A stretch of DNA of 64,000 nucleotides from Chromera velia (taxonomy: Eukaryota > Sar > Chromeraceae), in assembly GCA_018398765.1 (NCBI GenBank), contig JAHBMJ010003830.1:1-64000 (forward strand). The letters run 5' to 3'. Positions 1 to 64,000 of this stretch are shown here, in pieces. The position numbers and the translations under genes were made by a program. Below the pieces are notes generated by a model. That model saw nothing but the letters and a program-made list of their open reading frames with translations. It had not been told where the DNA came from and did not search any database. Position 1 is the stretch's first letter. Every line of letters starts with the position of its first letter.

Positions 1-337
1 GGAACCCTAAGAGGTTAACCTCAAATCTTACCTCAAATATCAAATATTTGAGGTTGAAGCTCAAATCAAATCAAATATAATCAAATCAAACATGGTCACT
101 AGGTTTCGATCGTAGCAGAAAACTTTTTCTCCATTCTCTAGCTTCATTCTGTTCACTCTGTTTTTTCTGGCTCTCAGCTTTGGCAAATCGATCGGATAAC
201 CTTTTTCCTAGCTTTTGCTCAAAGTGAACTCCAATTTTGCTACAATTTCAGCATCGTTCAGTAGCCGTCTCAATTTTTTGTTTGATGATCGTTTTTCTTA
301 AGTTAGCGATCGAAGTACTCAAACCGGCTCAGACGGG
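1..337. other. AT-rich leader without a gene
   Basis: No convincing coding signal. It begins with a short degenerate tandem run of tcaaa/tcaaat words around positions 20-95. The rest is pyrimidine-rich and leads into the open frame at 338. Confidence 0.5.
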
Positions 338-1369
338 ATGTCTTGGAGAACTGCAAAACACCCAGACCCACGAGTGGCCTTTGTGGCTGCGGTGCAGCAG
401 CTTGTGCCAGCAGGAAGTGCTCTGCTGGATACCCCGCTTCGCAACGTCAAAAAGACACTGGACGACACTTTTGTTCCCGCAGTGTCGTCAGTCGTCTCAA
501 GTTTGATGAAGTTGAAGAAGTTGACAGTGTCACTTTCCCGCCCATGGAGAAGGAGGCACAACAAGCCGAGGCATTCATCAAATTCTGCGGAATTAGAGAC
601 AAACTCGCCTTCCCCCTTAGCTAAAAGAGGCTTTGGGTCAAACAAAAAGAAGTCGGTTGCTGGTGAGGTCGCATCTAAGGAGACTGTGTCCGCCCTTTCC
701 GCCTTGGCTACCCCTTTCACACCAAACTTGTTACCTCCTGAAGCTTATGTCAATCCCTCCCTCCAGGTGACTCAGAGCGCTAAGCCTTCTATCTCGCCCT
801 CCCCACAAAGCGATGCCAATATGCCCCCCCCACAAAGCGCTTCCGTTTCGCCCTCCCCACAAAGCGATGCCAATACGCCCCCCCCACAAAGCGCTTCCGT
901 TTTGCCCTCTCCACAAAGCGATGCCAATACGCCCCCCCCACAAAGCGATGCCAACACGCCCCACCCACAAAGCGCTTCCGTCTCGCCCTCTCCACAAAGC
1001 GATGCCAACACGCCTCCCCCACAAAGCGCCTCCGTCTCGCCTTCCCTACAAAGCGATGCCAACACGCCCCCCCCACAAAGCGCTTCCGTTTCGTTCTCCC
1101 CACAAAGCTTGAAAAGCGACTCTGTCAACCAAATCCTTGGACTCATCTACTCCACTATCATGGACGTTGGTTCCTCAAAACCCCTCTCCCTACTCCTCCT
1201 GAGGTTCCCCAAACCCCAGTGCATTTCATTCATCTTTTTTTTGAAGAAGACTTCAGCGAAAACCCGTTTGGGATCTCAGCTCAGACTGTTCGTGAGCTGT
1301 TTGACCTTTATATACAAGAGGATCTGCCTTGCTATGACGGCGCAGATTTTGTTAGGCAAAGGGACCTAG
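338..1369 (+). CDS. Unidentified open frame with Pro/Ser/Gln tandem repeat
   Basis: I do not recognise the family. The first 110 residues or so are basic and mixed (an Arg-rich patch near residue 70, a Lys patch near 105). Residues about 150-260 are a low-complexity array of an 18-residue unit built on SPSPQSDANTPPPQSASV. The part after the array is less protein-like, and a second frame takes over the coding look from about 1190. A Gag-like or surface-type disordered protein is possible, since the surroundings are rich in LTR elements, but no zinc knuckle or capsid motif is visible. Confidence covers only that residues about 1-260 look translated. Confidence 0.35.
   Translation: MSWRTAKHPDPRVAFVAAVQQLVPAGSALLDTPLRNVKKTLDDTFVPAVSSVVSSLMKLKKLTVSLSRPWRRRHNKPRHSSNSAELETNSPSPLAKRGFGSNKKKSVAGEVASKETVSALSALATPFTPNLLPPEAYVNPSLQVTQSAKPSISPSPQSDANMPPPQSASVSPSPQSDANTPPPQSASVLPSPQSDANTPPPQSDANTPHPQSASVSPSPQSDANTPPPQSASVSPSLQSDANTPPPQSASVSFSPQSLKSDSVNQILGLIYSTIMDVGSSKPLSLLLLRFPKPQCISFIFFLKKTSAKTRLGSQLRLFVSCLTFIYKRICLAMTAQILLGKGT
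771..1110 (+). repeat. 54-bp coding minisatellite
   Basis: About six imperfect copies of a 54-bp unit (cacaaagcgatgccaa and cacaaagcgcttccgt half-units alternate). The length is a multiple of three, so several frames on both strands stay open through it. Only the Pro/Ser/Gln reading on the plus strand continues a non-repetitive open frame. Confidence 0.8.
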
Positions 1370-1677
1370 AGGCAGTTTTTTGTTGTGACATGACGCAGAA
1401 GCATGCCGATGATATGATTGCCACCTGGGATGGGCGTTCACTCTTTTTAGTTCGCGGGTATAGAGAGTCGGCTGACGCGTTCTCTTCTTGTAAGGTGCGG
1501 CTTCGTGTCTGCGGAGAATCTCACCTTTCTGAATCAGAGCAGGAAGAATGTAACGTGCAATGTTCTTTGCAGCAGCTCTTCTCTCTGCTTCCTCCCTCTG
1601 ACCGCGTAAGTCCTCGTCTGCACTTCACTGCACAGATAATGACTCCCGCCGTCGTTTTTAAGTCAGCAAAGAAGTGA
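1190..1677 (+). CDS. Unidentified open frame, acidic mixed sequence
   Basis: Open plus-strand segment of ordinary protein-like composition, with blocks such as ISAQTVRELFDLYIQED and SLFLVRGYRESADAF. It has no long low-complexity runs, so it looks like real coding sequence. It overlaps the end of the preceding frame and ends at a TGA near 1677. I cannot name a domain. It may belong to the same locus as the neighbouring frames, either as an exon of a host gene or as part of an old mobile element; nothing visible decides. Confidence 0.35.
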
Positions 1678-1686
1678 CTGTCTTAG

Positions 1687-1917
1687 CGTCAGAGGGTATG
1701 GGATCAGATTCAAGACAAGATTGGCTTTCTCGAACAGTTCGAAGAGGGGGAAGAACAAGCGTCCAGCAGAGAGAACCTTTCTTTTGACATGTCTTTCCCA
1801 TCAGTCACACGTCGCGCTGTGCGGGCTTTTGTGATGCTCGAAAACCATCCAGGAGGAGAAAGAGAGGGTGACCAACCTGGTCTTCAAAAGGGCAAGTCTG
1901 TTGCAATATGGCTGTGA
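1687..1917 (+). CDS. Unidentified open frame with acidic helix-like segment
   Basis: A 77-codon open stretch preceded by a pyrimidine/AG (tgtcttag) at 1681-1686. It reads with high Glu/Gln content (DKIGFLEQFEEGEEQASS) followed by SVTRRAVRAFVMLEN, and stops at 1915-1917. The composition is protein-like and the position suggests it continues the locus seen at 338-1677. No family recognised. Confidence 0.3.
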   Translation, partial: RQRVWDQIQDKIGFLEQFEEGEEQASSRENLSFDMSFPSVTRRAVRAFVMLENHPGGEREGDQPGLQKGKSVAIWL

Positions 1918-2246
1918 GAGCAGACTGAGTATGAAGCTTAGCAATAGGAGTTTGTTCTGTTTCTTATTTCTCTGTTTTCTTTCCTTTTCATCTCCATTTC
2001 CTCTTCTCTTACAGATAAAAGACGTGAGCACAATGACCGAACGGTCTTTTTCCGAATTGTCCATCCCTCTGACCCTTCAAACACCTTCTTCGTACATCTA
2101 TTCCAATCTTTATTCTCCCTCTTCACTGGTTTGCTCTGTCTGCCCTCAGTACGTTGGATTGGTTTAACTGTTGCAGTCTTTTATAGTGAGGGACAGCACT
2201 TAAATCGATTAAGCGTTATGATTCAGGCGCTGGGTTTCAGCTAGCA

Positions 2247-2341
2247 GATGACAGCCCCACCCTAATAAGTGATGCAGGTCTGACAAAGGGGCAATACAGC
2301 ATTGTCCTAGACTTATGCATTGCATGATGGCCTATAGACCG

Positions 2342-2385
<44 letters not shown>

Positions 2386-2400
2386 TGATGATGATGATGC
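2247..2400 (+). repeat. Short dispersed repeat with (TAA)n tail, copy 1
   Basis: About 100 bp (core atgcaggtctgacaaagg, then cattgtcctagact and gatggcctatagaccgatta) running into (TAA)n(TGA)n at about 2343-2398. A second copy with the same order and the same kind of tail lies at 2949-3085. A microsatellite at the 3' end of a short non-coding unit is typical of SINEs or truncated LINE tails. Confidence 0.6.
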
Positions 2401-2948
2401 CAATGTCTGGAAGACGCGGTTTGCCCTGCATATAGGGGCAAAGCAGACAATCTGCTGCACTGACTGACTGAATGCACAGAAACAAGTCTTAAAGCAGATT
2501 GAGAGGCTCTGAATGCAATTGTAACCGAAATTGAAGCCAAATTAGACAGAGCTCAAGAAAGAGAGAGAAAGTGGTTGCTATCAAAAGACTCCACCCCTCT
2601 AAAACACGCGACGCAAAGCGAATTATTGGCACGAATGAAGGTTACCCTGGCATTCAGACACTCACCCATACCGGCCCTGCGACTCTTGCAAAACATCTAT
2701 CTACACCCTCCATCGTAAGGCCTGCAATTCGATGCATATGATAGTTACTTACCTTTCTTCCCGTCTCACCTTTTGAATGTTTTTTTTCTATCTCCCAAGT
2801 ACATCTCCCATCCCCCCTCTCCACCGGTCTTCCTGTCTGCCTCTACTGCTTGAGAGTCTCTGTTGCAGTCGTCGCACTCCTCCCACAGAAGAGAAACGAT
2901 ATCAGCGATTGAGAAAGCATCTTCTAGATGCAGGGTGTTTAGAATTGC

Positions 2949-3085
2949 GAGAATGAAGCCCCCTCCCGTTGTATAATGCAGGTCTGGCAAAGAGGCAATA
3001 AAACATTGTCCTAGACTCATGCATTGCATGAATCGCGGCACGATGGCCTACAGACCGATTAATAATAATAATGATGATATATATA
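2949..3085 (+). repeat. Short dispersed repeat with (TAA)n tail, copy 2
   Basis: Same unit as at 2247-2400, with a shorter aataataataatgatgat tail. It lies directly against the 325-bp direct repeat that starts at 3086. Confidence 0.6.
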
Positions 3086-3410
3086 TATAAGAGGCATACG
3101 AGGCTCATAAGTAACAGTAGCTTCTGGAAGAGAGTACTCTAACGCTACTATAAGCCTTATCAAAGTCTACATAGTTCTGAGGGAGAAGTCAGTAAGTCTG
3201 TTAGTCAAACCTCATGCGATGACTTTTGAAATCAGACCCACTCTTATGCTTGATCTACTGATTGCATCACTGTGCATGCTCATATATTGATCAGTCATTA
3301 TACACGCGCACCCGCGAGCTATGCCGTTCTCATGCAGGCCCGGCCCGAGCTAAGCGATGCTAATTTTAATTAAGTGCTCCACAAGCCCAGACTTCCTGGC
3401 AATCACCTCA
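3086..3410. repeat. Left copy of 325-bp direct repeat
   Basis: Near-identical to 12475-12799 (about 20 differences by eye, all transitions). The pair brackets the copia element at 5521-12320. They may be LTRs of an older element or two copies of a dispersed repeat: ends are tataagaggc and aatcacctca, not a clean TG/CA pair, and I find no target duplication outside them. Confidence 0.7.
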
Positions 3411-5515
3411 CACATGCCCACCCACCAGACCAACATCCACGCTTGGTTCAAATTCAAGCATGCCCCTCACACATGCTCGCTCACAGGGTGGGTGGGTAGG
3501 AAAATCCACCCAACAAGTAATTTCAGACACTCTAACTAATGACTTTTGCCTGAGACTCTCCTTGTGCTAGTCTCCTCTCGGTTCGACATCGATCCGTACT
3601 TCTGCGATCTCATCTGAGGGCATCTCTAAGATGGCATACAAAAGGCGTTCAAAGCTTCCCAAGCACGCACAAGCGAGATTAAAGATTCATTCACGTGGTT
3701 TTCGCATCCAATGCATCGCAAACATAAGGCATTCATGCGTGCGACTGTCTCAGAGGACTCCAGTGATTTTTGACTGGATGCACTCACTCTCTCTGTCCAG
3801 AGTCTTCCCATTCAGAGTCATTGAAAGGACTCACTTAATCACTGATATTCACTGGGAGACTTTACGACAGCACGTGCAGTGCCTAGCCCACAATACACAC
3901 GTAGACAGGGGATAGACTCGAGTTACTAGACGTCCTTTTCCCTTCTTTTGTCTTCTTTTGACCGAGTAGGTATCGCGTAATGCAGCCAGCCATAAATCTA
4001 GGTGGCAGACAAAATAGGGCCACTCTTGTATACGCTCTGGGCGCTCCCCAAGCAACGCACACACACTCAGTTTCTCTCATATAAAGCGATCGCAGACAGA
4101 GTATAAGAAGCTCAACTGCATGTACTCAGAAGACTCGAGGCTTTGAAAGCTCTGTGGAAGACTGCACGCTAACTGAGCATGACAGTCGTCTCAGAGGTTA
4201 CTAACAAAACACCATCCAGTCAGACAGAAAGCAGAAAGCACACACTCCTAAAAATCACTCGAAGTGTGCCCTTTGACTGCAAAAATCTCAGTGAAGCTCT
4301 CTTCTTTCTTTTCATATAAACCAACACAGATCGACACAATCCTTCATTCCCGGCAACAGACCGAGCTCTCACGTTCCGCGTGAATGGTCATTGCCCGCTA
4401 CCCTTGGATGCTGCACAGCTCACCGCAGCCTGGCCAGCTACAGGGCCAGAGAACTGCACAACATCTTAAACAGTCCGACCGAAGTCAAACGCAGTGCACG
4501 CCACTCTCGAAAACAGCAGAACATTGGAGATCTAAGCTGTCAATCATTCACCTTCCTCTCCTATCTTTCTTTCCTTCTCTTCTTTGGTTGCAGAGTGTCT
4601 GATTCACTTTGCTTTGCTCCCAACCACTTTCTCTTTCTTTTCTCTATGATGTCCTCCCATGCCCAGACGAATAGAGGGAAAGGTCAGAGAATAGATAAAA
4701 AGAAAACATATTCACTCTCTTAGTCCCTGTCTCTCTCCTCTTTCTTTTATTCTTCTTTTACTTTCTTTTCTCCCCAACTATCTCCCCTCCCCATTCATTT
4801 TTCATAAACAGAGAAAGAAAACAGTCAGAGAGATGTAAAGAGACAGAAACATTCATTCACAAACAAACCTCTACACCACACTCACTCTCACTTCCCTCAA
4901 GCATACTCTGATGAGTCTCCCTCTCTTCTTCCATCTCCAACCCCCACTGCAAACAAAAATCTGCCTAGAAGTCTGCAGCCTCCAAAGTCTTCTTCCAACT
5001 TGGAAGCCCTTCATAACTGCTCCGCCGTCGAGTGACACAGCCGCGGTGCCCTCATGGCACTATTATGTGTGATTAGCATGTGGCACTCGAGTTCCAGAGC
5101 TTCTTCACTCCAGTAATCAGACTGAGAGTAGAGATCCTTCCTCAGTCAAGTCTCCCCCTCTTAATGTATGCATTATTCTCTCTATTTACAAGGGAAAAAC
5201 ATCTCTGTTCTCTTCAAATGGAAGCTCCTATCCTCTTTGGGGCACTTTCTCTGTGGGCAACAGTTGCTCTGATCGATGACGTCACCAGAGGTTAATATCT
5301 TTCTCCTTGATCTTCTCCCTCACTTCTCCTTCATTTCAACTCCAGTTCCTTCTCCTTCTACCCTGGTATGTTTTTCAACTCTTGCTCTCTCACCGCAAGC
5401 GGCAGAAAACAGAAACATGCCTGGAAAGTCTTCAGCTCCTCATCTTCCTCGAGAACTCCACAACATTCAAGATAAAACGAAACAACATATCGGAGCTGAA
5501 AAATTTTCAATCTGT
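3411..5515. other. Non-coding stretch between direct repeat and copia element
   Basis: Only short open frames without protein-like composition. From about 4540 to 5440 it is strongly pyrimidine-biased on the plus strand. If the 325-bp repeats are LTRs, this is the remnant of the internal region of that older element; no coding domain is visible to prove it. Confidence 0.45.
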
Positions 5516-5520
5516 CCTAA
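5516..5520. repeat. Target-site duplication of copia element, left
   Basis: CCTAA, repeated exactly at 12321-12325 just outside the other LTR. This fixes the ends of the insertion at 5521 and 12320. Confidence 0.85.
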
Positions 5521-5770
5521 TGAAAAGTACTAGGCTCTAGCGTAGAAGAGAACTTACTATAGGAGGATTCAAATCATTCATACGGAGAGGACTAATAAGA
5601 AGGAGAATGTCTTCCTTCTTATCAATCAGTCTATTTGATTCGTATTCAATCATGCTTCAATCAATATGCGATCACTATTCCATAAATCCATGTGGCACGC
5701 CCGCCCCGCATATCTCAATAAGATACGGCGGCGGGTCTGGTGGCGGGCACCTCCATATTGAGCCCTTACA
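5521..5770 (-). repeat. Copia element 3' LTR
   Basis: 250 bp, TG...CA at its ends in both orientations. It matches 12079-12320. The inner flank on the element side has a short G-run (caggggg on the minus strand) in the polypurine-tract position. Confidence 0.9.
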
Positions 5771-6368
5771 TGCAGTCACCCCCTGATCATGAAAACAGAG
5801 AACGATCACTCAAGGGCGGAGAAAGTGCACCTTCTTCGCAAAATCAATGACTTTCCGTCTTGCACCTGATTTGACAGCAGTCGATCGATCACGAGGGACG
5901 TACTGAGTTCCCCTGTCTTTTGAGAGCTTGAGTTTTGTCTGTCTGTCCGCACGCATGACGTTGGTCGGGCATCACAATGTTTTTGCTCTCATTGCCCTAA
6001 GTTTTTGCCGAACAAACCGAAGCATGCCTTGAAGTACCCTCAAAAAGCCTTCCTATGACCCTATGGTCTGTCAATCAAACTCCGGGCTTTGGCAGGCGCC
6101 AGGGCTTTGACGATAGAAAGCTCATTCTTTCTAGTATGCAATATCGTCAAGGCTCTGGTAACAGAAAGCTAATTCTTTCTAGTATGGAATATACCTCTAG
6201 TCCATTGTAGCTTAAAAATATTATAACCTAATTTAATCTAGTTTAACCTAGTTTTAAAATATTTTAATACTTTCTTATAGTATCTGCTATAATTAACTTT
6301 AATATATAAAATAACAAAAAAAAAATATTGATTTTAATCAGTTTGAATCTGTCAGTCTTAGTCAGTCT

Positions 6369-6689
6369 TCATTTAGGAATTCTAGATCCACGGACTCTGT
6401 GCGCAGCAAGGCGATAGTCATCGTCATCATCATCAGACTCTGTAGCCCCCCCTCCTTCACTGCCACTATATTCGCTCGTTGCCCGGGCAAACAAAGTAGC
6501 CTTTGCTTTCGCCTTGTTTTTTGCCTTAGCCTTTGCTTTTGCTTTCGCTTTTCCTTTAGAATTAAAGAACTCTGAAACTGACTCCGCAAGGGCCGCATCT
6601 TCAAGGAAGTCCGACATAGCGATTCGCAAACGAGCATCAAAAGGCAGGCTGGACATTTTGGGAAAAGAAAAGTACACAGACAGTGTCAT
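6369..6689 (-). CDS. Extra open frame between copia RNase H and 3' LTR
   Basis: A 106-codon frame inside the copia element, in the space where most copia elements have no gene. It is predicted to make a small two-faced protein: a mixed N-terminal third, a run of alternating Lys-Ala around residues 48-65, then an acidic Asp run and a basic end. No family recognised. It could be a genuine accessory frame or a low-complexity by-product. As part of a retrotransposon fossil it is only noted here. Confidence 0.35.
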   Translation of the reverse strand: MTLSVYFSFPKMSSLPFDARLRIAMSDFLEDAALAESVSEFFNSKGKAKAKAKAKAKNKAKAKATLFARATSEYSGSEGGGATESDDDDDDYRLAAHRVRGSRIPK

Positions 6690-6869
6690 GATCAGATTGA
6701 ATTCGCCAGCCTAAGGGTAGGTGCTGACCATAGCGGACCGACATACAGTAACAAACCAGAAGACCGAGACGTTTTTCAGACAGTTTTTGCACCTTTGTGC
6801 ATGCATGCATTAATACGTACAACTGCAAAAGCCACATGTATGTGGGCTTTGAGGCGGCACGTATGGTCG

Positions 6870-6975
6870 GGCTTTGGTAGGCCTGCGCCTTCGGCATGGT
6901 CGGGCTTTGGCATGGCCGCGCCTTCGGCGTGGTCGGGCTTTGGTAGCCGGGCGCCTTCGGTATCCGGGTTTTGAT
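6870..6975. repeat. 33-bp minisatellite inside copia 3' region
   Basis: About three copies of a unit containing tggtcgggctttgg and cgccttcgg, lying just downstream of the RNase H region of the element. Confidence 0.65.
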
Positions 6976-6987
6976 GGCCGCTCCGGA

Positions 6988-7422
6988 TCAATCATAGGAA
7001 GCCTTCTTGGGGGTACCTTGAAGACGAGGCTCAGATCTTACCTCTCCTGTCTCCAACTGTTCCATCAAAAGAGCAGAGTCAGTCATAAATTCGATCGGGA
7101 CCTTCTTCTGCCACAGAGCCTTAGCAAACGACTTCCACGCATACGCTTTCTTCACTGTCTCATGCTGCGCACACAGTTCAGAAGACGTACTGGAATTCAA
7201 GACTCTCTTAATCTGTTTGGACTTCCATGTAAAGAGCTTGTTCTCTCGCATGGATCCAATCAACTCGCTCTGATCTACAAGGAACGCCTCATACCCTGCC
7301 CTCCCTTCTCCTCGAGAAAGAGAAAAGGAACCGTCGTAAAAGTTAACGATCTTGGGATTATGGCAGGGAGTGAAAACAAGAGGCCGTTCCGTTTCTTGAG
7401 CATACAAAAGGAGACGTAGCAC
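6988..7422 (-). pseudogene. Copia RNase H region (fossil)
   Basis: C-terminal RNase H part of the element's pol. The block IVNFYDGSFS carries the first catalytic Asp context, and TSSELCAQHETVKKAYAWK fits the helical part seen in copia RNase H. Part of the broken element at 5521-12320. Confidence 0.75.
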
Positions 7423-7533
7423 CCCCTCAACCTTCTCTGTAGAAGGCTGAGTGGACCATCGGGACAGCTTGCTGAAGAGAAAAGAGATGGAAGGAAGAGT
7501 GCGAACAACCCACCCCGTAACCCCTGTGCATTT

Positions 7534-8592
7534 CTACATTAACGGAATGAGATCCTCCAACACTTCTCCCTCTTCAGGAGGCTCAAAAAGAGATGCATTC
7601 AATCTCCCTCCAAGCAACTTCTTCTCATCCATTTCAATTGAGTCAAGGTAGGCTTTCTGTTCGATTTCGTACCCCTCACGCGTGCGAGTGAGAGTCATTC
7701 CCACATACTCGAAACTCTCTCCTTCTTTCAACAACTCAGGCTCGTCCATCTTGAGCCTTTTCTGAATGGGAGCAAAGTGAATGAGTGGATCGGCAGCAAA
7801 GATAAGCAAATCATCCATATGCATCAGTATGATTGCAATGATCTCTCCTTTCTCATCCTTCTTCACAAACACACTCTCTCTCAGCTCTTCCTACCCTTCC
7901 TCCTTTGCCATCTTCCTGAAGCTCTGAGTGTATAGACGAGGGGCATCCTTGAGTCCATACATCACTTTATTCAAACAAAAGACCGACCCTGCTTTTATCC
8001 ACTTAGGCAGACCTGCGGGAAGTTTGTCGGGCAACCAAACATACACTTCATCCTTCACTTCAGCAGTCAGAAATGCAGTTCGAACATCCGACTTTGCGCA
8101 CCCCCATCCCTTTGTTGCCGCAAATGAAAGTACAAGCAAGACAGACCATCAATCGGCCGTCCCTGAGTATGTTTGCAGGTCCTTCCTATCGTCTTAGAAT
8201 CCCTTCATAACCAGACGCGCTTTTGCGACTCTCTTTCCCCCTTTTAGTTTCCAAGTCAGGACCCATCGACACTTCATGACTTTCCTGCCTTTGGGGACAC
8301 GCACCCCCCGACGGAAGACCGTTTCATCCAGGAAACGCTGCAGCTCATCAAGCATTCCTTTCTCATGACTGCCACTCTCAACCTCTTTATTGGTTGCATC
8401 AATGTGTCCTTTTCGAGGATTCACATGACTCATCATTTTTTTGACTACAGTCGGATCAACGGGAACGATCCGAGGGAGGGGACGTCTCTTCTTCTCCTTT
8501 TCCGCAATCATGCGAGCGAGCTCTTCTTTCAATTTCCCTAGACGCTCTCTCAGCGCTTCTTCCTTCTCTTCATCATCTTGTGCAGCTTGCAC
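7534..8592 (-). pseudogene. Copia reverse transcriptase region (fossil)
   Basis: Pieces read as copia reverse transcriptase in the expected order: the entry block KCRWVLTWKLKGGKRVAKAR, then a palm segment with KSDVRTAFL and LNKVMYGLKDAPRLY, then the catalytic-loop block HMDDLLIF. The aspartate pair in the last block matches the family's YVDD-type motif. Fossil, not a working gene. Confidence 0.85.
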
Positions 8593-8920
8593 TTCCTCTC
8601 TACCTTCCTGTGCACGAAGCGCATTCCCATCGCTGTCTACCCCCTAATCCACCTCAACGTCTTCAGCGACAGGGGATGGAGGCACACCCCCTCCATCTTC
8701 TCTTTCCTCTCTTTTTGGCAGCCGTTTGGCCCCCTTTCTGGGCTTTGAGTCCCTCCGTGCTTCCTCTCTTTCCTCTTTTTCCTCTTCTTCTCCCCCCTCC
8801 TGCTGTGCATGCATCTCGAGCTGACCTGTCTGAATTTATATGCCTGCAGGGCTCTGAAGGGGAAAAGAGAAAGGCTGTGTACTTCCTATGTCCAACGATA
8901 CAGAAGTTGCAACATAGTGC

Positions 8921-10669
8921 TCACACAGTCAAGCAGCCGTGTAAGAGACAGAAAGAAAGAGCAGATGCGAAAGAAGAAGAGAACTTTGCAGGAGGACGAT
9001 CTCCCGCATCGTAAGGCACCTCCTCAACATCAACATCCGAGAAGGCCCCATCATCCACCTCATCTGACCCCCTCCCCTCACCCCCCAATCCCAGAGACAC
9101 CCCAGAAAGAGAAGGAGAAGACGAGTAAGAAGAAAAGGAATCATTCATATTCTCACCCTGCCTCCCCTCCTTTTTCGATTCCCCAGGAGAAAAGAGAGAA
9201 GAGTCAAACAGTTTACGATCTATACCTCTCCACGTGACAAGTGAGACAGAAGAGGGAGGAACACGAATGGGCTTCCAACTATTGTTCTTTCTAATTATTA
9301 CCTTCACCACATTTGAATTTTCGATTCCTCCAAAGAAGCCCTCAACACCATGCACAGGCTCTTCATTTTTCTTTCTCGAACGGGCATTGTATACACATAG
9401 ACGATCATCAACAATGATGGAGGGAATCTCTGCTGCACGTTCTTCTCCAAAGAAAACACAAACAGTCGAGACGCAATTGTTCAATTCTTGAACCACCCCC
9501 TGGAATAGCAACTTTTCGGTGTAGGGGAGAAGATCGGTTTGTCTCCTCACCTTCCGAAGGAGACGCTTCACTGTCCGATTTGCTCTTTCCCCCTGGCCCT
9601 GATATTGAGGGATGTAGTCTGCCCCCCTCCGGTGAAAAATTCTCTCTTCCTGACAAAAGTGATCGTACTGCCCTTTCTTGTCCCCCGAGAACTTTTTTCC
9701 ATTGTCTGTTTGTACAACCTCCATCTTTCTACAGCGAGGCTCAAAGCAACGGACGACTGAACAGAGATGTCTGACTACCTGTGCCTTACATCCAAGAATC
9801 TGCCCATCCATCAGTCTTCCTTTTCTTTTAGTTAGAAGACTTGCCGGCACCCCCCCAGATAAAAAGAGAAGATCTTGTGTCCAATGAGATCCTAATCTCT
9901 CTGGCACCCCCCCTCCCTGCCTGGCTGGTATCTGTCTCATCTCTGCATTGACCTCTCTGCACTCCCTGCAGTCAATTCTTTTTCTGCACTCTTCTCCCAT
10001 CACTCGGTGTGCCATGCCTTTCTCTCTGAAGCATGCATAGAGCCGTCTCCCTGTCGCATGCCCAAACCTACCATGCCACAAATTCAACTCTGCAGGGGAC
10101 ATGTGCTCTGTGCATTGCTGTACCCACAAGATGGAAAGCTTCGCCTTGTCGGGTATCCGCGCCCTGGCAGCCTCATCGGTGCCTGAAGAAACAAAAGAAG
10201 AAGAATCTAAAACAATGGTTAGGTACACACAGTCCTTTCTGTCTGCACTCAAATAAGATTCAGAGGGAGGAGAAGAAGACGATGGAGAGAGAACACGCAC
10301 TACATGTACCCCATCTCTCTCATACAAACGAGCTCTCACTGCACCACCCCCCTTGCCAGGAAATTTAACCCAAAAGGGAGGGTCCACTTTCTGCATCCTG
10401 CAACCCCTTACTGAGAGGAGAGATACAGGGACTAACGATTTGAAGGCCCCTCTCAGAAGAGGACGAACAGGCTCTCCGTCCATCCCCTCAAGCAGAGGTG
10501 ATGCCCCCACCCTAGCTTCTACCTCCTCAGCACACACCATCTCTCCCCCTGAGGCCTCCTCATACCTGAACTCACAGGGCCTACGGGAAACAATCGAGTC
10601 CTCAAGATCTCCCCCAATCAAATGCCGACTGCAATCAGTATTGGCAACAGGGGACTTCTTTCTCCACAC
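8921..10669 (-). pseudogene. Copia protease-integrase region (fossil)
   Basis: Longest open frame of the element. Near the start is a protease-like TDCSRHLIGGD. A GAG-pre-integrase block follows (ELNLWHGRFGHA), then an HHCC-like zinc segment and an integrase core with WTQDLLF, VQTDNGKKF and GQGERANRTVKRLL in DDE spacing. An acidic Ser-rich tail follows. Part of the broken element. Confidence 0.88.
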
Positions 10670-10849
10670 CTATCTTGACTCCCCTCTGCTCCCCGCTGCC
10701 CCCACACGCTCCTTCCTTTCCTCCTTTCCGCCTGTGTCATCGTCATCACTGAGGGGGGCGAAAGAATTTTCGAGGCAGATCCCCCCCCTAACTTGCACAC
10801 CCTTCTCAAAGCCCGAGCGTGGCCAGGCGCTGCTGCGCCCCCCCCCTCC

Positions 10850-12032
10850 GGTCCCCTGCCCCCCATTCTTCTTGTCCCAATGCCCCTTCTTCCCACATGC
10901 CCTGCAGGGGGAAGCACCGTTGAGGGTGGCTCTGCAGGTGCTGACGTGCCTATTTCCACACGTCTGACAGACAGGAGGGGAGTCTTATGAGCCGGAGGAG
11001 CTCTGCTCTCCCCTATTCACCCCCTCAGCCGCCCTGTTTGCCCTCTCCACACCCTGTGAACCCCTCTCCCTCTCCTACTCCTGCAGCTCTGTCTGGGGGC
11101 TGTCTGTCAGAGCGAATTTCTTAAGGATCTTTCGCAGCATCGAAAATTTGATCGAATTTCAAATTGATGCGGGAAAGAGAGGGGTTATTGAGTTCGGCAA
11201 CGTTGTCTGACTCCTTAAACACTTCGTCGGGAAGAGCACGAAGGACCTCCTTGTACTGGACTTGAGTGAACGAATTCAGGACGTTGGGGACGAGACCGTC
11301 TTCATCAATATGGTACTTCTCTTTGGACACGTCACGAAGAAGCTCATCCAGCCTCTTGTGAATGGTGTAGTAGGAGAAAACGAGACCAGAGCGAACAACG
11401 GGGAAGCCGTCTTTGTCCATCTTGTCACAATGATACGGGAAGAACTGAATGCGAAGGGCGATCTTGCTTTCAACCTTGAAGGTGAGAAGACCGTACTCCT
11501 TTCGGAGTGTGCGGGGAATGTTCTCGGCAAGCACACCCCAATCCAGCAATCTCTGGATGTCACGGTTCACCTCCAAGTTCTCGAGCTTGTCGAAGCAGAC
11601 CTTCATTTTATTCCTCCAACTCTCGTCCGAAACAAAGCGTTCTCTGGGTAGCTGGTCGTTACAAAAGTTCTGCCACTTCTGCCCCCACTCCTTAATGTGC
11701 TGCTTGTTCTGCATCTGAGGCACAGCACCGAAATCAACTTTCACGTAGCAGTAGGAAGAAGAAGCGGACACAGAAGGGGCCTGTTCCTCATCCTCTGAAG
11801 GAGAGTCAACACGAACAATAGGAGACGGGGGTTATGAGAGTGACGGAGCGAGAGTAGCCATCCCTTCTTTAATTCTTCTCTGCACTAAGGAATCAATCAG
11901 GGCCTGCAAATCGCTTTTGGAGAGAACAATCATCTCTCTTAAACCCGTTGGTACACCGGTTGCAGCCGCTGGAGCCTCAGCTGCCTGCTGCTCTTTCTGG
12001 AGTCTTCTCTTCTCTGCACGAGTCCGCACCAT
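10850..12032 (-). pseudogene. Copia Gag region with zinc knuckle (fossil)
   Basis: Contains the element's first open frame near 12032 (VRTRAEKRRLQKEQQAAEAP, Glu/Ala-rich), a longer middle part (about 11121-11771) of Gag-like helical composition, and a CRACGKKGHWDKKN zinc-knuckle block around 10860-10905. Fossil. Confidence 0.75.
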
Positions 12033-12078
12033 TTTTGAAAATTCCGGTTTGACTCAATCAGATCGTGACACACTGGAC

Positions 12079-12320
12079 TGAAAGGTACTAGGCTCTAGCA
12101 TAGAAAAGAACTTACTATAGGAGGATTCAAATCATTTATACGGAGAGGACTGATAAGAAGGAGAATGTCTTCCTTTTTATCAATCAGTCTGTTTGATTCG
12201 TATTCAATCATGCTTCAATCAACATGCGATCACTATTCCATAAATCCATGCGGCACGCCCGCCCCGCGTATCTCAATAAGATGCGGCGGCAGCTCGGCAC
12301 CTCTATATTGAGCCCTTACA
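12079..12320 (-). repeat. Copia element 5' LTR
   Basis: 242 bp, same ends and order as 5521-5770. Followed outside by the duplication CCTAA at 12321-12325. Confidence 0.9.
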
Positions 12321-12474
12321 CCTAAGCTGTGAAACCTCTGGCTGCCACCGCACTCTACATGGCCTCGTGTTTCACGTAGCAAGCCCACTTGCCTTCGACA
12401 ATCTTCATTCTTTCATCTCAAGAGATCTCACCACACTGTCTGCCCCTATGCAACCGAAAGCTCTGCTAATCAAC

Positions 12475-12799
12475 TATAAGAGGCGTACGGGGCTCATAAG
12501 TAACAGTAGCTTCTGGAAGAGAGTACTCTAATGCTACTATAAGCCTTGTCAAAGTCTACATAGTTCTGAGGGAGAAGTCAGTAAGTCTGTCAGTCAAACC
12601 TCATACGATGACTTTTGGAATCAGACCCACTCTTATGCTTGATCTACTGATTGCATCACTGTGCATGCTCATATATCGATCAGTCATTATACGCGCGTGC
12701 CCGCAAACTATGCTGTTCTCATGCAGGCCCGGCCCGAGCTAAGCAATACTAATTCTAATTAAGTGCCCCACAAGCCTAGACTTCTTGGCAATCACCTCA
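12475..12799. repeat. Right copy of 325-bp direct repeat
   Basis: Partner of 3086-3410. Only about 150 bases separate it from the copia 5' LTR, so the copia insertion landed near this end of the bracketed interval. Confidence 0.7.
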
Positions 12800-13112
12800 T
12801 AATATATATCATAATTATATCATAAGTTTAATTGTTTCATGACGTATGAGTAGATGAACTAGCTCACTTCTAGGCTTATTTTAAAACTAGCTATAAAAAG
12901 TATAAGAGAAAAAATATAGACTATCCAGAAGCTTTAGAGAGTTTTATTGAGTTTTATTTAATACATATTTTTGAATAATGATATCTTCATTATGGACCGG
13001 GAGCCGAAGAAGGTAAGTACACTGATCGAAGCTTGTCTAAAATGAGTGCACGTGCATCTTGTGTAGTTGTTCAGCCTTTAGCTTCAGCCTAGGGTACGGA
13101 GGGTCATAGTTG

Positions 13113-13270
13113 TTCATATTCATCCGGAAGCAGGCTAAGCTGCGGTGGTTTGCTCCTTTTGTTTACAACTGCATGTATGGGTTGCCATTTGTCTCTAGTT
13201 TCAGAGACCCTAGGCTTAACCACAATTAAGTAAGTAAGTAAGTAAGTAAATAAGTAAATAAGTAAGTATC
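13113..13270 (+). repeat. Short dispersed repeat with (TAAG)n tail, copy 1
   Basis: About 110-bp unit (gaagcaggctaagctgcgg, acaactgcatgta, ctaggcttaaccaca) ending in (aagt)n. A second copy is at 25421-25560. Like the TAA-tailed unit at 2247, it looks SINE-like: short, non-coding, with a microsatellite 3' end. Confidence 0.6.
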
Positions 13271-13364
13271 TAGAATGATATATGATTATTAAATAAGACT
13301 TCAATAAGTTATTAAATCGTACATATATGTAAGTATTTATACATCTGAATTCAATTGAAGTTCC

Positions 13365-13372
13365 TACCGGAC
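13365..13372. repeat. 8-bp target duplication of hAT-type element
   Basis: TACCGGAC, repeated exactly at 14362-14369. An 8-bp duplication is the signature length of hAT transposition. Confidence 0.85.
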
Positions 13373-14361
13373 CTAGGGTATGACACTAAAAAATTAAAAA
13401 AAAAAATTAATTATAACCTCCCCCCCCTGGGGTTTTATACAAAAACCTACACTCTAAAAGTATGTTTTTTGTGGTTCTGAGCCAAAAAGAACCACATTGC
13501 AACATAAATGGAGTCACTAGCTTGTAAATCGTTTCAGTTCTGGCAAGAAAACTGCTAGGTGCCAGGTAAAGTTCCAAAATGTCTAGAAGGGTGGTTCAGG
13601 AACTCAAAACAGAACTCACCTGAACTGGCTAGAACCGATAAGAACCAACTTTCTGTGCACTTTCTATGCATTTAGCTGTCGTCAAACTGCTCTTCTAACT
13701 TTTGAAAGGCTGTTTTAAGACGTGCAAGCTCTTCAGTCTCAACTTTCAGACCATTTTCAACCATAACGGCCTCATGAACCCAAAAAAAAATGCCACTGAT
13801 CGAAATGTCGTTTAATTGAGGCATACATGAATGGCGTATTGTCAAAGGAGAAAAAACAACAGCATTAGAATTTTCACTTGCTGAAATGGCAGTCGATTTA
13901 TATGAAATCGATTCATTCTGCTTCATTTAACCGTCTGAGACTGACTGAGATCATTTATGTCGTTTGTCTGGTCATGCATGACTCTGATTGACCGTCATAC
14001 ATGAGTTTGATCGATCATGGAGAGCTAAATCATCAGTTGAGAGCTTGGTTTGGATGGTTCAAGCCCGGTTCTCATGGTTTTGATTGGGTTCCTTCTGGTT
14101 CAGAAAAGTTCCAATAGTTTTTGTCTCTGTTCATTTGGTTCATGAACTAATGACCAGAACCGGAAGTGACACCGACCTCAGAACCAACTATAACTACTTA
14201 AAACTTACTTGAACCTTAGACCTATACTCTAATTAGTGGTTTTTTAGGGTTTTTTTGCTTTTTAAAGTTTATGAATTAGATTAAAGTTTTATTTTTTCAT
14301 CAAAAAAGTTGTAGGAACCACACATGTAGTTAGGGATCATCTGTAGAGTGTCATACCCTAG
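13373..14361. mobile_element. Non-autonomous hAT-type DNA transposon
   Basis: 989-bp element with terminal inverted repeats of about 15 bp (ctagggtatgacact at the left, its complement at the right) and an exact 8-bp target duplication. It has no transposase-sized frame: the longest open stretch is 84 codons on the minus strand (13672-13926) without a recognised domain. It must therefore have been moved by an enzyme encoded elsewhere. Inside, many ggttc/gaacc words recur in both orientations, giving it hairpin potential. Superfamily assigned from duplication length and TIR form only. Confidence 0.8.
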
Positions 14362-14369
14362 TACCGGAC

Positions 14370-16890
14370 GTCTAGTTTATGATAAAGATGGTAGTGCATA
14401 CAATGTTATATATTAGTGTAGATATGATCAGACACACCGAGTTTGAAGATGATGATTGAGGTTTTTGTTGTGGTTAGTTATATGGTCAACCGACGTTGAA
14501 CATGTTGTCGAGTTTGAACTTTTTAAAGTCATTGACAAACTTAGTTAAACTTAGTCATAGACTTAGTCAAACTTCAGACCATCTAAATTCAAAGTGGAAT
14601 TAATCACCCAAAAAAAGACTGCAAGAGCATGCAAAAATGAAGTAACACTTCAATAAGACTTCATGATATTATATAGAGAGTTATTCAATATAATCTGTTT
14701 GGACTGCGAGTCACCGGTAAAAGTTGCAGAGCTGTAAGAGAAAACCAAACCTTGAAGATGCAACACAATGATAGATATGTTACGAATCGGGGTTGTGTTC
14801 CAGCATTTTCGGCATTTAGCTTAAGTGCCAAACGGCCTGGCATTTCCGGCATTTTACATTCTAGATGCCGTTTGGACCGTCCCTAAAGTTGGAAAAGAAA
14901 TACATACAATTAGTAGTTAACCCTAAAAATCCTAATAAAAATTTAGGCTAGAATTATAAAATTGCTACGCTCAAAGTTAAGCCTAAAAAACAGTAAAAAT
15001 ACTTAAAATAATAAGAAGCAGATGATATTTTATATCGTAAGATAGCACAGTGATAACTGATAAGTGATACTGTCATATGTGTCATGATTCATGACTCATG
15101 ATGCAGTCGTTCGGCAACTTCGGCCTATGATGGTAGCCGCCATAGGCTGGCCCACAGTGCCTAGCATAGCGGCAGCCATCCTATGAAACATTGAATGTGC
15201 GTCAATATTGTGCAATGATACACTGCGACCGAAGAATCATTCAAGAATGGCTGTCAACCAAAAGAGGGATAAAAACTTATATAAGAGAGACCAGTGTTGA
15301 GAACACAGTCCAAACAGTTGATTTTTATCTGTAAAATGAGAGAAAAAGGGGGGCGGAGGGGGGGAATGGGCCTAAGGAGCAGGCTTAGCTGTTCTCCTTA
15401 ACTGTAGGGAGTTAGGGACGCTCAACCTTTACTCTCCCCCCCCCCCACGTACCCCATGCACCGCCCATGCACACAATCGTGACAAATTGAATCCAGAGCT
15501 CACAGTGCCTCATACATAGTGATGCACCGCAGCATCGGCGAAGATGGCATCTCTATTCTCGTCTGCAAAGAAGATGGGATCTTCTCCCAAAACATCACCA
15601 AGAGGGGCAGACTTGTCAACCTCAACAGCCGTCTCGGGGCTGTACTTGTACACGCTGATGAGGTTGCTAGTGGGCACCTTTACAGTCGTTTGCAGTATTC
15701 CTTCCACATATATATGACTTTACATAAAGCTATACAAACCTATAAACGGCTACATAGAGAATATTAGTATCATATTACAGGACCTGGCAGCTAGTGTTAA
15801 GACTAGTGAAGACAAAACACTTACTTCGCAGTTAATCCTTTCATTGAAGGTTCGGCCGGGGTATGCGAAGACAAAACTTAGTCTTAAGGGACGCAACATG
15901 CATAACAAAACCCTCAATCAACTCTTGAGCTAATGGAGCATCTACTATACGTGTTGTGAAGTGTCGCACGCAACACCCGTACGCTTTTCTGCATGCAGTC
16001 ATGCATCTCACTCAACATACATGCGACCTTACCAAATGGGGACTCCGTTCTAGGGGACGTGACTCTGATCCATCCGATCCAGAATACGACCCGCCTGCGC
16101 AGAAACGCTAAAAAAGCAGGGGCCGTAGCAAAGGAGAAGGACGGGCAGAAACACACCCACTACGACGATGCCTGCAGAGCAGTGGGCATTCGCTTTGCTA
16201 GGGGTTTGCACTCTACGTACCCTATATGACCTGACATATCGGATATAGGGGGGGTAAGTTACTATACACCATCCCTAACCTAAAAAACCGTTTTTTAAGC
16301 TAGCTAAAGCAGGGTAAAAGACATTAAAGCTGTATCAATATGAGCTTCTCATTTATCATAGTTCTTAAGTTATGACTCGTGGAAGTCTTGTCACAGAGAT
16401 CTGATATCGGGTTTTGCCGATATCGACGACATCGTTCGGGTATCCACGGGGTCCGATGCCCTACGATGCCCTACAATGCCCGACCAATGTCCGACCTCCC
16501 TAGGCCCCATATACATTTATAGACATATTAAAACACATTTAAAACCAGAAATATGATGTTTTACGTTGTTTATCTGTCACATAATTGCTCATAAATTTCT
16601 GAATCAGATAAAAATTAAATTTTATGCATGCGATAAAGAAAACATGAACAAAAACACACTGTTAGACCTTTAATTCTACGTAGCCTCCTGTTCTAAAACC
16701 CTCGATGTAGCCATTTATTATCTTTCCGACAAATAGAACTGAAGGGAAAAGCCAAGACAAAGAGGGCTGAGAGACGAAGGAAAAGAAAAGCGAGGAAGGG
16801 AACGACTGTTGGCTTGGACAGCACACATACAGCTGCAGGCAGCAAGGTGAATGAATGAATCAACGAGTGAGTAAAGGAAAGGAACAAACA
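14370..16890. other. AT-rich intergenic stretch
   Basis: No gene seen. Short G-runs and C-runs occur around 15345-15450. A short spaced palindrome, gatatcgg...ccgatatc, lies near 16402-16426; related GATATCGG words recur at 20460-20475 and near 21890, beyond the fold-back element. The longer open frames (15519-15767, 15993-16229) lack protein-like composition. Confidence 0.4.
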
Positions 16891-16891
16891 A

Positions 16892-16895
16892 CATT
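16892..16895. repeat. 4-bp target duplication of fold-back element
   Basis: CATT, repeated at 20389-20392 immediately outside the other arm. Confidence 0.55.
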
Positions 16896-19800
16896 AACAG
16901 AGTGGACTCCAAAGTAGGACTTAGTGGAATTCAAAGTGACTTTTAAATTTACTATATTCTAGCTTCATTATAAAGTAAAACTAGGTTACTTAAAGCAATC
17001 TAAAGTTTTTTAGAGCATTTAAAATCGCTACTTCTGTGCGAATCTGCTCAAATGTGCTCAAAAGACTGGTTGATTAGCTAAAGTGATGATAATGATGATG
17101 ATTGAGGGTTAAATCCTAGATTTAGCAACGCCAAATCCCAAGCCACTAGCAAGGCTTTGAGGATAACCCAGAGCACACATTCATGGGGGGGGGGGATGAG
17201 GAAGCCTGCATGCCAATCGGATCGATTCGCCTCAACTTGCCTTATCGACAGAATGGACCTTCTTGAGACAGTCGGCTATAGCTTTGGAACCGCTTTTAGG
17301 CAGAATTATGCACCTGCAAAGAAATACACAGGCACAACACTAATGGATATGCTCAACAACAACGTTTAGCGCCGCTAATCAAGTATAAAGAATTGCTTTT
17401 TCTGTAAGGGAAACAGTGCAGGAAGGAGGGCTTCACAGCTAGGCTGGTCAGACTGGACAGGAAGCGGTCGGCAGGGGTCAGAGAGGATTCTGAAGAACAG
17501 AGCATAGAGACAACATAATTCTATTTACGAAGAACTCACACTACACGGCGTAAAAGCTTGCAAATTGTTCTACGTATGTCAATGAGAAACTGTGAAAAAG
17601 AAGGACAGGTCTGTAGGTAGATCCAGATGTTCAGAGGGAGACCAGTACGGAGTGCTACAAATGAGAAAGGATGAGCAAGAAAGGAACACTTACGTCAGGA
17701 CAGTATGGACCGCTTTGAAAGACTGACACATACGGAGTAAGTGGAAGACATTCAAATGTATGAAAGCTGAGCGATTGGTCTAGGTGAAAAAATGTCTGGC
17801 ACGACTGAGAGCTGTGCAAAGCTTCAGAAGAGGCGGTCAAAAAATGGAGGCTCCAGCAGACTTTCCGTCGACCCTCTCTTACTGACCTCCCTTGTGCGTT
17901 TCTGTCAAGCTCCTAGCAGAACAAAGAAGCTGAATGCTAAGCAAATCATCATACGAAGCGAGAGAGCAAGCCGCGCTTCCTTAACTGACCTGCAGGTGTT
18001 CCCAAGTCTCCGTCCACTAACACCTGCAAACACGGAGGGACAGGCGTTCACGCTTTGTGCAGTCAAAGAAGCACTTCTGTTCAGCTTATTCTGCACGCAC
18101 AAGGTTTCAAGGATAAAACCAAGGGCCTAAGAAGCAGCGGGTCTAGACAGGCTGACCTGGAGGTTGACCCCGGGGCTCCCAAGACTATGACCTGCAAGGA
18201 AAGAGTAAGGAGAGCGATGAAGGCAGCAGTACTTTAATACCTAAATAAGGCTGGCAGCCCTTCCCCGCTTGAACAGGAGGAGAAGCAGCAAGCAGGAAGA
18301 CGTTAGAAACAAGTTCAAGACGGCTGGTGTCCACTAGACCCACCTCCAAGCTGTTTTTCATGCCGATCCGAGGTGACCCAGCAACTGTTGTTGTAGCCGT
18401 CTCCTCCAGAGCCCCGAAAGTACACTTCCGAAAAAAAAGTCAAACCGAGAAAACGCTCTGTCAGACATCTTCTAAAACCATCAGAAGACATCTGACAGAG
18501 CATTTTTTGTGGCAACATTTCTGTGGGAAAAGTCCGTTTGCTCAGAGGTTCAGAACTCCACAGTTTTGAACCTGTGGACCTTCAAGACGGACAAGAGACT
18601 TCAGACCCGATTATTGGCCGATTATTGTTCTGTATCTGTTTTGGGTCACGGACCTCGAGTTAGGTCGGACACCCCCCCCCCTCCGAGGTTCAGAAGTCCG
18701 CACTTCTGAACCTTGGGCCAGGGGGGTCAAACCCCCCTGCCGCCAGGTCCAGACATGGGCTTATCGTGGGTCCAGGAGGCGCCGCCACAGGGCCAGAGGG
18801 GGTGGCGGCACCCTGCCCCTTCGACGCACGCAGCCGACTTTGCCTCTGTTGGCCAATAATCGGATCTGAAGTCTCTTGTCCGTCTTGAAGGTCCACAGGT
18901 TCAAAACTGCGGAGTTCTGAACCTCTGAGCAAACGGACTTTTCCCACAGAAATGTTGCCACAAAAAATGCTCTGTCAGATGTTTTCTGATGGTTTTAGAA
19001 GATGTCTGACAGAGCGTTTTCTCGGTTTGACTTTTTTTTCGGGAGTGCACTTTCGGGGCTCTGGAGGAGACGGCTACAACAACAGTTGCTGGGTCACCTC
19101 GGGTCGGCACAAAGTGGAGCTTGGAGGTGGGTCTAGTGGACACCAGCCGTTTTAATCTTATTTCTAACGTCTTCCTGCTTGCTGCTTCTCCTCCTGTTCA
19201 AGCGGGGAAGGGCTGCCAGCCTTATCTAAGTATTAAAGTACTGCTGCTTTCATCGCTCTCCTTACTCTTTCCTTGCAGGTCACAGTCTTGGGAGCCCCGG
19301 GGTCAACCTCCAGGTCAGCCTGTCTAGACCCGCTGCTTCTTAGACCCTTGGTTTTATCCTTAAAACCTTGTGCATGCAGAATAAGCTAGACAGAAGTGCT
19401 TCCTTGACTGCACAAAGCGTGAACGCCTGTCCCTCCGTGTTTGTAGGTGTTGGTGGACGGAGATTTGGGAACATCTGCAGGTCAGTTAAGGAAGCGCGGC
19501 TTGCTCTCTTGCTTTGTATGATGATTTGCTTAGTATTCAGCTTCTTTGTCCTGCTAGGAGCTTGACGAAAACGCACAAGGGAGGTCAGTAAGAGAGGGTC
19601 GATGGAGAGTCTCCATTTTTTGACCGCCTCTTCTGAAGCTTTACATAGCTCTCAGTCGTGCCAGACATTTTTCCACCTAGACCAATCGCTCAGCTTTCAT
19701 GCATTTGAATGTCTTCCACTTACTCCATGTATGTCAGTCTTTCAAAGCGGTCCATACTATCCCGACGCAAGTACTACTTACTCGTTCATCCTTTCTCATT

Positions 19801-20388
19801 TGTGGCACTCCGTACTGGTCTCCCTCTGAACATCTAGATCTACCTACAGACCTGTCTTTCTTTTTTACAGTTTCTCATTGACACATGCAGAATGATTTGC
19901 AAGCTTTTACGCCGTGTAGTGTGAGTTTTTTATGAATAGAATTATGTTGTCTCTGTGCTCTATTCTTCAGAATCCTCTCCGACCCCTGCCGACCGCTTCC
20001 TGTCCAGTCTGTCCAGCCTAGCTATGAAGCCCTCCTTCCTGCACTGTTTCCCTTACAGAAGAGGCAATTCTTTGTACTTGATTAGCGGCGCTAAACGTTG
20101 CTGTTGAGCATATCCATTAGTGTTGTGCCTGTGTATTTCTTTGCAGGTAACATTCACTAACTTCCACGTGCCGCGGTGATCGTAATTTTTCCCTAGCTAA
20201 TCAACCAGTCTTTTGAGCACATTTGAGCAGATTCGCACAGAAGTAACGATTTTAAATGCTCTAAAAAACTTTAGATTGCTTTAAGTAACCTAGTTTTACT
20301 TTATACGACTTTATAATGAAGTTAGAATATAGTAAATTTAAAAGTCACTTTGAATTCTACTAAGTCCTACTTTGGAGTCCACTCTGTT
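16896..20388. mobile_element. Fold-back element with very long inverted arms
   Basis: Two inverted arms, left about 16896-18620 and right about 18850-20388, meet at a central spacer of about 230 bp. Outer ends read AACAGAGTGGACTCC and its complement, flanked by CATT on both sides, so it looks like one mobile unit. The arms are clearly related along their length but diverged, and the left arm has about 230 bases (roughly 17082-17310) replaced by about 40 in the right arm. Smaller hairpins are nested inside: gctctgtcagacatcttct against its complement in each arm, and aggttcagaa/ttctgaacct pairs near 18547, 18692 and 18899. No transposase frame is seen. A transcript through it would fold into long double-stranded RNA. 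Confidence 0.8.
18621..18849. repeat. Central spacer of fold-back element with own hairpin
   Basis: GC-richer than the arms. It contains a near-perfect hairpin at about 18691-18717 (aggttcagaagt / acttctgaacct) and C- and G-runs. The same hairpin word appears in both arms, so the spacer shares ancestry with the arm tips. Confidence 0.6.
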
Positions 20389-20784
20389 CATTATAGACAG
20401 ACCTATCTTCTTTCCTTCCTATAGTATCTAAAAGTAATATAAAAATGACTAACATTGGGTGATATCGGCCGATATTAGCTTCTTTCTCATTCATTTAATG
20501 CTTCTAGATGTATACTTGAAAAAGCTCTTTCAACCAGTTAAAACATCCGATGTTCCGATGTCGATATCAGCCAACACTAGCCCTTTTTTCAGCCGACACT
20601 TTCGTAACGTGGCGGCGGGTCATACAGATGTGCATGAAACAATTAGAAACCGCCGCCAGACCTTAACCGGCTCAGAAATTTCGAAGGGAAAAGAAACAGC
20701 CCTCTGTTCCTTTTTTCCTCCCGGACTTGAACCAATGAACCTAAGAGACGTTAGTTCACCTCTCTAGACTCTTTTTAGCTACTT

Positions 20785-21022
20785 GGTGTAGAAAAAACGA
20801 CTCCCAGACTCACAGGGAGTCCAAAGAACGGACGTCTGAGGTCTGACACCTGAAGAGGCCAAAGAGGCCTCCGTGGACTCAGAAATTCAGAAAGGGCTGT
20901 GAGGTATGAATCATGATAAATTATATACCAACACAGTCTATATGGTTCAAGGAACTCAGTGTAAACAGGGGATAAAGAATAGTTGCGGCACTTTGGACTT
21001 CAGTCAACAAGTCTGTTGAGGA
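20785..21022 (+). repeat. Dispersed repeat, copy 1
   Basis: About 240 bp starting gaaaaaacgactccca, with gagtccaaa, aggcctc and ggactcagaa blocks. A diverged copy in the same orientation is at 30780-31045. Family unknown; no coding content. Confidence 0.55.
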
Positions 21023-22187
21023 AAACAAAGATACACTCTATAGAGCGCCCTGTGTGAAATCACCTGAAGACCTCTTTTTCTCTAGAGTGTCTCGAACCTG
21101 CATCTAGCGTACAAAGATACTGCCTAACACTCATACGATCCTGTCTGGAGGGAAAAAGCAGGACAAAACAACTTACTGGGGGAGCTGAAGGTTGATCAAT
21201 ACCCCTGAGACGCCAATTCTCCACAACAAGAAGACAAAACAATCTCGCCTTCTCACAACCAACAGACGCACCAGAAACCTATCGTGCTGGCCTGGGAGGA
21301 TGACAACAGACACGGGGCATCAGGCAAAATTGCCGGGGATCGATTTTGTGGCCTCCTGGTAGAAAGAAGGAATGTTGCTCAGGAGGCCTAGGAGGTTCTT
21401 TCCTGACTGCTCCACACTAGGGCTGCCAGACACGCCAAAGCAGACCAACAGTATAACAAGACTTCACCCTGATATAGATACAAGCTATCTGGTGCTAAGG
21501 GAGTGGAATGGTATCGCTTTGACCATCTGTGCTGCTGTAGACAACAAGAGAGAAAGGAGGGCAAGAGAGGACGGACTGAGCTTTCATCGGGCAACTGGAT
21601 GCTTTTTAAGTATTCTAAGCACAATTTTGGGATTTTGAGAGGGATCCCGGAAAGTTTTGGCCCAAATTCTTGCACTAACGCACTCAGTGGCCTCTGGGGA
21701 CTAATTGATTGATTGAGGGTTTTTTTTCATACATGCCGCTGGGGACCAATTTGGTACCTTTCTAGGCTGTGGACGCCGCTAGAATCATGCAGACCAGCTT
21801 AACCAGCTCAAAAATTTCAGACTTGTCTAATTGTTCTATACACATCTATATAACTACCTTCCGTGTTATGTTTGTAACCCGATGTTGATATCGGATGTCG
21901 ATGTTAAATCCATACGACATGACTTACAAGGGGGGTTTCCCTAGGTGCCCATGGGGGCATTTTGCTAAAAAGTGTATTAAATTTTTTGGACTCAGCATAT
22001 CAAGCTGTATCAGAAAATAAACTAATCCTCCTGATGCCCAAAGTTTTTGACACGATGTAACAGTTGGCCTCAAAACTTACAGAAGGCACTACACCGGCCT
22101 TCGGCAGTAGAAACCCCTAGTTCGTTTTGTCCCTTTTGTTTTTGAAACCTTCGGAAGGCCTGGAGGAGAGACAGTGAGGTTCGTGAA
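21023..22187. other. Intergenic stretch without a supported gene
   Basis: Open frames at 21372-21638 (plus) and 21388-21675 (minus) overlap head-on and neither has recognisable motifs. The plus reading has mixed composition but no homology I can name. Confidence 0.35.
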
Positions 22188-22428
22188 AGAGATGGTAAGA
22201 CAGGCAACAAAAAGGTTAAGAGAGATAAATGATGCGTCTGCATGCCAGAGAATTGCAGACAGATGGTGGAAAACGTTGTCAATAGTGGTTCAGAAAGCAG
22301 CAACGTCTACAATCTTGGCATTAGTTCAGGCAAGCCGCGGTGCACGTGGTACACAGGTCACTGAGATGTTGCTTAGGAGGGACTTCGAGTTTTTGGCTTA
22401 TGTAGGCTTTGCAGAGAAGAAAGAGTAA
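22188..22428 (+). CDS. Small unidentified open frame, helical
   Basis: Reading from ATG near 22191: a basic, helix-prone sequence (VRQATKRLREINDASACQR, then ADRWWKTLSIVVQKAATST) with few low-complexity runs, ending in a Lys/Glu tail. The composition is more protein-like than its surroundings, but the frame is short, has no upstream partner I can join, and may be the tail of a decayed mobile-element protein. Confidence 0.25.
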
Positions 22429-23443
22429 ACGAAAAGGGAGGGCCAGCGGGGTGTTAGCAAAAGTAGGAGGAGTAAAGAGAAGAAAAAGGAAGACCAGAGT
22501 GAAGTGCGACAGTAGTAAAAGAAAAAAATGGGAAGAAGAAAACACCAAATTTAAGTAACAAAGGAAATTTTTTAAAGAGCCAAACGTTGTAAAACTAGTA
22601 TGAAAGATCAAGCAGAAATGATCTATGGATTTGAAGAGAAAAGGGTAGTAAAGAAATGTTGAAGAGAAATAAAATTTTTAATGTGAACATATGTGAACAA
22701 GAGAACCAGATGGAACCAGGAGAAACAAACCAGAGATGGAAAAAGAAGTCCACAACCCTCACTTACAGATAGGCAGAATTGATCACGCGAACACGCGGGG
22801 AATGAAAGGTACTAGAATTTTTATTGGCCCGGCGAGGCATCAGCTAGGATCAGTGGCCTAGTCTGGAGAGGCATGCGCTCGCAGCAGCGTGAGCGTAAGA
22901 GACGGACAGTACCTATACTTAGGCAAGATGCATACTGGCCCGACGCAGGACCAGAGAGACACTAAAGAGAACATATACAGGAGGAGCTAGTTTGCATGCA
23001 TGCTTGCAACATATGCACGCATGCAGTGCAACAGCTATACACGAGAGTGGGAGATAGTGCACAGCTACAAAGTGGAGGCAGCTGCATGGACACGTACCAC
23101 TTTTATACTTTTCATGAGAGCCTGGCTCGAAGTCGGTCACTCAGTATCCTGAACTCGTCCACCAAAGCGGCAGGTCGTGGACGCGTCTTCATGCAAGCGC
23201 GCTTTCTTTTTTCGCCAAGTACACCTTCTGAAGCCGTCAGTTGATGAATGATTGAAACAGGCTTCCGGGCTTCCCGTGCATGAGGAATTCTCCTCTGAGA
23301 TCTGATGACCAGAGCAATAAACTAAGGCGCCATTGCTCTCTTGCAGCACAGAGCTGCTCCTCGTACAGAATACAAACTGACAACGATCCAGCTGAGGTTC
23401 TACAGGAAGAAGGTCAAAGAAAAGGACCAGGCCTTCCGGCGGG

Positions 23444-24948
23444 ATGTCTCTGTCACGTGCAGGAGTGGCACTGACGCACAAGCACGTGAAGGGCGCCCCC
23501 CAGGCGGGATTTGTTCTTCGGAAGTTCCTGCACGGGTTCTTTGGGGGCGTCCTCGTGTCTGAGATGAATGCTTTCGCTTCTCATTGGTAGGCGAGATGAC
23601 GCTTACGTTCCTCTTATCTTGCGCCTGGTCTTACAGTGTTTTGTCCCCTTCTGTAAAGCACAAGCGGATGAAACCGGAAAAGGACGGCCTCGCATCAGCA
23701 CAGAGACTTGCAAACGGGGGGAAAGAAAAAATTCAATGGAGAAGTAGACGGAACGCTCATCCTGTACACATGCAGTCTGACCAACACATCAGTTGGACTT
23801 GCATCCAGGAGGCAATACGGACGTTGAACCCAGTCATACAAGGAAGAGAAAAACAGATATTCAGAAGGCAGTATATAGGGAGGAGAGTCAGACCGCGGAA
23901 AAAGGCAGCGGTGGCGCTGGACAGGAAACGGGCGCGCTGCGACAGTAGCCTAACATGTAGACAGGAATCGATCGGCACAGGCAGGCAGGCGCACAGGCAC
24001 ACGGACGGGCAGGCAGGGAGAGAGACAGAAACGCCTTCTCAAAAGGAGAGAAAGATGGAACGAGGGCCCAGTCATTGATGTGCACTCTCACTGACGCAAC
24101 AGTCAACGCATTTCAAAGTCACACACTCATAATTTGCATCTCTCTGCTTTTTATGGTGCAGGGCGAGTCACCATGTATATCCAAACGCTCCCTGGAACTC
24201 GCACGTGACTGTTCACCACGACTCCGACCACCCGGACGGTGCGGGTGTGTTCGTGATCCCGTTCAGGACCTACTTTGCGGGATGGACTCAGGACACAGCA
24301 GTGCAGGGAGGCCTTGCTCTGAACTCTGCGTGGTTCTGCGCGTTCTCTCTGTCCGGCAGGTAAGTGTGTTCTGCGGATGAGCAAGGTCCTATTCATGCAG
24401 TTTTGTCGATTCGTGAAGAAAGGTGTTGTTCTGTGGGCACGACGATAGCCATCATCGTGCACTAGCACAGACCGTTGTGGGAGGGCCGAAGCGGTCGTCT
24501 GTGTAAGCATCGCAGCGTTGTCGCAGAAACAACCCCAATTGATTTTGTGGCTCTTCTTTTGCGTGCACTGCCATTGGCCTGTGCATTTCCTCAATGCCTT
24601 GTGATTAGTTCTTTTGGCCCCTTTTGATTCTGGGAAATCCGAATGCCTTAAAGCTCTGTTTGATGCTGCGAATGCCCCTCTTCTCTTCTGCCTTTCAGGG
24701 GGCGCCGCGTTCCTTTTCATTTGTTCGGAATGGCCCTCGGGTTGGTGTTCCACTTCTTTCTGACCACCTGGCTGCACTTTGCGCACCACCAGGGCAGCGT
24801 AAAGGGCATAGCCGGACTGTCTGCTCTGTCTGAACACCACGAGCTCCATCATAGAAGAATGGGAGAAGGGAACTACAGCCTGGGGTTCCTGCCTCCTGTT
24901 TTTGACTGGGCCTTTGGATGCTTGAGGTGGACAGTCGGAAGTCCGTGA
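23444..24948 (+). CDS. Fatty-acid hydroxylase superfamily protein, three exons
   Basis: Membrane di-iron enzyme of the fatty-acid hydroxylase/sterol desaturase superfamily, which uses oxygen to hydroxylate or desaturate a lipid in the ER membrane. My model has exons 23444-23586, 24162-24359 and 24699-24948 (591 nt, 196 residues) with GT-AG introns and matching phases; the first junction completes a Trp codon. Histidine clusters occur in the expected order: SHWASHHVYPN, VHHDSDHPDG, then HHELHHRR near the C-terminus followed by NYSLGFLPPVFDWAFG, which matches the family's terminal box. Hydrophobic segments lie at LHGFFGGVLV, GLALNSAWFCAFSL and GMALGLVFHFFLTTWL. The protein is shorter than typical 250-350 residue members. 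The ATG at 23444 is the first in frame after a stop, but an upstream exon joining at the AG near 23462 is possible. Substrate cannot be told. Confidence 0.75.
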
Positions 24949-25420
24949 TCGAGAATCGTGGTTTAATTTTCAAAGAGGTTTCTGAACCTTTTGAATTGAG
25001 TTTCAAAATGTTGAGAAGAAGTTTTGCAATATTCTGAGAGTGTACTGCGTTGTGTTTTGAAGATGACGGCGACAGTTTCTCTATATAAAATATGTAACTT
25101 GAAATTCGATGATTTCGATCATTCAATGGTTGATTGCATGATCGATTGATTGATTTGTAAATCTGACGCGTGTATGCCCTTTTCATGGATACCGCACGTC
25201 GAACGTTCGGCATTGGGGCAGGAGGTCAATCCTTCAAGCCTAGCTTCAAGCATTACTAGTCTAATCTTATCTTATTCCTAGTTTTATCATATCCTAAATA
25301 TATTACTAAACCGTCTAAACGGTGTAAGCCGACCTTTAGCAGTGGATCGCGGGCTTAGCCGGGGGTAAAACCCGGAACATCAACTTGAATGCTATGCTAT
25401 GCTATATTAATCCTTATATA

Positions 25421-25560
25421 ATGTTCATGCGGAAGCAGGCTAAGCTGCGGCGGCTTGCTCCTTTTGCTTACAACTGCATGCATGGGTTGCCACTTGTCTG
25501 TGGTTTCGGAGACTCTAGGCTTAACCACAGTTAAGTATAGTACTGTTAAAGTAAGGTAAG
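25421..25560 (+). repeat. Short dispersed repeat with (TAAG)n tail, copy 2
   Basis: Same unit as 13113-13270 in the same orientation. The tail here is decayed to ttaagtatagtactg and taaggtaagta. Confidence 0.6.
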
Positions 25561-26042
25561 TATAAGCTAGGGTATAAGTTAGGGTATAAGTTAATTTTAC
25601 ATAGTCACTTTAAGAGTTACTGTACTGGAACTATCATGTGTTACAAGGAGAATTTCTAGAATTTTTTATATCACAATGATTTGTGAAACAATAACTGTGA
25701 TTTTAAAAACTTTTGACTGATTCAATTACATCACACTTATGTGTAAAAAAAAAGTTGTAGATCACGGCTTGACACGCGTTGCGGGGCAGCGTCATAGCTG
25801 CTGTGCCAGTGGGCTGCGCGGACTGCATACGCATATGCACGTATGAACAAAGCATGCATGCATGACCTTGCGAAAAAAAACGTACAGCTGTGTGCAAACT
25901 CTTAGGCAAACTCGTGCAAACTACCCTGCCAAAAATGTTAGAAAAGTGATAAAAAAGTGATAGAAAAGTTGTTAGAAACGTTGTAGAAAAGTGATAGAAA
26001 AATGAACCGCTGCGCGCCCCTTCTTTGCTCTTTTCCAGTGTT

Positions 26043-26165
26043 GAGTGAGTGAGTGAGTGAGTCAGTGAGTGAGGTGAGTGGGTGGGTGTCACACTGAGTG
26101 GATGGGGGGAGTAAAGGGGGTAAGTGAATGAGTGAGTGAGGTCAGTGATCGAGTGAATGAGGTGA
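26043..26165. repeat. (GAGT)n-type minisatellite
   Basis: Degenerate run of gagt/gagtgagg words in an AT-rich non-coding stretch. Confidence 0.75.
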
Positions 26166-26873
26166 GTCTGAACTTCAACGACTCTGAAGATTTCAAACTA
26201 GTCACTTTGAAAGTTTAGGATCACTTCAATTTGTGTTTGATAATTTTATCATACCTAACTTACTCTAACTATTTCATCTAATTTCATCACACCTATTGTA
26301 ACACATTTATTTGTGTCACTAGTACTAGTGTATAGCCTAAGGGTATTGTATCATAATTTGAATTGTTTCACACTATAGTTTCAGTGTAAGAGTTACTAAA
26401 AGTTTTTCTCAGAAACCTCTGGTTACTAGAATTCCATGACTTTTTACTGGTTACTTTAGGCCTCTCATCACCTAGTACGAAAGTTGAGTTATACTATAAT
26501 TTTACTCTTTTCTAGACCATAATAATCTAACCATTCTGAAAGACTTTTTGGGACCTTTCCTGCGTGCCTCCATAAAGTTTCTTCCCGTCTCTATCTGTAA
26601 ATATCAAAGTCTACTGAGTTTTTACTGACTAATCTAGTGACTAATAGTGCTTAGACAATGTTCTATAGTTATTATAAGACACGTTCCTGATCAGTCATTG
26701 ATTTAAACACGGTATTATGACGGACGAACAAGAAGTTGTCTGCAAGAAAGTGGTCCGCCTCTGACTCCGCAAGGGAGTGAACACCCATAGAGAGTATGAA
26801 GAAGGGGGGCTCACTCATAAGGACTTCGCAGCACTCCCAGTAGATGTTTTTATTCAGAAATTCGGCGTAGGGA

Positions 26874-27112
26874 TGTAGACCCTCAGTTAGTCGTAGCTGG
26901 GATCAGCTCCTATATACGGATAAAAGTTCTGTCATGCATGGGTAGTTCTGCTATCTCTGTTCTATAAGACAAACAACGGATGTCTTTATTGAGACTGCAT
27001 GCTGCACAATTAATTCCCGGCCATGCAGCATGCATGCATACGCTCTATGCACGTTATGTGCGCGTACTTCATTTTATCCTGACACAACTGCTTGTCAGAC
27101 CTTCACAACGCT
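26874..27112 (-). repeat. Left terminal repeat of the 26874-29907 element
   Basis: Matches 29656-29907. Shared landmarks: tcgtagctggratcagctcc, gactgcatgctgcacaatta and caactgcttgtcagacctt. Confidence 0.75.
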
Positions 27113-29655
27113 ACGTGCCCCCTCCCTTCAGAGTAGCGTCCTGCCACTTCATCTGCATGAGGCAATTTGATCTCAAAAAGGCACGGTCCATACATGTTCA
27201 CGGTCTTGAATCTATGTAAATCACCTCAAGTCATTTTCTCTCTCCTCCAGCCTTTACTACTGATTAGGCATATGACGACTGATTCTAAAGTAGGCTCTCT
27301 TTTCTCACATGAAAAATGGAATGAATAATCGTTCACAGGATTTGAATCTGGAATGCAGCAGCACATAAGATGAACTGTTTTTCTAATTGGCTAATCCGTA
27401 GCCAATGCAGTTACCTCTACCTACTTCAACTCTTGTTCTCTCTCTTTTCCAATCGATCTGAATGTTTACCTTGTTTCAGCCATCATGCTGTGCAAACAGA
27501 GTCTTCCCTTTCTGGCCGTCACTCACTGTCAACTCTTCTTCTCTTTCTCTCTATGTTTTTTCTCCTTACTGCATGTCACCTGCTCTTCTGTCTCCTCCCT
27601 TCTTCTCACTCAGACCGTGCCCTCTTCCTCCAACGCCGCGTCCCGCGGCTGAGCAAAGGTATGTAATGATTGAAACGATCACCTAAACAGTCACAAAAAA
27701 AAAAAAAATCCTGCCGAGCGTGGACAGACATTCCCTTATCAAACCAAACGACAACCACTGCAAGAATTCGATCCCCCAGGGTAGACAAACAGGCCAAGAC
27801 GACTATTCAAACAAAAAGAACGAAGATAAACGGACGAGATCAGACAGTCATGTAACAAGACTGAACAGAGCGGAACAGAGACACACGCCGTCTCCATGCC
27901 TGCATGATCTGATTCACTTACTACGTTGCACCCCTATCAATTCTCTCTTCCCTGCATGATGCCTTTTGCTTACTCTCTTACTTAGTAAATGGGCATTCCC
28001 ATCACATATCGTACCTAAAATTCCTGGAAAAGTGCCTGGACAGACGGAAGCAATTTTTCCACTCTATACTCTATGTGTTTGGTGTATGCTCTTGATCGGA
28101 TTGATGGATGCTGCTAATTCTCCTTGGCGGGGCAACGTTTCTTAGTGGAGGCGTGGAACTCTCAAGCCCCCTTGTTTCTCGCGCATACCTCCCATTCTGA
28201 CACATCTACGGAGGCAAATGGAGCCAAATCTATGAAGAGCAGTCTTCGAAGCTAGCTACGAAGCTAGCAAAGGTTCTCTAAGGCGAGACACTGACTGATT
28301 GCCAAAACCCTTCGCCTCTGTCTGCTCCTGTTGAATTGTTTTGATTTTAGCCCTCTGCGTCTCTTGTTTTTTCCACTCTTTTTGCGTCTCTTTCCTCTCT
28401 TTACGGCCTTGAAGGACAGCTGCTCTTCCCATCTCGTTTTGCACTGTAGATCCTCTATGCAAACCCGTGCGCACACAAACGCTCTCCCTAGCCCTGCGTC
28501 TACATAGCTACCTTCTGAGGGGAACTACTGAGAGTCGTCTGGTGATCTCCTGCTCGAGTTTGTCTGATTGTATACAACTGTGCTTGGTGTTTAGCTTCTT
28601 TTTTTCTCTCTCTCTTCCTCTGCTGCTTTGCGGTCCTCCTTTTGGCTCTCCCCGGTTTCTCCTACATTTACAAAGTGGAGTGCAGAACACCAAGCAACAT
28701 AGGAACTACCTCTTCGTTCTATGAATGTCCCTTGGCTGAAGCAATTACAGGGGGAAAATTAGATGGACCTAATATAAACTGCATCTCCAGCTGCATCTCT
28801 CCACTTGTGGGATGGTGCATATTCACGTCCTCCTGGTCTGTCGGTCGACCAGTGTATGAAGACGGGTCTTCTGTCTCTCTCACTTCTTGTTGGTCATTCC
28901 CTGATGCTCCTACGAATGTTTTTGGGGGCAGAGCACGCAGACCACTCACTTTTGTCTCAACATACTCTTTCTGACTGGGTGGGGCCTCAGGAATGGACGC
29001 CACAGGCCTCCACCCACTTCTTCTGCACGGGCTCTTCTCTTTCTTCCCATCTGCCTGCGATGATAGCAACGCGGACAGATGATCTGCATTTTTGTTTTTC
29101 TTTCCCGAAGATGTCATCAACTTTGATGCATTCTCTTCATTCGTCTTGCTTGATTGCTTGTGGGCTCAGGCTCTTCCCGTCATCCTTTTGCTTCTGCGAG
29201 TTTTTTTCTTCGTGACACCCTCTGTATTAGTGGAGGGCGGTGTTGTTGAAACAGAAAAGTTGGGCTTCTACCGGGACTGCAGAGTCTGTAAGTTACCCCC
29301 TGCAGCAACAAAGAGCTTCTCTGCAAGCTCTTTTCCTTTGTTGAGAAGAGATTGACCGTTCTTGTGCACTTTGAGAAAAGAGACATGCTTGAATTTCTCG
29401 AGTCTCTCGACAGCAAGAACGAACTCCCCGAAGCGATCAGGCACCAACATTGAAACAAACTTTCAAGAGAAAAGAAAGACGTGGTTTTCTACTGATTACA
29501 GACTTCAAGATGTGGCTACGTGCAGGCGATAAAAATTAATCCGTAACTTTGTATTTGCACAGCAGAAGATGGACTATTCACATGTTCAATCGATGAAACG
29601 AGAGCACGCAAACCCACTGAGGCCGGTTCAGGCTCTCGCTACTACATAGTAATTA

Positions 29656-29907
29656 TATAGGCCCTCAGCTAATCGTAGCTGGAATCAGCTCCTATATACA
29701 GATAAAGGTTCTGTCATATATGGGTAGTTCTGCTATCTCTATTCTATAAGATAAACAATGGATGTCTTCATTGAGACTGCATGCTGCACAATTAATTCCC
29801 GGCCATGCAGCATGTATACATGTGCTCTACGCACGTTATACATACGTACTCTAGCACGTACTTCATTTTATTCTGACACAACTGCTTGTCAGACCTTCAT
29901 AACACTA
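29656..29907 (-). repeat. Right terminal repeat of the 26874-29907 element
   Basis: Partner of 26874-27112, with an extra 11-12 bases near 29857. Confidence 0.75.
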
Positions 29908-29911
29908 CGTT

Positions 29912-32900
29912 TGGAGCCCCTAAAAAATTTGAAGCCACTTAGGTAAATACCTCGGGGGGCCATTTAGGGGGCGTTATAGGGGGTTTGCAAGGGTTTGGGC
30001 ATGTCGTGCATGCATGGGCAACGATAGGCAAGTGGTGGAAGCCACGGCAACGTGCGTGAAATATACAGCTTTTAACTTTGAAGGACTGCACGCAAGTTAC
30101 AACTCCGTATACGAGTGATATCAAGTAACTTGAGGGGTATTGAGGGGCACGTATTAGTGCGAAGTAATTAATTAAAGAGCTACCCCATGCATGCACACTA
30201 TACTCTATGCAATTTATTTGACTTTGAGAGGCATTTGTTTCATCGCGTTGGGTGCACACATAAAAAATGAGGAGACAATCGATCCGAGGATATCAAAGAA
30301 AAAAAGATAATATGCGAGTGCGATACGAGTGCGTACTTATGGTACTCGATATGGGCACACACTTGGTGTAACGGCTTGCCCGCGCCTGCATGGCTGCCCT
30401 GCCAACGCCTGCGGTCGCGGTGGTATATTTGTTTACACTGAATGCGCACGGACCTATGATCGCTTGATCATAGTGTGTGTCATACATAAAATTATCATAA
30501 ATATTTAAAAGCCTTAGGGTTGGTAAATGCTGTCAGTGCCGAATATTGACATTTACAATACCTCTAGTGTCGACATCGGTATTTGAAACGGCATTTTGTA
30601 GCAAAAATGACGTTTTTACTACTGTGCAGTAGATATCAATAGATTAATTGAGTCTCTTTATATAGAATGTCACTTAGTAAGAATGATTGATCGATTGAAG
30701 AGTTATTATGAGAATCGGGCAATCACTACAACTGTTGATCTCACTATTCTAGTAAGCCTAGTTCCAAGCATTTTTTAAAGCAGAAAAAACGACTCCCAAA
30801 GTCATAAAGAGTCCAAAAAACGGACTTTTGAGGACCAGACTGAGGTCTAACATCTGAAAAAGCTCAGGCCAAACAGGCCTCTCTGGACTCAGAAGTCTAG
30901 AAAGGGCTGTAATGTATCAATGATGATAAAACGCATACCAACACTCTCCATCTGGTCTATGCAGGTAACTTAGTTCCAAGAGAGGATAATGAATGCATGG
31001 TTGGTATACTGTGGACTCCAACAGCTAGTTCAACAACATGGATAAAAATTATCATACACTTGTTAAACTCAGATCTTATAGTTAGTCAGTTGATGATCAT
31101 GTAGTAGATTAAAATTTTTAGTCTACAGTCAAGACATTTTCGGCAGTTAATTCCACATTTCTTAAATTTCTAGTTAAATTTATGAAAGTCCTATACTAAG
31201 TCCTATAGGCTAGGTTGATCGATTCAGGTCGAAGGTTGGGCCGTTAGTCTATAAGACTCTAATCAAACTATGAAATATGTTAGCATTATATTGAAGTATA
31301 AATATTATTGTTGATCAGGGTATGCCATTTATACCTCTAGTGTTGACAATGGTATTTATCGCCTGCGGCATTTACTAACACTAAAAAGCTTGACATGAAT
31401 GATTTGTGTGCGTTCTCCGGCCGTGACCAAGATCAAGCAATACTTACGAAATGTATATGTATTGATTTACTATATTGAAACAGTATCAAAACGTATCAAA
31501 ATTATTTTTTCTTGTTTTTGTTGCATGAAAAGTGAAAGCTTACAATTTTTCCAGCAATTTCTAGACAAGTTTATATATGTGAGTATAGATGAGAGTCTAG
31601 GCATGCAGGCTTCCTGAACCCCCCTCCTCCCATAAATGCGCGCTCTGCATTGTTATTAAAGCCTTATATTTCTAAAATTGTTAGTAGTTTCGAATCTGGT
31701 GTTAATCGCTGTGTCTAAGATTTAACTTTCAATCATCATTGTTATGACATTGTCAAATAAGGACGCTAATAATGGTGTAGCTAGAAAGGTGTCTAGCATG
31801 ATATAAGAACATGAAGCTGCATAGGCCATACGCAGAGTCCAAAGACTGTCAGATAGAATGAAAGGACGAAAGCTAGAAGCATGATGTCATTCTGATTGAT
31901 CAAATTCTCATTAGGTGAGCATTGGTGGGATAAAATAATTGTGGTCGGACGGGCGAGTCAATCGCGCGGCCCCGGAAAGCTCCAGGCCTAGCAGGAATGC
32001 AGTCTGTGCGTTGGCCCTGGAAGGCGGAACACAACACAGCTTCCCTTTTCTTTTCATTTTTTTTCTTTTCAGTGATCTTGAGGAGCTGAGGGGTCTGAAT
32101 GAGAGAGATGGACATGCAGAAAGCAAGATTGGTCAGAGGTAGGGAAACACATGAGCCCATGACAGGATTGTAGCCCTGTCAACAGAGCCTCCGGATATGG
32201 GAGGTTATGGAGAGAACCCATGCATACATGCCTATCTCACCTGTTACACGTATATAGAGGTCCACATGATAAGGGTGACCGCTTATAAAAAGAAGAGAGT
32301 GAAAATAAAAAAGACAGAGGCTTCAGAGATTGGCTGCAAGAGATCATGTCTGCATCGACTGTATGCAGAGTGAGGGAATGGATAAGCAATGGTAGTGAGG
32401 ATCGGAAAGTGGGAGAGGTGAAGAGAGGTGAGTTCTCGATGCAGCTGGCGCATAAAACTTATATGATGAAAGGGACCGTTTTGTTCGTTTTATTCAGGAG
32501 GACCCTGAGATTCTAGCTTAAGATTGCTGCGTATCATTTATTTTTTGATATATGGATATGCATAGATATTTGCATGTTGAGTCTTCGCTTTTTCTTTCTT
32601 TTACAAGCATCATGTAGTCGGCAGTTGTGTGAGACTCAGTATTTGAAACTCTGTATGCGTGTATTGCTACTTGGATGCTACTTAACATCACACTTTTATT
32701 TACGTAGACGATTTCACTTGGGAATAGCTTAGTACCGCATGCAGATATACCACTATACTATGCATCGTCATGCATCTGTTTGCTAGTTTATTGCATTTCT
32801 CTTGCTTGTACTCTCACTCTAAAGATTTATGAATCCTTTTTTCTTTTTTCCGTACTACATGCAGTACTAGGGATACAATTATTGTAATTGCAATTATTGG

Positions 32901-33559
32901 AATTAATTGCAAACAATTATTGTTTCAAAAGTTGCCAGGAGCGGGCGAGAGGCAATTAATTGCAATTAATTGTGATTTTTGTTCATGCGTTGTTTATGTA
33001 TTGCTATGTGTTGTTCATATGTTGCTATGTGTTATTTAGGCATGTTTAGGTACTGTTTGGTAAATTTTACAACAGTTTACACAGTTTAAAACATAAAACA
33101 CCAACTTACAAGTCGTAAAACGTTTGTTTTAGATGATTTATAATCATTTCATTTCATAAATGCTTACATTTGAGTTAGTATTTCATTGTACACTGTCATC
33201 TGATACCCCAATTCGCTTAATAACTACATGTTTGAGTCTGATTGCAATTATTGGCAATTAATTGCAATGATTGCAATTATTGTTTGGCCGCACTTCCTTG
33301 AAACAATGAGCACTGCAATTTAATTGCTCTTAGCACTGGCTATATGCATGCAGCCTGTTTGGTTCGGTTTGCATACTGCAGTGCTTGGCGTTTCTTTCGC
33401 TGTTGTCGGTCTTTTAAATCTTAAATTTTTTCTTGCCGGCAATACCATCCAGCGTTTCTGATTTGTTCTTCCTTCGTACTTCACCACTGGCAAGCCATTT
33501 TACAACTTTTGAGCCTCTTTTTTGTCTACTTCAGTCTTTGTTTTTGTTTTTTGACCGTC
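29912..33559. other. AT-rich intergenic stretch with repeat fragments
   Basis: No gene supported. It contains the dispersed-repeat copy at 30780-31045, short related motifs around acctctagtgt at about 30560 and 31337, and two clusters of caattaattgcaatt words (about 32873-32985 and 33238-33320) that can pair with themselves and each other. Open frames such as 31900-32160 lack protein-like sequence. Confidence 0.4.
30780..31045 (+). repeat. Dispersed repeat, copy 2
   Basis: Diverged copy of 20785-21022, starting cagaaaaaacgactccca. Confidence 0.55.
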
Positions 33560-33745
33560 GGTCTTTGTTGAGGGCTAGGTTGAGGGTCGTGGCCATGGTT
33601 TGTTGACCTAGGTTGTGAACGCAGACTTTGCCTTAGGTTTACGCTTCTAGCTAGGGATTAAACCTATATTGAACCTATGCCGTTGCCTCTGAGGCCGGGC
33701 GGTGAGCTCAATATCATTATTTACGGTATGATTTACCTCCCAATT
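33560..33745 (+). repeat. Fragment related to the 35.7-kb insertion
   Basis: The block aacctatgccgttgcctc...ggcggtgagctcaatatcat resembles aacctatgctggcgcctagacctggcggtgagctcaatatcat at about 35742-35784. Probably remnants of one LTR-type family. Confidence 0.45.
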
Positions 33746-34133
33746 AAAGGTTAGTTTGTCTTTTTGTTCGCATCTCTAACTGTTTGCATTTCTAAACATT
33801 GAATAAGAAAGATAAAAAATTGCATGTTATATGGCTTGGTTATACCGTCTTATACGCACGTGCAATTAAATCACTATATTATTATCACTCAGGCTATCAC
33901 ATATCCCAGAAATAGAGCTGAGAGAGCACTTAACACAACGGGTGAAAACAATTGAAAACCTAATTGAAAACAAAGTTAATTTTGCTTTCCACGCCATGCA
34001 TTTGCATAGAGTGCTGGACGGAGTGTGTCAGATGCCGCCGCTCTGATATATACCTAGACAAATACATCACCCATAATATACCCAACCAATTGGGTGAGAG
34101 CCTCAGGGGGTCTATTGGTAGGATTGAAGAAAC

Positions 34134-34138
34134 ATACC
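34134..34138. repeat. Target-site duplication of second copia element
   Basis: ATACC, repeated at 38703-38707 right after the far LTR end. Confidence 0.8.
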
Positions 34139-34461
34139 TGTTGTGAACCAACCTGAAGTCAGTTAATGAGCCGAGATGACAGAAAGCATGCATGCGTACA
34201 TGTGTGCGTCGGCGTCACGGTGAGTCCTTGCGTATGTCAAACAGCGAATGCAATCCAATTAGATGCATACAAGCACATGCTTCTCAGTAAATCGAAGCAT
34301 GGCATTGCAAGTAGAAGATCAATTAGTGAAAACGGTTTGAAGTCAAGTAGGGAATTGTCTTAGTGAATGAACAACGAATACACATAATAAATTCTGTGCA
34401 CTTTGAGATACCTCAACTCTTGCATAGATCTTTACTGGTCTATAGAAATTAGGGCTTTTCA
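34139..34461 (+). repeat. 5' LTR of second copia element
   Basis: 323 bp from TGTTGTGAACC to gggcttttca. Matched by 35583-35688 plus 38491-38702. Confidence 0.9.
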
Positions 34462-34473
34462 TGGTAGCAGAGC
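34462..34473 (+). promoter_or_regulatory. Primer-binding site (tRNA initiator Met type)
   Basis: tggtagcagagc directly follows the 5' LTR. This is one base from the tggtatcagagc site widespread in copia elements, which prime with initiator methionine tRNA. Confidence 0.8.
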
Positions 34474-35039
34474 TCCGGTCGACAGCCTACAGGCTTTTGT
34501 ATGGAGTACAACAGCTTGGGTCGGCCATGCAAGGGGCACTAAGCAGGCTACATGCGGCGGTTGGTAAGAGGTAGTCGCTCTGTGGATCCCCAGGCTTAGA
34601 CCTCTACTTTACTCTCTCCACTGGGGTCAACAGCTCAGATGCTTCCAAAGAAACACCGATTCGTGCTTCCGTCCTTTAACAAGTGAGCGAGCATGTGTTC
34701 CGATTGCGTCTCCCCTCCGGCCGTTCTATTCTTGCTCACCGTTATTGCATCCGACCAAATGACAGCAGCCAGCCCGAGCCTGTCTTCTCCATCCCTCTTT
34801 TCGAACTGCAGCAATCTCCTACTCCTTCTACAAATTCAACCAACTCAGCCACCATACTTCAGCCCCTACAGCTGCTGATGCAGACCTTCTCTTTTCCCTT
34901 CTTTACTATGCCCATCGCACAGCCATATCCCATACCATCCACATCTCTCGTTCCGATATCCGTTTTACCTCCTCCGTCATCCACCCTATCTCCTCGAGTG
35001 ATGCTGCTCTAGAGACAGTAGGCAACGCCCACCCCTAGA

Positions 35040-35539
35040 GAGGCTGGCTCCTCAGCCTGGGATCTCTCATCTTGTATTGGCGATCATTCTTGTAACAGCG
35101 TGTAGTGCGCTCTTCCACAAGGGCCGAACTGTATGCCGCTCATGACTTGGTTGACTTTTTGGAGTGTTTCTTGCCAGCCTTCTGATATCTATGGAAAGCA
35201 GGAGTAGTTTTAGAGGTTAAAGTTGATTTTGATGACCTTCTGAAGCTTATCTCCAGTAAGATGCCCCAGCTGAGAGAGCGTCCCCTTCTGTTAGTCATCC
35301 AGTCTCTGCAACTGGGAGTCCTCGAACGTTCCCCTCATACCCTCGTCCTTCACACTTTTTCCCTTCGAGACGCCTTTGAAGCCGCTTCAGTCCGCCTCTC
35401 TTTCGTTCCCTCAGAAGAAAATGTGGTTGATCTGTTGACTAAGCCTACATCCATCTCTTTACTCCTTCCTTTCTTCACCAACCTGCCCTCTCATCTTTTC
35501 TATGACCCTTCTCTTGGTTTAAGTGCCATTGTATTATAA
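35040..35539 (+). pseudogene. Copia RNase H remnant (fossil)
   Basis: Contains RSSTRAELYAAHDLVDFLE, the copia RNase H helix block, and near the end FVPSEENVVDLLTKP, matching the conserved tail of copia pol. Fossil piece of the 34139-38702 element. Confidence 0.75.
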
Positions 35540-35582
35540 TTTTTTCCACATGCATGAAAGAAAAGAAAAAGAAAAGAATGTA

Positions 35583-35688
35583 TGTTGTGAACCAACCTGA
35601 AGTCAGTCAATGAGCCGAGATGATAGAAAGCATGCGTATGTGTATGCGTGCATGCGTGTGTCAGTGTGAGTCCTTGCATGCGTCAAAC
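35583..35688 (+). repeat. 3' LTR of second copia element, first piece
   Basis: Equivalent to the first 105 bases or so of 34139-34461, then interrupted after gcgtcaaac. Confidence 0.85.
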
Positions 35689-35839
35689 TGTTATGACCTC
35701 CCCTTTTTCTGACCCTATGGTGTACGTTTCTAGGGCACAAACCTATGCTGGCGCCTAGACCTGGCGGTGAGCTCAATATCATCACTTTTTTGGTGGTTGG
35801 GCGGCGCAATGGGCGCCTACCTAGCTGTGCCTCACCGGA

Positions 35840-36010
35840 GTTGACAAGTCCGACAAGTGGCCTTGTCGGTTTGACAAACGGGCTTGCAGGTTCGACAAGT
35901 GAGGTTGAAGATCCGACAACTGAGCTTGAAGGTTCGACAAGCGAGATTGAAGGTTCGACAAATGAGATTTAAGGTTCAACAAGTGAGATTGGAGGTTCGA
36001 CAACTTAAAA
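35840..36010 (+). repeat. 21-bp minisatellite
   Basis: About eight degenerate copies of a unit like ggttcgacaagtgagattgaa. On the minus strand it gives a phantom Leu-Ser-Asn-Leu-Gln repeat frame that I do not treat as a gene. Confidence 0.8.
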
Positions 36011-37300
36011 ATCACACACGGAAGTCACTGGTCCAACATACGGAATCAGGGTTCGACATACGGAACCAAAGTCCAACAAACCAAATTGCAGATTTCTGGA
36101 TTCAAATTTCACTTCTTTGAAAGTAGGATCGGGATCGTCAAGATCATGAATTTCATGAAAAGTTGCAACCTCGCAAAAATGTCATACAATCGTTCGACAT
36201 AAAAAGTCATCTGAGCCAGAGTTTGACAAAAAGATCGACACGTTCTTTCTCTTTCCATGTGTGTCTCTTTTTTCCCTCCTTAATTTTCTTATATGTTTTA
36301 TGTATTCCGTTTTGTCTTTGGTGTGTTTTACCATCTCTAAACGGTCGTACAATAAAAAGATCGACAAGAAGATTGACAAAAAGATCGACTAAACCTGGAG
36401 CACACTCTCCAGAGAGTTCACAAAAGTTTTTATATCCTTGCTCATAAAATATACAAAATTTCTTTGCACTTCTCTTCCTATGCCCATGCCTGCAGTCCTT
36501 TAATAAGCTTACCAACAAGTTTGACAAGCGGGTCGACAAGTCGTACTTAGCTACGATTCTTGTTAGGCCATTTGCATCATGGTCGATCCCTGAGCCTTCC
36601 TCTTCTGACCCAGCGGCCTATATAACCACCTCAGCCATGCAGATCTCACCACGTATAGCAATATTGATAACACTCTGTCTAAAAGCAACGACGGGTTTTA
36701 CTAGGTTTATGTACCGACAGGTAAACTTGGCCTGATCTAGTACCCGACTTATTATTTGGTCATATTTTACATATATTTTATAATTTTGCTTTACTCTAGC
36801 TGTTTATTACATTGTTATGGGAAACTCTATTAGTATTTTATTTATGCTCATAATGCAGCTCATTCTATATGAGTTTATTATTATTTAATTTTTTATAATT
36901 TTCCGCAGGATTTCTTGGATGATAAATAAATACCCGTTAACCCTATAAGGCAGCATATATATATTATCTTTCTTTCTAAAATTTTTTTTTCTTCCTTGCA
37001 AGTTCTCTCTCTTTTTTTTTTTCTTAAGAAAACTGAAAGCGTAACAAAACAGTGAATGCGATCCACATCTATGGGTCGGCCCTTATAAATATAGTTGAAA
37101 TAGTCAGCTATTTTCACTACTTTCACAACTATTTTTATAATTGCTAACCTAGACAACTATTTTATTCTTAATATAGCAAAAATAGTTTACTATAACAACT
37201 ATTCTAACTATTTTTATAGGTCGTCATCTTCCATCGAAAAAGGGTTTTCACACATTTGTAGAACAAAGATGCAGCTTGATTTAGTGTTGAGAGAGACAAA

Positions 37301-38344
37301 TCACACCACATAATTGTTGACCCAAAAGCGATGGTCTTTTGGGTCGCGCACTTCTTCTGCCCTTGCTCGCACGCTTGTACGAGATGCTCGCTGCTGTATA
37401 ACTCTACGCCAGTTCCATATCAAGTCTAGCATTAAGACAACCCGATCAACAACATGCTCTACAAAAAACACATCTGAATAGTGATCAAACGCAACGTATT
37501 TTACATGAAGTGGGCTGGAATATACAGGGCATTCATTCTCGTCAAATTCTTGTATTGTTTCAACAAGATAGAACTTTCTTTCTAGGACCCTTGCCCACTT
37601 CTCTGCAATCTCGCTCGGTGTACTTTCACGCAGACGCAACACAAAGAGAAAGGAAAGAACACCGAACAAAGTCCACTTTTCTGCACGGAAATCGTCTTTT
37701 GTCATGATGTTTTCAATCTCTGGTGGACGGGGGGGATTATACTCACTGTCTTTCCATTGAACGGGAACAGGTGAAAATACACGGAAGTTGCCGTGACAAT
37801 TCCTTTCACTCTCTCCCTCCCCTGCTGGTTCTGCATTTCCATTCTGTTCACTTTCCCTCCTCCCTCCTCTCCCCCCCTCCCCTTCTCTCTGGACGTCAGA
37901 CCCATCGCCCTCTTCTTTCTTTCTAACCGACGGCCATGCAGACGCTATCTCCCAAGCATCTGACATAGAGAAATTTTCTTCCCGAAACTCAGTCTCATGA
38001 AGCAGAAGCTTGTGATACATTTTGACATCTGGTATATATATTTTCCTGAACACCAAAATGATCCCATGACCGCAGAGTTTGTCTCTGATGTCTGCTTTCT
38101 TCTCGTGCATCTGCTCGGCAACATCTCGATCGTACCCATACAGATGCATGTACAGAATTTCAGTCAGAGAGGGAATCAGACGATGGATAAATCGAATCTT
38201 CTCTTTGACTGCCCCTGCACTCTGCACATCAAAGAGCAAGTAGTCCCCTACAAACCAAAAAAAAAATTCCTTCAACTTTTCATCTCTCTTTTCAGCTGTC
38301 TTCCTCCGTTTTCTTTCGGTATCTTTCTCAAAGAGAATGTCCAT
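37301..38344 (-). CDS. Unknown 347-residue protein carried by the LTR insertion
   Basis: Uninterrupted frame from an ATG at 38344 (in-frame TGA seven codons upstream) to TGA at 37301-37303. The N-terminus is highly charged and basic (RKRRKTAEKRDEKLKEF). Two folded-looking parts follow, about residues 25-140 (FWFVGDYLLFDVQSAG, RFIHRLIPSLTEILYMHLYG, KMYHKLLLHETEF) and about 210-320 (EKWTLFGVLSFLFVLRLR, EKWARVLERKFYLVETI, FVEHVVDRVVLMLDLIWNW). They are separated by a low-complexity Glu/Gly/Arg linker at about 148-190. I recognise no catalytic motif. Intactness within a decayed neighbourhood suggests recent arrival or continued use. It could be an element-borne gene or a captured host gene. Confidence 0.6.
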   Translation of the reverse strand: MDILFEKDTERKRRKTAEKRDEKLKEFFFWFVGDYLLFDVQSAGAVKEKIRFIHRLIPSLTEILYMHLYGYDRDVAEQMHEKKADIRDKLCGHGIILVFRKIYIPDVKMYHKLLLHETEFREENFSMSDAWEIASAWPSVRKKEEGDGSDVQREGEGGRGGRRESEQNGNAEPAGEGESERNCHGNFRVFSPVPVQWKDSEYNPPRPPEIENIMTKDDFRAEKWTLFGVLSFLFVLRLRESTPSEIAEKWARVLERKFYLVETIQEFDENECPVYSSPLHVKYVAFDHYSDVFFVEHVVDRVVLMLDLIWNWRRVIQQRASRTSVRARAEEVRDPKDHRFWVNNYVV

Positions 38345-38490
38345 GGCTTCTTGCTCTGTAACTCAGGTCAGCATAGACTTCTCAAAAAAACGGTGCGTGA
38401 TGCAGGACAAGAGAGCATTCAATGACTTGTGGGCATGCTCAAAGGGCTCTGTTGATAAGAGAACAGGAGGGCCATGTCTAATACACCCCA

Positions 38491-38702
38491 GCGAATGCGA
38501 TTCAATTAGATACATACAAGCACATGCTTCTCAGTAGATCGAAGCATGCAAGTAGAAGATCGATTAGTGAAAACCGTTTGAAGTCAAGTAGGGAATTGCC
38601 TTAGTGAATGAACAACGAACACACACAATAAATTCTGTGCACCTTAAGATACCTCAACTCCTATATAGATCTTCACTGGTCTATAGGAATTGGGGCTTTT
38701 CA
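38491..38702 (+). repeat. 3' LTR of second copia element, second piece
   Basis: Resumes the LTR at agcgaatgcg, exactly where the first piece stopped, and ends gggcttttca. Confidence 0.85.
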
Positions 38703-38707
38703 ATACC

Positions 38708-39459
38708 TCTTGAGAGATTTAAGCTTTTGATTCGGAGTACGCTCATTGAGACGTATGTACTTGGACCTAGACTCGGACATACTTTAATCCTAACATAGTA
38801 TAGCATGTCATCCTGAAATTTGCTAAAAAATAAAAACTTTTCTTTATCTCATGTTTCAAAAATTGTATGATTTAAGATGACACAAGCATCCAGCGAGCTC
38901 TAAATATTGACAACGATGACAAGTCACATAGTTACAGCCATAGCTTAATTTCTCTTTAATAAGATTTTTTGGGGGGGAACACATGCACTCAAAGGCTTGC
39001 CGGACGTGAGTAGAAACATTAGTCTGTATGCCGAAGCATGTAAATCTCTACCCTTCCTCCCTCACTTCCCCCTTGACAAAGCTCTTAAGAAAGTTTGGCC
39101 AATCAAGTTTTTTGAATCTCAGACTCTGTCTCATTACCGGTGCAGTGACAGTGTGCCGGGTACATGTCTCCTTTCGACATTTCCTTCTTTCTGATTGTCA
39201 GCCTTTGCGCAAAGAAAAGGGCAGAGAGTTCGATTTTTTAATCGATCAACGGAATCTACGCATGCCTCTTCCCTGCGTCCAATCCCTCAAACCGAAAAGA
39301 CTAAATAAAACGCGCATGTGCAGACAAAATGAATTGCTACATCCCTTCACCCCTCTGCTTCATCCAACTATGGTTCCGGTTCCAATGTTGCCACACACCA
39401 GCACGCGTATCCTTATCTCAAACATCCCCGTGTCCCGTCCTCCAACACATTAACTCTCT
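38708..39459. other. Boundary between repeat-rich and gene-rich halves
   Basis: AT-rich at first, then pyrimidine-rich, and holds the likely 3' untranslated part of the SRP72 gene. No separate gene seen. Confidence 0.45.
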
Positions 39460-40674
39460 TCACTTCTTTCTGCCTCTGTTCTTCTTTCTGTTCGAAGAAG
39501 CCTCCGTAGATGCCCCCCCAACGTGGACATGGGCAGTAGACGGCCCCTGCTTGAACTGGCCCGTCTCCTGGCCATCCGACACGGCGGCGCCCTGGGGCCC
39601 CCTCGAGAGGTTTTTCCTCTTCGCCATCATCTTCTTGTACTCCGCTCTGCAACAGAGGTATGTTTTTGATGCCGTGCACTCAAACCAAACGCACTTGACT
39701 GCTGACATGAAACGAAGAAAGACGCTGAGTTTGAGAAGAAACAGAAGGATCGGCTGAGCGGGCCCAGGATCGAAGTTCAGAGAGTACGTCTGTAGTCATT
39801 TTCTCTTTTTTTCGCAGCGGACAAAAAAGGTAACAGGTGTAAGTACAAACAGACAGGTGCGCATGCAAAAAGGCAGGCCGACAAAGACGGACATAGACAC
39901 ACAGATGGACACGCCAACTGACCTCTCTCTCTTCGGGAGCCATCTCTCGGGGTCCGGGGGAGGTCCCGGATTGTTCGGATCGAAATTCTTTGGATACCTG
40001 AGTGCATGAGGGACAGAGGGGGGGTTGGCTCGATGCGAAGAGGACAGACATGCAAGATGCAAACGGGAGTGAGTAATACGGTACCGTCGCGGGCCGAGAT
40101 TCAGAAAGAACTGATACGTGCAGGAAATGGTTGGATGAAAATCTTAGAACAAAAGCACCTGCCGAGCACATAAGAAGAGAAAAAGACACTGTGAAAAAAT
40201 AAGACAGAGACCAGTAGAAAGACAAAAAAGTACCTACTCACCGAATTTTCTTCTTGCGTTTCTTTTTCAATGCTGTCGCTCCCTCTCCTCCCTCTGCTGC
40301 CACCCCAGCAGATGCCAAAGCAGAGGCAGACGACGAAGAGGCAGCTGCAGCGCTGGGTGATCCCTCGCCCCCGTCCTCTTCTTTCTTGTCTCTCTGGAGA
40401 AGAGGCACCCCCTCTGCACTGCCCGTCTGTCCGACGGGTCTGCCTTGCAGCGACTTGGCAATCCTTTCTGCGTTCTCTGCCTTGGCTGCCTGCATCCTTT
40501 TCGTCTTCTGAATCTTCGGAAGCGGTCGGCTCTCCAGTTCCGTCGCGTCTGCAAGATGGAAGGAAGCAAAAGAGAAAGGAGGGGGGGGAAGCTTCTTTTC
40601 CAACTGTTCGGAGAAAAAGAGAAGGAACACCTTGGAAAAGACAACCACAGAGGAAAAGACGAAAAAGGCGGAAC

Positions 40675-40715
<41 letters not shown>

Positions 40716-42383
40716 TGTGTGTGTGTGTATGCATGTGTCTCTCCACACACATCAAAGCGACGGAAACGTTCGCTGTGCCCTGCTACCTGCCCGTAAGCGT
40801 CTCTTTCCAGCCGCTGCCTCATCGGACAGACAACCCAATACGTCACGTGCGCGAATACACACCACAACGTACCGCGGCAACACGTATGTACCACAAGACT
40901 GCATTCATGCATACACACATACATCCGCAAAAGAGTGCCCCCCCGCACAGCTACCCACCGAGTCTCTTGACATCATCGGGCAGCTTCAGCTTTCTCTGGA
41001 ACGACCGCGCCTCGTCCTTCTTCCCCGACAGAGCAGAGGCAGCGACCATTCCGCAGAGAGCAGAGGGGTCGGCGCTGTCGACCTGGAGACGGAGGGGGGG
41101 GAGCAGGGCATTGAGTGTGACTGATTGTTTGACGGAGAAACGCAAAACAAAAGGCTCGATGTTGAATGACTGCTATCTAGTGGGCGCGCACAAGCAAGGA
41201 GGACATCCCATAGGCTTCTGTGCTTCTTCCTGCCGCGCCGCTCCGGTCAGCAAACGGGAACCGGCAAAGACGCATACAGTCTTGGTGTGCCGGAGCAGAG
41301 GGTCTGTTGCGGGGGGGAGAAGAGAGGGAACGAAGGGAAGTCAATCCGTCATCCCTGGAAAGGGAAAAGTCAACTGAACCATCATTAGCGTCTCTACATG
41401 GCCTCACTCACTTGCTCACTGTACCTCTCACTGACCTCATCGAGTATCTGCTTGAAGTATTTTCTTTCATACAGAAGTATTTTTATGTATGTATGTATGT
41501 ATGTATGTATGTTATGTATGTATGTATGTATCATAAAGAAAATGCATGTATCTCTCACTGACCTCATCGAGGATCTGCTTGAAGTACGCTCCCGCATCAT
41601 CCCACCGCTTCAGCTTCAGGCACAGCTCTGTGAACACAGACAGACACAAAGAAAGAACACACGGATGTAAGTAAGCAAGAAAACAAAAAGAAAGAAAGAA
41701 AGAAAGGCAGGCAGGCAGGCAGGCAGACAGGCAGACAGACAGACAGACAGACAGACTGTATGACTTCTTTTTCCCCCTGTTTTCCTTCTTTTTCCAGACA
41801 GACACAAAGAAAAAGCACACGGATATAAGGAAGCAAGAAAACAAAAAGAAAGACAGACAGGCAGGCAGGCAGGCAGGAAATGTAGAACAAGGGAAAGAAA
41901 CCCCCTTCGCTCCCCCGCCTCATCCCTCCTTCCCTCTTACCTGCAGATGACAGAAGAATGTCTTTCAGGTTTTGTTTCTCCTGCTGGGTGCTTCTCTTTT
42001 GTCCACCACTCTTCTTGCAGAAAGCGATCGCCTCGTTCAATACCTTCACGGCACCGTCTGTGTCCTTCGCCTTTTGGAGAACCGCAACGTAGGCGGCCAA
42101 AAAATCTGCACCCGTCAGAAACAAATACACGCACTGGTGCAAAGGAGGACCTTTTGGCTCTCTTCTGCTTCGTCAAACGAAGAAAGGAAGGAACGAAGAA
42201 AACGACAAGGTCTCCACCAACCGAAATGTCGTGAATGGTGCAGGTTTCAAGTCAAGTCAAGCCCAGACGAGATGCATGATGGGCTGCCACGAGACAAAAA
42301 AGAATGTTCCGAGAGAGAACAGCCGACACGAGGGCCATACGATTCATGCTCATCGAAATGGGTCTGGATCAATACTCATGCCA

Positions 42384-42416
<33 letters not shown>

Positions 42417-45400
42417 GAGAGAGCGAGAGAAAGAGAGAGAGAGAGAGAGAGAGNAAGAGAGAGACCGACTCGGATTTCCCAGGTATCTCCCCTGGATGCC
42501 TTCAAGGATTGCTGCCGCCTCAGTGAAAGCTCCGTGCTTCGCTTTGTGAAACGCCAGACTCATCTGCAAGCATTCACACAAGCGATCAATACATGCTGTT
42601 CCAAACAGCATCTGTCTACTTGCACAAAAACATCTCTGGGTCCATCTGCAAGCCCTCAAAAAGAGTCTCGGAAGAGCGGATCGACAAAAAGACCGCCAGT
42701 GAATCGAGAAAATATCAAGCGAAGTCATGACATAGGAAGGGGCAGGGATGCAGAGTTTCTTTCGAAATTCTCCTCTGAACTCATCAGATATGTTTGGTGT
42801 CGGCTGTGCGACCGCGCAGTGACGTGCGCAGAGAGGTATCATGCAACGACTCTCCGTATGGGTACACGCAAGCAACCGTAAAGCAAAGCATACAAAACCA
42901 CAGACGTACACAAAGAGGCGCGAGAGCAGGCGGCGCTGCCGAACTGCCGCACAGGGTGCTCAACTGACCGCGACTTCGTCTCTCTCTCGCTGCCCTCCTG
43001 CTGCTTGTTTCCCTTTCCCCTTTCCTGAAGCTTCCACAAACGACCGGAGGAGCTCCTCTGCCTTTGCCTGCTTCCTCTCTTTCATCTGCAGAAACACGCG
43101 AGGGAAAGCTCAACTTTCTTTCATTCTGTTTATTTCTCTTCGATCCTTTGTCTGTTTTTCAAATACGAACGGGCATTAGAAAGACGGAAGTCACGCAGAG
43201 AGGGGGGGCAGACGCCGTAGATAGAAATTTGGGTGAGACCGCTCACGTTGATCACGCACGACCGGCGTTCTTCACCAGGGCCGCCGCGTCACTTCCTAAA
43301 CGAATGCCTCCTGCTCTCGCAGCACTGCCCAGTTTCTCTGGAAACAACAAAATCCCGAATGAATCTATTTCGAACATTTCAACTGCCACCATGATCCTTT
43401 TTTCCCTTCCTTCTCCTTTCAGTGAATCTTTGAGCCTTGTCCCTCTTCATGAACGTACCAGCAATGCCGCCTCAACGAGACAGACACGTGGATGGTCGGG
43501 GAAACGCTGTTTGGCGGCTTTCAGCGCCTGCCGGCACTCCTCCACTTTTCCTGCCTGCAGAGCAACAGATGGACAAACAAAGAATCAAAAGGCAGACAAA
43601 AGAAAAGCAAACAAAATCAGGTGCAAAGACATCAGAGAGTGGTGCCGCAACCCAAACTCAGCACTCTTCTACGGAGCCTGTGTGAAAAAGTCGGTCAAAA
43701 CCAATGTTCCAAGCGTCTCGCACGGACGAAGGAGACAAGGACGTCAGGTACCCTTAAAGAAAAATTGAATGGGAGAAGAAGACGAAGAAGGCAAAGAAGA
43801 AAGAACCACACGGGGGACACACAGCAACAGGTTTGCAGGCAGAAGCCGGAACGAAGGGCGGCGGATAAATTGATGCAAGATGGGAGGCATGCAGTCTCAA
43901 CGGTCTCTCTCAAAGAAGAGAGGTGACCGTCGCCCCCTTCTGGTATTATCCTATCACACAACCCAACGAACGAACGAACGAACGGACCTGCAGCTGGACG
44001 ATGCACTTGTTCAGGGCGATGGCCGCCTGTTGTCTCTCTGTCATTCTGTACTCTAAAGAGTCCCTGGTTGCTATTTCGATTCTCTTCAGAGAGTCAAAAA
44101 GGGATGTTCCTGCACAAACAGGGGGGGGCTCTCTCTTTCGTTGCATACCTCTGCAGAGAGAAAGAGGGGAAATGGAAAAGTGGCAAACAGGAACTCAGTC
44201 ACCCATCACACACTCCATCCCCTCTCCAAGTCACCATCCTACCTTCGTCCTCCCCCCCGACACACACGACACCTCCCTCCTGTTCATCTTTTCCGTTCCA
44301 CCTTCACCTTTAGCAGTCACTCCCCCCCCCCAACGACAAAGATTAAGTCGGTTCTCCCCCCTCAAACAATCCGTCTCAGATTTGAGACCCCATCCCATGA
44401 ACTAAATCACCTTCCGGTTTTGCGGCCACCCTGTTGTTTGAGGCGATGGCCATGACAGTCACATCAGACTCGGCTGCCTTCCCTCCCTGAAGGACTTTCT
44501 GAAGAAGAGCGTGGGCCTCGGCGCTCTGTCCAAGTTTCTGGAGCACATAGGCCTTCTGGGCTGTCACTGCCAGCATCTCTGCAGGCGGGAACCGGGGGGG
44601 GGATTCTTGTGATCAGAAACGGAAACGGCCTTTTGGGATGTCACCACCCCTAGATCAGGCAGGCAGACGAAGAAGGCAGGCAGGAGACACCGAGAGAGGC
44701 AGTCACAAAAGAAAAGAAGGGAAGAGTTCTCACGTAAAGAGATGAAGGAAAACAGACAACAAATGTCCCAGCGTCCCTCCGTAAGAACAAAACGGCGAGA
44801 CTATATCGGACAGCTCTGAGAGAATGCACAAAAAACTCATCCCTGCACGATCCACAACTTGATTCAGACTGGTCCGGTGATCGAAAGGGGCAGCATGGCG
44901 ATTCCACAGAATTCCATCCCCAGGACAGAAATCACAGAGAGTTAGAAGAAAAGAGAGCAACAACACACCAGGGTGCGTATCCGCCTCTGAGATCCCATTT
45001 CCCTCTTCCTCTCCGTGTCCGTTTCTTTCCCCAGCGCCTGATGAGGGCAACATCTCGTCTTCGAGTTCCGATCGCAGTTGATCTGCAAAGACGAGCGCAG
45101 ATGAATAAACAGACGACGGCAGAGTGAGGATCGGAGGGAATACGAACAGAAACTTCACGCGATTGGTCAAACAGCAAACACACGAAACGGAGCTCGCTTT
45201 TCCTTGCTTGACTGTCGCCTGTTGGTTTTGAGACTCATGGGGGGAAATGGGGAACAAACACACCAAAAGCTCAGCAATCACCAAGACTTGACCGGTCGGC
45301 GAGCACACGACAGAACACAAGAGACGAAGCTGTCTGAAACAACAAAGCCCTTCTGAACGTTGTTCCATTCCACACACCTTCTGCCCTATCCAGAAGTTCT

Positions 45401-47075
45401 TTTGCCGTTTCCAATTCCCCCAAGTCGATGTGAACACACGCCGAGTTGAACAGAATCTCGTACCCACACTCCGCCCCGTCCTCCAACGCGCTTTCCACCA
45501 GAGACCGCGCGCTGTCGCTGTTGCTTCCGGACACCAGAGCGGCCAATAGTTGCACACTCAACGCACTCTGCAACAAACAGAAAGACAATACGAGCTCAAC
45601 AACAGGCAGAATTGGAGGGCAATACGTGATCTCTTTGCTGCAAAGCAACAAAGAAGAAAGGTATCGATAAACGCGGAATTGCAAAAAGAAAAAGAATTCT
45701 GCGGCAGCCTGCGAATGAAACGATACCAAAAAGCGGCGAATGAGGAACAACAGCCCACGAATCTGGATGAAAACAGACGGACGGCGAAAGAGACCGACAG
45801 GTATCCGTTGGGCCGAGTTCTCCCTCGCGGATTACCAAAAGACAGTCTGACAGAGAGACCAATAGACAGTCTGACGGACAGACCAACCAGACGACTCACC
45901 GCTTCTTCCTCTTCTTCCTCCGACTGCTCCTCCCTCAGCCCTCTGTAGACATCCGCAGCCTTCTCGTACTCTCCCAGACGATAATGCTGAAGAGAGAACA
46001 GACACCACCTAGCGATCTTGCACGGTATTACATTCACCGTAGTGCAGAGAGGAAGAGAAGGGCCGACAACAGAGAAACGGAGGAAGAAAATGAAAAAAAA
46101 GAGATCAATGATCGGATGAGAGAAAACGCCAACGACACATCCAAAAAAACCCTCACACGTAGAACGGAAACAGAGACACAAATAGAACGCTCGGAGCCAG
46201 GAGCAAAAACAGAGACCGACAGGAGAACGGTGTGGCCTGGATGGAGGAGAAAGGATAACATTTCCGAAGTCTCCATCCCTTTCCCTCATTCCGCATTTCT
46301 TCATCAATCTCCCCCTTCCTCCTCTCCACCTTTTTTGCCCTGCTCCCTTGCTTCGTTCGTTTTCTTCAAAACACCCCCAACGCGTCAACAACAAACTGAC
46401 CAATTGCGCCTTCAGATGCTTCGCTGCCCTCTCTCTGTCGGGATCTCTGTCCAATTCCGTCTTCAGTTCCGGAGAGTTCACGAGAGCCATGGCCTCGCTG
46501 AACTTATTCAGACGGTACAGTGCGTAGGCCTTCTCGAAGGTGAAGGACAGCGCCCCCGTCTCCTCTTCGAACTTCCCTTTAGACCGCTTGACCGATTCGA
46601 TCAGGTCGAGGGCCTGTTGGTCCTGGGACTGTTGTACAAGGGCGTAGAGCTTGCACTTCACAGCGTCGGCATCGGGAGCAATCTCGAGAACTGCACGAAG
46701 GAAGAACAACGGCGGGGGGGGGTTCTCTTCAAACAGGAAGTCTTTCAGGTGAGCGGAAACAAGGGGGGAGGGGGGCAGGGCGGGGGGTGTCCAAAAGTGA
46801 AAAGAAAGCGAAGGGGAGATAATGGATGGGAAAAAGGCAATGACGGGTGCCGTGAATTATTGCTTCGTCCTTTCTTTCGTCTCCTGTTGGCGGACAGCTT
46901 GGAGGAGACTGGAAGAACCGAGCCAGACGAAATGCCTTTCTTTCACTCCTATCCGTCTTTCTGACTGACTTTGATTGCACGTCGACACGACTGCCGGCCA
47001 ATCCTCCTCATTTAGGCCCTCTTGCACCAGAGAGAAGAGGGCAGGAACCTCATCCATTCCGCCTGGGGAGGCCAT
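39460..47075 (-). CDS. SRP72: Signal recognition particle subunit SRP72, 16 exons
   Basis: SRP72 is the large scaffold subunit that binds SRP68 and SRP RNA in the particle that targets nascent secretory proteins to the ER. Exon starts (minus strand): 47075, 46690, 45986, 45567, 45082, 44578, 44109, 43554, 43085, 42563, 42105, 41627, 41082, 40548, 39997, 39646. Matching ends: 46970, 46401, 45900, 45378, 44969, 44411, 43988, 43459, 42969, 42470, 41941, 41563, 40959, 40242, 39923, 39460. All phases agree, giving 768 residues against about 670 in human. TPR-type helices run through residues about 10-560 (KAQLHYRLGEYEKAADVYRG; FEKAYALYRLNKFSEAMALV). The C-terminal RNA-binding signature is clear: KKKRKKKIR, then YPKNFDPNNPGPPPDPERWL, then a Lys/Arg-rich tail. 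Extra length comes from Glu/Ser-rich linkers. The least certain splice is the donor at 42470, beside a (GA)n tract. Confidence 0.93.
40677..40733. repeat. (CT)n(GT)n microsatellite in an SRP72 intron
   Basis: About 35 bases of (ct) followed by a short (gt) run, between exons ending at 40959 and starting at 40548. Confidence 0.9.
41428..41460 (-). repeat. Duplicated exon end with its splice donor, inside an SRP72 intron
   Basis: 33 bp nearly identical to 41555-41587, which spans the donor and last 25 bases or so of the exon 41563-41627. The copy keeps the donor (gag|gtcagtga) but has no acceptor-side exon part. A (TATG)n run at about 41487-41534 lies between the copies. Confidence 0.75.
41487..41880. 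repeat. Microsatellites around SRP72 exon 12
   Basis: (tatg)n at about 41487-41534, then beyond the exon (aaag)n and (caggcagacaga)-type runs at about 41686-41758, with a related second copy at about 41846-41878. The duplicated stretch agacagacacaaagaaa occurs at about 41637 and 41797. Confidence 0.8.
42384..42466. repeat. (CA)n(GA)n microsatellite with an undetermined base
   Basis: (ca)n then (ga)n, with an N at 42454. It abuts the inferred donor of the SRP72 exon 42470-42563, so the exon edge lies in sequence that is hard to assemble. Confidence 0.9.
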
Positions 47076-48130
47076 GGTTCGTTTGTTCGTTCGTTTGGGT
47101 TCTATCTGTCTTCTTCACTCGCCCTTTCTCTTCGCTGGTCACTAACGACCTTCCAGATTTGTTGCGTTCTCACGTGGTCTCTCCGTCAGTTGCGGGACGG
47201 CTCGATCACGCAGGTGAAGGTGGGTGTATGGAAAGAGAGACGAGACGGGGCACGTCACGTGTCTTCGACCTCAGCTCTCTCCTACGGGAAACCCTAGAAT
47301 TTATTTTTCTTCGCATATACTTTTCTGGGGACAAAGACGTTGGAAGTCTCCTCAACCAAACACGATGAATGCGCTGCTTCCCAGCCAACTATATATTGGA
47401 CGAAGTTCACAATTAAACAAGGGCATACAAGGGCTGCATGGTAATGCATGGTATGGGCATGCATGTATGGGCTGGTCGGTGCATGACTTTTCGTTTCTGT
47501 CAGAGACGGGCGGGGCTTCAGCAAGGGAGAAAGCCCCGCGCGATGGTCGGACCTGTGCGGCCGCGCGGGGGCGCGCCGTCGAACTATGTCGATCGAACTA
47601 TATATACGCGTCAAACTGCATCATGCACACCGATACAGAGCATGCGACTTCGCGTTGTTCAATGTGAATTAAGCTATATATATATATATATATATATATA
47701 GTTCGTTCGGAACTTATATAATTCACGGAGAATCAAGTGCATGATCGCGAATTAACATGCATAGAATGCCACACAGAAACGCAGCTCGCGCATGTGCATT
47801 CCTTTGCCCCGTAGCTGCGCAGATCTGTGATGCAATGATCAGCACGTCATCTGCATTCAGAGTATATAGCCAGCTAGGCCTTCTTTTAAGAAGGGTTGTC
47901 TTGTCTCAAGAAACTTCCAAAAGCGCCAAACGGTTTTGACGAACAGAAATACAGTTGTACATACACCGGGGGTCTTTCACGCTCGCTGGCAATCCGACCA
48001 ATCCTTCGCAATAAGAAACCCCCCTGACCCACCTGCCAGCTCATGAGAAGATTTGGGAGCTGAAGGTTGACCTTTCGATCGTGTAGACACCAGACCACCA
48101 GAGCTTCAACGACTCTCGTGAGCCCTCGCG
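47076..48130. promoter_or_regulatory. Divergent intergenic region between SRP72 and the secreted-protein gene
   Basis: 1.05 kb separating two genes transcribed away from each other, so both promoters should lie here. A (TA)n tract is at about 47671-47701 and GC-rich sequence (gcggccgcgcgggggcgcgcc) at about 47558-47579. Positions of start sites cannot be read from sequence. Confidence 0.5.
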
Positions 48131-48697
48131 ATGGGTTTCCGAAGGACGAAAAACGCCATTCTGCTGGCTTTTGTTTCCTCTGTGTTCTTTTCCATTGGGG
48201 CGGCAGGGGACGGCGGCCAGGTGTGTGCATGTATATATATGCGAATTTCCATTCATCCTGCGTGAGGGTCCACCCGTGAAAAGCGACGTGTTGAGGAAAT
48301 CCGCATGCAACCAAAAAGTATATATATTCATTGTCTGTGTGGGTTTTTCTGGCTGCAGGTGTGTCTGTTCAGTGATTCTGAATGTTCGCTTTCACGGACC
48401 TGCGTGTCCAGTTCCTGCATCGAGAGAAGTTCCACCGAAGGACTGAAGGTGTTTGTGGAGAAGGGGAAGGTGGTCTCGGAAGTGTTCAAAGACACAGCCT
48501 GCAAAAGCCCCTCCTATCGCAAAGTCCTCAGTGAACGAGACCCAGGGTCAGGTTGCGCTCAGATCATCATAGACGGCGAGGAAAGGGGGTCCCTGACAAC
48601 GTCTGTGGTGTCCGGAAGTGAGAGATCGCTAGGAAAAATTCTTTCTTCTGTTCTCGTGATTGTTGGACTCGGATTGCATCTAGTTGTCTTCCAATAA
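48131..48697 (+). CDS. Small secreted six-cysteine protein, probably GPI-anchored
   Basis: Two exons, 48131-48220 and 48359-48697, joined in phase by a GT-AG intron of 138 bases; 142 residues. Exon 1 encodes a textbook signal peptide: a short basic start (MGFRRTK), a hydrophobic core (AILLAFVSSVFFSIGAA) and a small-residue cleavage site. The mature part has six cysteines, four close together (VCLFSDSECSLSRTCVSSSC), one in KDTACKSPSY and one in GSGCAQIII, suggesting three disulphides. The C-terminus, after a Ser/Gly-rich stretch, is a hydrophobic tail (LSSVLVIVGLGLHLVVF) with no basic end, as in GPI-anchor signals. Family unknown; a surface or wall protein is likely. The intron nearly coincides with the expected signal-peptide boundary. 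Confidence 0.7.
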
Positions 48698-48913
48698 GAG
48701 CTCAAGCATGCACTTAGATAAGAACTGGATCGAATCTGCTGGGGGGCAGCTGGGATAGGTGGTAACTTTATCCTGGGACAGTCAGTGTGTATAGGGACCA
48801 TGCAACTGCGTTGTGGAAGTCCTGTCATAGATGAATGCTGCACTCCTTTCCTTCTCTCTACCCCCCCTCCCTCTTTTCCTCCCTCCTTCTCTCCGAGTCT
48901 CTCGTGCGTGTGT

Positions 48914-48915
48914 CT

Positions 48916-48950
<35 letters not shown>

Positions 48951-48957
48951 CCTCCCG

Positions 48958-49006
<49 letters not shown>

Positions 49007-49036
49007 TGTGTATGTGTGTCTCTCTCTCTGTCTGTC

Positions 49037-49089
<53 letters not shown>

Positions 49090-49119
49090 TCTTTGTCTTC
49101 TCACTTCTCTGTCTCTCTC

Positions 49120-49163
<44 letters not shown>
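48914..49163. repeat. Composite (TC)n/(TG)n microsatellite, 250 bp
   Basis: Runs of (tc)n, (tg)n and (tctg)n. It generates long Ser/Leu or Arg/Glu open frames in all frames, which are artefacts of the repeat. Confidence 0.95.
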
Positions 49164-49697
49164 CGTCTTTTAAGCCCGAATCGATACATATATATGCGTC
49201 ACTGCGCCTTCAAGAGTTTGTGTGTTCTTTTTACTTTTTGAATTAATGTTGTTTTGGGTAGCTTTTAAGCCTAGGCGCTTGAACGAATTACAAAAGTTGT
49301 TGCTTTATGCATTGTGAACAAAATTTCTTTTTTGTTTCTTGACTTACTCAAAAACTTATTAAATGACTCGAAAGAATTCTATTGCATGTCTTTGCAGAAT
49401 CAGCATGATTCACCGACTTGACTGTAAGTCCATTTCTGCAAGTCGACAGACAGGTAGCTACTAGCCAGCTAGGCAGGCCGCAATACTCAATTGCATGCTG
49501 TATAGATCCTTTCCCTTTCACGCCCTCTTCTCATTTCTTCTGTCTAATCGTTATTTTTTGTTTGCTTTCTCCCCTTTTCAATTTTTTATGTCTCCTATAT
49601 TTTTTTAAATGTCTTTCCTTTCGTTAATGATACAATCTATATAGTATGCGTTCGAACAAGACGATGCATATATATATATACACCGCACTCGGGATCG

Positions 49698-49723
49698 AGT
49701 TTAAAGTTTAAACTTTAAACTCT
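49698..49723. repeat. 26-bp perfect palindrome
   Basis: Built on gagtttaaag and its complement, followed at once by a second short palindrome, ctctacgtagag. Function unknown; it could extrude as a cruciform or bind a dimeric factor. Confidence 0.7.
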
Positions 49724-50259
49724 ACGTAGAGTTTGGCATTAATCAATCAATCAATCAGTAATATATTGATTCAGTAGTTATTTTTTAAAAATTAAAACAA
49801 CAATTGAAAGAAATAATAGCTAAGAAATTATACTTCTAAAAAGAGACCGTTTTTTCTTCACACTGTTTTCAAACTGTTCAACCTCGGACCTCCAGATTCA
49901 TTGGCAATCTTCAAAATTGCACATAAAAGATATGCGGGCTCGCATAAAGTTGTTTCTCGATCATCTTAGTATTAATATATATAATTACCCAGATTTATTA
50001 CTAAAATCATCACTATATTTATTTTGAACTTCATACTAGCTATAGACTTCATATCTATTAAAGAAATTTTTACCTTAAGCATTTTCAATAAATTCAAGAA
50101 GTTGGAGAAAGCAGACTTGTTTTCACGATCAACACTCAACAATCACCCGTAATTAACACTACTACCAAGCACGTTCTATACAAGAAGACCTTCCCAAATC
50201 GGGCACTGCTGAATTTCAAGGGTCGAGGGAGAATCAAGAGGCAGTGCTTGAACAACCTC

Positions 50260-53200
50260 TTACATGTCCAACTCTCTCAAAAGAACCTGAATCTTTGCCA
50301 AAGCATCTCCGTTCCTAGAAGCCTTGCACGAGTTGCGAATGTCGCCTTCTGCCTTTCGCAGATCCTCCTCGATTCTCTGCGAGAACGACAAGATGGAGGG
50401 CGATTCTTTTCAAGGCACCAAAGGAGGGGCTTCAGGAAAGGCAGTCTTGCAAAACGCTGACCTTTTGCAGCTTTTTCTTCTCGAAACTGCAGTCGAATGT
50501 CACGCCGGCAAGGTTGATTGCGGGGAGATGAGAGAGCGACTGGAGCTCTTGCAAGATCGTCTTTGAAACGGTCCGTCCAGCCTCCAGGAGTTTTTGCATT
50601 CGACCTCCTGTTTTGGAAAGAAGCTCATGGACCCGCTGTAAACAGAATTGTGCGGAGGAATCGTGGGGAAGACTGAGAATAGCCGGAGCTGCAAATTGAA
50701 ACGTCAAGGCCCTCGAGCGAACCTTCTCATATGCTTTTTTCGTGGCATGAAGTTTGGAAGAGTAGGTCCTTTCCACCTGTGCGATTCGGGACTCCATTTC
50801 CGTCACAATGCTCTCAAAGGAGGCTTCGATCTTCTGAGCATACTCCTTTCGCCTTTTCTTCAGCAGCGAGGCAAGCGCTTCCTGCAGAAAGAAAAGCATC
50901 TCTGGAGGGTCCACAGATCGCAAAAAGCGGGCAGACCGTCCTGGATCACTGGACAGCTGTGCTTACGATCAGCTCTTCCAAATTGCAGTCTTCTCCTGGG
51001 AGGGACTTGCGCTTCCGTGTTGTCGGCACTGATTCCTCTGACACGTGCTCCTGCGAATTGCAAAGGGGCAACAATGAGCAAAAATGACCAGATTCAGAAA
51101 AGAATCCACTGATGGGCCACAGACTCACTTGTCCGAAAGACACGGAGTCATCCAGCGACGCCTCGGAGCCGAAACAGCCTAGCTCAATGTCAGTCTCCCC
51201 AAGATCGACGTCCACCTGACTCTCTTTCTGCCTTTTCCCGAAGGGCCGTCGAGCCTTCGAGACTGGAGACTTTTGCTCCACGGCGGGCATCTTGAGATCT
51301 GCGTAACAGAACAAACCAAACCAATCCATATCAGCAAGATTCTAAGCCGACTTTCAGGAGAACCAGTTGGAAGCTTCACTTACCGCCGATGTTCAATGAG
51401 AACAAACGAGACAGATCGTTCTCTCCGAGAGTGACAGAAGCAGGTGTCTGGAGAGGCGCTTCTTGAATTTCCTTGATTTCCACCAGGCCAAGGAAATCGA
51501 AACCATTCGCTGATGGTCCTTCTTCTGTAAGAATCTCTACGTCTCGCAGAGGCAAAGCAAGCAGGTCCCGTTTCTCCCCCTTGCCCCTCTGCCGTGGAAA
51601 AGAAAATTGCCACTTCGGCTTTTCTGGTTTCACGAGAGGAGACTCGATGCTCTGCTTCTTGTAAAGCTGGAGTGGAGAAGAAGCACCCTTGGACTTGCGG
51701 GATTCACGAGGGGGAGACTTCTTTTTGGACTTCCGGGATTCGAGAGGGGAAGACTTCTCTTTCCTTCCGTCGAGAGAACGCCTGTACGGTTTCCCGAATA
51801 TGTCGTCAACGGCCTCATCAAACTCTTGCAAGATCATGAAGCCACTGCAAACGGAATGGTAACAAAGTTTGCTTTCCTCTCGATCTGCATGAGATAGCAC
51901 TGTCGGCAAGGAACTCGAGAACCGACTGACTCTCGCTCCTTTTGAGACTCCGTAACTTCGGGATCTTGTGAGTCTTCAATGAGGCTGCAGAGGCCCGGGG
52001 AGGGACAAGTGTGAGGGTGCCTTGTTTCTTCAAATTCCGCAACGGTCTCTGAAAAAAGCAGGACTGACGTGACTGAAGGAACCGAAGCACGCCGGAAAGG
52101 GGACTGGTCTGCCTTCTCTGTTGTAGGCGCCGCCTCTTCAGCAGCCTGCGATGTCCGTCGCGAGGGCCTCTTCAACAGGGAAGTCTGGGCGTCACTGCGA
52201 TTGACTGAATCTTTCTTCTGGGTGGGTGCCAAATCCTTTGGAGCTTCGCTCAAGTCCTTCTTCTTCCGCTTGAGAAGAGATGGGGGAGCAGCCTTTTTCT
52301 CGGTCACACCAGCTGCCGAGGCAAGGTTTCCGATCTGATTCAGGCCTTCTGCCGACGAAGACGGCCCGACCTCTGCACGAGAAAGAAACATTACATTCCA
52401 GTCTGCGCAAGGGGGATTCATTGAACAGTTGAAGGCCCTGGGCATGACCCACCTTCAGACGGCACGTCCTCAACGGGCCTGTCTTCAGAGCTTTGCAATT
52501 CAGGATCCGTGCCCTTGTCCTTCCTTCGGCTTCTTCTCTGCCCTTCATCAGGAGCTCCGTCTTCGGAGGAGTCACGGGGCTTTGACTCATGATCAGCCTT
52601 CGGGTCGGAACGCTTTCGCTGCTGTGGAGGAATCGGAGGGGCTGCCTCTTCTGCTGGGGAGGCGGTGTCTTTTGCTTCAGCACCCTTGTCTTTCCGTCGG
52701 CTTCTTCTCTGCCCTTCCACAGGAGCTCCATCTGCGGAGGAGTCACGGGACTTTGACTCATGATCAGCCTTCGGGTCGAAACGCTTTCGCTGCTGTGAAG
52801 GAATCGGAGGGGCTGCCTCTTCTGCTGGGGAGGCGGTGTCTTTTGCTTCAGTACCCTTGTCTTTCCGTCGGCTTCTTCTCTGCCCTTCCACAGGAGCTCC
52901 ATCTGCGGAGGAGTCACGGGACTTTGACTCATGATCAGCCTTCGGGTCGAAACGCTTTCGCTGCTGTGAAGGAATCGGAGGGGCTGCCTCTTCTGCTGGG
53001 GAGGCGGTGTCTTTTGCTTCAGTACCCTTGTCTTTCCGTCGGCTTCTTCTCTGCCCTTCCACAGGAGCTCCATCTGCGGAGGAGTCACGGGACTTTGACT
53101 CATGATCAGCCTTCGGGTCGGAACGCTTTCGCTGCTGTGAAGGAATTGGAGGGGCTGCCTCTCCTGCTGGGGAGGCGGTGTCTTTTGCCTCAGCACCCTT

Positions 53201-55736
53201 GTCTTTCCTTCGGCTTCTTCTCTGTCCTTCATGAGGGGCTCCGTCTGCGGAGGACTCGCGGGACTTTGACTCATGATCAGCCTTCGGGTCGGAACGCTTT
53301 CGCTGCTGTGAAGGAATCGGAGGGGCTGCCTCTTCTGCTGGGGAGGCGGTGTCTTTTGCCTCAGCACCCTTGCCTTTCCTTCGGCTTCTTCTCTGTCCTT
53401 CATGAGGGGCTCCGTCTGCGGAGGACTCGCGGGACTTTGACTCATGATCAGCCTTCGGGTCGGAACGCTTTCGCTGCTGTGGAGGAATCGGAGGGGCTGC
53501 CTCTTCTGCTGGGGAGGCGGTATTTTTGGCTTCAGCACCCTTGTCCTTCCTGCGACCTCTGCTGTGATCCTTTGCAGCCTTTTGCTGTGACGGACCATCC
53601 AGTTGCTGGACCTCTTCTTGACTGCAGCGAGCTGGCGCGTCGTCTGGCCTGCACAGGGCATACGAGAAAAGTTTGTCCGGTAGCTGGTCAAAGGCGGTGG
53701 ACAGTCAAAAGTCGAAGCTGCGGGACGCACCTGAAGAAGACGGTATCCTCTTTGTCGGAGAAAGAAACGCGTTTCCTTTTCGCTGGACGGACTTCCGTAG
53801 AGTCTGCAGCAAAACAAGAAAGGAGGTTGTGAGCACTTTTGATGCGTGGAGCTCGAGAAGGGTTGCCACCACCTGGGAAGTACCTGTCTTTTCGTGCCGA
53901 TCACTGGAGCCGGTAGAAGCGGTGACAGTCTTCGAAGTGGAAACCTTTGTCGTCAGAATCGACGCCTGTTTGGACTTCTGTGCCACCTGCTCGAGCCCAT
54001 GCACGCTTCCTTCGTTCTCCACTACATCACTCCCTCCCTCAGGATCCGAAGACGGCTTGGTGCTCGCAACCACAAATCTTTTCCGTTTTTTGAGAAGTGA
54101 GGGAGCAGTCTCATCTGGGCGCGCTTCATTCAAGGCGGGATTCTCTTGGGGCGCCACAGAAGAAAGCTGCTTGGTGGAAGCAAGCACCACCCTTCGTCTG
54201 GCAGGGGCCACCTGTGATCTCCGACCGCCGATGAGCTTTGACACAAACGTGCGAATCGGCTCGGCATCGGATGTCAAAAGAAACAGCGAAAAGATCGAGC
54301 TTCGCGCTGTTGGATCAACCGTAGAACGCCAGCAGTTCAGCCAGTCCCACTGCCCTTCCAGATGTTCTTCACACTTCGAGATGCTCATGAGATCAAGGTC
54401 CAGCCTCAATCCTGAGTCGGATGCTTCGCAACTTATTACAGAACACCACGGAAAGTCGCACCGAGCCACGTTGAAGACGTTCGGCATTTCACTGTCATCC
54501 TGCACAGAAGAGAAACGGACAAAGTGTTTAAACTTCAACTGACAAAGCGAAACACTTACTCCGAAACATTCTTTAGGGCCAGTTCACTGACTTCGCAAAA
54601 GAGGGTGAAATTTTGTGACCCAGCGTCAAGCTGGCAGTTCTGGGCGAAGACAGCTTTCGCTCTATCCATCCCAACAGAGAGGTGAATTTCAGTCCAGCTC
54701 CTCCAGCCTTGCTGAATTCCGATTTCCTTCAAAAAGATCTCCTCCACAGTTTGTGCGCTGTCATCTCTCTTCTGCATAGATCGGATGGACACAAAAGCAT
54801 TCCTTCCTGTAAATCTCGAGACACTCCAATGTGCCAAGCAACTTGACGAGATTCAGCCATCTCTTTCGGAGCGGTCGATAGCAGATATCAAAAAGCGGGA
54901 GCTAAAGTGCGCTGGTTCAAACTCATTTCCACTGGTCCATCCTCATTTTCTACGCGCGAGTCCTCTAAAAGAGGAGGTACTTACTTGAGCAAGCTTTTGC
55001 GCAGTTCCATTGCCGAAAAGCTCATTGAGAGCAACCGAGAGAGGGTGGAAGTCGATGTTGGTGGACGAAATCGACCAAACAAACAGGAATAGGATGGTGT
55101 AGGAGAAAGAGTGGAATTCTAACTCAGTCGAGTGGATCAGCTCTTATGCCAAGTCAATGAGAACGTCGGCATCGTTGTCCAGGGCATATCGAATGGCTTC
55201 CTTTCGGCGTTTGCGGTTCAATGTACGCTGGGAGGCATCTTCTTCCGCAAAGAGCTTTTCTCGGTCGACGGTCCGCAGCACCTCAAGAACCCGGACGCAG
55301 TAACAAGCTGAACCTTTGAGATGACCAAGAGCGCGTAAGACTCAACTTCGCTTGTGCTAGAACGGCACAGCTGGTGGGAGGCTACGGCTTTGCGAAGCAA
55401 GCTTGAGAAAAGGAGCCCTAGAGTTTCCTTCAGATGAACCGAAACCACAGTGCCTTGAACACCAAGTTCGTTTTTCGCATCGGGATCTTCAACGAATGCG
55501 GTGAAATCGTCGAAGCCTTCAAGAATCTCGTTCGAGGCCAGCCATTCAGATCTCAGTGCCTCGCTGGGAGCACCGTTGAGGCTCAGCGAGAAGAATTCGT
55601 GTACGAGCCGGGAGAAATCTTCCAAAGACGCGTTCGAGGGATCCCGAAGTAACCCTTGGGACTGCTCGGCAAAGCTTTGCCACGTTTGAGCTTTGGCATG
55701 AGATTCCTTCCCGGTTGAAGCCTTCTTGAGTGGCAT
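50260..55736 (-). CDS. Large basic nuclear-type protein with C-terminal coiled coil, possible meiotic axis protein
   Basis: Twelve exons, about 1492 residues. Starts: 55736, 55140, 54771, 54491, 53803, 53648, 52372, 51844, 51298, 51050, 50881, 50376. Ends: 55227, 54985, 54560, 53884, 53731, 52453, 51901, 51384, 51129, 50967, 50462, 50260. Phases agree throughout. Residues 1-220 look helical; about 220-410 look like a beta/PH-type fold (NFTLFCEVSELALKNVS, RCDFPWCSVISCEAS). A disordered basic middle has an RVSF phosphatase-docking site in PAKRKRVSFSDKED and six 57-residue repeats. The end is coiled coil (LLKKRRKEYAQKIEASFES to RIEEDLRKAEGDIRN). This layout and length resemble SYCP2, and more loosely Red1 and ASY3, axis proteins that organise meiotic chromosomes; that is inference from architecture only. 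The join at 55141-55226 is weakest. Start chosen at the first ATG of the frame (MPLKKASTGK). Confidence 0.6.
52528..53553 (-). repeat. Six 171-bp tandem repeats within a coding exon
   Basis: Unit starts at 52528, 52699, 52870, 53041, 53212 and 53383, spaced exactly 171 bp, with a decayed seventh unit after 53553. Each unit encodes 57 residues rich in Ser, Asp, Lys and Arg (QQRKRSDPKADHESKSRDSS; GQRRSRRKDKGTEAKD), with repeated basic, nuclear-signal-like patches. Middle units are almost identical, so the array has been expanded or homogenised recently. Confidence 0.9.
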
Positions 55737-58700
55737 CTTTCGGATCAAGGGTAAAGTGGCCACAAGGGCGCGATTGAAGACTGTTCGTGAAGTCCTGCAC
55801 TTGAGGCTGTAGTCTCGCAGAAGTGTCAGCTCAACACGTTAGAGAAGCAAGAAGAGCAAGCTTGAGCAAGCTGCGGAACGCTGCGACGATTGTCGACCAA
55901 AGAGTGTCAGACCTTTTGAGCGATTGGCAAAGCGGCGCAAAGCATTCGCGTGAGCTCCCACAAATCAATCGGCAATTCAATGACGTTCATGGAATGGTGT
56001 CTGCATGAAGAACTTGCTGCTGAGTCCTGATCGAACGAATTCTTCCAAGCGCATTCATCATGTCGATAATATGTACATTGGACATCTCGACATGAACACG
56101 CGCCTATATGTATTCGAAATGCGGGCAAATAATTGTAAGTACGTATAGCTGGGCGCGTACATCCGGCCTGTATTTGTGTGTATCAACGATCGAAGCTCTG
56201 TTGCACTTGTGTGTGCTGCACAATGTTGTTGCATATATATTTAAGTGTTGCACGAAGTATATATGTGTTGCATATGCGGCTGGGTCCCGAAAGGTCCACG
56301 TTTCTACGTACATGAAGTCTTGCAAGGGGGCGCGCCGGCACGCAATCAAAGGTGCATTAAGGTGCATGTATGGTACGCAGCATGTAGCAATGTTGCATAA
56401 GTGCGTATACAACGGTATATATACATCGCATTTCGGTGGGTTTCTGGTTTCAAGATGCTAGGGGTTTCATTCTAAATATAAGAAATCTAAATTCTTAATT
56501 GTATTTTATTGAAATCAAATGTTTAGTGAAAACTAAATAGTGTTGAGATTCGAAATCTTTGAGTTTTAGAAGGTTTGTATACAAAAATACAAAGTTGTAT
56601 AAACAAAGTTCTTGATACAGATTTTTTTTTTTCAAAATTGAACTCAATTACTAGCCCAATTACGAAATTAAAAATCCAAATTCCTAATTGGACGTTCCAA
56701 TTCTCTCAATTACCAAAATACGATAGAAAATAACTGAACTTAAACAATTTTTAGCAATTTTATCATTTCTCATACGCTCAGTACTACGTTACAGAAGAAT
56801 CTAGCCTAACATTTTACAGACTATTAAGTGGCACGTAATTCAAGTGTATTCATATTAATGTACATCAAAACCTACATCAATCTGCATCTAAGTGTTCATA
56901 CACATCTATACTTTAATTCCAGTGACCCCAGTCCTAAAGTTTTATACTTTAAAAAGATCTTACTTATATATATTGACTTATTGATTTTCGATACAAGTTT
57001 CAGTAGTACCCTACACTTGTCTAGGCACTTGTCGACTCGCTTCGATCAAATTGTTTGAACGGTACAGTGAACCGCGACACTGAATGATCATTTTAGATCA
57101 TGTGGTGCGCAAGATGCTCGGGAGGATGTTACTGACAGAGCAGTGCAGTCACGCGTTGAAGCACAGAGGAGGCCCGAAGGAAAAGCTTCTTGCGAAGCCC
57201 CTCTGATCATTTCCCTTTACATACAAACCTCCCCGCCAGGCTACGAGATCACGAACAAGTTTGGAAGCAGATGGGGGACTCGCCTCGAACTCTTGTTGGC
57301 TCCCTCTTTTCCGTCTTTGTATTATTCCTCCACCTTCCACCTCATCCCCACTTCACCCGTGCCGCCTGGATCTCGATACAACGACTGACTTACTGGTGGA
57401 CACAATGCCCATGCGGCAGTTCCAGTCTCTTTCGCACTCCTGTTGGATTGATGGGTGGGCGGGGAAGCTGGAAGGAAGCTAGGTGCATGTGCGTGTGGGT
57501 GCGGTGGAGGGCTTCTTTCTCGTATGTCATCCCTCCCCCCTTCCTCCCACTCCCATCGACCCAAGGCATCTCTATCATTTGTGGGGGTAAACGCGCAAAA
57601 GAGCGACTACACCAGGGATACAGACAGTCAGGTAAATAAATAAATACAGTGGAGGTGGGAAGCGTTTCTGCCTTTCCCCTCCTTCGCTTTTTTCCTCCTC
57701 AGGTCGTTCGTTCAGTGTGAGAAGAGAGGACTCGAGCCTTGCTGGTTGGGTTACAATGAAACGCTTTCTTTGGAGTTACAGTCTCTCCAGCTCTCTCGTC
57801 AACTTGAGCGCAAAAGAGAGAGGCGTAGAGCGAAGAGAGGAGGCGGTAGAGCAGAGCTCAGTCCGACGAAAAAATCTAAAAGGCCGGTAGGGAAAGAAGG
57901 CGAAGAGGAAACGTGACGGAATCCTCGTGAATGGTTCTGATGGTTCTCGACCTCCTCCTTCCCAGTCCCATACAACCTACTTTTGATGCATTCCCTAGGA
58001 AGAAAGGGAAGCGAAGAAAGCTTATTCACTACCAGAATGAAGCAAAAAAAGAAGCAGCCCAATCGACCCAATAAGAAGGAAAACACGAAGCAATCCAGGG
58101 GGCCGCCCAAAGAAGAAACGCAGGCAGGCAGGAAGCGTAACTTGCAACATTCGAACATCCACCTCCCTCCCTTCCTTTCCCCGTCTCTTGCCTTTCCCCC
58201 ACTTTTAACCCCTCCCCACCCCTTTCCGATTTGAATCAGGAGAAAAATTAAAAGAGATGGATGAATGTGCTCCTCTCTTCTCTCTTCCCTTGAATTTCCC
58301 CACTTCCCTCAGTCCACTTGCATGTGCGTTCAAACAGAACAGAAGAGAAAAGGGGGGGAGAGAATCGCCAAACTGCTTACCCGCCTGCCTGCCCGACTGC
58401 CTGTCGAACTTCTAGAATACCTTTCTTTCTCTTTCAGCCTGCCTGTTTTCACCTTTAAAGGATTCGCTCCGAGGAACGATCCTCTTTCACTTTCCCTCCC
58501 TACCATCATGTTCATAACAAAGCCATCAAAACGATGATGCACGCACTAATGCTACATGTAAACAGCTCCCTTGACCTCTCTCGAGGTTTTAGAGGGAGCG
58601 CGCTAAAGTCCCTTTGTCAGTTGACCGGGACGGACAGTTAGAGAAGGAGAGAGAGAGGCGCGTTCCAAAAGTGGCCTGGGTGAATGCACGCACACTCGTG

Positions 58701-58756
58701 CACCAGGAGACGCACGGAACCGGAAAGAAAGAAAGAATCTCCACCCAGTTTCACTC

Positions 58757-58785
58757 ACACACTCACTCACTCACACACACACACA

Positions 58786-58823
<38 letters not shown>
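58757..58823. repeat. (CACT)n(CA)n(GA)n microsatellite
   Basis: Short CA then GA run in the intergenic region. Confidence 0.9.
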
Positions 58824-58825
<2 letters not shown>

Positions 58826-59176
58826 CACGCAGGCATACGGGCACGCACGCAAAGAGGGGGAGGGAGGAGACATGCGAGCAGAAACAGAAAAAACAGATAA
58901 ACGAGAACACCTTTGCATCCATTCCTCTCCTTGTCCATACGGAAAGATGCGTGCCCTGCTTCCTCCCTCCCTAACCGTCCGGTCCCAAGCCCCCAAAACC
59001 AACGCAGCACAAGCCAAAAAAAGCAGATTCATTGTTCCGGAACCCCCTCCCGCCTTATTTATTTACGCCACATCAACACGAAGGGCATCCATCGGGTGAG
59101 AGAGAGAAAGAAGGCGTATGAGAAGGGAGGTAGAGAAGAACGGAAATGGCAGGGGGGATGCCTCCGTGCGCACTCT

Positions 59177-59258
<82 letters not shown>

Positions 59259-59259
59259 T
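59177..59259. repeat. (GT)n(GA)n microsatellite
   Basis: GT run followed by GA run, same pattern as the tracts in SRP72 introns and at 58757. Confidence 0.9.
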
Positions 59260-60285
59260 GTAGAGGGAAGAGGCAAAGAATGCAGGTAGACTGTGTTTTC
59301 TCCTCCGGCAAAACGCAAAACGCGGCTGTGTTTCGTTTGCCGACTGTGGTCCTCACAAGTCCATCCATCAACGAATAGAAGAAATAGAGACGAACACATG
59401 ATGAATGAATGAAAGAATTGAGAGGGAGAAAGTAGATCAATCAACACCGCTCTTCGTCTCTCCTCCTCCCCCTTTCTTCTGCTGGCGATCCTCCTTGCAT
59501 CCCCCCCTCACTTCCTCTCTCCTATTTTCTGCTTGTCAAGTACCACTCTTTCCCCTTCTTCTTGCGCAGCAGAGGACTACAATGCTCTTTTTTCTGCTCC
59601 AGTCAAGCAGATTCCATGCAAAAAAAAAAAATGGATGTCTCCCTGCCCCTTCCTACCGACCCGCTTTGCCGAAATCATGCACCTTCAGACGACCAAATGC
59701 GAGACAGAAAAAGAGAAAAGAACATCAAACGAGGCAGAGAGAAAAGAAGCCAGACATGCATTGACATACGCACTCATACATCCAACCATCCACCAATTTT
59801 CCCTGCATGAAGAGAAAAGCCCGCCCTCTTTTCCCTTCCTGCCCTTCCCTTCCAAAATCCATTCACCCCCCCTTTCCCCTTACTTAAAACCCGAGAGAAG
59901 GAACTGACGACACCCAAAGTGCGCACTCACTCCCTTCAGGTCGCCAGAAGTCAGACACCAATCAACCCTCCCCCCTTTCCTCCTCGATGCAACCAGACCA
60001 CCCCAACGTCACACGACAAGGGACAGACAGACAAACAGACAGCCCCCTGCTTCGGATTCCAACACCCGAAATCCTCTTCCTCCTCCACCGTTCCCTTCGA
60101 TTTCCCTGTCACCTCACTCAACCTCCATTCACCTCCATTCCCCCCCCTTCCCTCCCGCACACGCTTCCGGATACCAGCGCACCCACCGAAGAAGCGATTC
60201 ACATTGATCGAACGAACCCAACCCCTCTCCATCTCTCAACCCTATCCAATTTCATCCGTTGGATCTTTTCGTTTCTGTCTGTCGT

Positions 60286-63200
60286 TCAGCCGCTGAGCTC
60301 ACTCTCCGAATCCTCCTCTGCCCGCCCTTTCTTGAGCTGGGAGGGTCTAGCGCGAGGCGGAGAGGAGGGCCTGTCTTCTTCTTCATCGGAGTCCGTTTCA
60401 ACCTCGGTGGGTCTGCGGCGAGCGGCGGGCGGGGGAGCGGAGGGGGAGGCGTCCTTCCCCTGCTGCCCTAGCGGCCCCGCTCGGCCTCTACCCACCCGGG
60501 TAGTTGCTGTGCGGGGATATCGGGAGGAAGAGGGGGGGACATCCTCCTCCTCATCCTCTGCGAGCTCTCCCGCTGTATCGTCACTTTCTTCTGAATGTGC
60601 TTCTCTTCCAAGACGACGTCTCAACTGAGCACGCTTCTCCCTCACACTCTGTTCTTCCTCTGATGAACTCGAAGAAGAGTCAAACATCTTCCTTCTAGGA
60701 CGCCTCGAGCTGGTCTCGCTCTGCAGATTCTCACTGACCGTCTCCATCTCCTTCCGATTCTGCACTGCCCCACCCGACCTTGTCCCTCTATTCATCGGAG
60801 TATCAGAATCAGAATCAGAATCGGAAGAATCCGAGTCCGGACTCGAGGAGGTCACACGACCATTCGCGTGCGGACTTCCTCTTCCCCGAAGACCACCCGA
60901 ACCTCCATTTCTTCTTTCCCTCTCTTTCTCTCTCTCACGGTCTTCAAAATCCCGCTCCTTCTTTGCAAGATGATCATCGACAGACGAAAATGTGTCCCCA
61001 TTCCTTTCTGCCTCCTCACTCTGCTTGCGCTCTCGGGCCGCCTCGTCCTGACGGACTTGCGACCCCAGGTGGCCCTTGATGAACCGCTCAGCCACCCCGG
61101 TATCGAGGTGCGGTTGACGTGAGGGACTGTCGAATTCGGCATCATCGTCGGTGAAGTTCGGATCTTCATAAGCGGCATTGTCATTGTCGGGGGGGGCGGA
61201 GGAATAACCCTCACTGTCATCTCCAGCGGCTCTCTGGGTCATTCGGATGTTTCGCCTTCGACTCAAATAGCCTGCTCTGACGGGCTCGTCTTCCTCGGTT
61301 TCGGTTTGGGACTCCGAATCTGACGGCATGTACTGCCGGCGGCGGGGGGGGGGTCGTTGCGTCTCTCTGATACCGTTTGCGTGCGGCTGGACCGTCTCCC
61401 TCTCTTTCTTCTGTTGCTGAGAGACTCGAAACGCCGAAGGCGGCTGCTGTTGTTCTTGTGCAGGAGACGGGGGAGACTGCCGTCTCTTGATTGGTTGAGG
61501 AGACAGCGACGACTGTGGCTCTTGTTCTTGAACAGGAGACAGAGGGGGCTGCCTCCTTTGACGTGAAGGAGGAGGTGACGAATACTGTGGCTCTCGGTCT
61601 CGAACAGTCGAAGGGGGAGACTGTCGTCTGCGGGGTGGAGCAGGAGACGGTGAATGCTGCTGCTGTCGCTCGTTCGAGACGCGAGACAGAGGAAAGATCG
61701 AGGATGCAGTCCCAGTGTGCCCGTTCGGCTGGAGGCCGCCGAATTCTTGTTTCTGGATTTCTGCTTCCTCTTCCTCTTCTTTCTTCTTCTTTTTTTTCTC
61801 TTCATCCTCCTGATCCGAATAATCATCTGTGGGGGGATAGATCTTTGCGTACTTTCCGGAGTACAGAGGAGACATAGGCGATCTCTGAGCGGCTTGGGTG
61901 CCCGATGCGGGTCTGCTGTGGTGGAAGTCTTCATCCTCATCCTCATCCTCGCTGTCGTCCTGTGCCTCCATCAATTCGGTGCTTGCACCCACCAAAAGCT
62001 TGGGAGGGCGGCTTCGCGTGGAGCCGTTCATCGGCAACGGCCGACGGGGAGTCTCGTCGTCACTTTGGTTTCTATGCACGACGGTTTCGGTGTCTGAAAT
62101 GTCACCAGGGATCCGGTCCCCGGATTCATCCAATTCCATAAGTCCGTCTTGGGACGCTATATCCTGAGCTGCCAAGGTCGAGGTTGACAGCTGATCGTCC
62201 TCGAGAACTAGACCGTGTTCCTTTCGCCACTGGATTGCCCTCTGCTTCATTGCGGTCAGTTCTTGACCGAAGACGACCCAGGGGAAGGACAGAAGCGGGG
62301 GAATCTGTCGGGCAGCCCCAATCGTTCGCTCACCAGGCAGAACGATTCTGCAACAGGAAAAGGAGGAGACACAAGCAACAGGCATACAGCTTTCGTGCAC
62401 GCAACCGTTTTGTGCGAGATAGACGACACTGTAGAGGACAAGACTAGATTGACAGAGCAGGGGTCAGAAAAACGGGTTGGAACTGAGCTGTAGCAGGAAA
62501 AAGAGATAAGAGAAACACAACGACGAACGAAAAGAAGTAGAAAGGGAGAGAAACATATACACCGAGCATCATTCAGACAGACAGACATGCCACTCACACG
62601 ACTGTGCAAACAGGCAAAGAAAGAAAGAGGTGTTGTCAGACTCACTGACTTTGAGGCCACCCCCACACCCAAATAGGTGACGATATACGCTGCAGAGGCT
62701 CTCGCGAAGGCGGCCTCTTTGTTCCTGCCGGGGTCGAAGAGACGGGTCCCGTCAGGCTCAGCGAACCTGGCCACTTGGAACATGCGGTGCAGAATTTCGA
62801 CGCGGTCCCGGAACTGATGTTGGTGTGCTCGCATGTCGGGGCTGTACCGGAGAGGCACTTCCCACAGCATGTCGGCACCTGCAAGACACAGAGTATGAAA
62901 ATGGAAACGTTCAAACGCACAAGTGCATAGACATGTACGTACACACACATGAGGGCGAGAGGCAAGGAGCTGAAGCCGGGCTGTTTGCGAGTTTTGCATG
63001 TGGTCCCCGAAAGCGTTGAGAAGATTAGCGTATAGGAATTACCCGGCCCACCGCAAAGAAGAAGAAGGAGAGGAAGAAGAAGAAAAAGAAGAACGGCATC
63101 CGCCTGGAGGAAGCGACACTCGCCAGGGAGAGTGAAACGATTTCTGTCTCCGCGCAAAAAATGATTAAAAAACGAAGCCAGGTGTGTTTGAGGGCTGGAG

Positions 63201-64000
63201 ACCAAACGAGCGCAAGATTCCCAATTGGAGAAGCACTACGGCGGATGGATTGCCCCCAGCCCCCAAACCCGAAACAAGCCCCCACTTCTATGAATCAAAG
63301 TCCTTTCTCCATCTCAGAGAGAAGAATCACCTCGTCACACACACGCACAGAGGGAGAAGGGGGGGGGGAGAGAGGCAGAGTACGATAGGTAGAAAACACG
63401 ACCTCACAGATGGATGGATAGAAAGGCGGACTGACCAGAGAGGAGCACTAGCTCGTCTGTTGTCCCCGCATGCAGCATCAACGACGTCATCTTCTCGTTG
63501 TACTCAACCAGCAGACTCACAGCAGCGCGGGTATGTTCCTGCCATCCTGGGTGGAGCAGATCACCATCCAACGCCTGTCGGCACGACGCCACTACGCGAT
63601 GGGCCATCCGCCTCTCAATCCGTGCACGCGCAAGTGCAGCCTTACGAGGCCTCTCAAGCGCGATGTTCTCATTGTGCTTGTCATACTCATCCTCTTCCTC
63701 CTCGTCAAGCTCAAAACAATCCTCATACCCCATTGTGGTTCCCTCGTCCCCACCCTCCACCCCCCCGTCTCTTCCTCTTCGGATTTCACGAGCAACGACC
63801 ACACCTTTTTGATGCGAGCGCTCAACCCGGAACAGTTGGTCAGGCAGTCTGGGATCCCCCATTTCTTTCGACCACATCCAGTCAGGGGTCCTCAACTGGC
63901 GGAATCTACCAACCTTCACACCTCCCTGCAGATGCTCCAAAAAGCCCCCACCCGTTCCAAGGGCTGTCAGCATCTCTGCGGTTAGAGGTTCCTGTCTCCC
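60286..64000 (-). CDS. RNA-dependent RNA polymerase (RDR/QDE-1 family), C-terminal part with long charged tail
   Basis: Cellular RNA-dependent RNA polymerases copy single-stranded RNA into double-stranded RNA that feeds Dicer and small-RNA silencing. The window holds the last three exons seen: 63975-63436, 62878-62650, 62347-60286, with GT-AG introns and agreeing phases; the gene continues past the right edge. Family signs are LVEYNEKMTSLMLHAGTTDE, which fits the helical neck after the catalytic core, and PPLLSFPWVVFGQELTAMK, which fits the conserved end block (SFPW-V) of the domain. The catalytic DxDGD loop should lie upstream, outside the window. After the end block comes a tail of about 650 residues that plant or fungal enzymes lack: acidic clusters (SEDEDEDED), repeated Arg-Arg-Gln-Ser-Pro-Pro type motifs at about 61390-61660, an Arg/Glu-rich helix and a Ser/Glu-rich end stopping at 60286. 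Assignment rests on these blocks alone. Confidence 0.62.

Follow-up and report, generated by a model that had tools for sequence, protein, structure and literature searches.

Repeat pairs in the window

The window is a stretch of 64,000 nucleotides from the chromerid alga Chromera velia (assembly GCA_018398765.1, contig JAHBMJ010003830.1, positions 1 to 64,000, forward strand). It contains several pairs of long terminal repeats (LTRs) and other repeats, listed here with their differences as transitions/transversions:

3086..3410, + strand: LTR 1 of family A, a short LTR element; 93.8% identity to 12475-12799
5521..5770, + strand: LTR 1 of nested element B, with TG...CA ends
12079..12320, + strand: LTR 2 of nested element B; 13/1 to LTR 1, with one gap
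12475..12799, + strand: LTR 2 of family A, pairing with 3086..3410
13116..13236, + strand: short repeat, pair E with 25421-25542; 10/2
17312..18619, + strand: inverted-repeat arm 1 of dispersed family F; 70/6 to the arm 20148-18851
18851..20148, - strand: inverted-repeat arm 2 of family F, pairing with 17312..18619
26873..27116, + strand: LTR-like repeat 1 of family C; 24/0 to 29655-29910
29655..29910, + strand: LTR-like repeat 2 of family C, pairing with 26873..27116
34242..34461, + strand: LTR 1 of family D; 16/1 to 38489-38702
38489..38702, + strand: LTR 2 of family D, pairing with 34242..34461

The two family A LTRs differ by 20 transitions and no transversion, just as a first-pass annotation of this DNA had estimated by eye for these 325-bp repeats. 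After polarising, all 20 differences are C:G>T:A changes, ten in each LTR. The LTRs are spaced by 9389 bp; without the roughly 6.8 kb taken up by nested element B, their distance is about 2.6 kb, which matches 10 of the 11 other family A pairs used (2.4-2.7 kb; the exception, on contig C1353, measures 1.2 kb). The best 40 of 69 candidate matches to this LTR in its own genome were scored.

Element B is flanked on both sides by a 5-bp target duplication (CCTAA), and all 13 transitions between its LTRs polarise to C:G>T:A, the single transversion being G>C. The first-pass annotation had given about 13 differences, all transitions; the number of transitions stands, but one transversion and a gap have to be added. 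Its label "copia" has no family match behind it, as a Pfam search of ten window reading frames returned only a weak match to SRP_TPR_like, below the cut-off. The repeats of family C were rightly described as differing by transitions only (24/0 with MAFFT, 22/0 with BLAST), while the one indel reported there proved to be two gaps; all 24 polarised differences are C:G>T:A. For family D the single transversion was confirmed and the extent of the LTR was corrected: positions 34139-34241, previously included, lie outside the LTR match and instead match 35583-35688. In the genome, the element B LTR and the family C repeat each have at least 41 matches (one of them a fragment in either case), the family D LTR has 13, some partial, and at least 40 full or near-full copies of family F were scored at 89-100% identity, the window copy included.

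Summed over these six pairs, there are 153 transitions and 10 transversions. The remaining pairs in the window vary (2272/2976, 7/1; 34139/35583, 13/2; 20790/30782, 22/15; 17089/31745, 21/6).

Spectrum, strand and context of the changes

We collected LTR pairs across the genome from a set of LTR copies that for families A-C is a subset of their matches; pairs were defined as copies on the same contig and strand at an element-like spacing; a target duplication was seen only for element B of the window. Copies on C1935 (11.5 kb apart) and on C3527 (0.6 kb apart, 21/1) were not counted as pairs. The 28 pairs, including window pair A, show 298 transitions and 23 transversions (bootstrap 95% interval of the ratio 7.9-25.1; heterogeneity between pairs p 0.15). 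The skew beyond neutral expectation that had been noticed in the window is shared by LTR pairs elsewhere in the genome (binomial test against two thirds transitions, p = 5e-29). When the 27 pairs without window pair A were polarised against other copies, with 26 of 301 changes left out as ambiguous, 239 of 275 changes were C:G>T:A (C>T 114, G>A 125, A>G 13, T>C 3, transversions 20). Because the LTRs of one element are identical when they are copied at insertion, these differences have arisen after integration.

Alignments of LTR copies gave a weaker skew. They contain non-identical copies that cover at least 90% of the query, and the family C pair on C2240 is absent. Singletons over four families amount to 146:50, with just 40:25 in family A, and ratios over all pairs of copies range from 3.6 to 8.3. 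A non-reversible maximum-likelihood model for families A-C assigns rates of 3.3-4.4 to C>T/G>A versus 1.1-1.7 to A>G/T>C.

The largest set of changes comes from a pileup of transposable element (TE) copies, restricted to singletons, for which a single copy deviates in a column of 6 copies or more. With overlapping loci merged it contains 1649 changes, namely 1261 C:G>T:A, 173 A:T>G:C and 215 transversions (1434:215); an unmerged version with 1354 events gives the same picture. Per thousand, the rates are 16.68 for C>T and 16.48 for G>A, 2.13 for T>C and 2.54 for A>G, and 0.5-1.0 for each type of transversion, so that C:G>T:A exceeds the reverse transition about seven times. The two strands are also balanced within each LTR family (C>T/G>A 39/47 in A, 27/35 in B, 32/33 in C and 24/23 in D). 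Neighbouring changes fall on the same strand in 275 of 484 cases within segments versus 2062 of 3875 across segments (p 0.13). The number of C:G>T:A changes per segment correlates with that of other changes (rho 0.55, 76 segments).

The C>T rate depends little on sequence context. By 3' base it is 19.5 per thousand for CA, 18.3 for CG, 15.1 for CT and 13.5 for CC, and by 5' base 19.7 for CC, 18.5 for TC, 14.5 for AC and 13.3 for GC, the latter a weak pyrimidine preference only. These single-neighbour effects are significant (p 9e-6 and p 4e-7, respectively), though at most about 1.5-fold. The classes CG, CHG and CHH have rates of 18.3, 14.7 and 16.7 (three-class test p 0.05), which bears out the earlier remark that changes are not limited to CpG. 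With a context as flat as this, the changes carry no CpG signature and no CpA signature.

Duplications outside transposable elements

A genic duplication, of which one copy lies in the window, served as non-TE control; it was compared with its duplicate on C3674 (locus L104) in two blocks, for which no strand is given:

53583..54826: control block 1; 27 transitions/18 transversions
54963..56300: control block 2; 36 transitions/29 transversions

The 2.6 kb compared, at 90-93% identity, are part of one duplication and yield 110 unpolarised differences, 63:47, which differs strongly from the LTR pairs (Fisher p 4.6e-16); outside its two long reading frames the count is 30:29. A third copy is found on C3762. 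Equal skew outside TEs, which the first-pass annotation had named as evidence against its proposal, was looked for and not seen in this duplication.

Tandem arrays gave 77:50, or 74:48 once an array present twice (window 35884-36003 and L069) is counted once. Within the window, the tandem repeats 782/970, 795/930 and 41637/41795 show 15/0, 19/6 and 4/4; the first two are alternative alignments of a non-TE coding repeat (782-1108, within a reading frame), which gives 6/5 as an array. Tandem repeats within other loci range widely (L004 13/5, L007 10/6, L010 32/31, L017 15/44, L021 2/6, L024 54/48 as counted in the longest among many overlapping alignments, L035 14/6, L044 84/81, L065 70/28). Some of these may lie in TEs.

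The GC content is mixed evidence for a loss of cytosines in TEs. It is as low as 39-40% where TEs are dense, in the bins at 12-16 and 30-34 kb, but reaches 46-53% in bins containing element B and 44-50% in those containing family F, and two bins in the gene-rich half have 44%.

Probable decay of transposable elements by cytosine deamination

We consider it likely, with a probability of about 0.6, that TEs of Chromera velia decay after insertion by deamination of cytosines that would be methylated in CG, CHG and CHH contexts inside silenced elements. Inserted TEs would be silenced and their cytosines would carry 5-methylcytosine (5mC) regardless of context; spontaneous deamination would then produce C-to-T changes on either strand, which slowly accumulate. 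5mC deaminates directly to T, and T is repaired less well than U. The first-pass annotation had already suggested cytosine deamination in methylated, silenced repeats. The C:G>T:A direction, the strand symmetry and the absence of the skew from the non-TE duplicate agree with this; the methylation and the silencing are what we infer.

A DNMT2-like enzyme may be involved, perhaps guided by Piwi-domain proteins. An exon-by-exon profile search found matches to PF00145 on C3982, C1092 and C675, all DNMT2-like; enzymes of this family are known above all for methylating tRNA. Such a search is no proof of a DNA methyltransferase, and it may have missed others. The genome also has SRA-domain matches on C2797 and 20 Piwi-domain matches.

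Plain deamination might dispense with the methyl mark: in compact, silent chromatin, unmethylated C would be converted to U more often, or U and T:G mismatches would be repaired worse. This could give the flat context that is seen, and a skew present in TEs and absent from the genic duplicate. With poor repair, however, other types of change should rise too, whereas transversion types stay at 0.5-1.0 per thousand versus 16.6 for C>T, and we regard this explanation as rather unlikely.

The first-pass annotation also offered a RIP-like process, that is, active mutation of duplicated DNA in the sexual cycle. C:G>T:A changes on both strands of repeats resemble fungal RIP, although Chromera velia is not a fungus. 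Every duplication of sufficient length, TE or not, is a target of RIP, and the one control duplicate shows no excess of transitions; duplication alone is therefore not the cause, which argues against RIP. Also against it are the lack of CpA preference, the signature in most fungi, or of another strong dinucleotide preference, the gradual accumulation in step with other changes, and the fact that no RID-type enzyme was recognised among the methyltransferase pieces in the exon-by-exon search. A RIP-like process is accordingly disfavoured and appears improbable. The fungal cases in PMC4352252, in the part of the text available, have their signatures at CpA, CpT or CpG.

A genome-wide transition bias, in which TEs are not special, might be read from the extreme transition rates of GTR fits, but these cover TE families only. 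The control duplication disfavours such a bias, as do the tandem arrays. The restriction of the skew to TEs is judged from this one duplication, and the coding repeat that aligns at 15/0 runs counter to it; we nevertheless hold a genome-wide bias to be quite improbable. Editing of element cDNA or RNA by an APOBEC/AID-like cytidine deaminase or by ADAR (the first-pass annotation had named a deaminase process) would explain that changes in retroelements are transitions, but it is hardly credible given the balance of C>T and G>A, the neighbour test without strand-coordinated clusters, the absence of a strong 5' base preference, the rarity of A>G, the post-integration origin of the LTR-pair differences, and the skew of family F, which is not known to be an LTR element.

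Methylation-driven decay is usually expected to be biased to CpG or CHG, while the TEs of Chromera velia are nearly flat. To our knowledge, most 5mC signatures have CpG as the top context, which is not the case here. A close likeness is the cytosine loss centred on TEs in Welwitschia, whose retrotransposons are associated with high methylation, above all in the CHH context, and for which deamination over long times has been proposed (PMC8275611, available part). For Arabidopsis TE families, the available part of a report gives a mean Ti/Tv of 1.2 (PMC4352252), to be set against 298:23 in LTR pairs and 1434:215 in singletons here, although the measures differ in kind, the former being copy-to-consensus. 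In alveolates, DNMT-bearing LINEs of Symbiodinium show a loss of CG that suggests C-to-T mutability of retrotransposons (PMC5890265, in the portion available); that signal is at CG dinucleotides, whereas ours is in all contexts. Plasmodium, another alveolate with a DNMT2-like gene, is reported to have 5mC at 0.13-0.19% of cytosines, its presence being disputed, and the accessible text mentions no TE mutation signature such as that found here (PMC10164579). Entamoeba and Dictyostelium are likewise described, in partly available sources, as protists with DNMT2-linked 5mC.

In summary, TEs decay almost only by C-to-T changes, which the compared gene duplicate does not share, and this has the look of a scar left by chemical silencing. 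From the sequence alone one would predict that in this photosynthetic relative of apicomplexans the TEs are densely methylated at cytosines of any context. Among the papers listed by our literature searches there was no chromerid methylome; as the methyltransferase pieces recognised look DNMT2-like, a single one would bear on the disputed DNMT2-type DNA marking in alveolates. LTR insertion ages calculated from standard substitution rates would be distorted in Chromera velia. It is a speculative and doubtful extension that in chromerid algae several enzymes of the DNMT2 family methylate the cytosines of silenced TEs free of context, that Piwi-domain proteins perhaps guide them and an SRA protein perhaps reads the mark, and that its deamination does the work of RIP slowly and without regard to context. 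If context-free methylation by the DNMT2 family is true, DNA methylation of the DNMT2 type would have left in these elements an evolutionary trace that is unusually clear for a eukaryote.

Elements and repeat pairs of the window

Two of the repeat families belong to LTR-flanked elements, one of which lies within the other:

3086-12799: element A, LTR-flanked, enclosing element B
5521-12320: element B, flanked by a 5-bp target duplication; its LTRs have TG...CA ends

B is nested in A: once B is subtracted, the LTRs of A are about 2.6 kb apart, a spacing shared by 10 of the 11 further A pairs that were used. The LTR divergence of 6.2% (20/325) in A versus 5.8% in B agrees with this. Among the matches listed in the organism's own genome (177.8 Mb, 4040 contigs searched) there are at least 40 for A, at least 41 each for B and C, and 13 for D. 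Domain searches of this genome gave 11 alveolin matches (their control search also had hits in Caulobacter) and 58 chlorophyll-binding matches (control hits in Synechococcus), which indicates a photosynthetic alveolate. For the published Chromera velia assembly, the excerpted text of PMC4501334 gives 193.66 Mb in 5953 scaffolds, with TEs accounting for about 30 Mb. The region 16893-20391 is an inverted-repeat member of dispersed family F, for which 40 copies including this one were scored, and adjacent inverted copies occur on several contigs.

The repeat pairs of the first-pass annotation were correctly placed, apart from small corrections. About 20 differences, all transitions, had been claimed for 3086/12475, and pairwise alignment gives 20 transitions and no transversion (20/0; counts are written in this order throughout). 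For 5521/12079 the 13 transitions were recovered, but a single transversion (13/1) contradicts the claim that all changes are transitions. Substitutions in the pair at 26873/29655 are indeed only transitions (24/0; 22/0 by BLAST), and the one transversion noted among about 18 changes was found in the fourth pair (16/1), for which the start of the first LTR was corrected from 34139 to 34242 (34242/38489). Further pairs are 13116/25421 (10/2), the inverted arms 17312-18619/20148-18851 (70/6), and four weaker pairs (7/1, 13/2, 22/15, 21/6). Three pairs of tandem copies show 15/0, 19/6 and 4/4.

C>T changes after insertion

From 101 loci (292,850 bases), 27 LTR pairs were taken, which show 278/23. 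With pair A of the window added, the count for 28 pairs is 298/23; the bootstrap interval of this ratio is 7.9-25.1, and the test for heterogeneity between pairs gives p 0.15. Both LTRs of an element are identical when copied at insertion, and thus these changes postdate insertion. When the 27 pairs were polarised by other copies, 239 of 275 changes were C>T or G>A, while 16 were A>G or T>C and 20 were transversions; another 26, outside the 275, were ambiguous in polarity. In the window, all changes are C:G>T:A in pair A (20/20, ten per LTR) and in pair C (24/24).

Deduplicated pileup singletons (n=1649) comprise 704 C>T, 557 G>A, 93 A>G, 80 T>C and 215 transversions, corresponding to rates per thousand of 16.68 for C>T and 16.48 for G>A versus 2.1-2.5 for the reverse transitions. 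The changes are, as had been proposed, not confined to CpG: C>T rates per thousand are 18.3 for CG, 14.7 for CHG and 16.7 for CHH, and by 3' neighbour 19.5 (CA), 18.3 (CG), 15.1 (CT) and 13.5 (CC). The context is nearly flat, with small effects that reach significance for single neighbours (p 9e-6, 4e-7); the test over the three methylation classes is borderline (p 0.05). Every LTR family shows a balance of C>T and G>A, and same-strand neighbouring changes are not clearly commoner within segments (275/484) than across them (2062/3875; p 0.13). Over 76 segments, C:G>T:A counts rise with those of the remaining changes (rho 0.55), which steady decay would predict.

A non-reversible ML model gives the same direction, less steeply. 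Singletons from the LTR alignments are also less skewed (146:50 overall, 40:25 in family A), and the ts:tv ratios of all-against-all comparisons in these alignments are lower (3.6-8.3), which we attribute to older subfamily differences, or misaligned ends, being richer in transversions.

Comparison outside the transposable elements

The genic region 50052-56300 is duplicated on another contig (C3674:45101-50751) with about 90% identity. C3762:145020-146760 holds a third, partial copy, and C3251 one that is more distant. In the 2.6 kb compared of the 5.65 kb duplicate, 63/47 were counted (33/18 inside two long reading frames, 30/29 outside); this control covers a portion of one duplication, and its changes are unpolarised. 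An equal skew outside the TEs was thus not found in this one duplication, and the LTR pairs differ strongly from it (Fisher p 4.6e-16). Against this control, the C>T excess is associated with TEs, which argues against a genome-wide bias and also against a process sensing duplication alone.

Tandem arrays in the sequence examined show 77/50, or 74/48 without one array counted twice. A coding minisatellite at 52512-53550, with about six 171-bp units and long reading frames on both strands, has 26/13 between neighbouring units and 14/4 as derived states. The tandem repeat at 782-1108, within a reading frame, has 15/0 or 19/6 by alignment and 6/5 as an array; its outer copies (15 transitions, no transversion) run counter to the other non-TE tandem repeats, and synonymous changes could be the cause. 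In the genic part, 56478-56726 (about 250 bp, 66-77% matches in more than 20 genome places) is an old dispersed repeat. The stretch 45558-46856 on the minus strand, with a weak SRP_TPR_like match below the Pfam cut-off, is possibly an SRP72 gene.

The GC content of 2-kb bins is 39-40% at 12-16 and 30-34 kb, 46-53% and 44-50% in the bins holding elements B and F, 44% at 48-50 and 56-58 kb, and 55-57% at 52-54 and 60-64 kb. This neither strongly supports nor strongly contradicts deamination in silenced TEs.

Candidate machinery and possible causes

A profile search of the genome gave four PF00145 matches over cut-off on three contigs (C3982, C1092, C675). The best structure matches of the translated pieces are DNMT2 or tRNA-C38 methyltransferase (E 4e-28 for locus L102, 3e-25 for L103), with bacterial matches, and for L103 also DNMT1, weaker by far; a short third piece has a weak DNMT2-like match (E 0.02). 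As the search was made exon by exon, it may miss other methyltransferases, and we do not claim DNMT2 to be the only one. An SRA domain on C2797 occurs in two stretches with an intron-sized gap between them, and the Piwi domain has 20 matches on many contigs, 18 of them over cut-off. The open-access literature searched yielded no title on a chromerid methylome, and the excerpted text of PMC9998398 does not mention Chromera.

The main rival is plain deamination combined with poor repair in silent chromatin. RIP, a RIP-like process having been suggested initially, fails on context and on the control duplication, which lacks the excess (63/47). In the excerpted text of PMC4352252, fungal TEs carry C>T changes with CpA, CpT or CpG signatures, and the mean Ti/Tv of Arabidopsis TE families is 1.2; among the titles listed from the open-access literature, none concerns a context-free RIP-like process outside fungi. 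Editing enzymes, the deaminase option of the first-pass annotation, fail on strand symmetry and post-insertion timing.

We propose instead that cytosines are slowly deaminated in silenced TEs of Chromera velia. The cytosines would probably carry a methyl mark in all contexts, and an enzyme, possibly guided by RNA, would be responsible for the mark.
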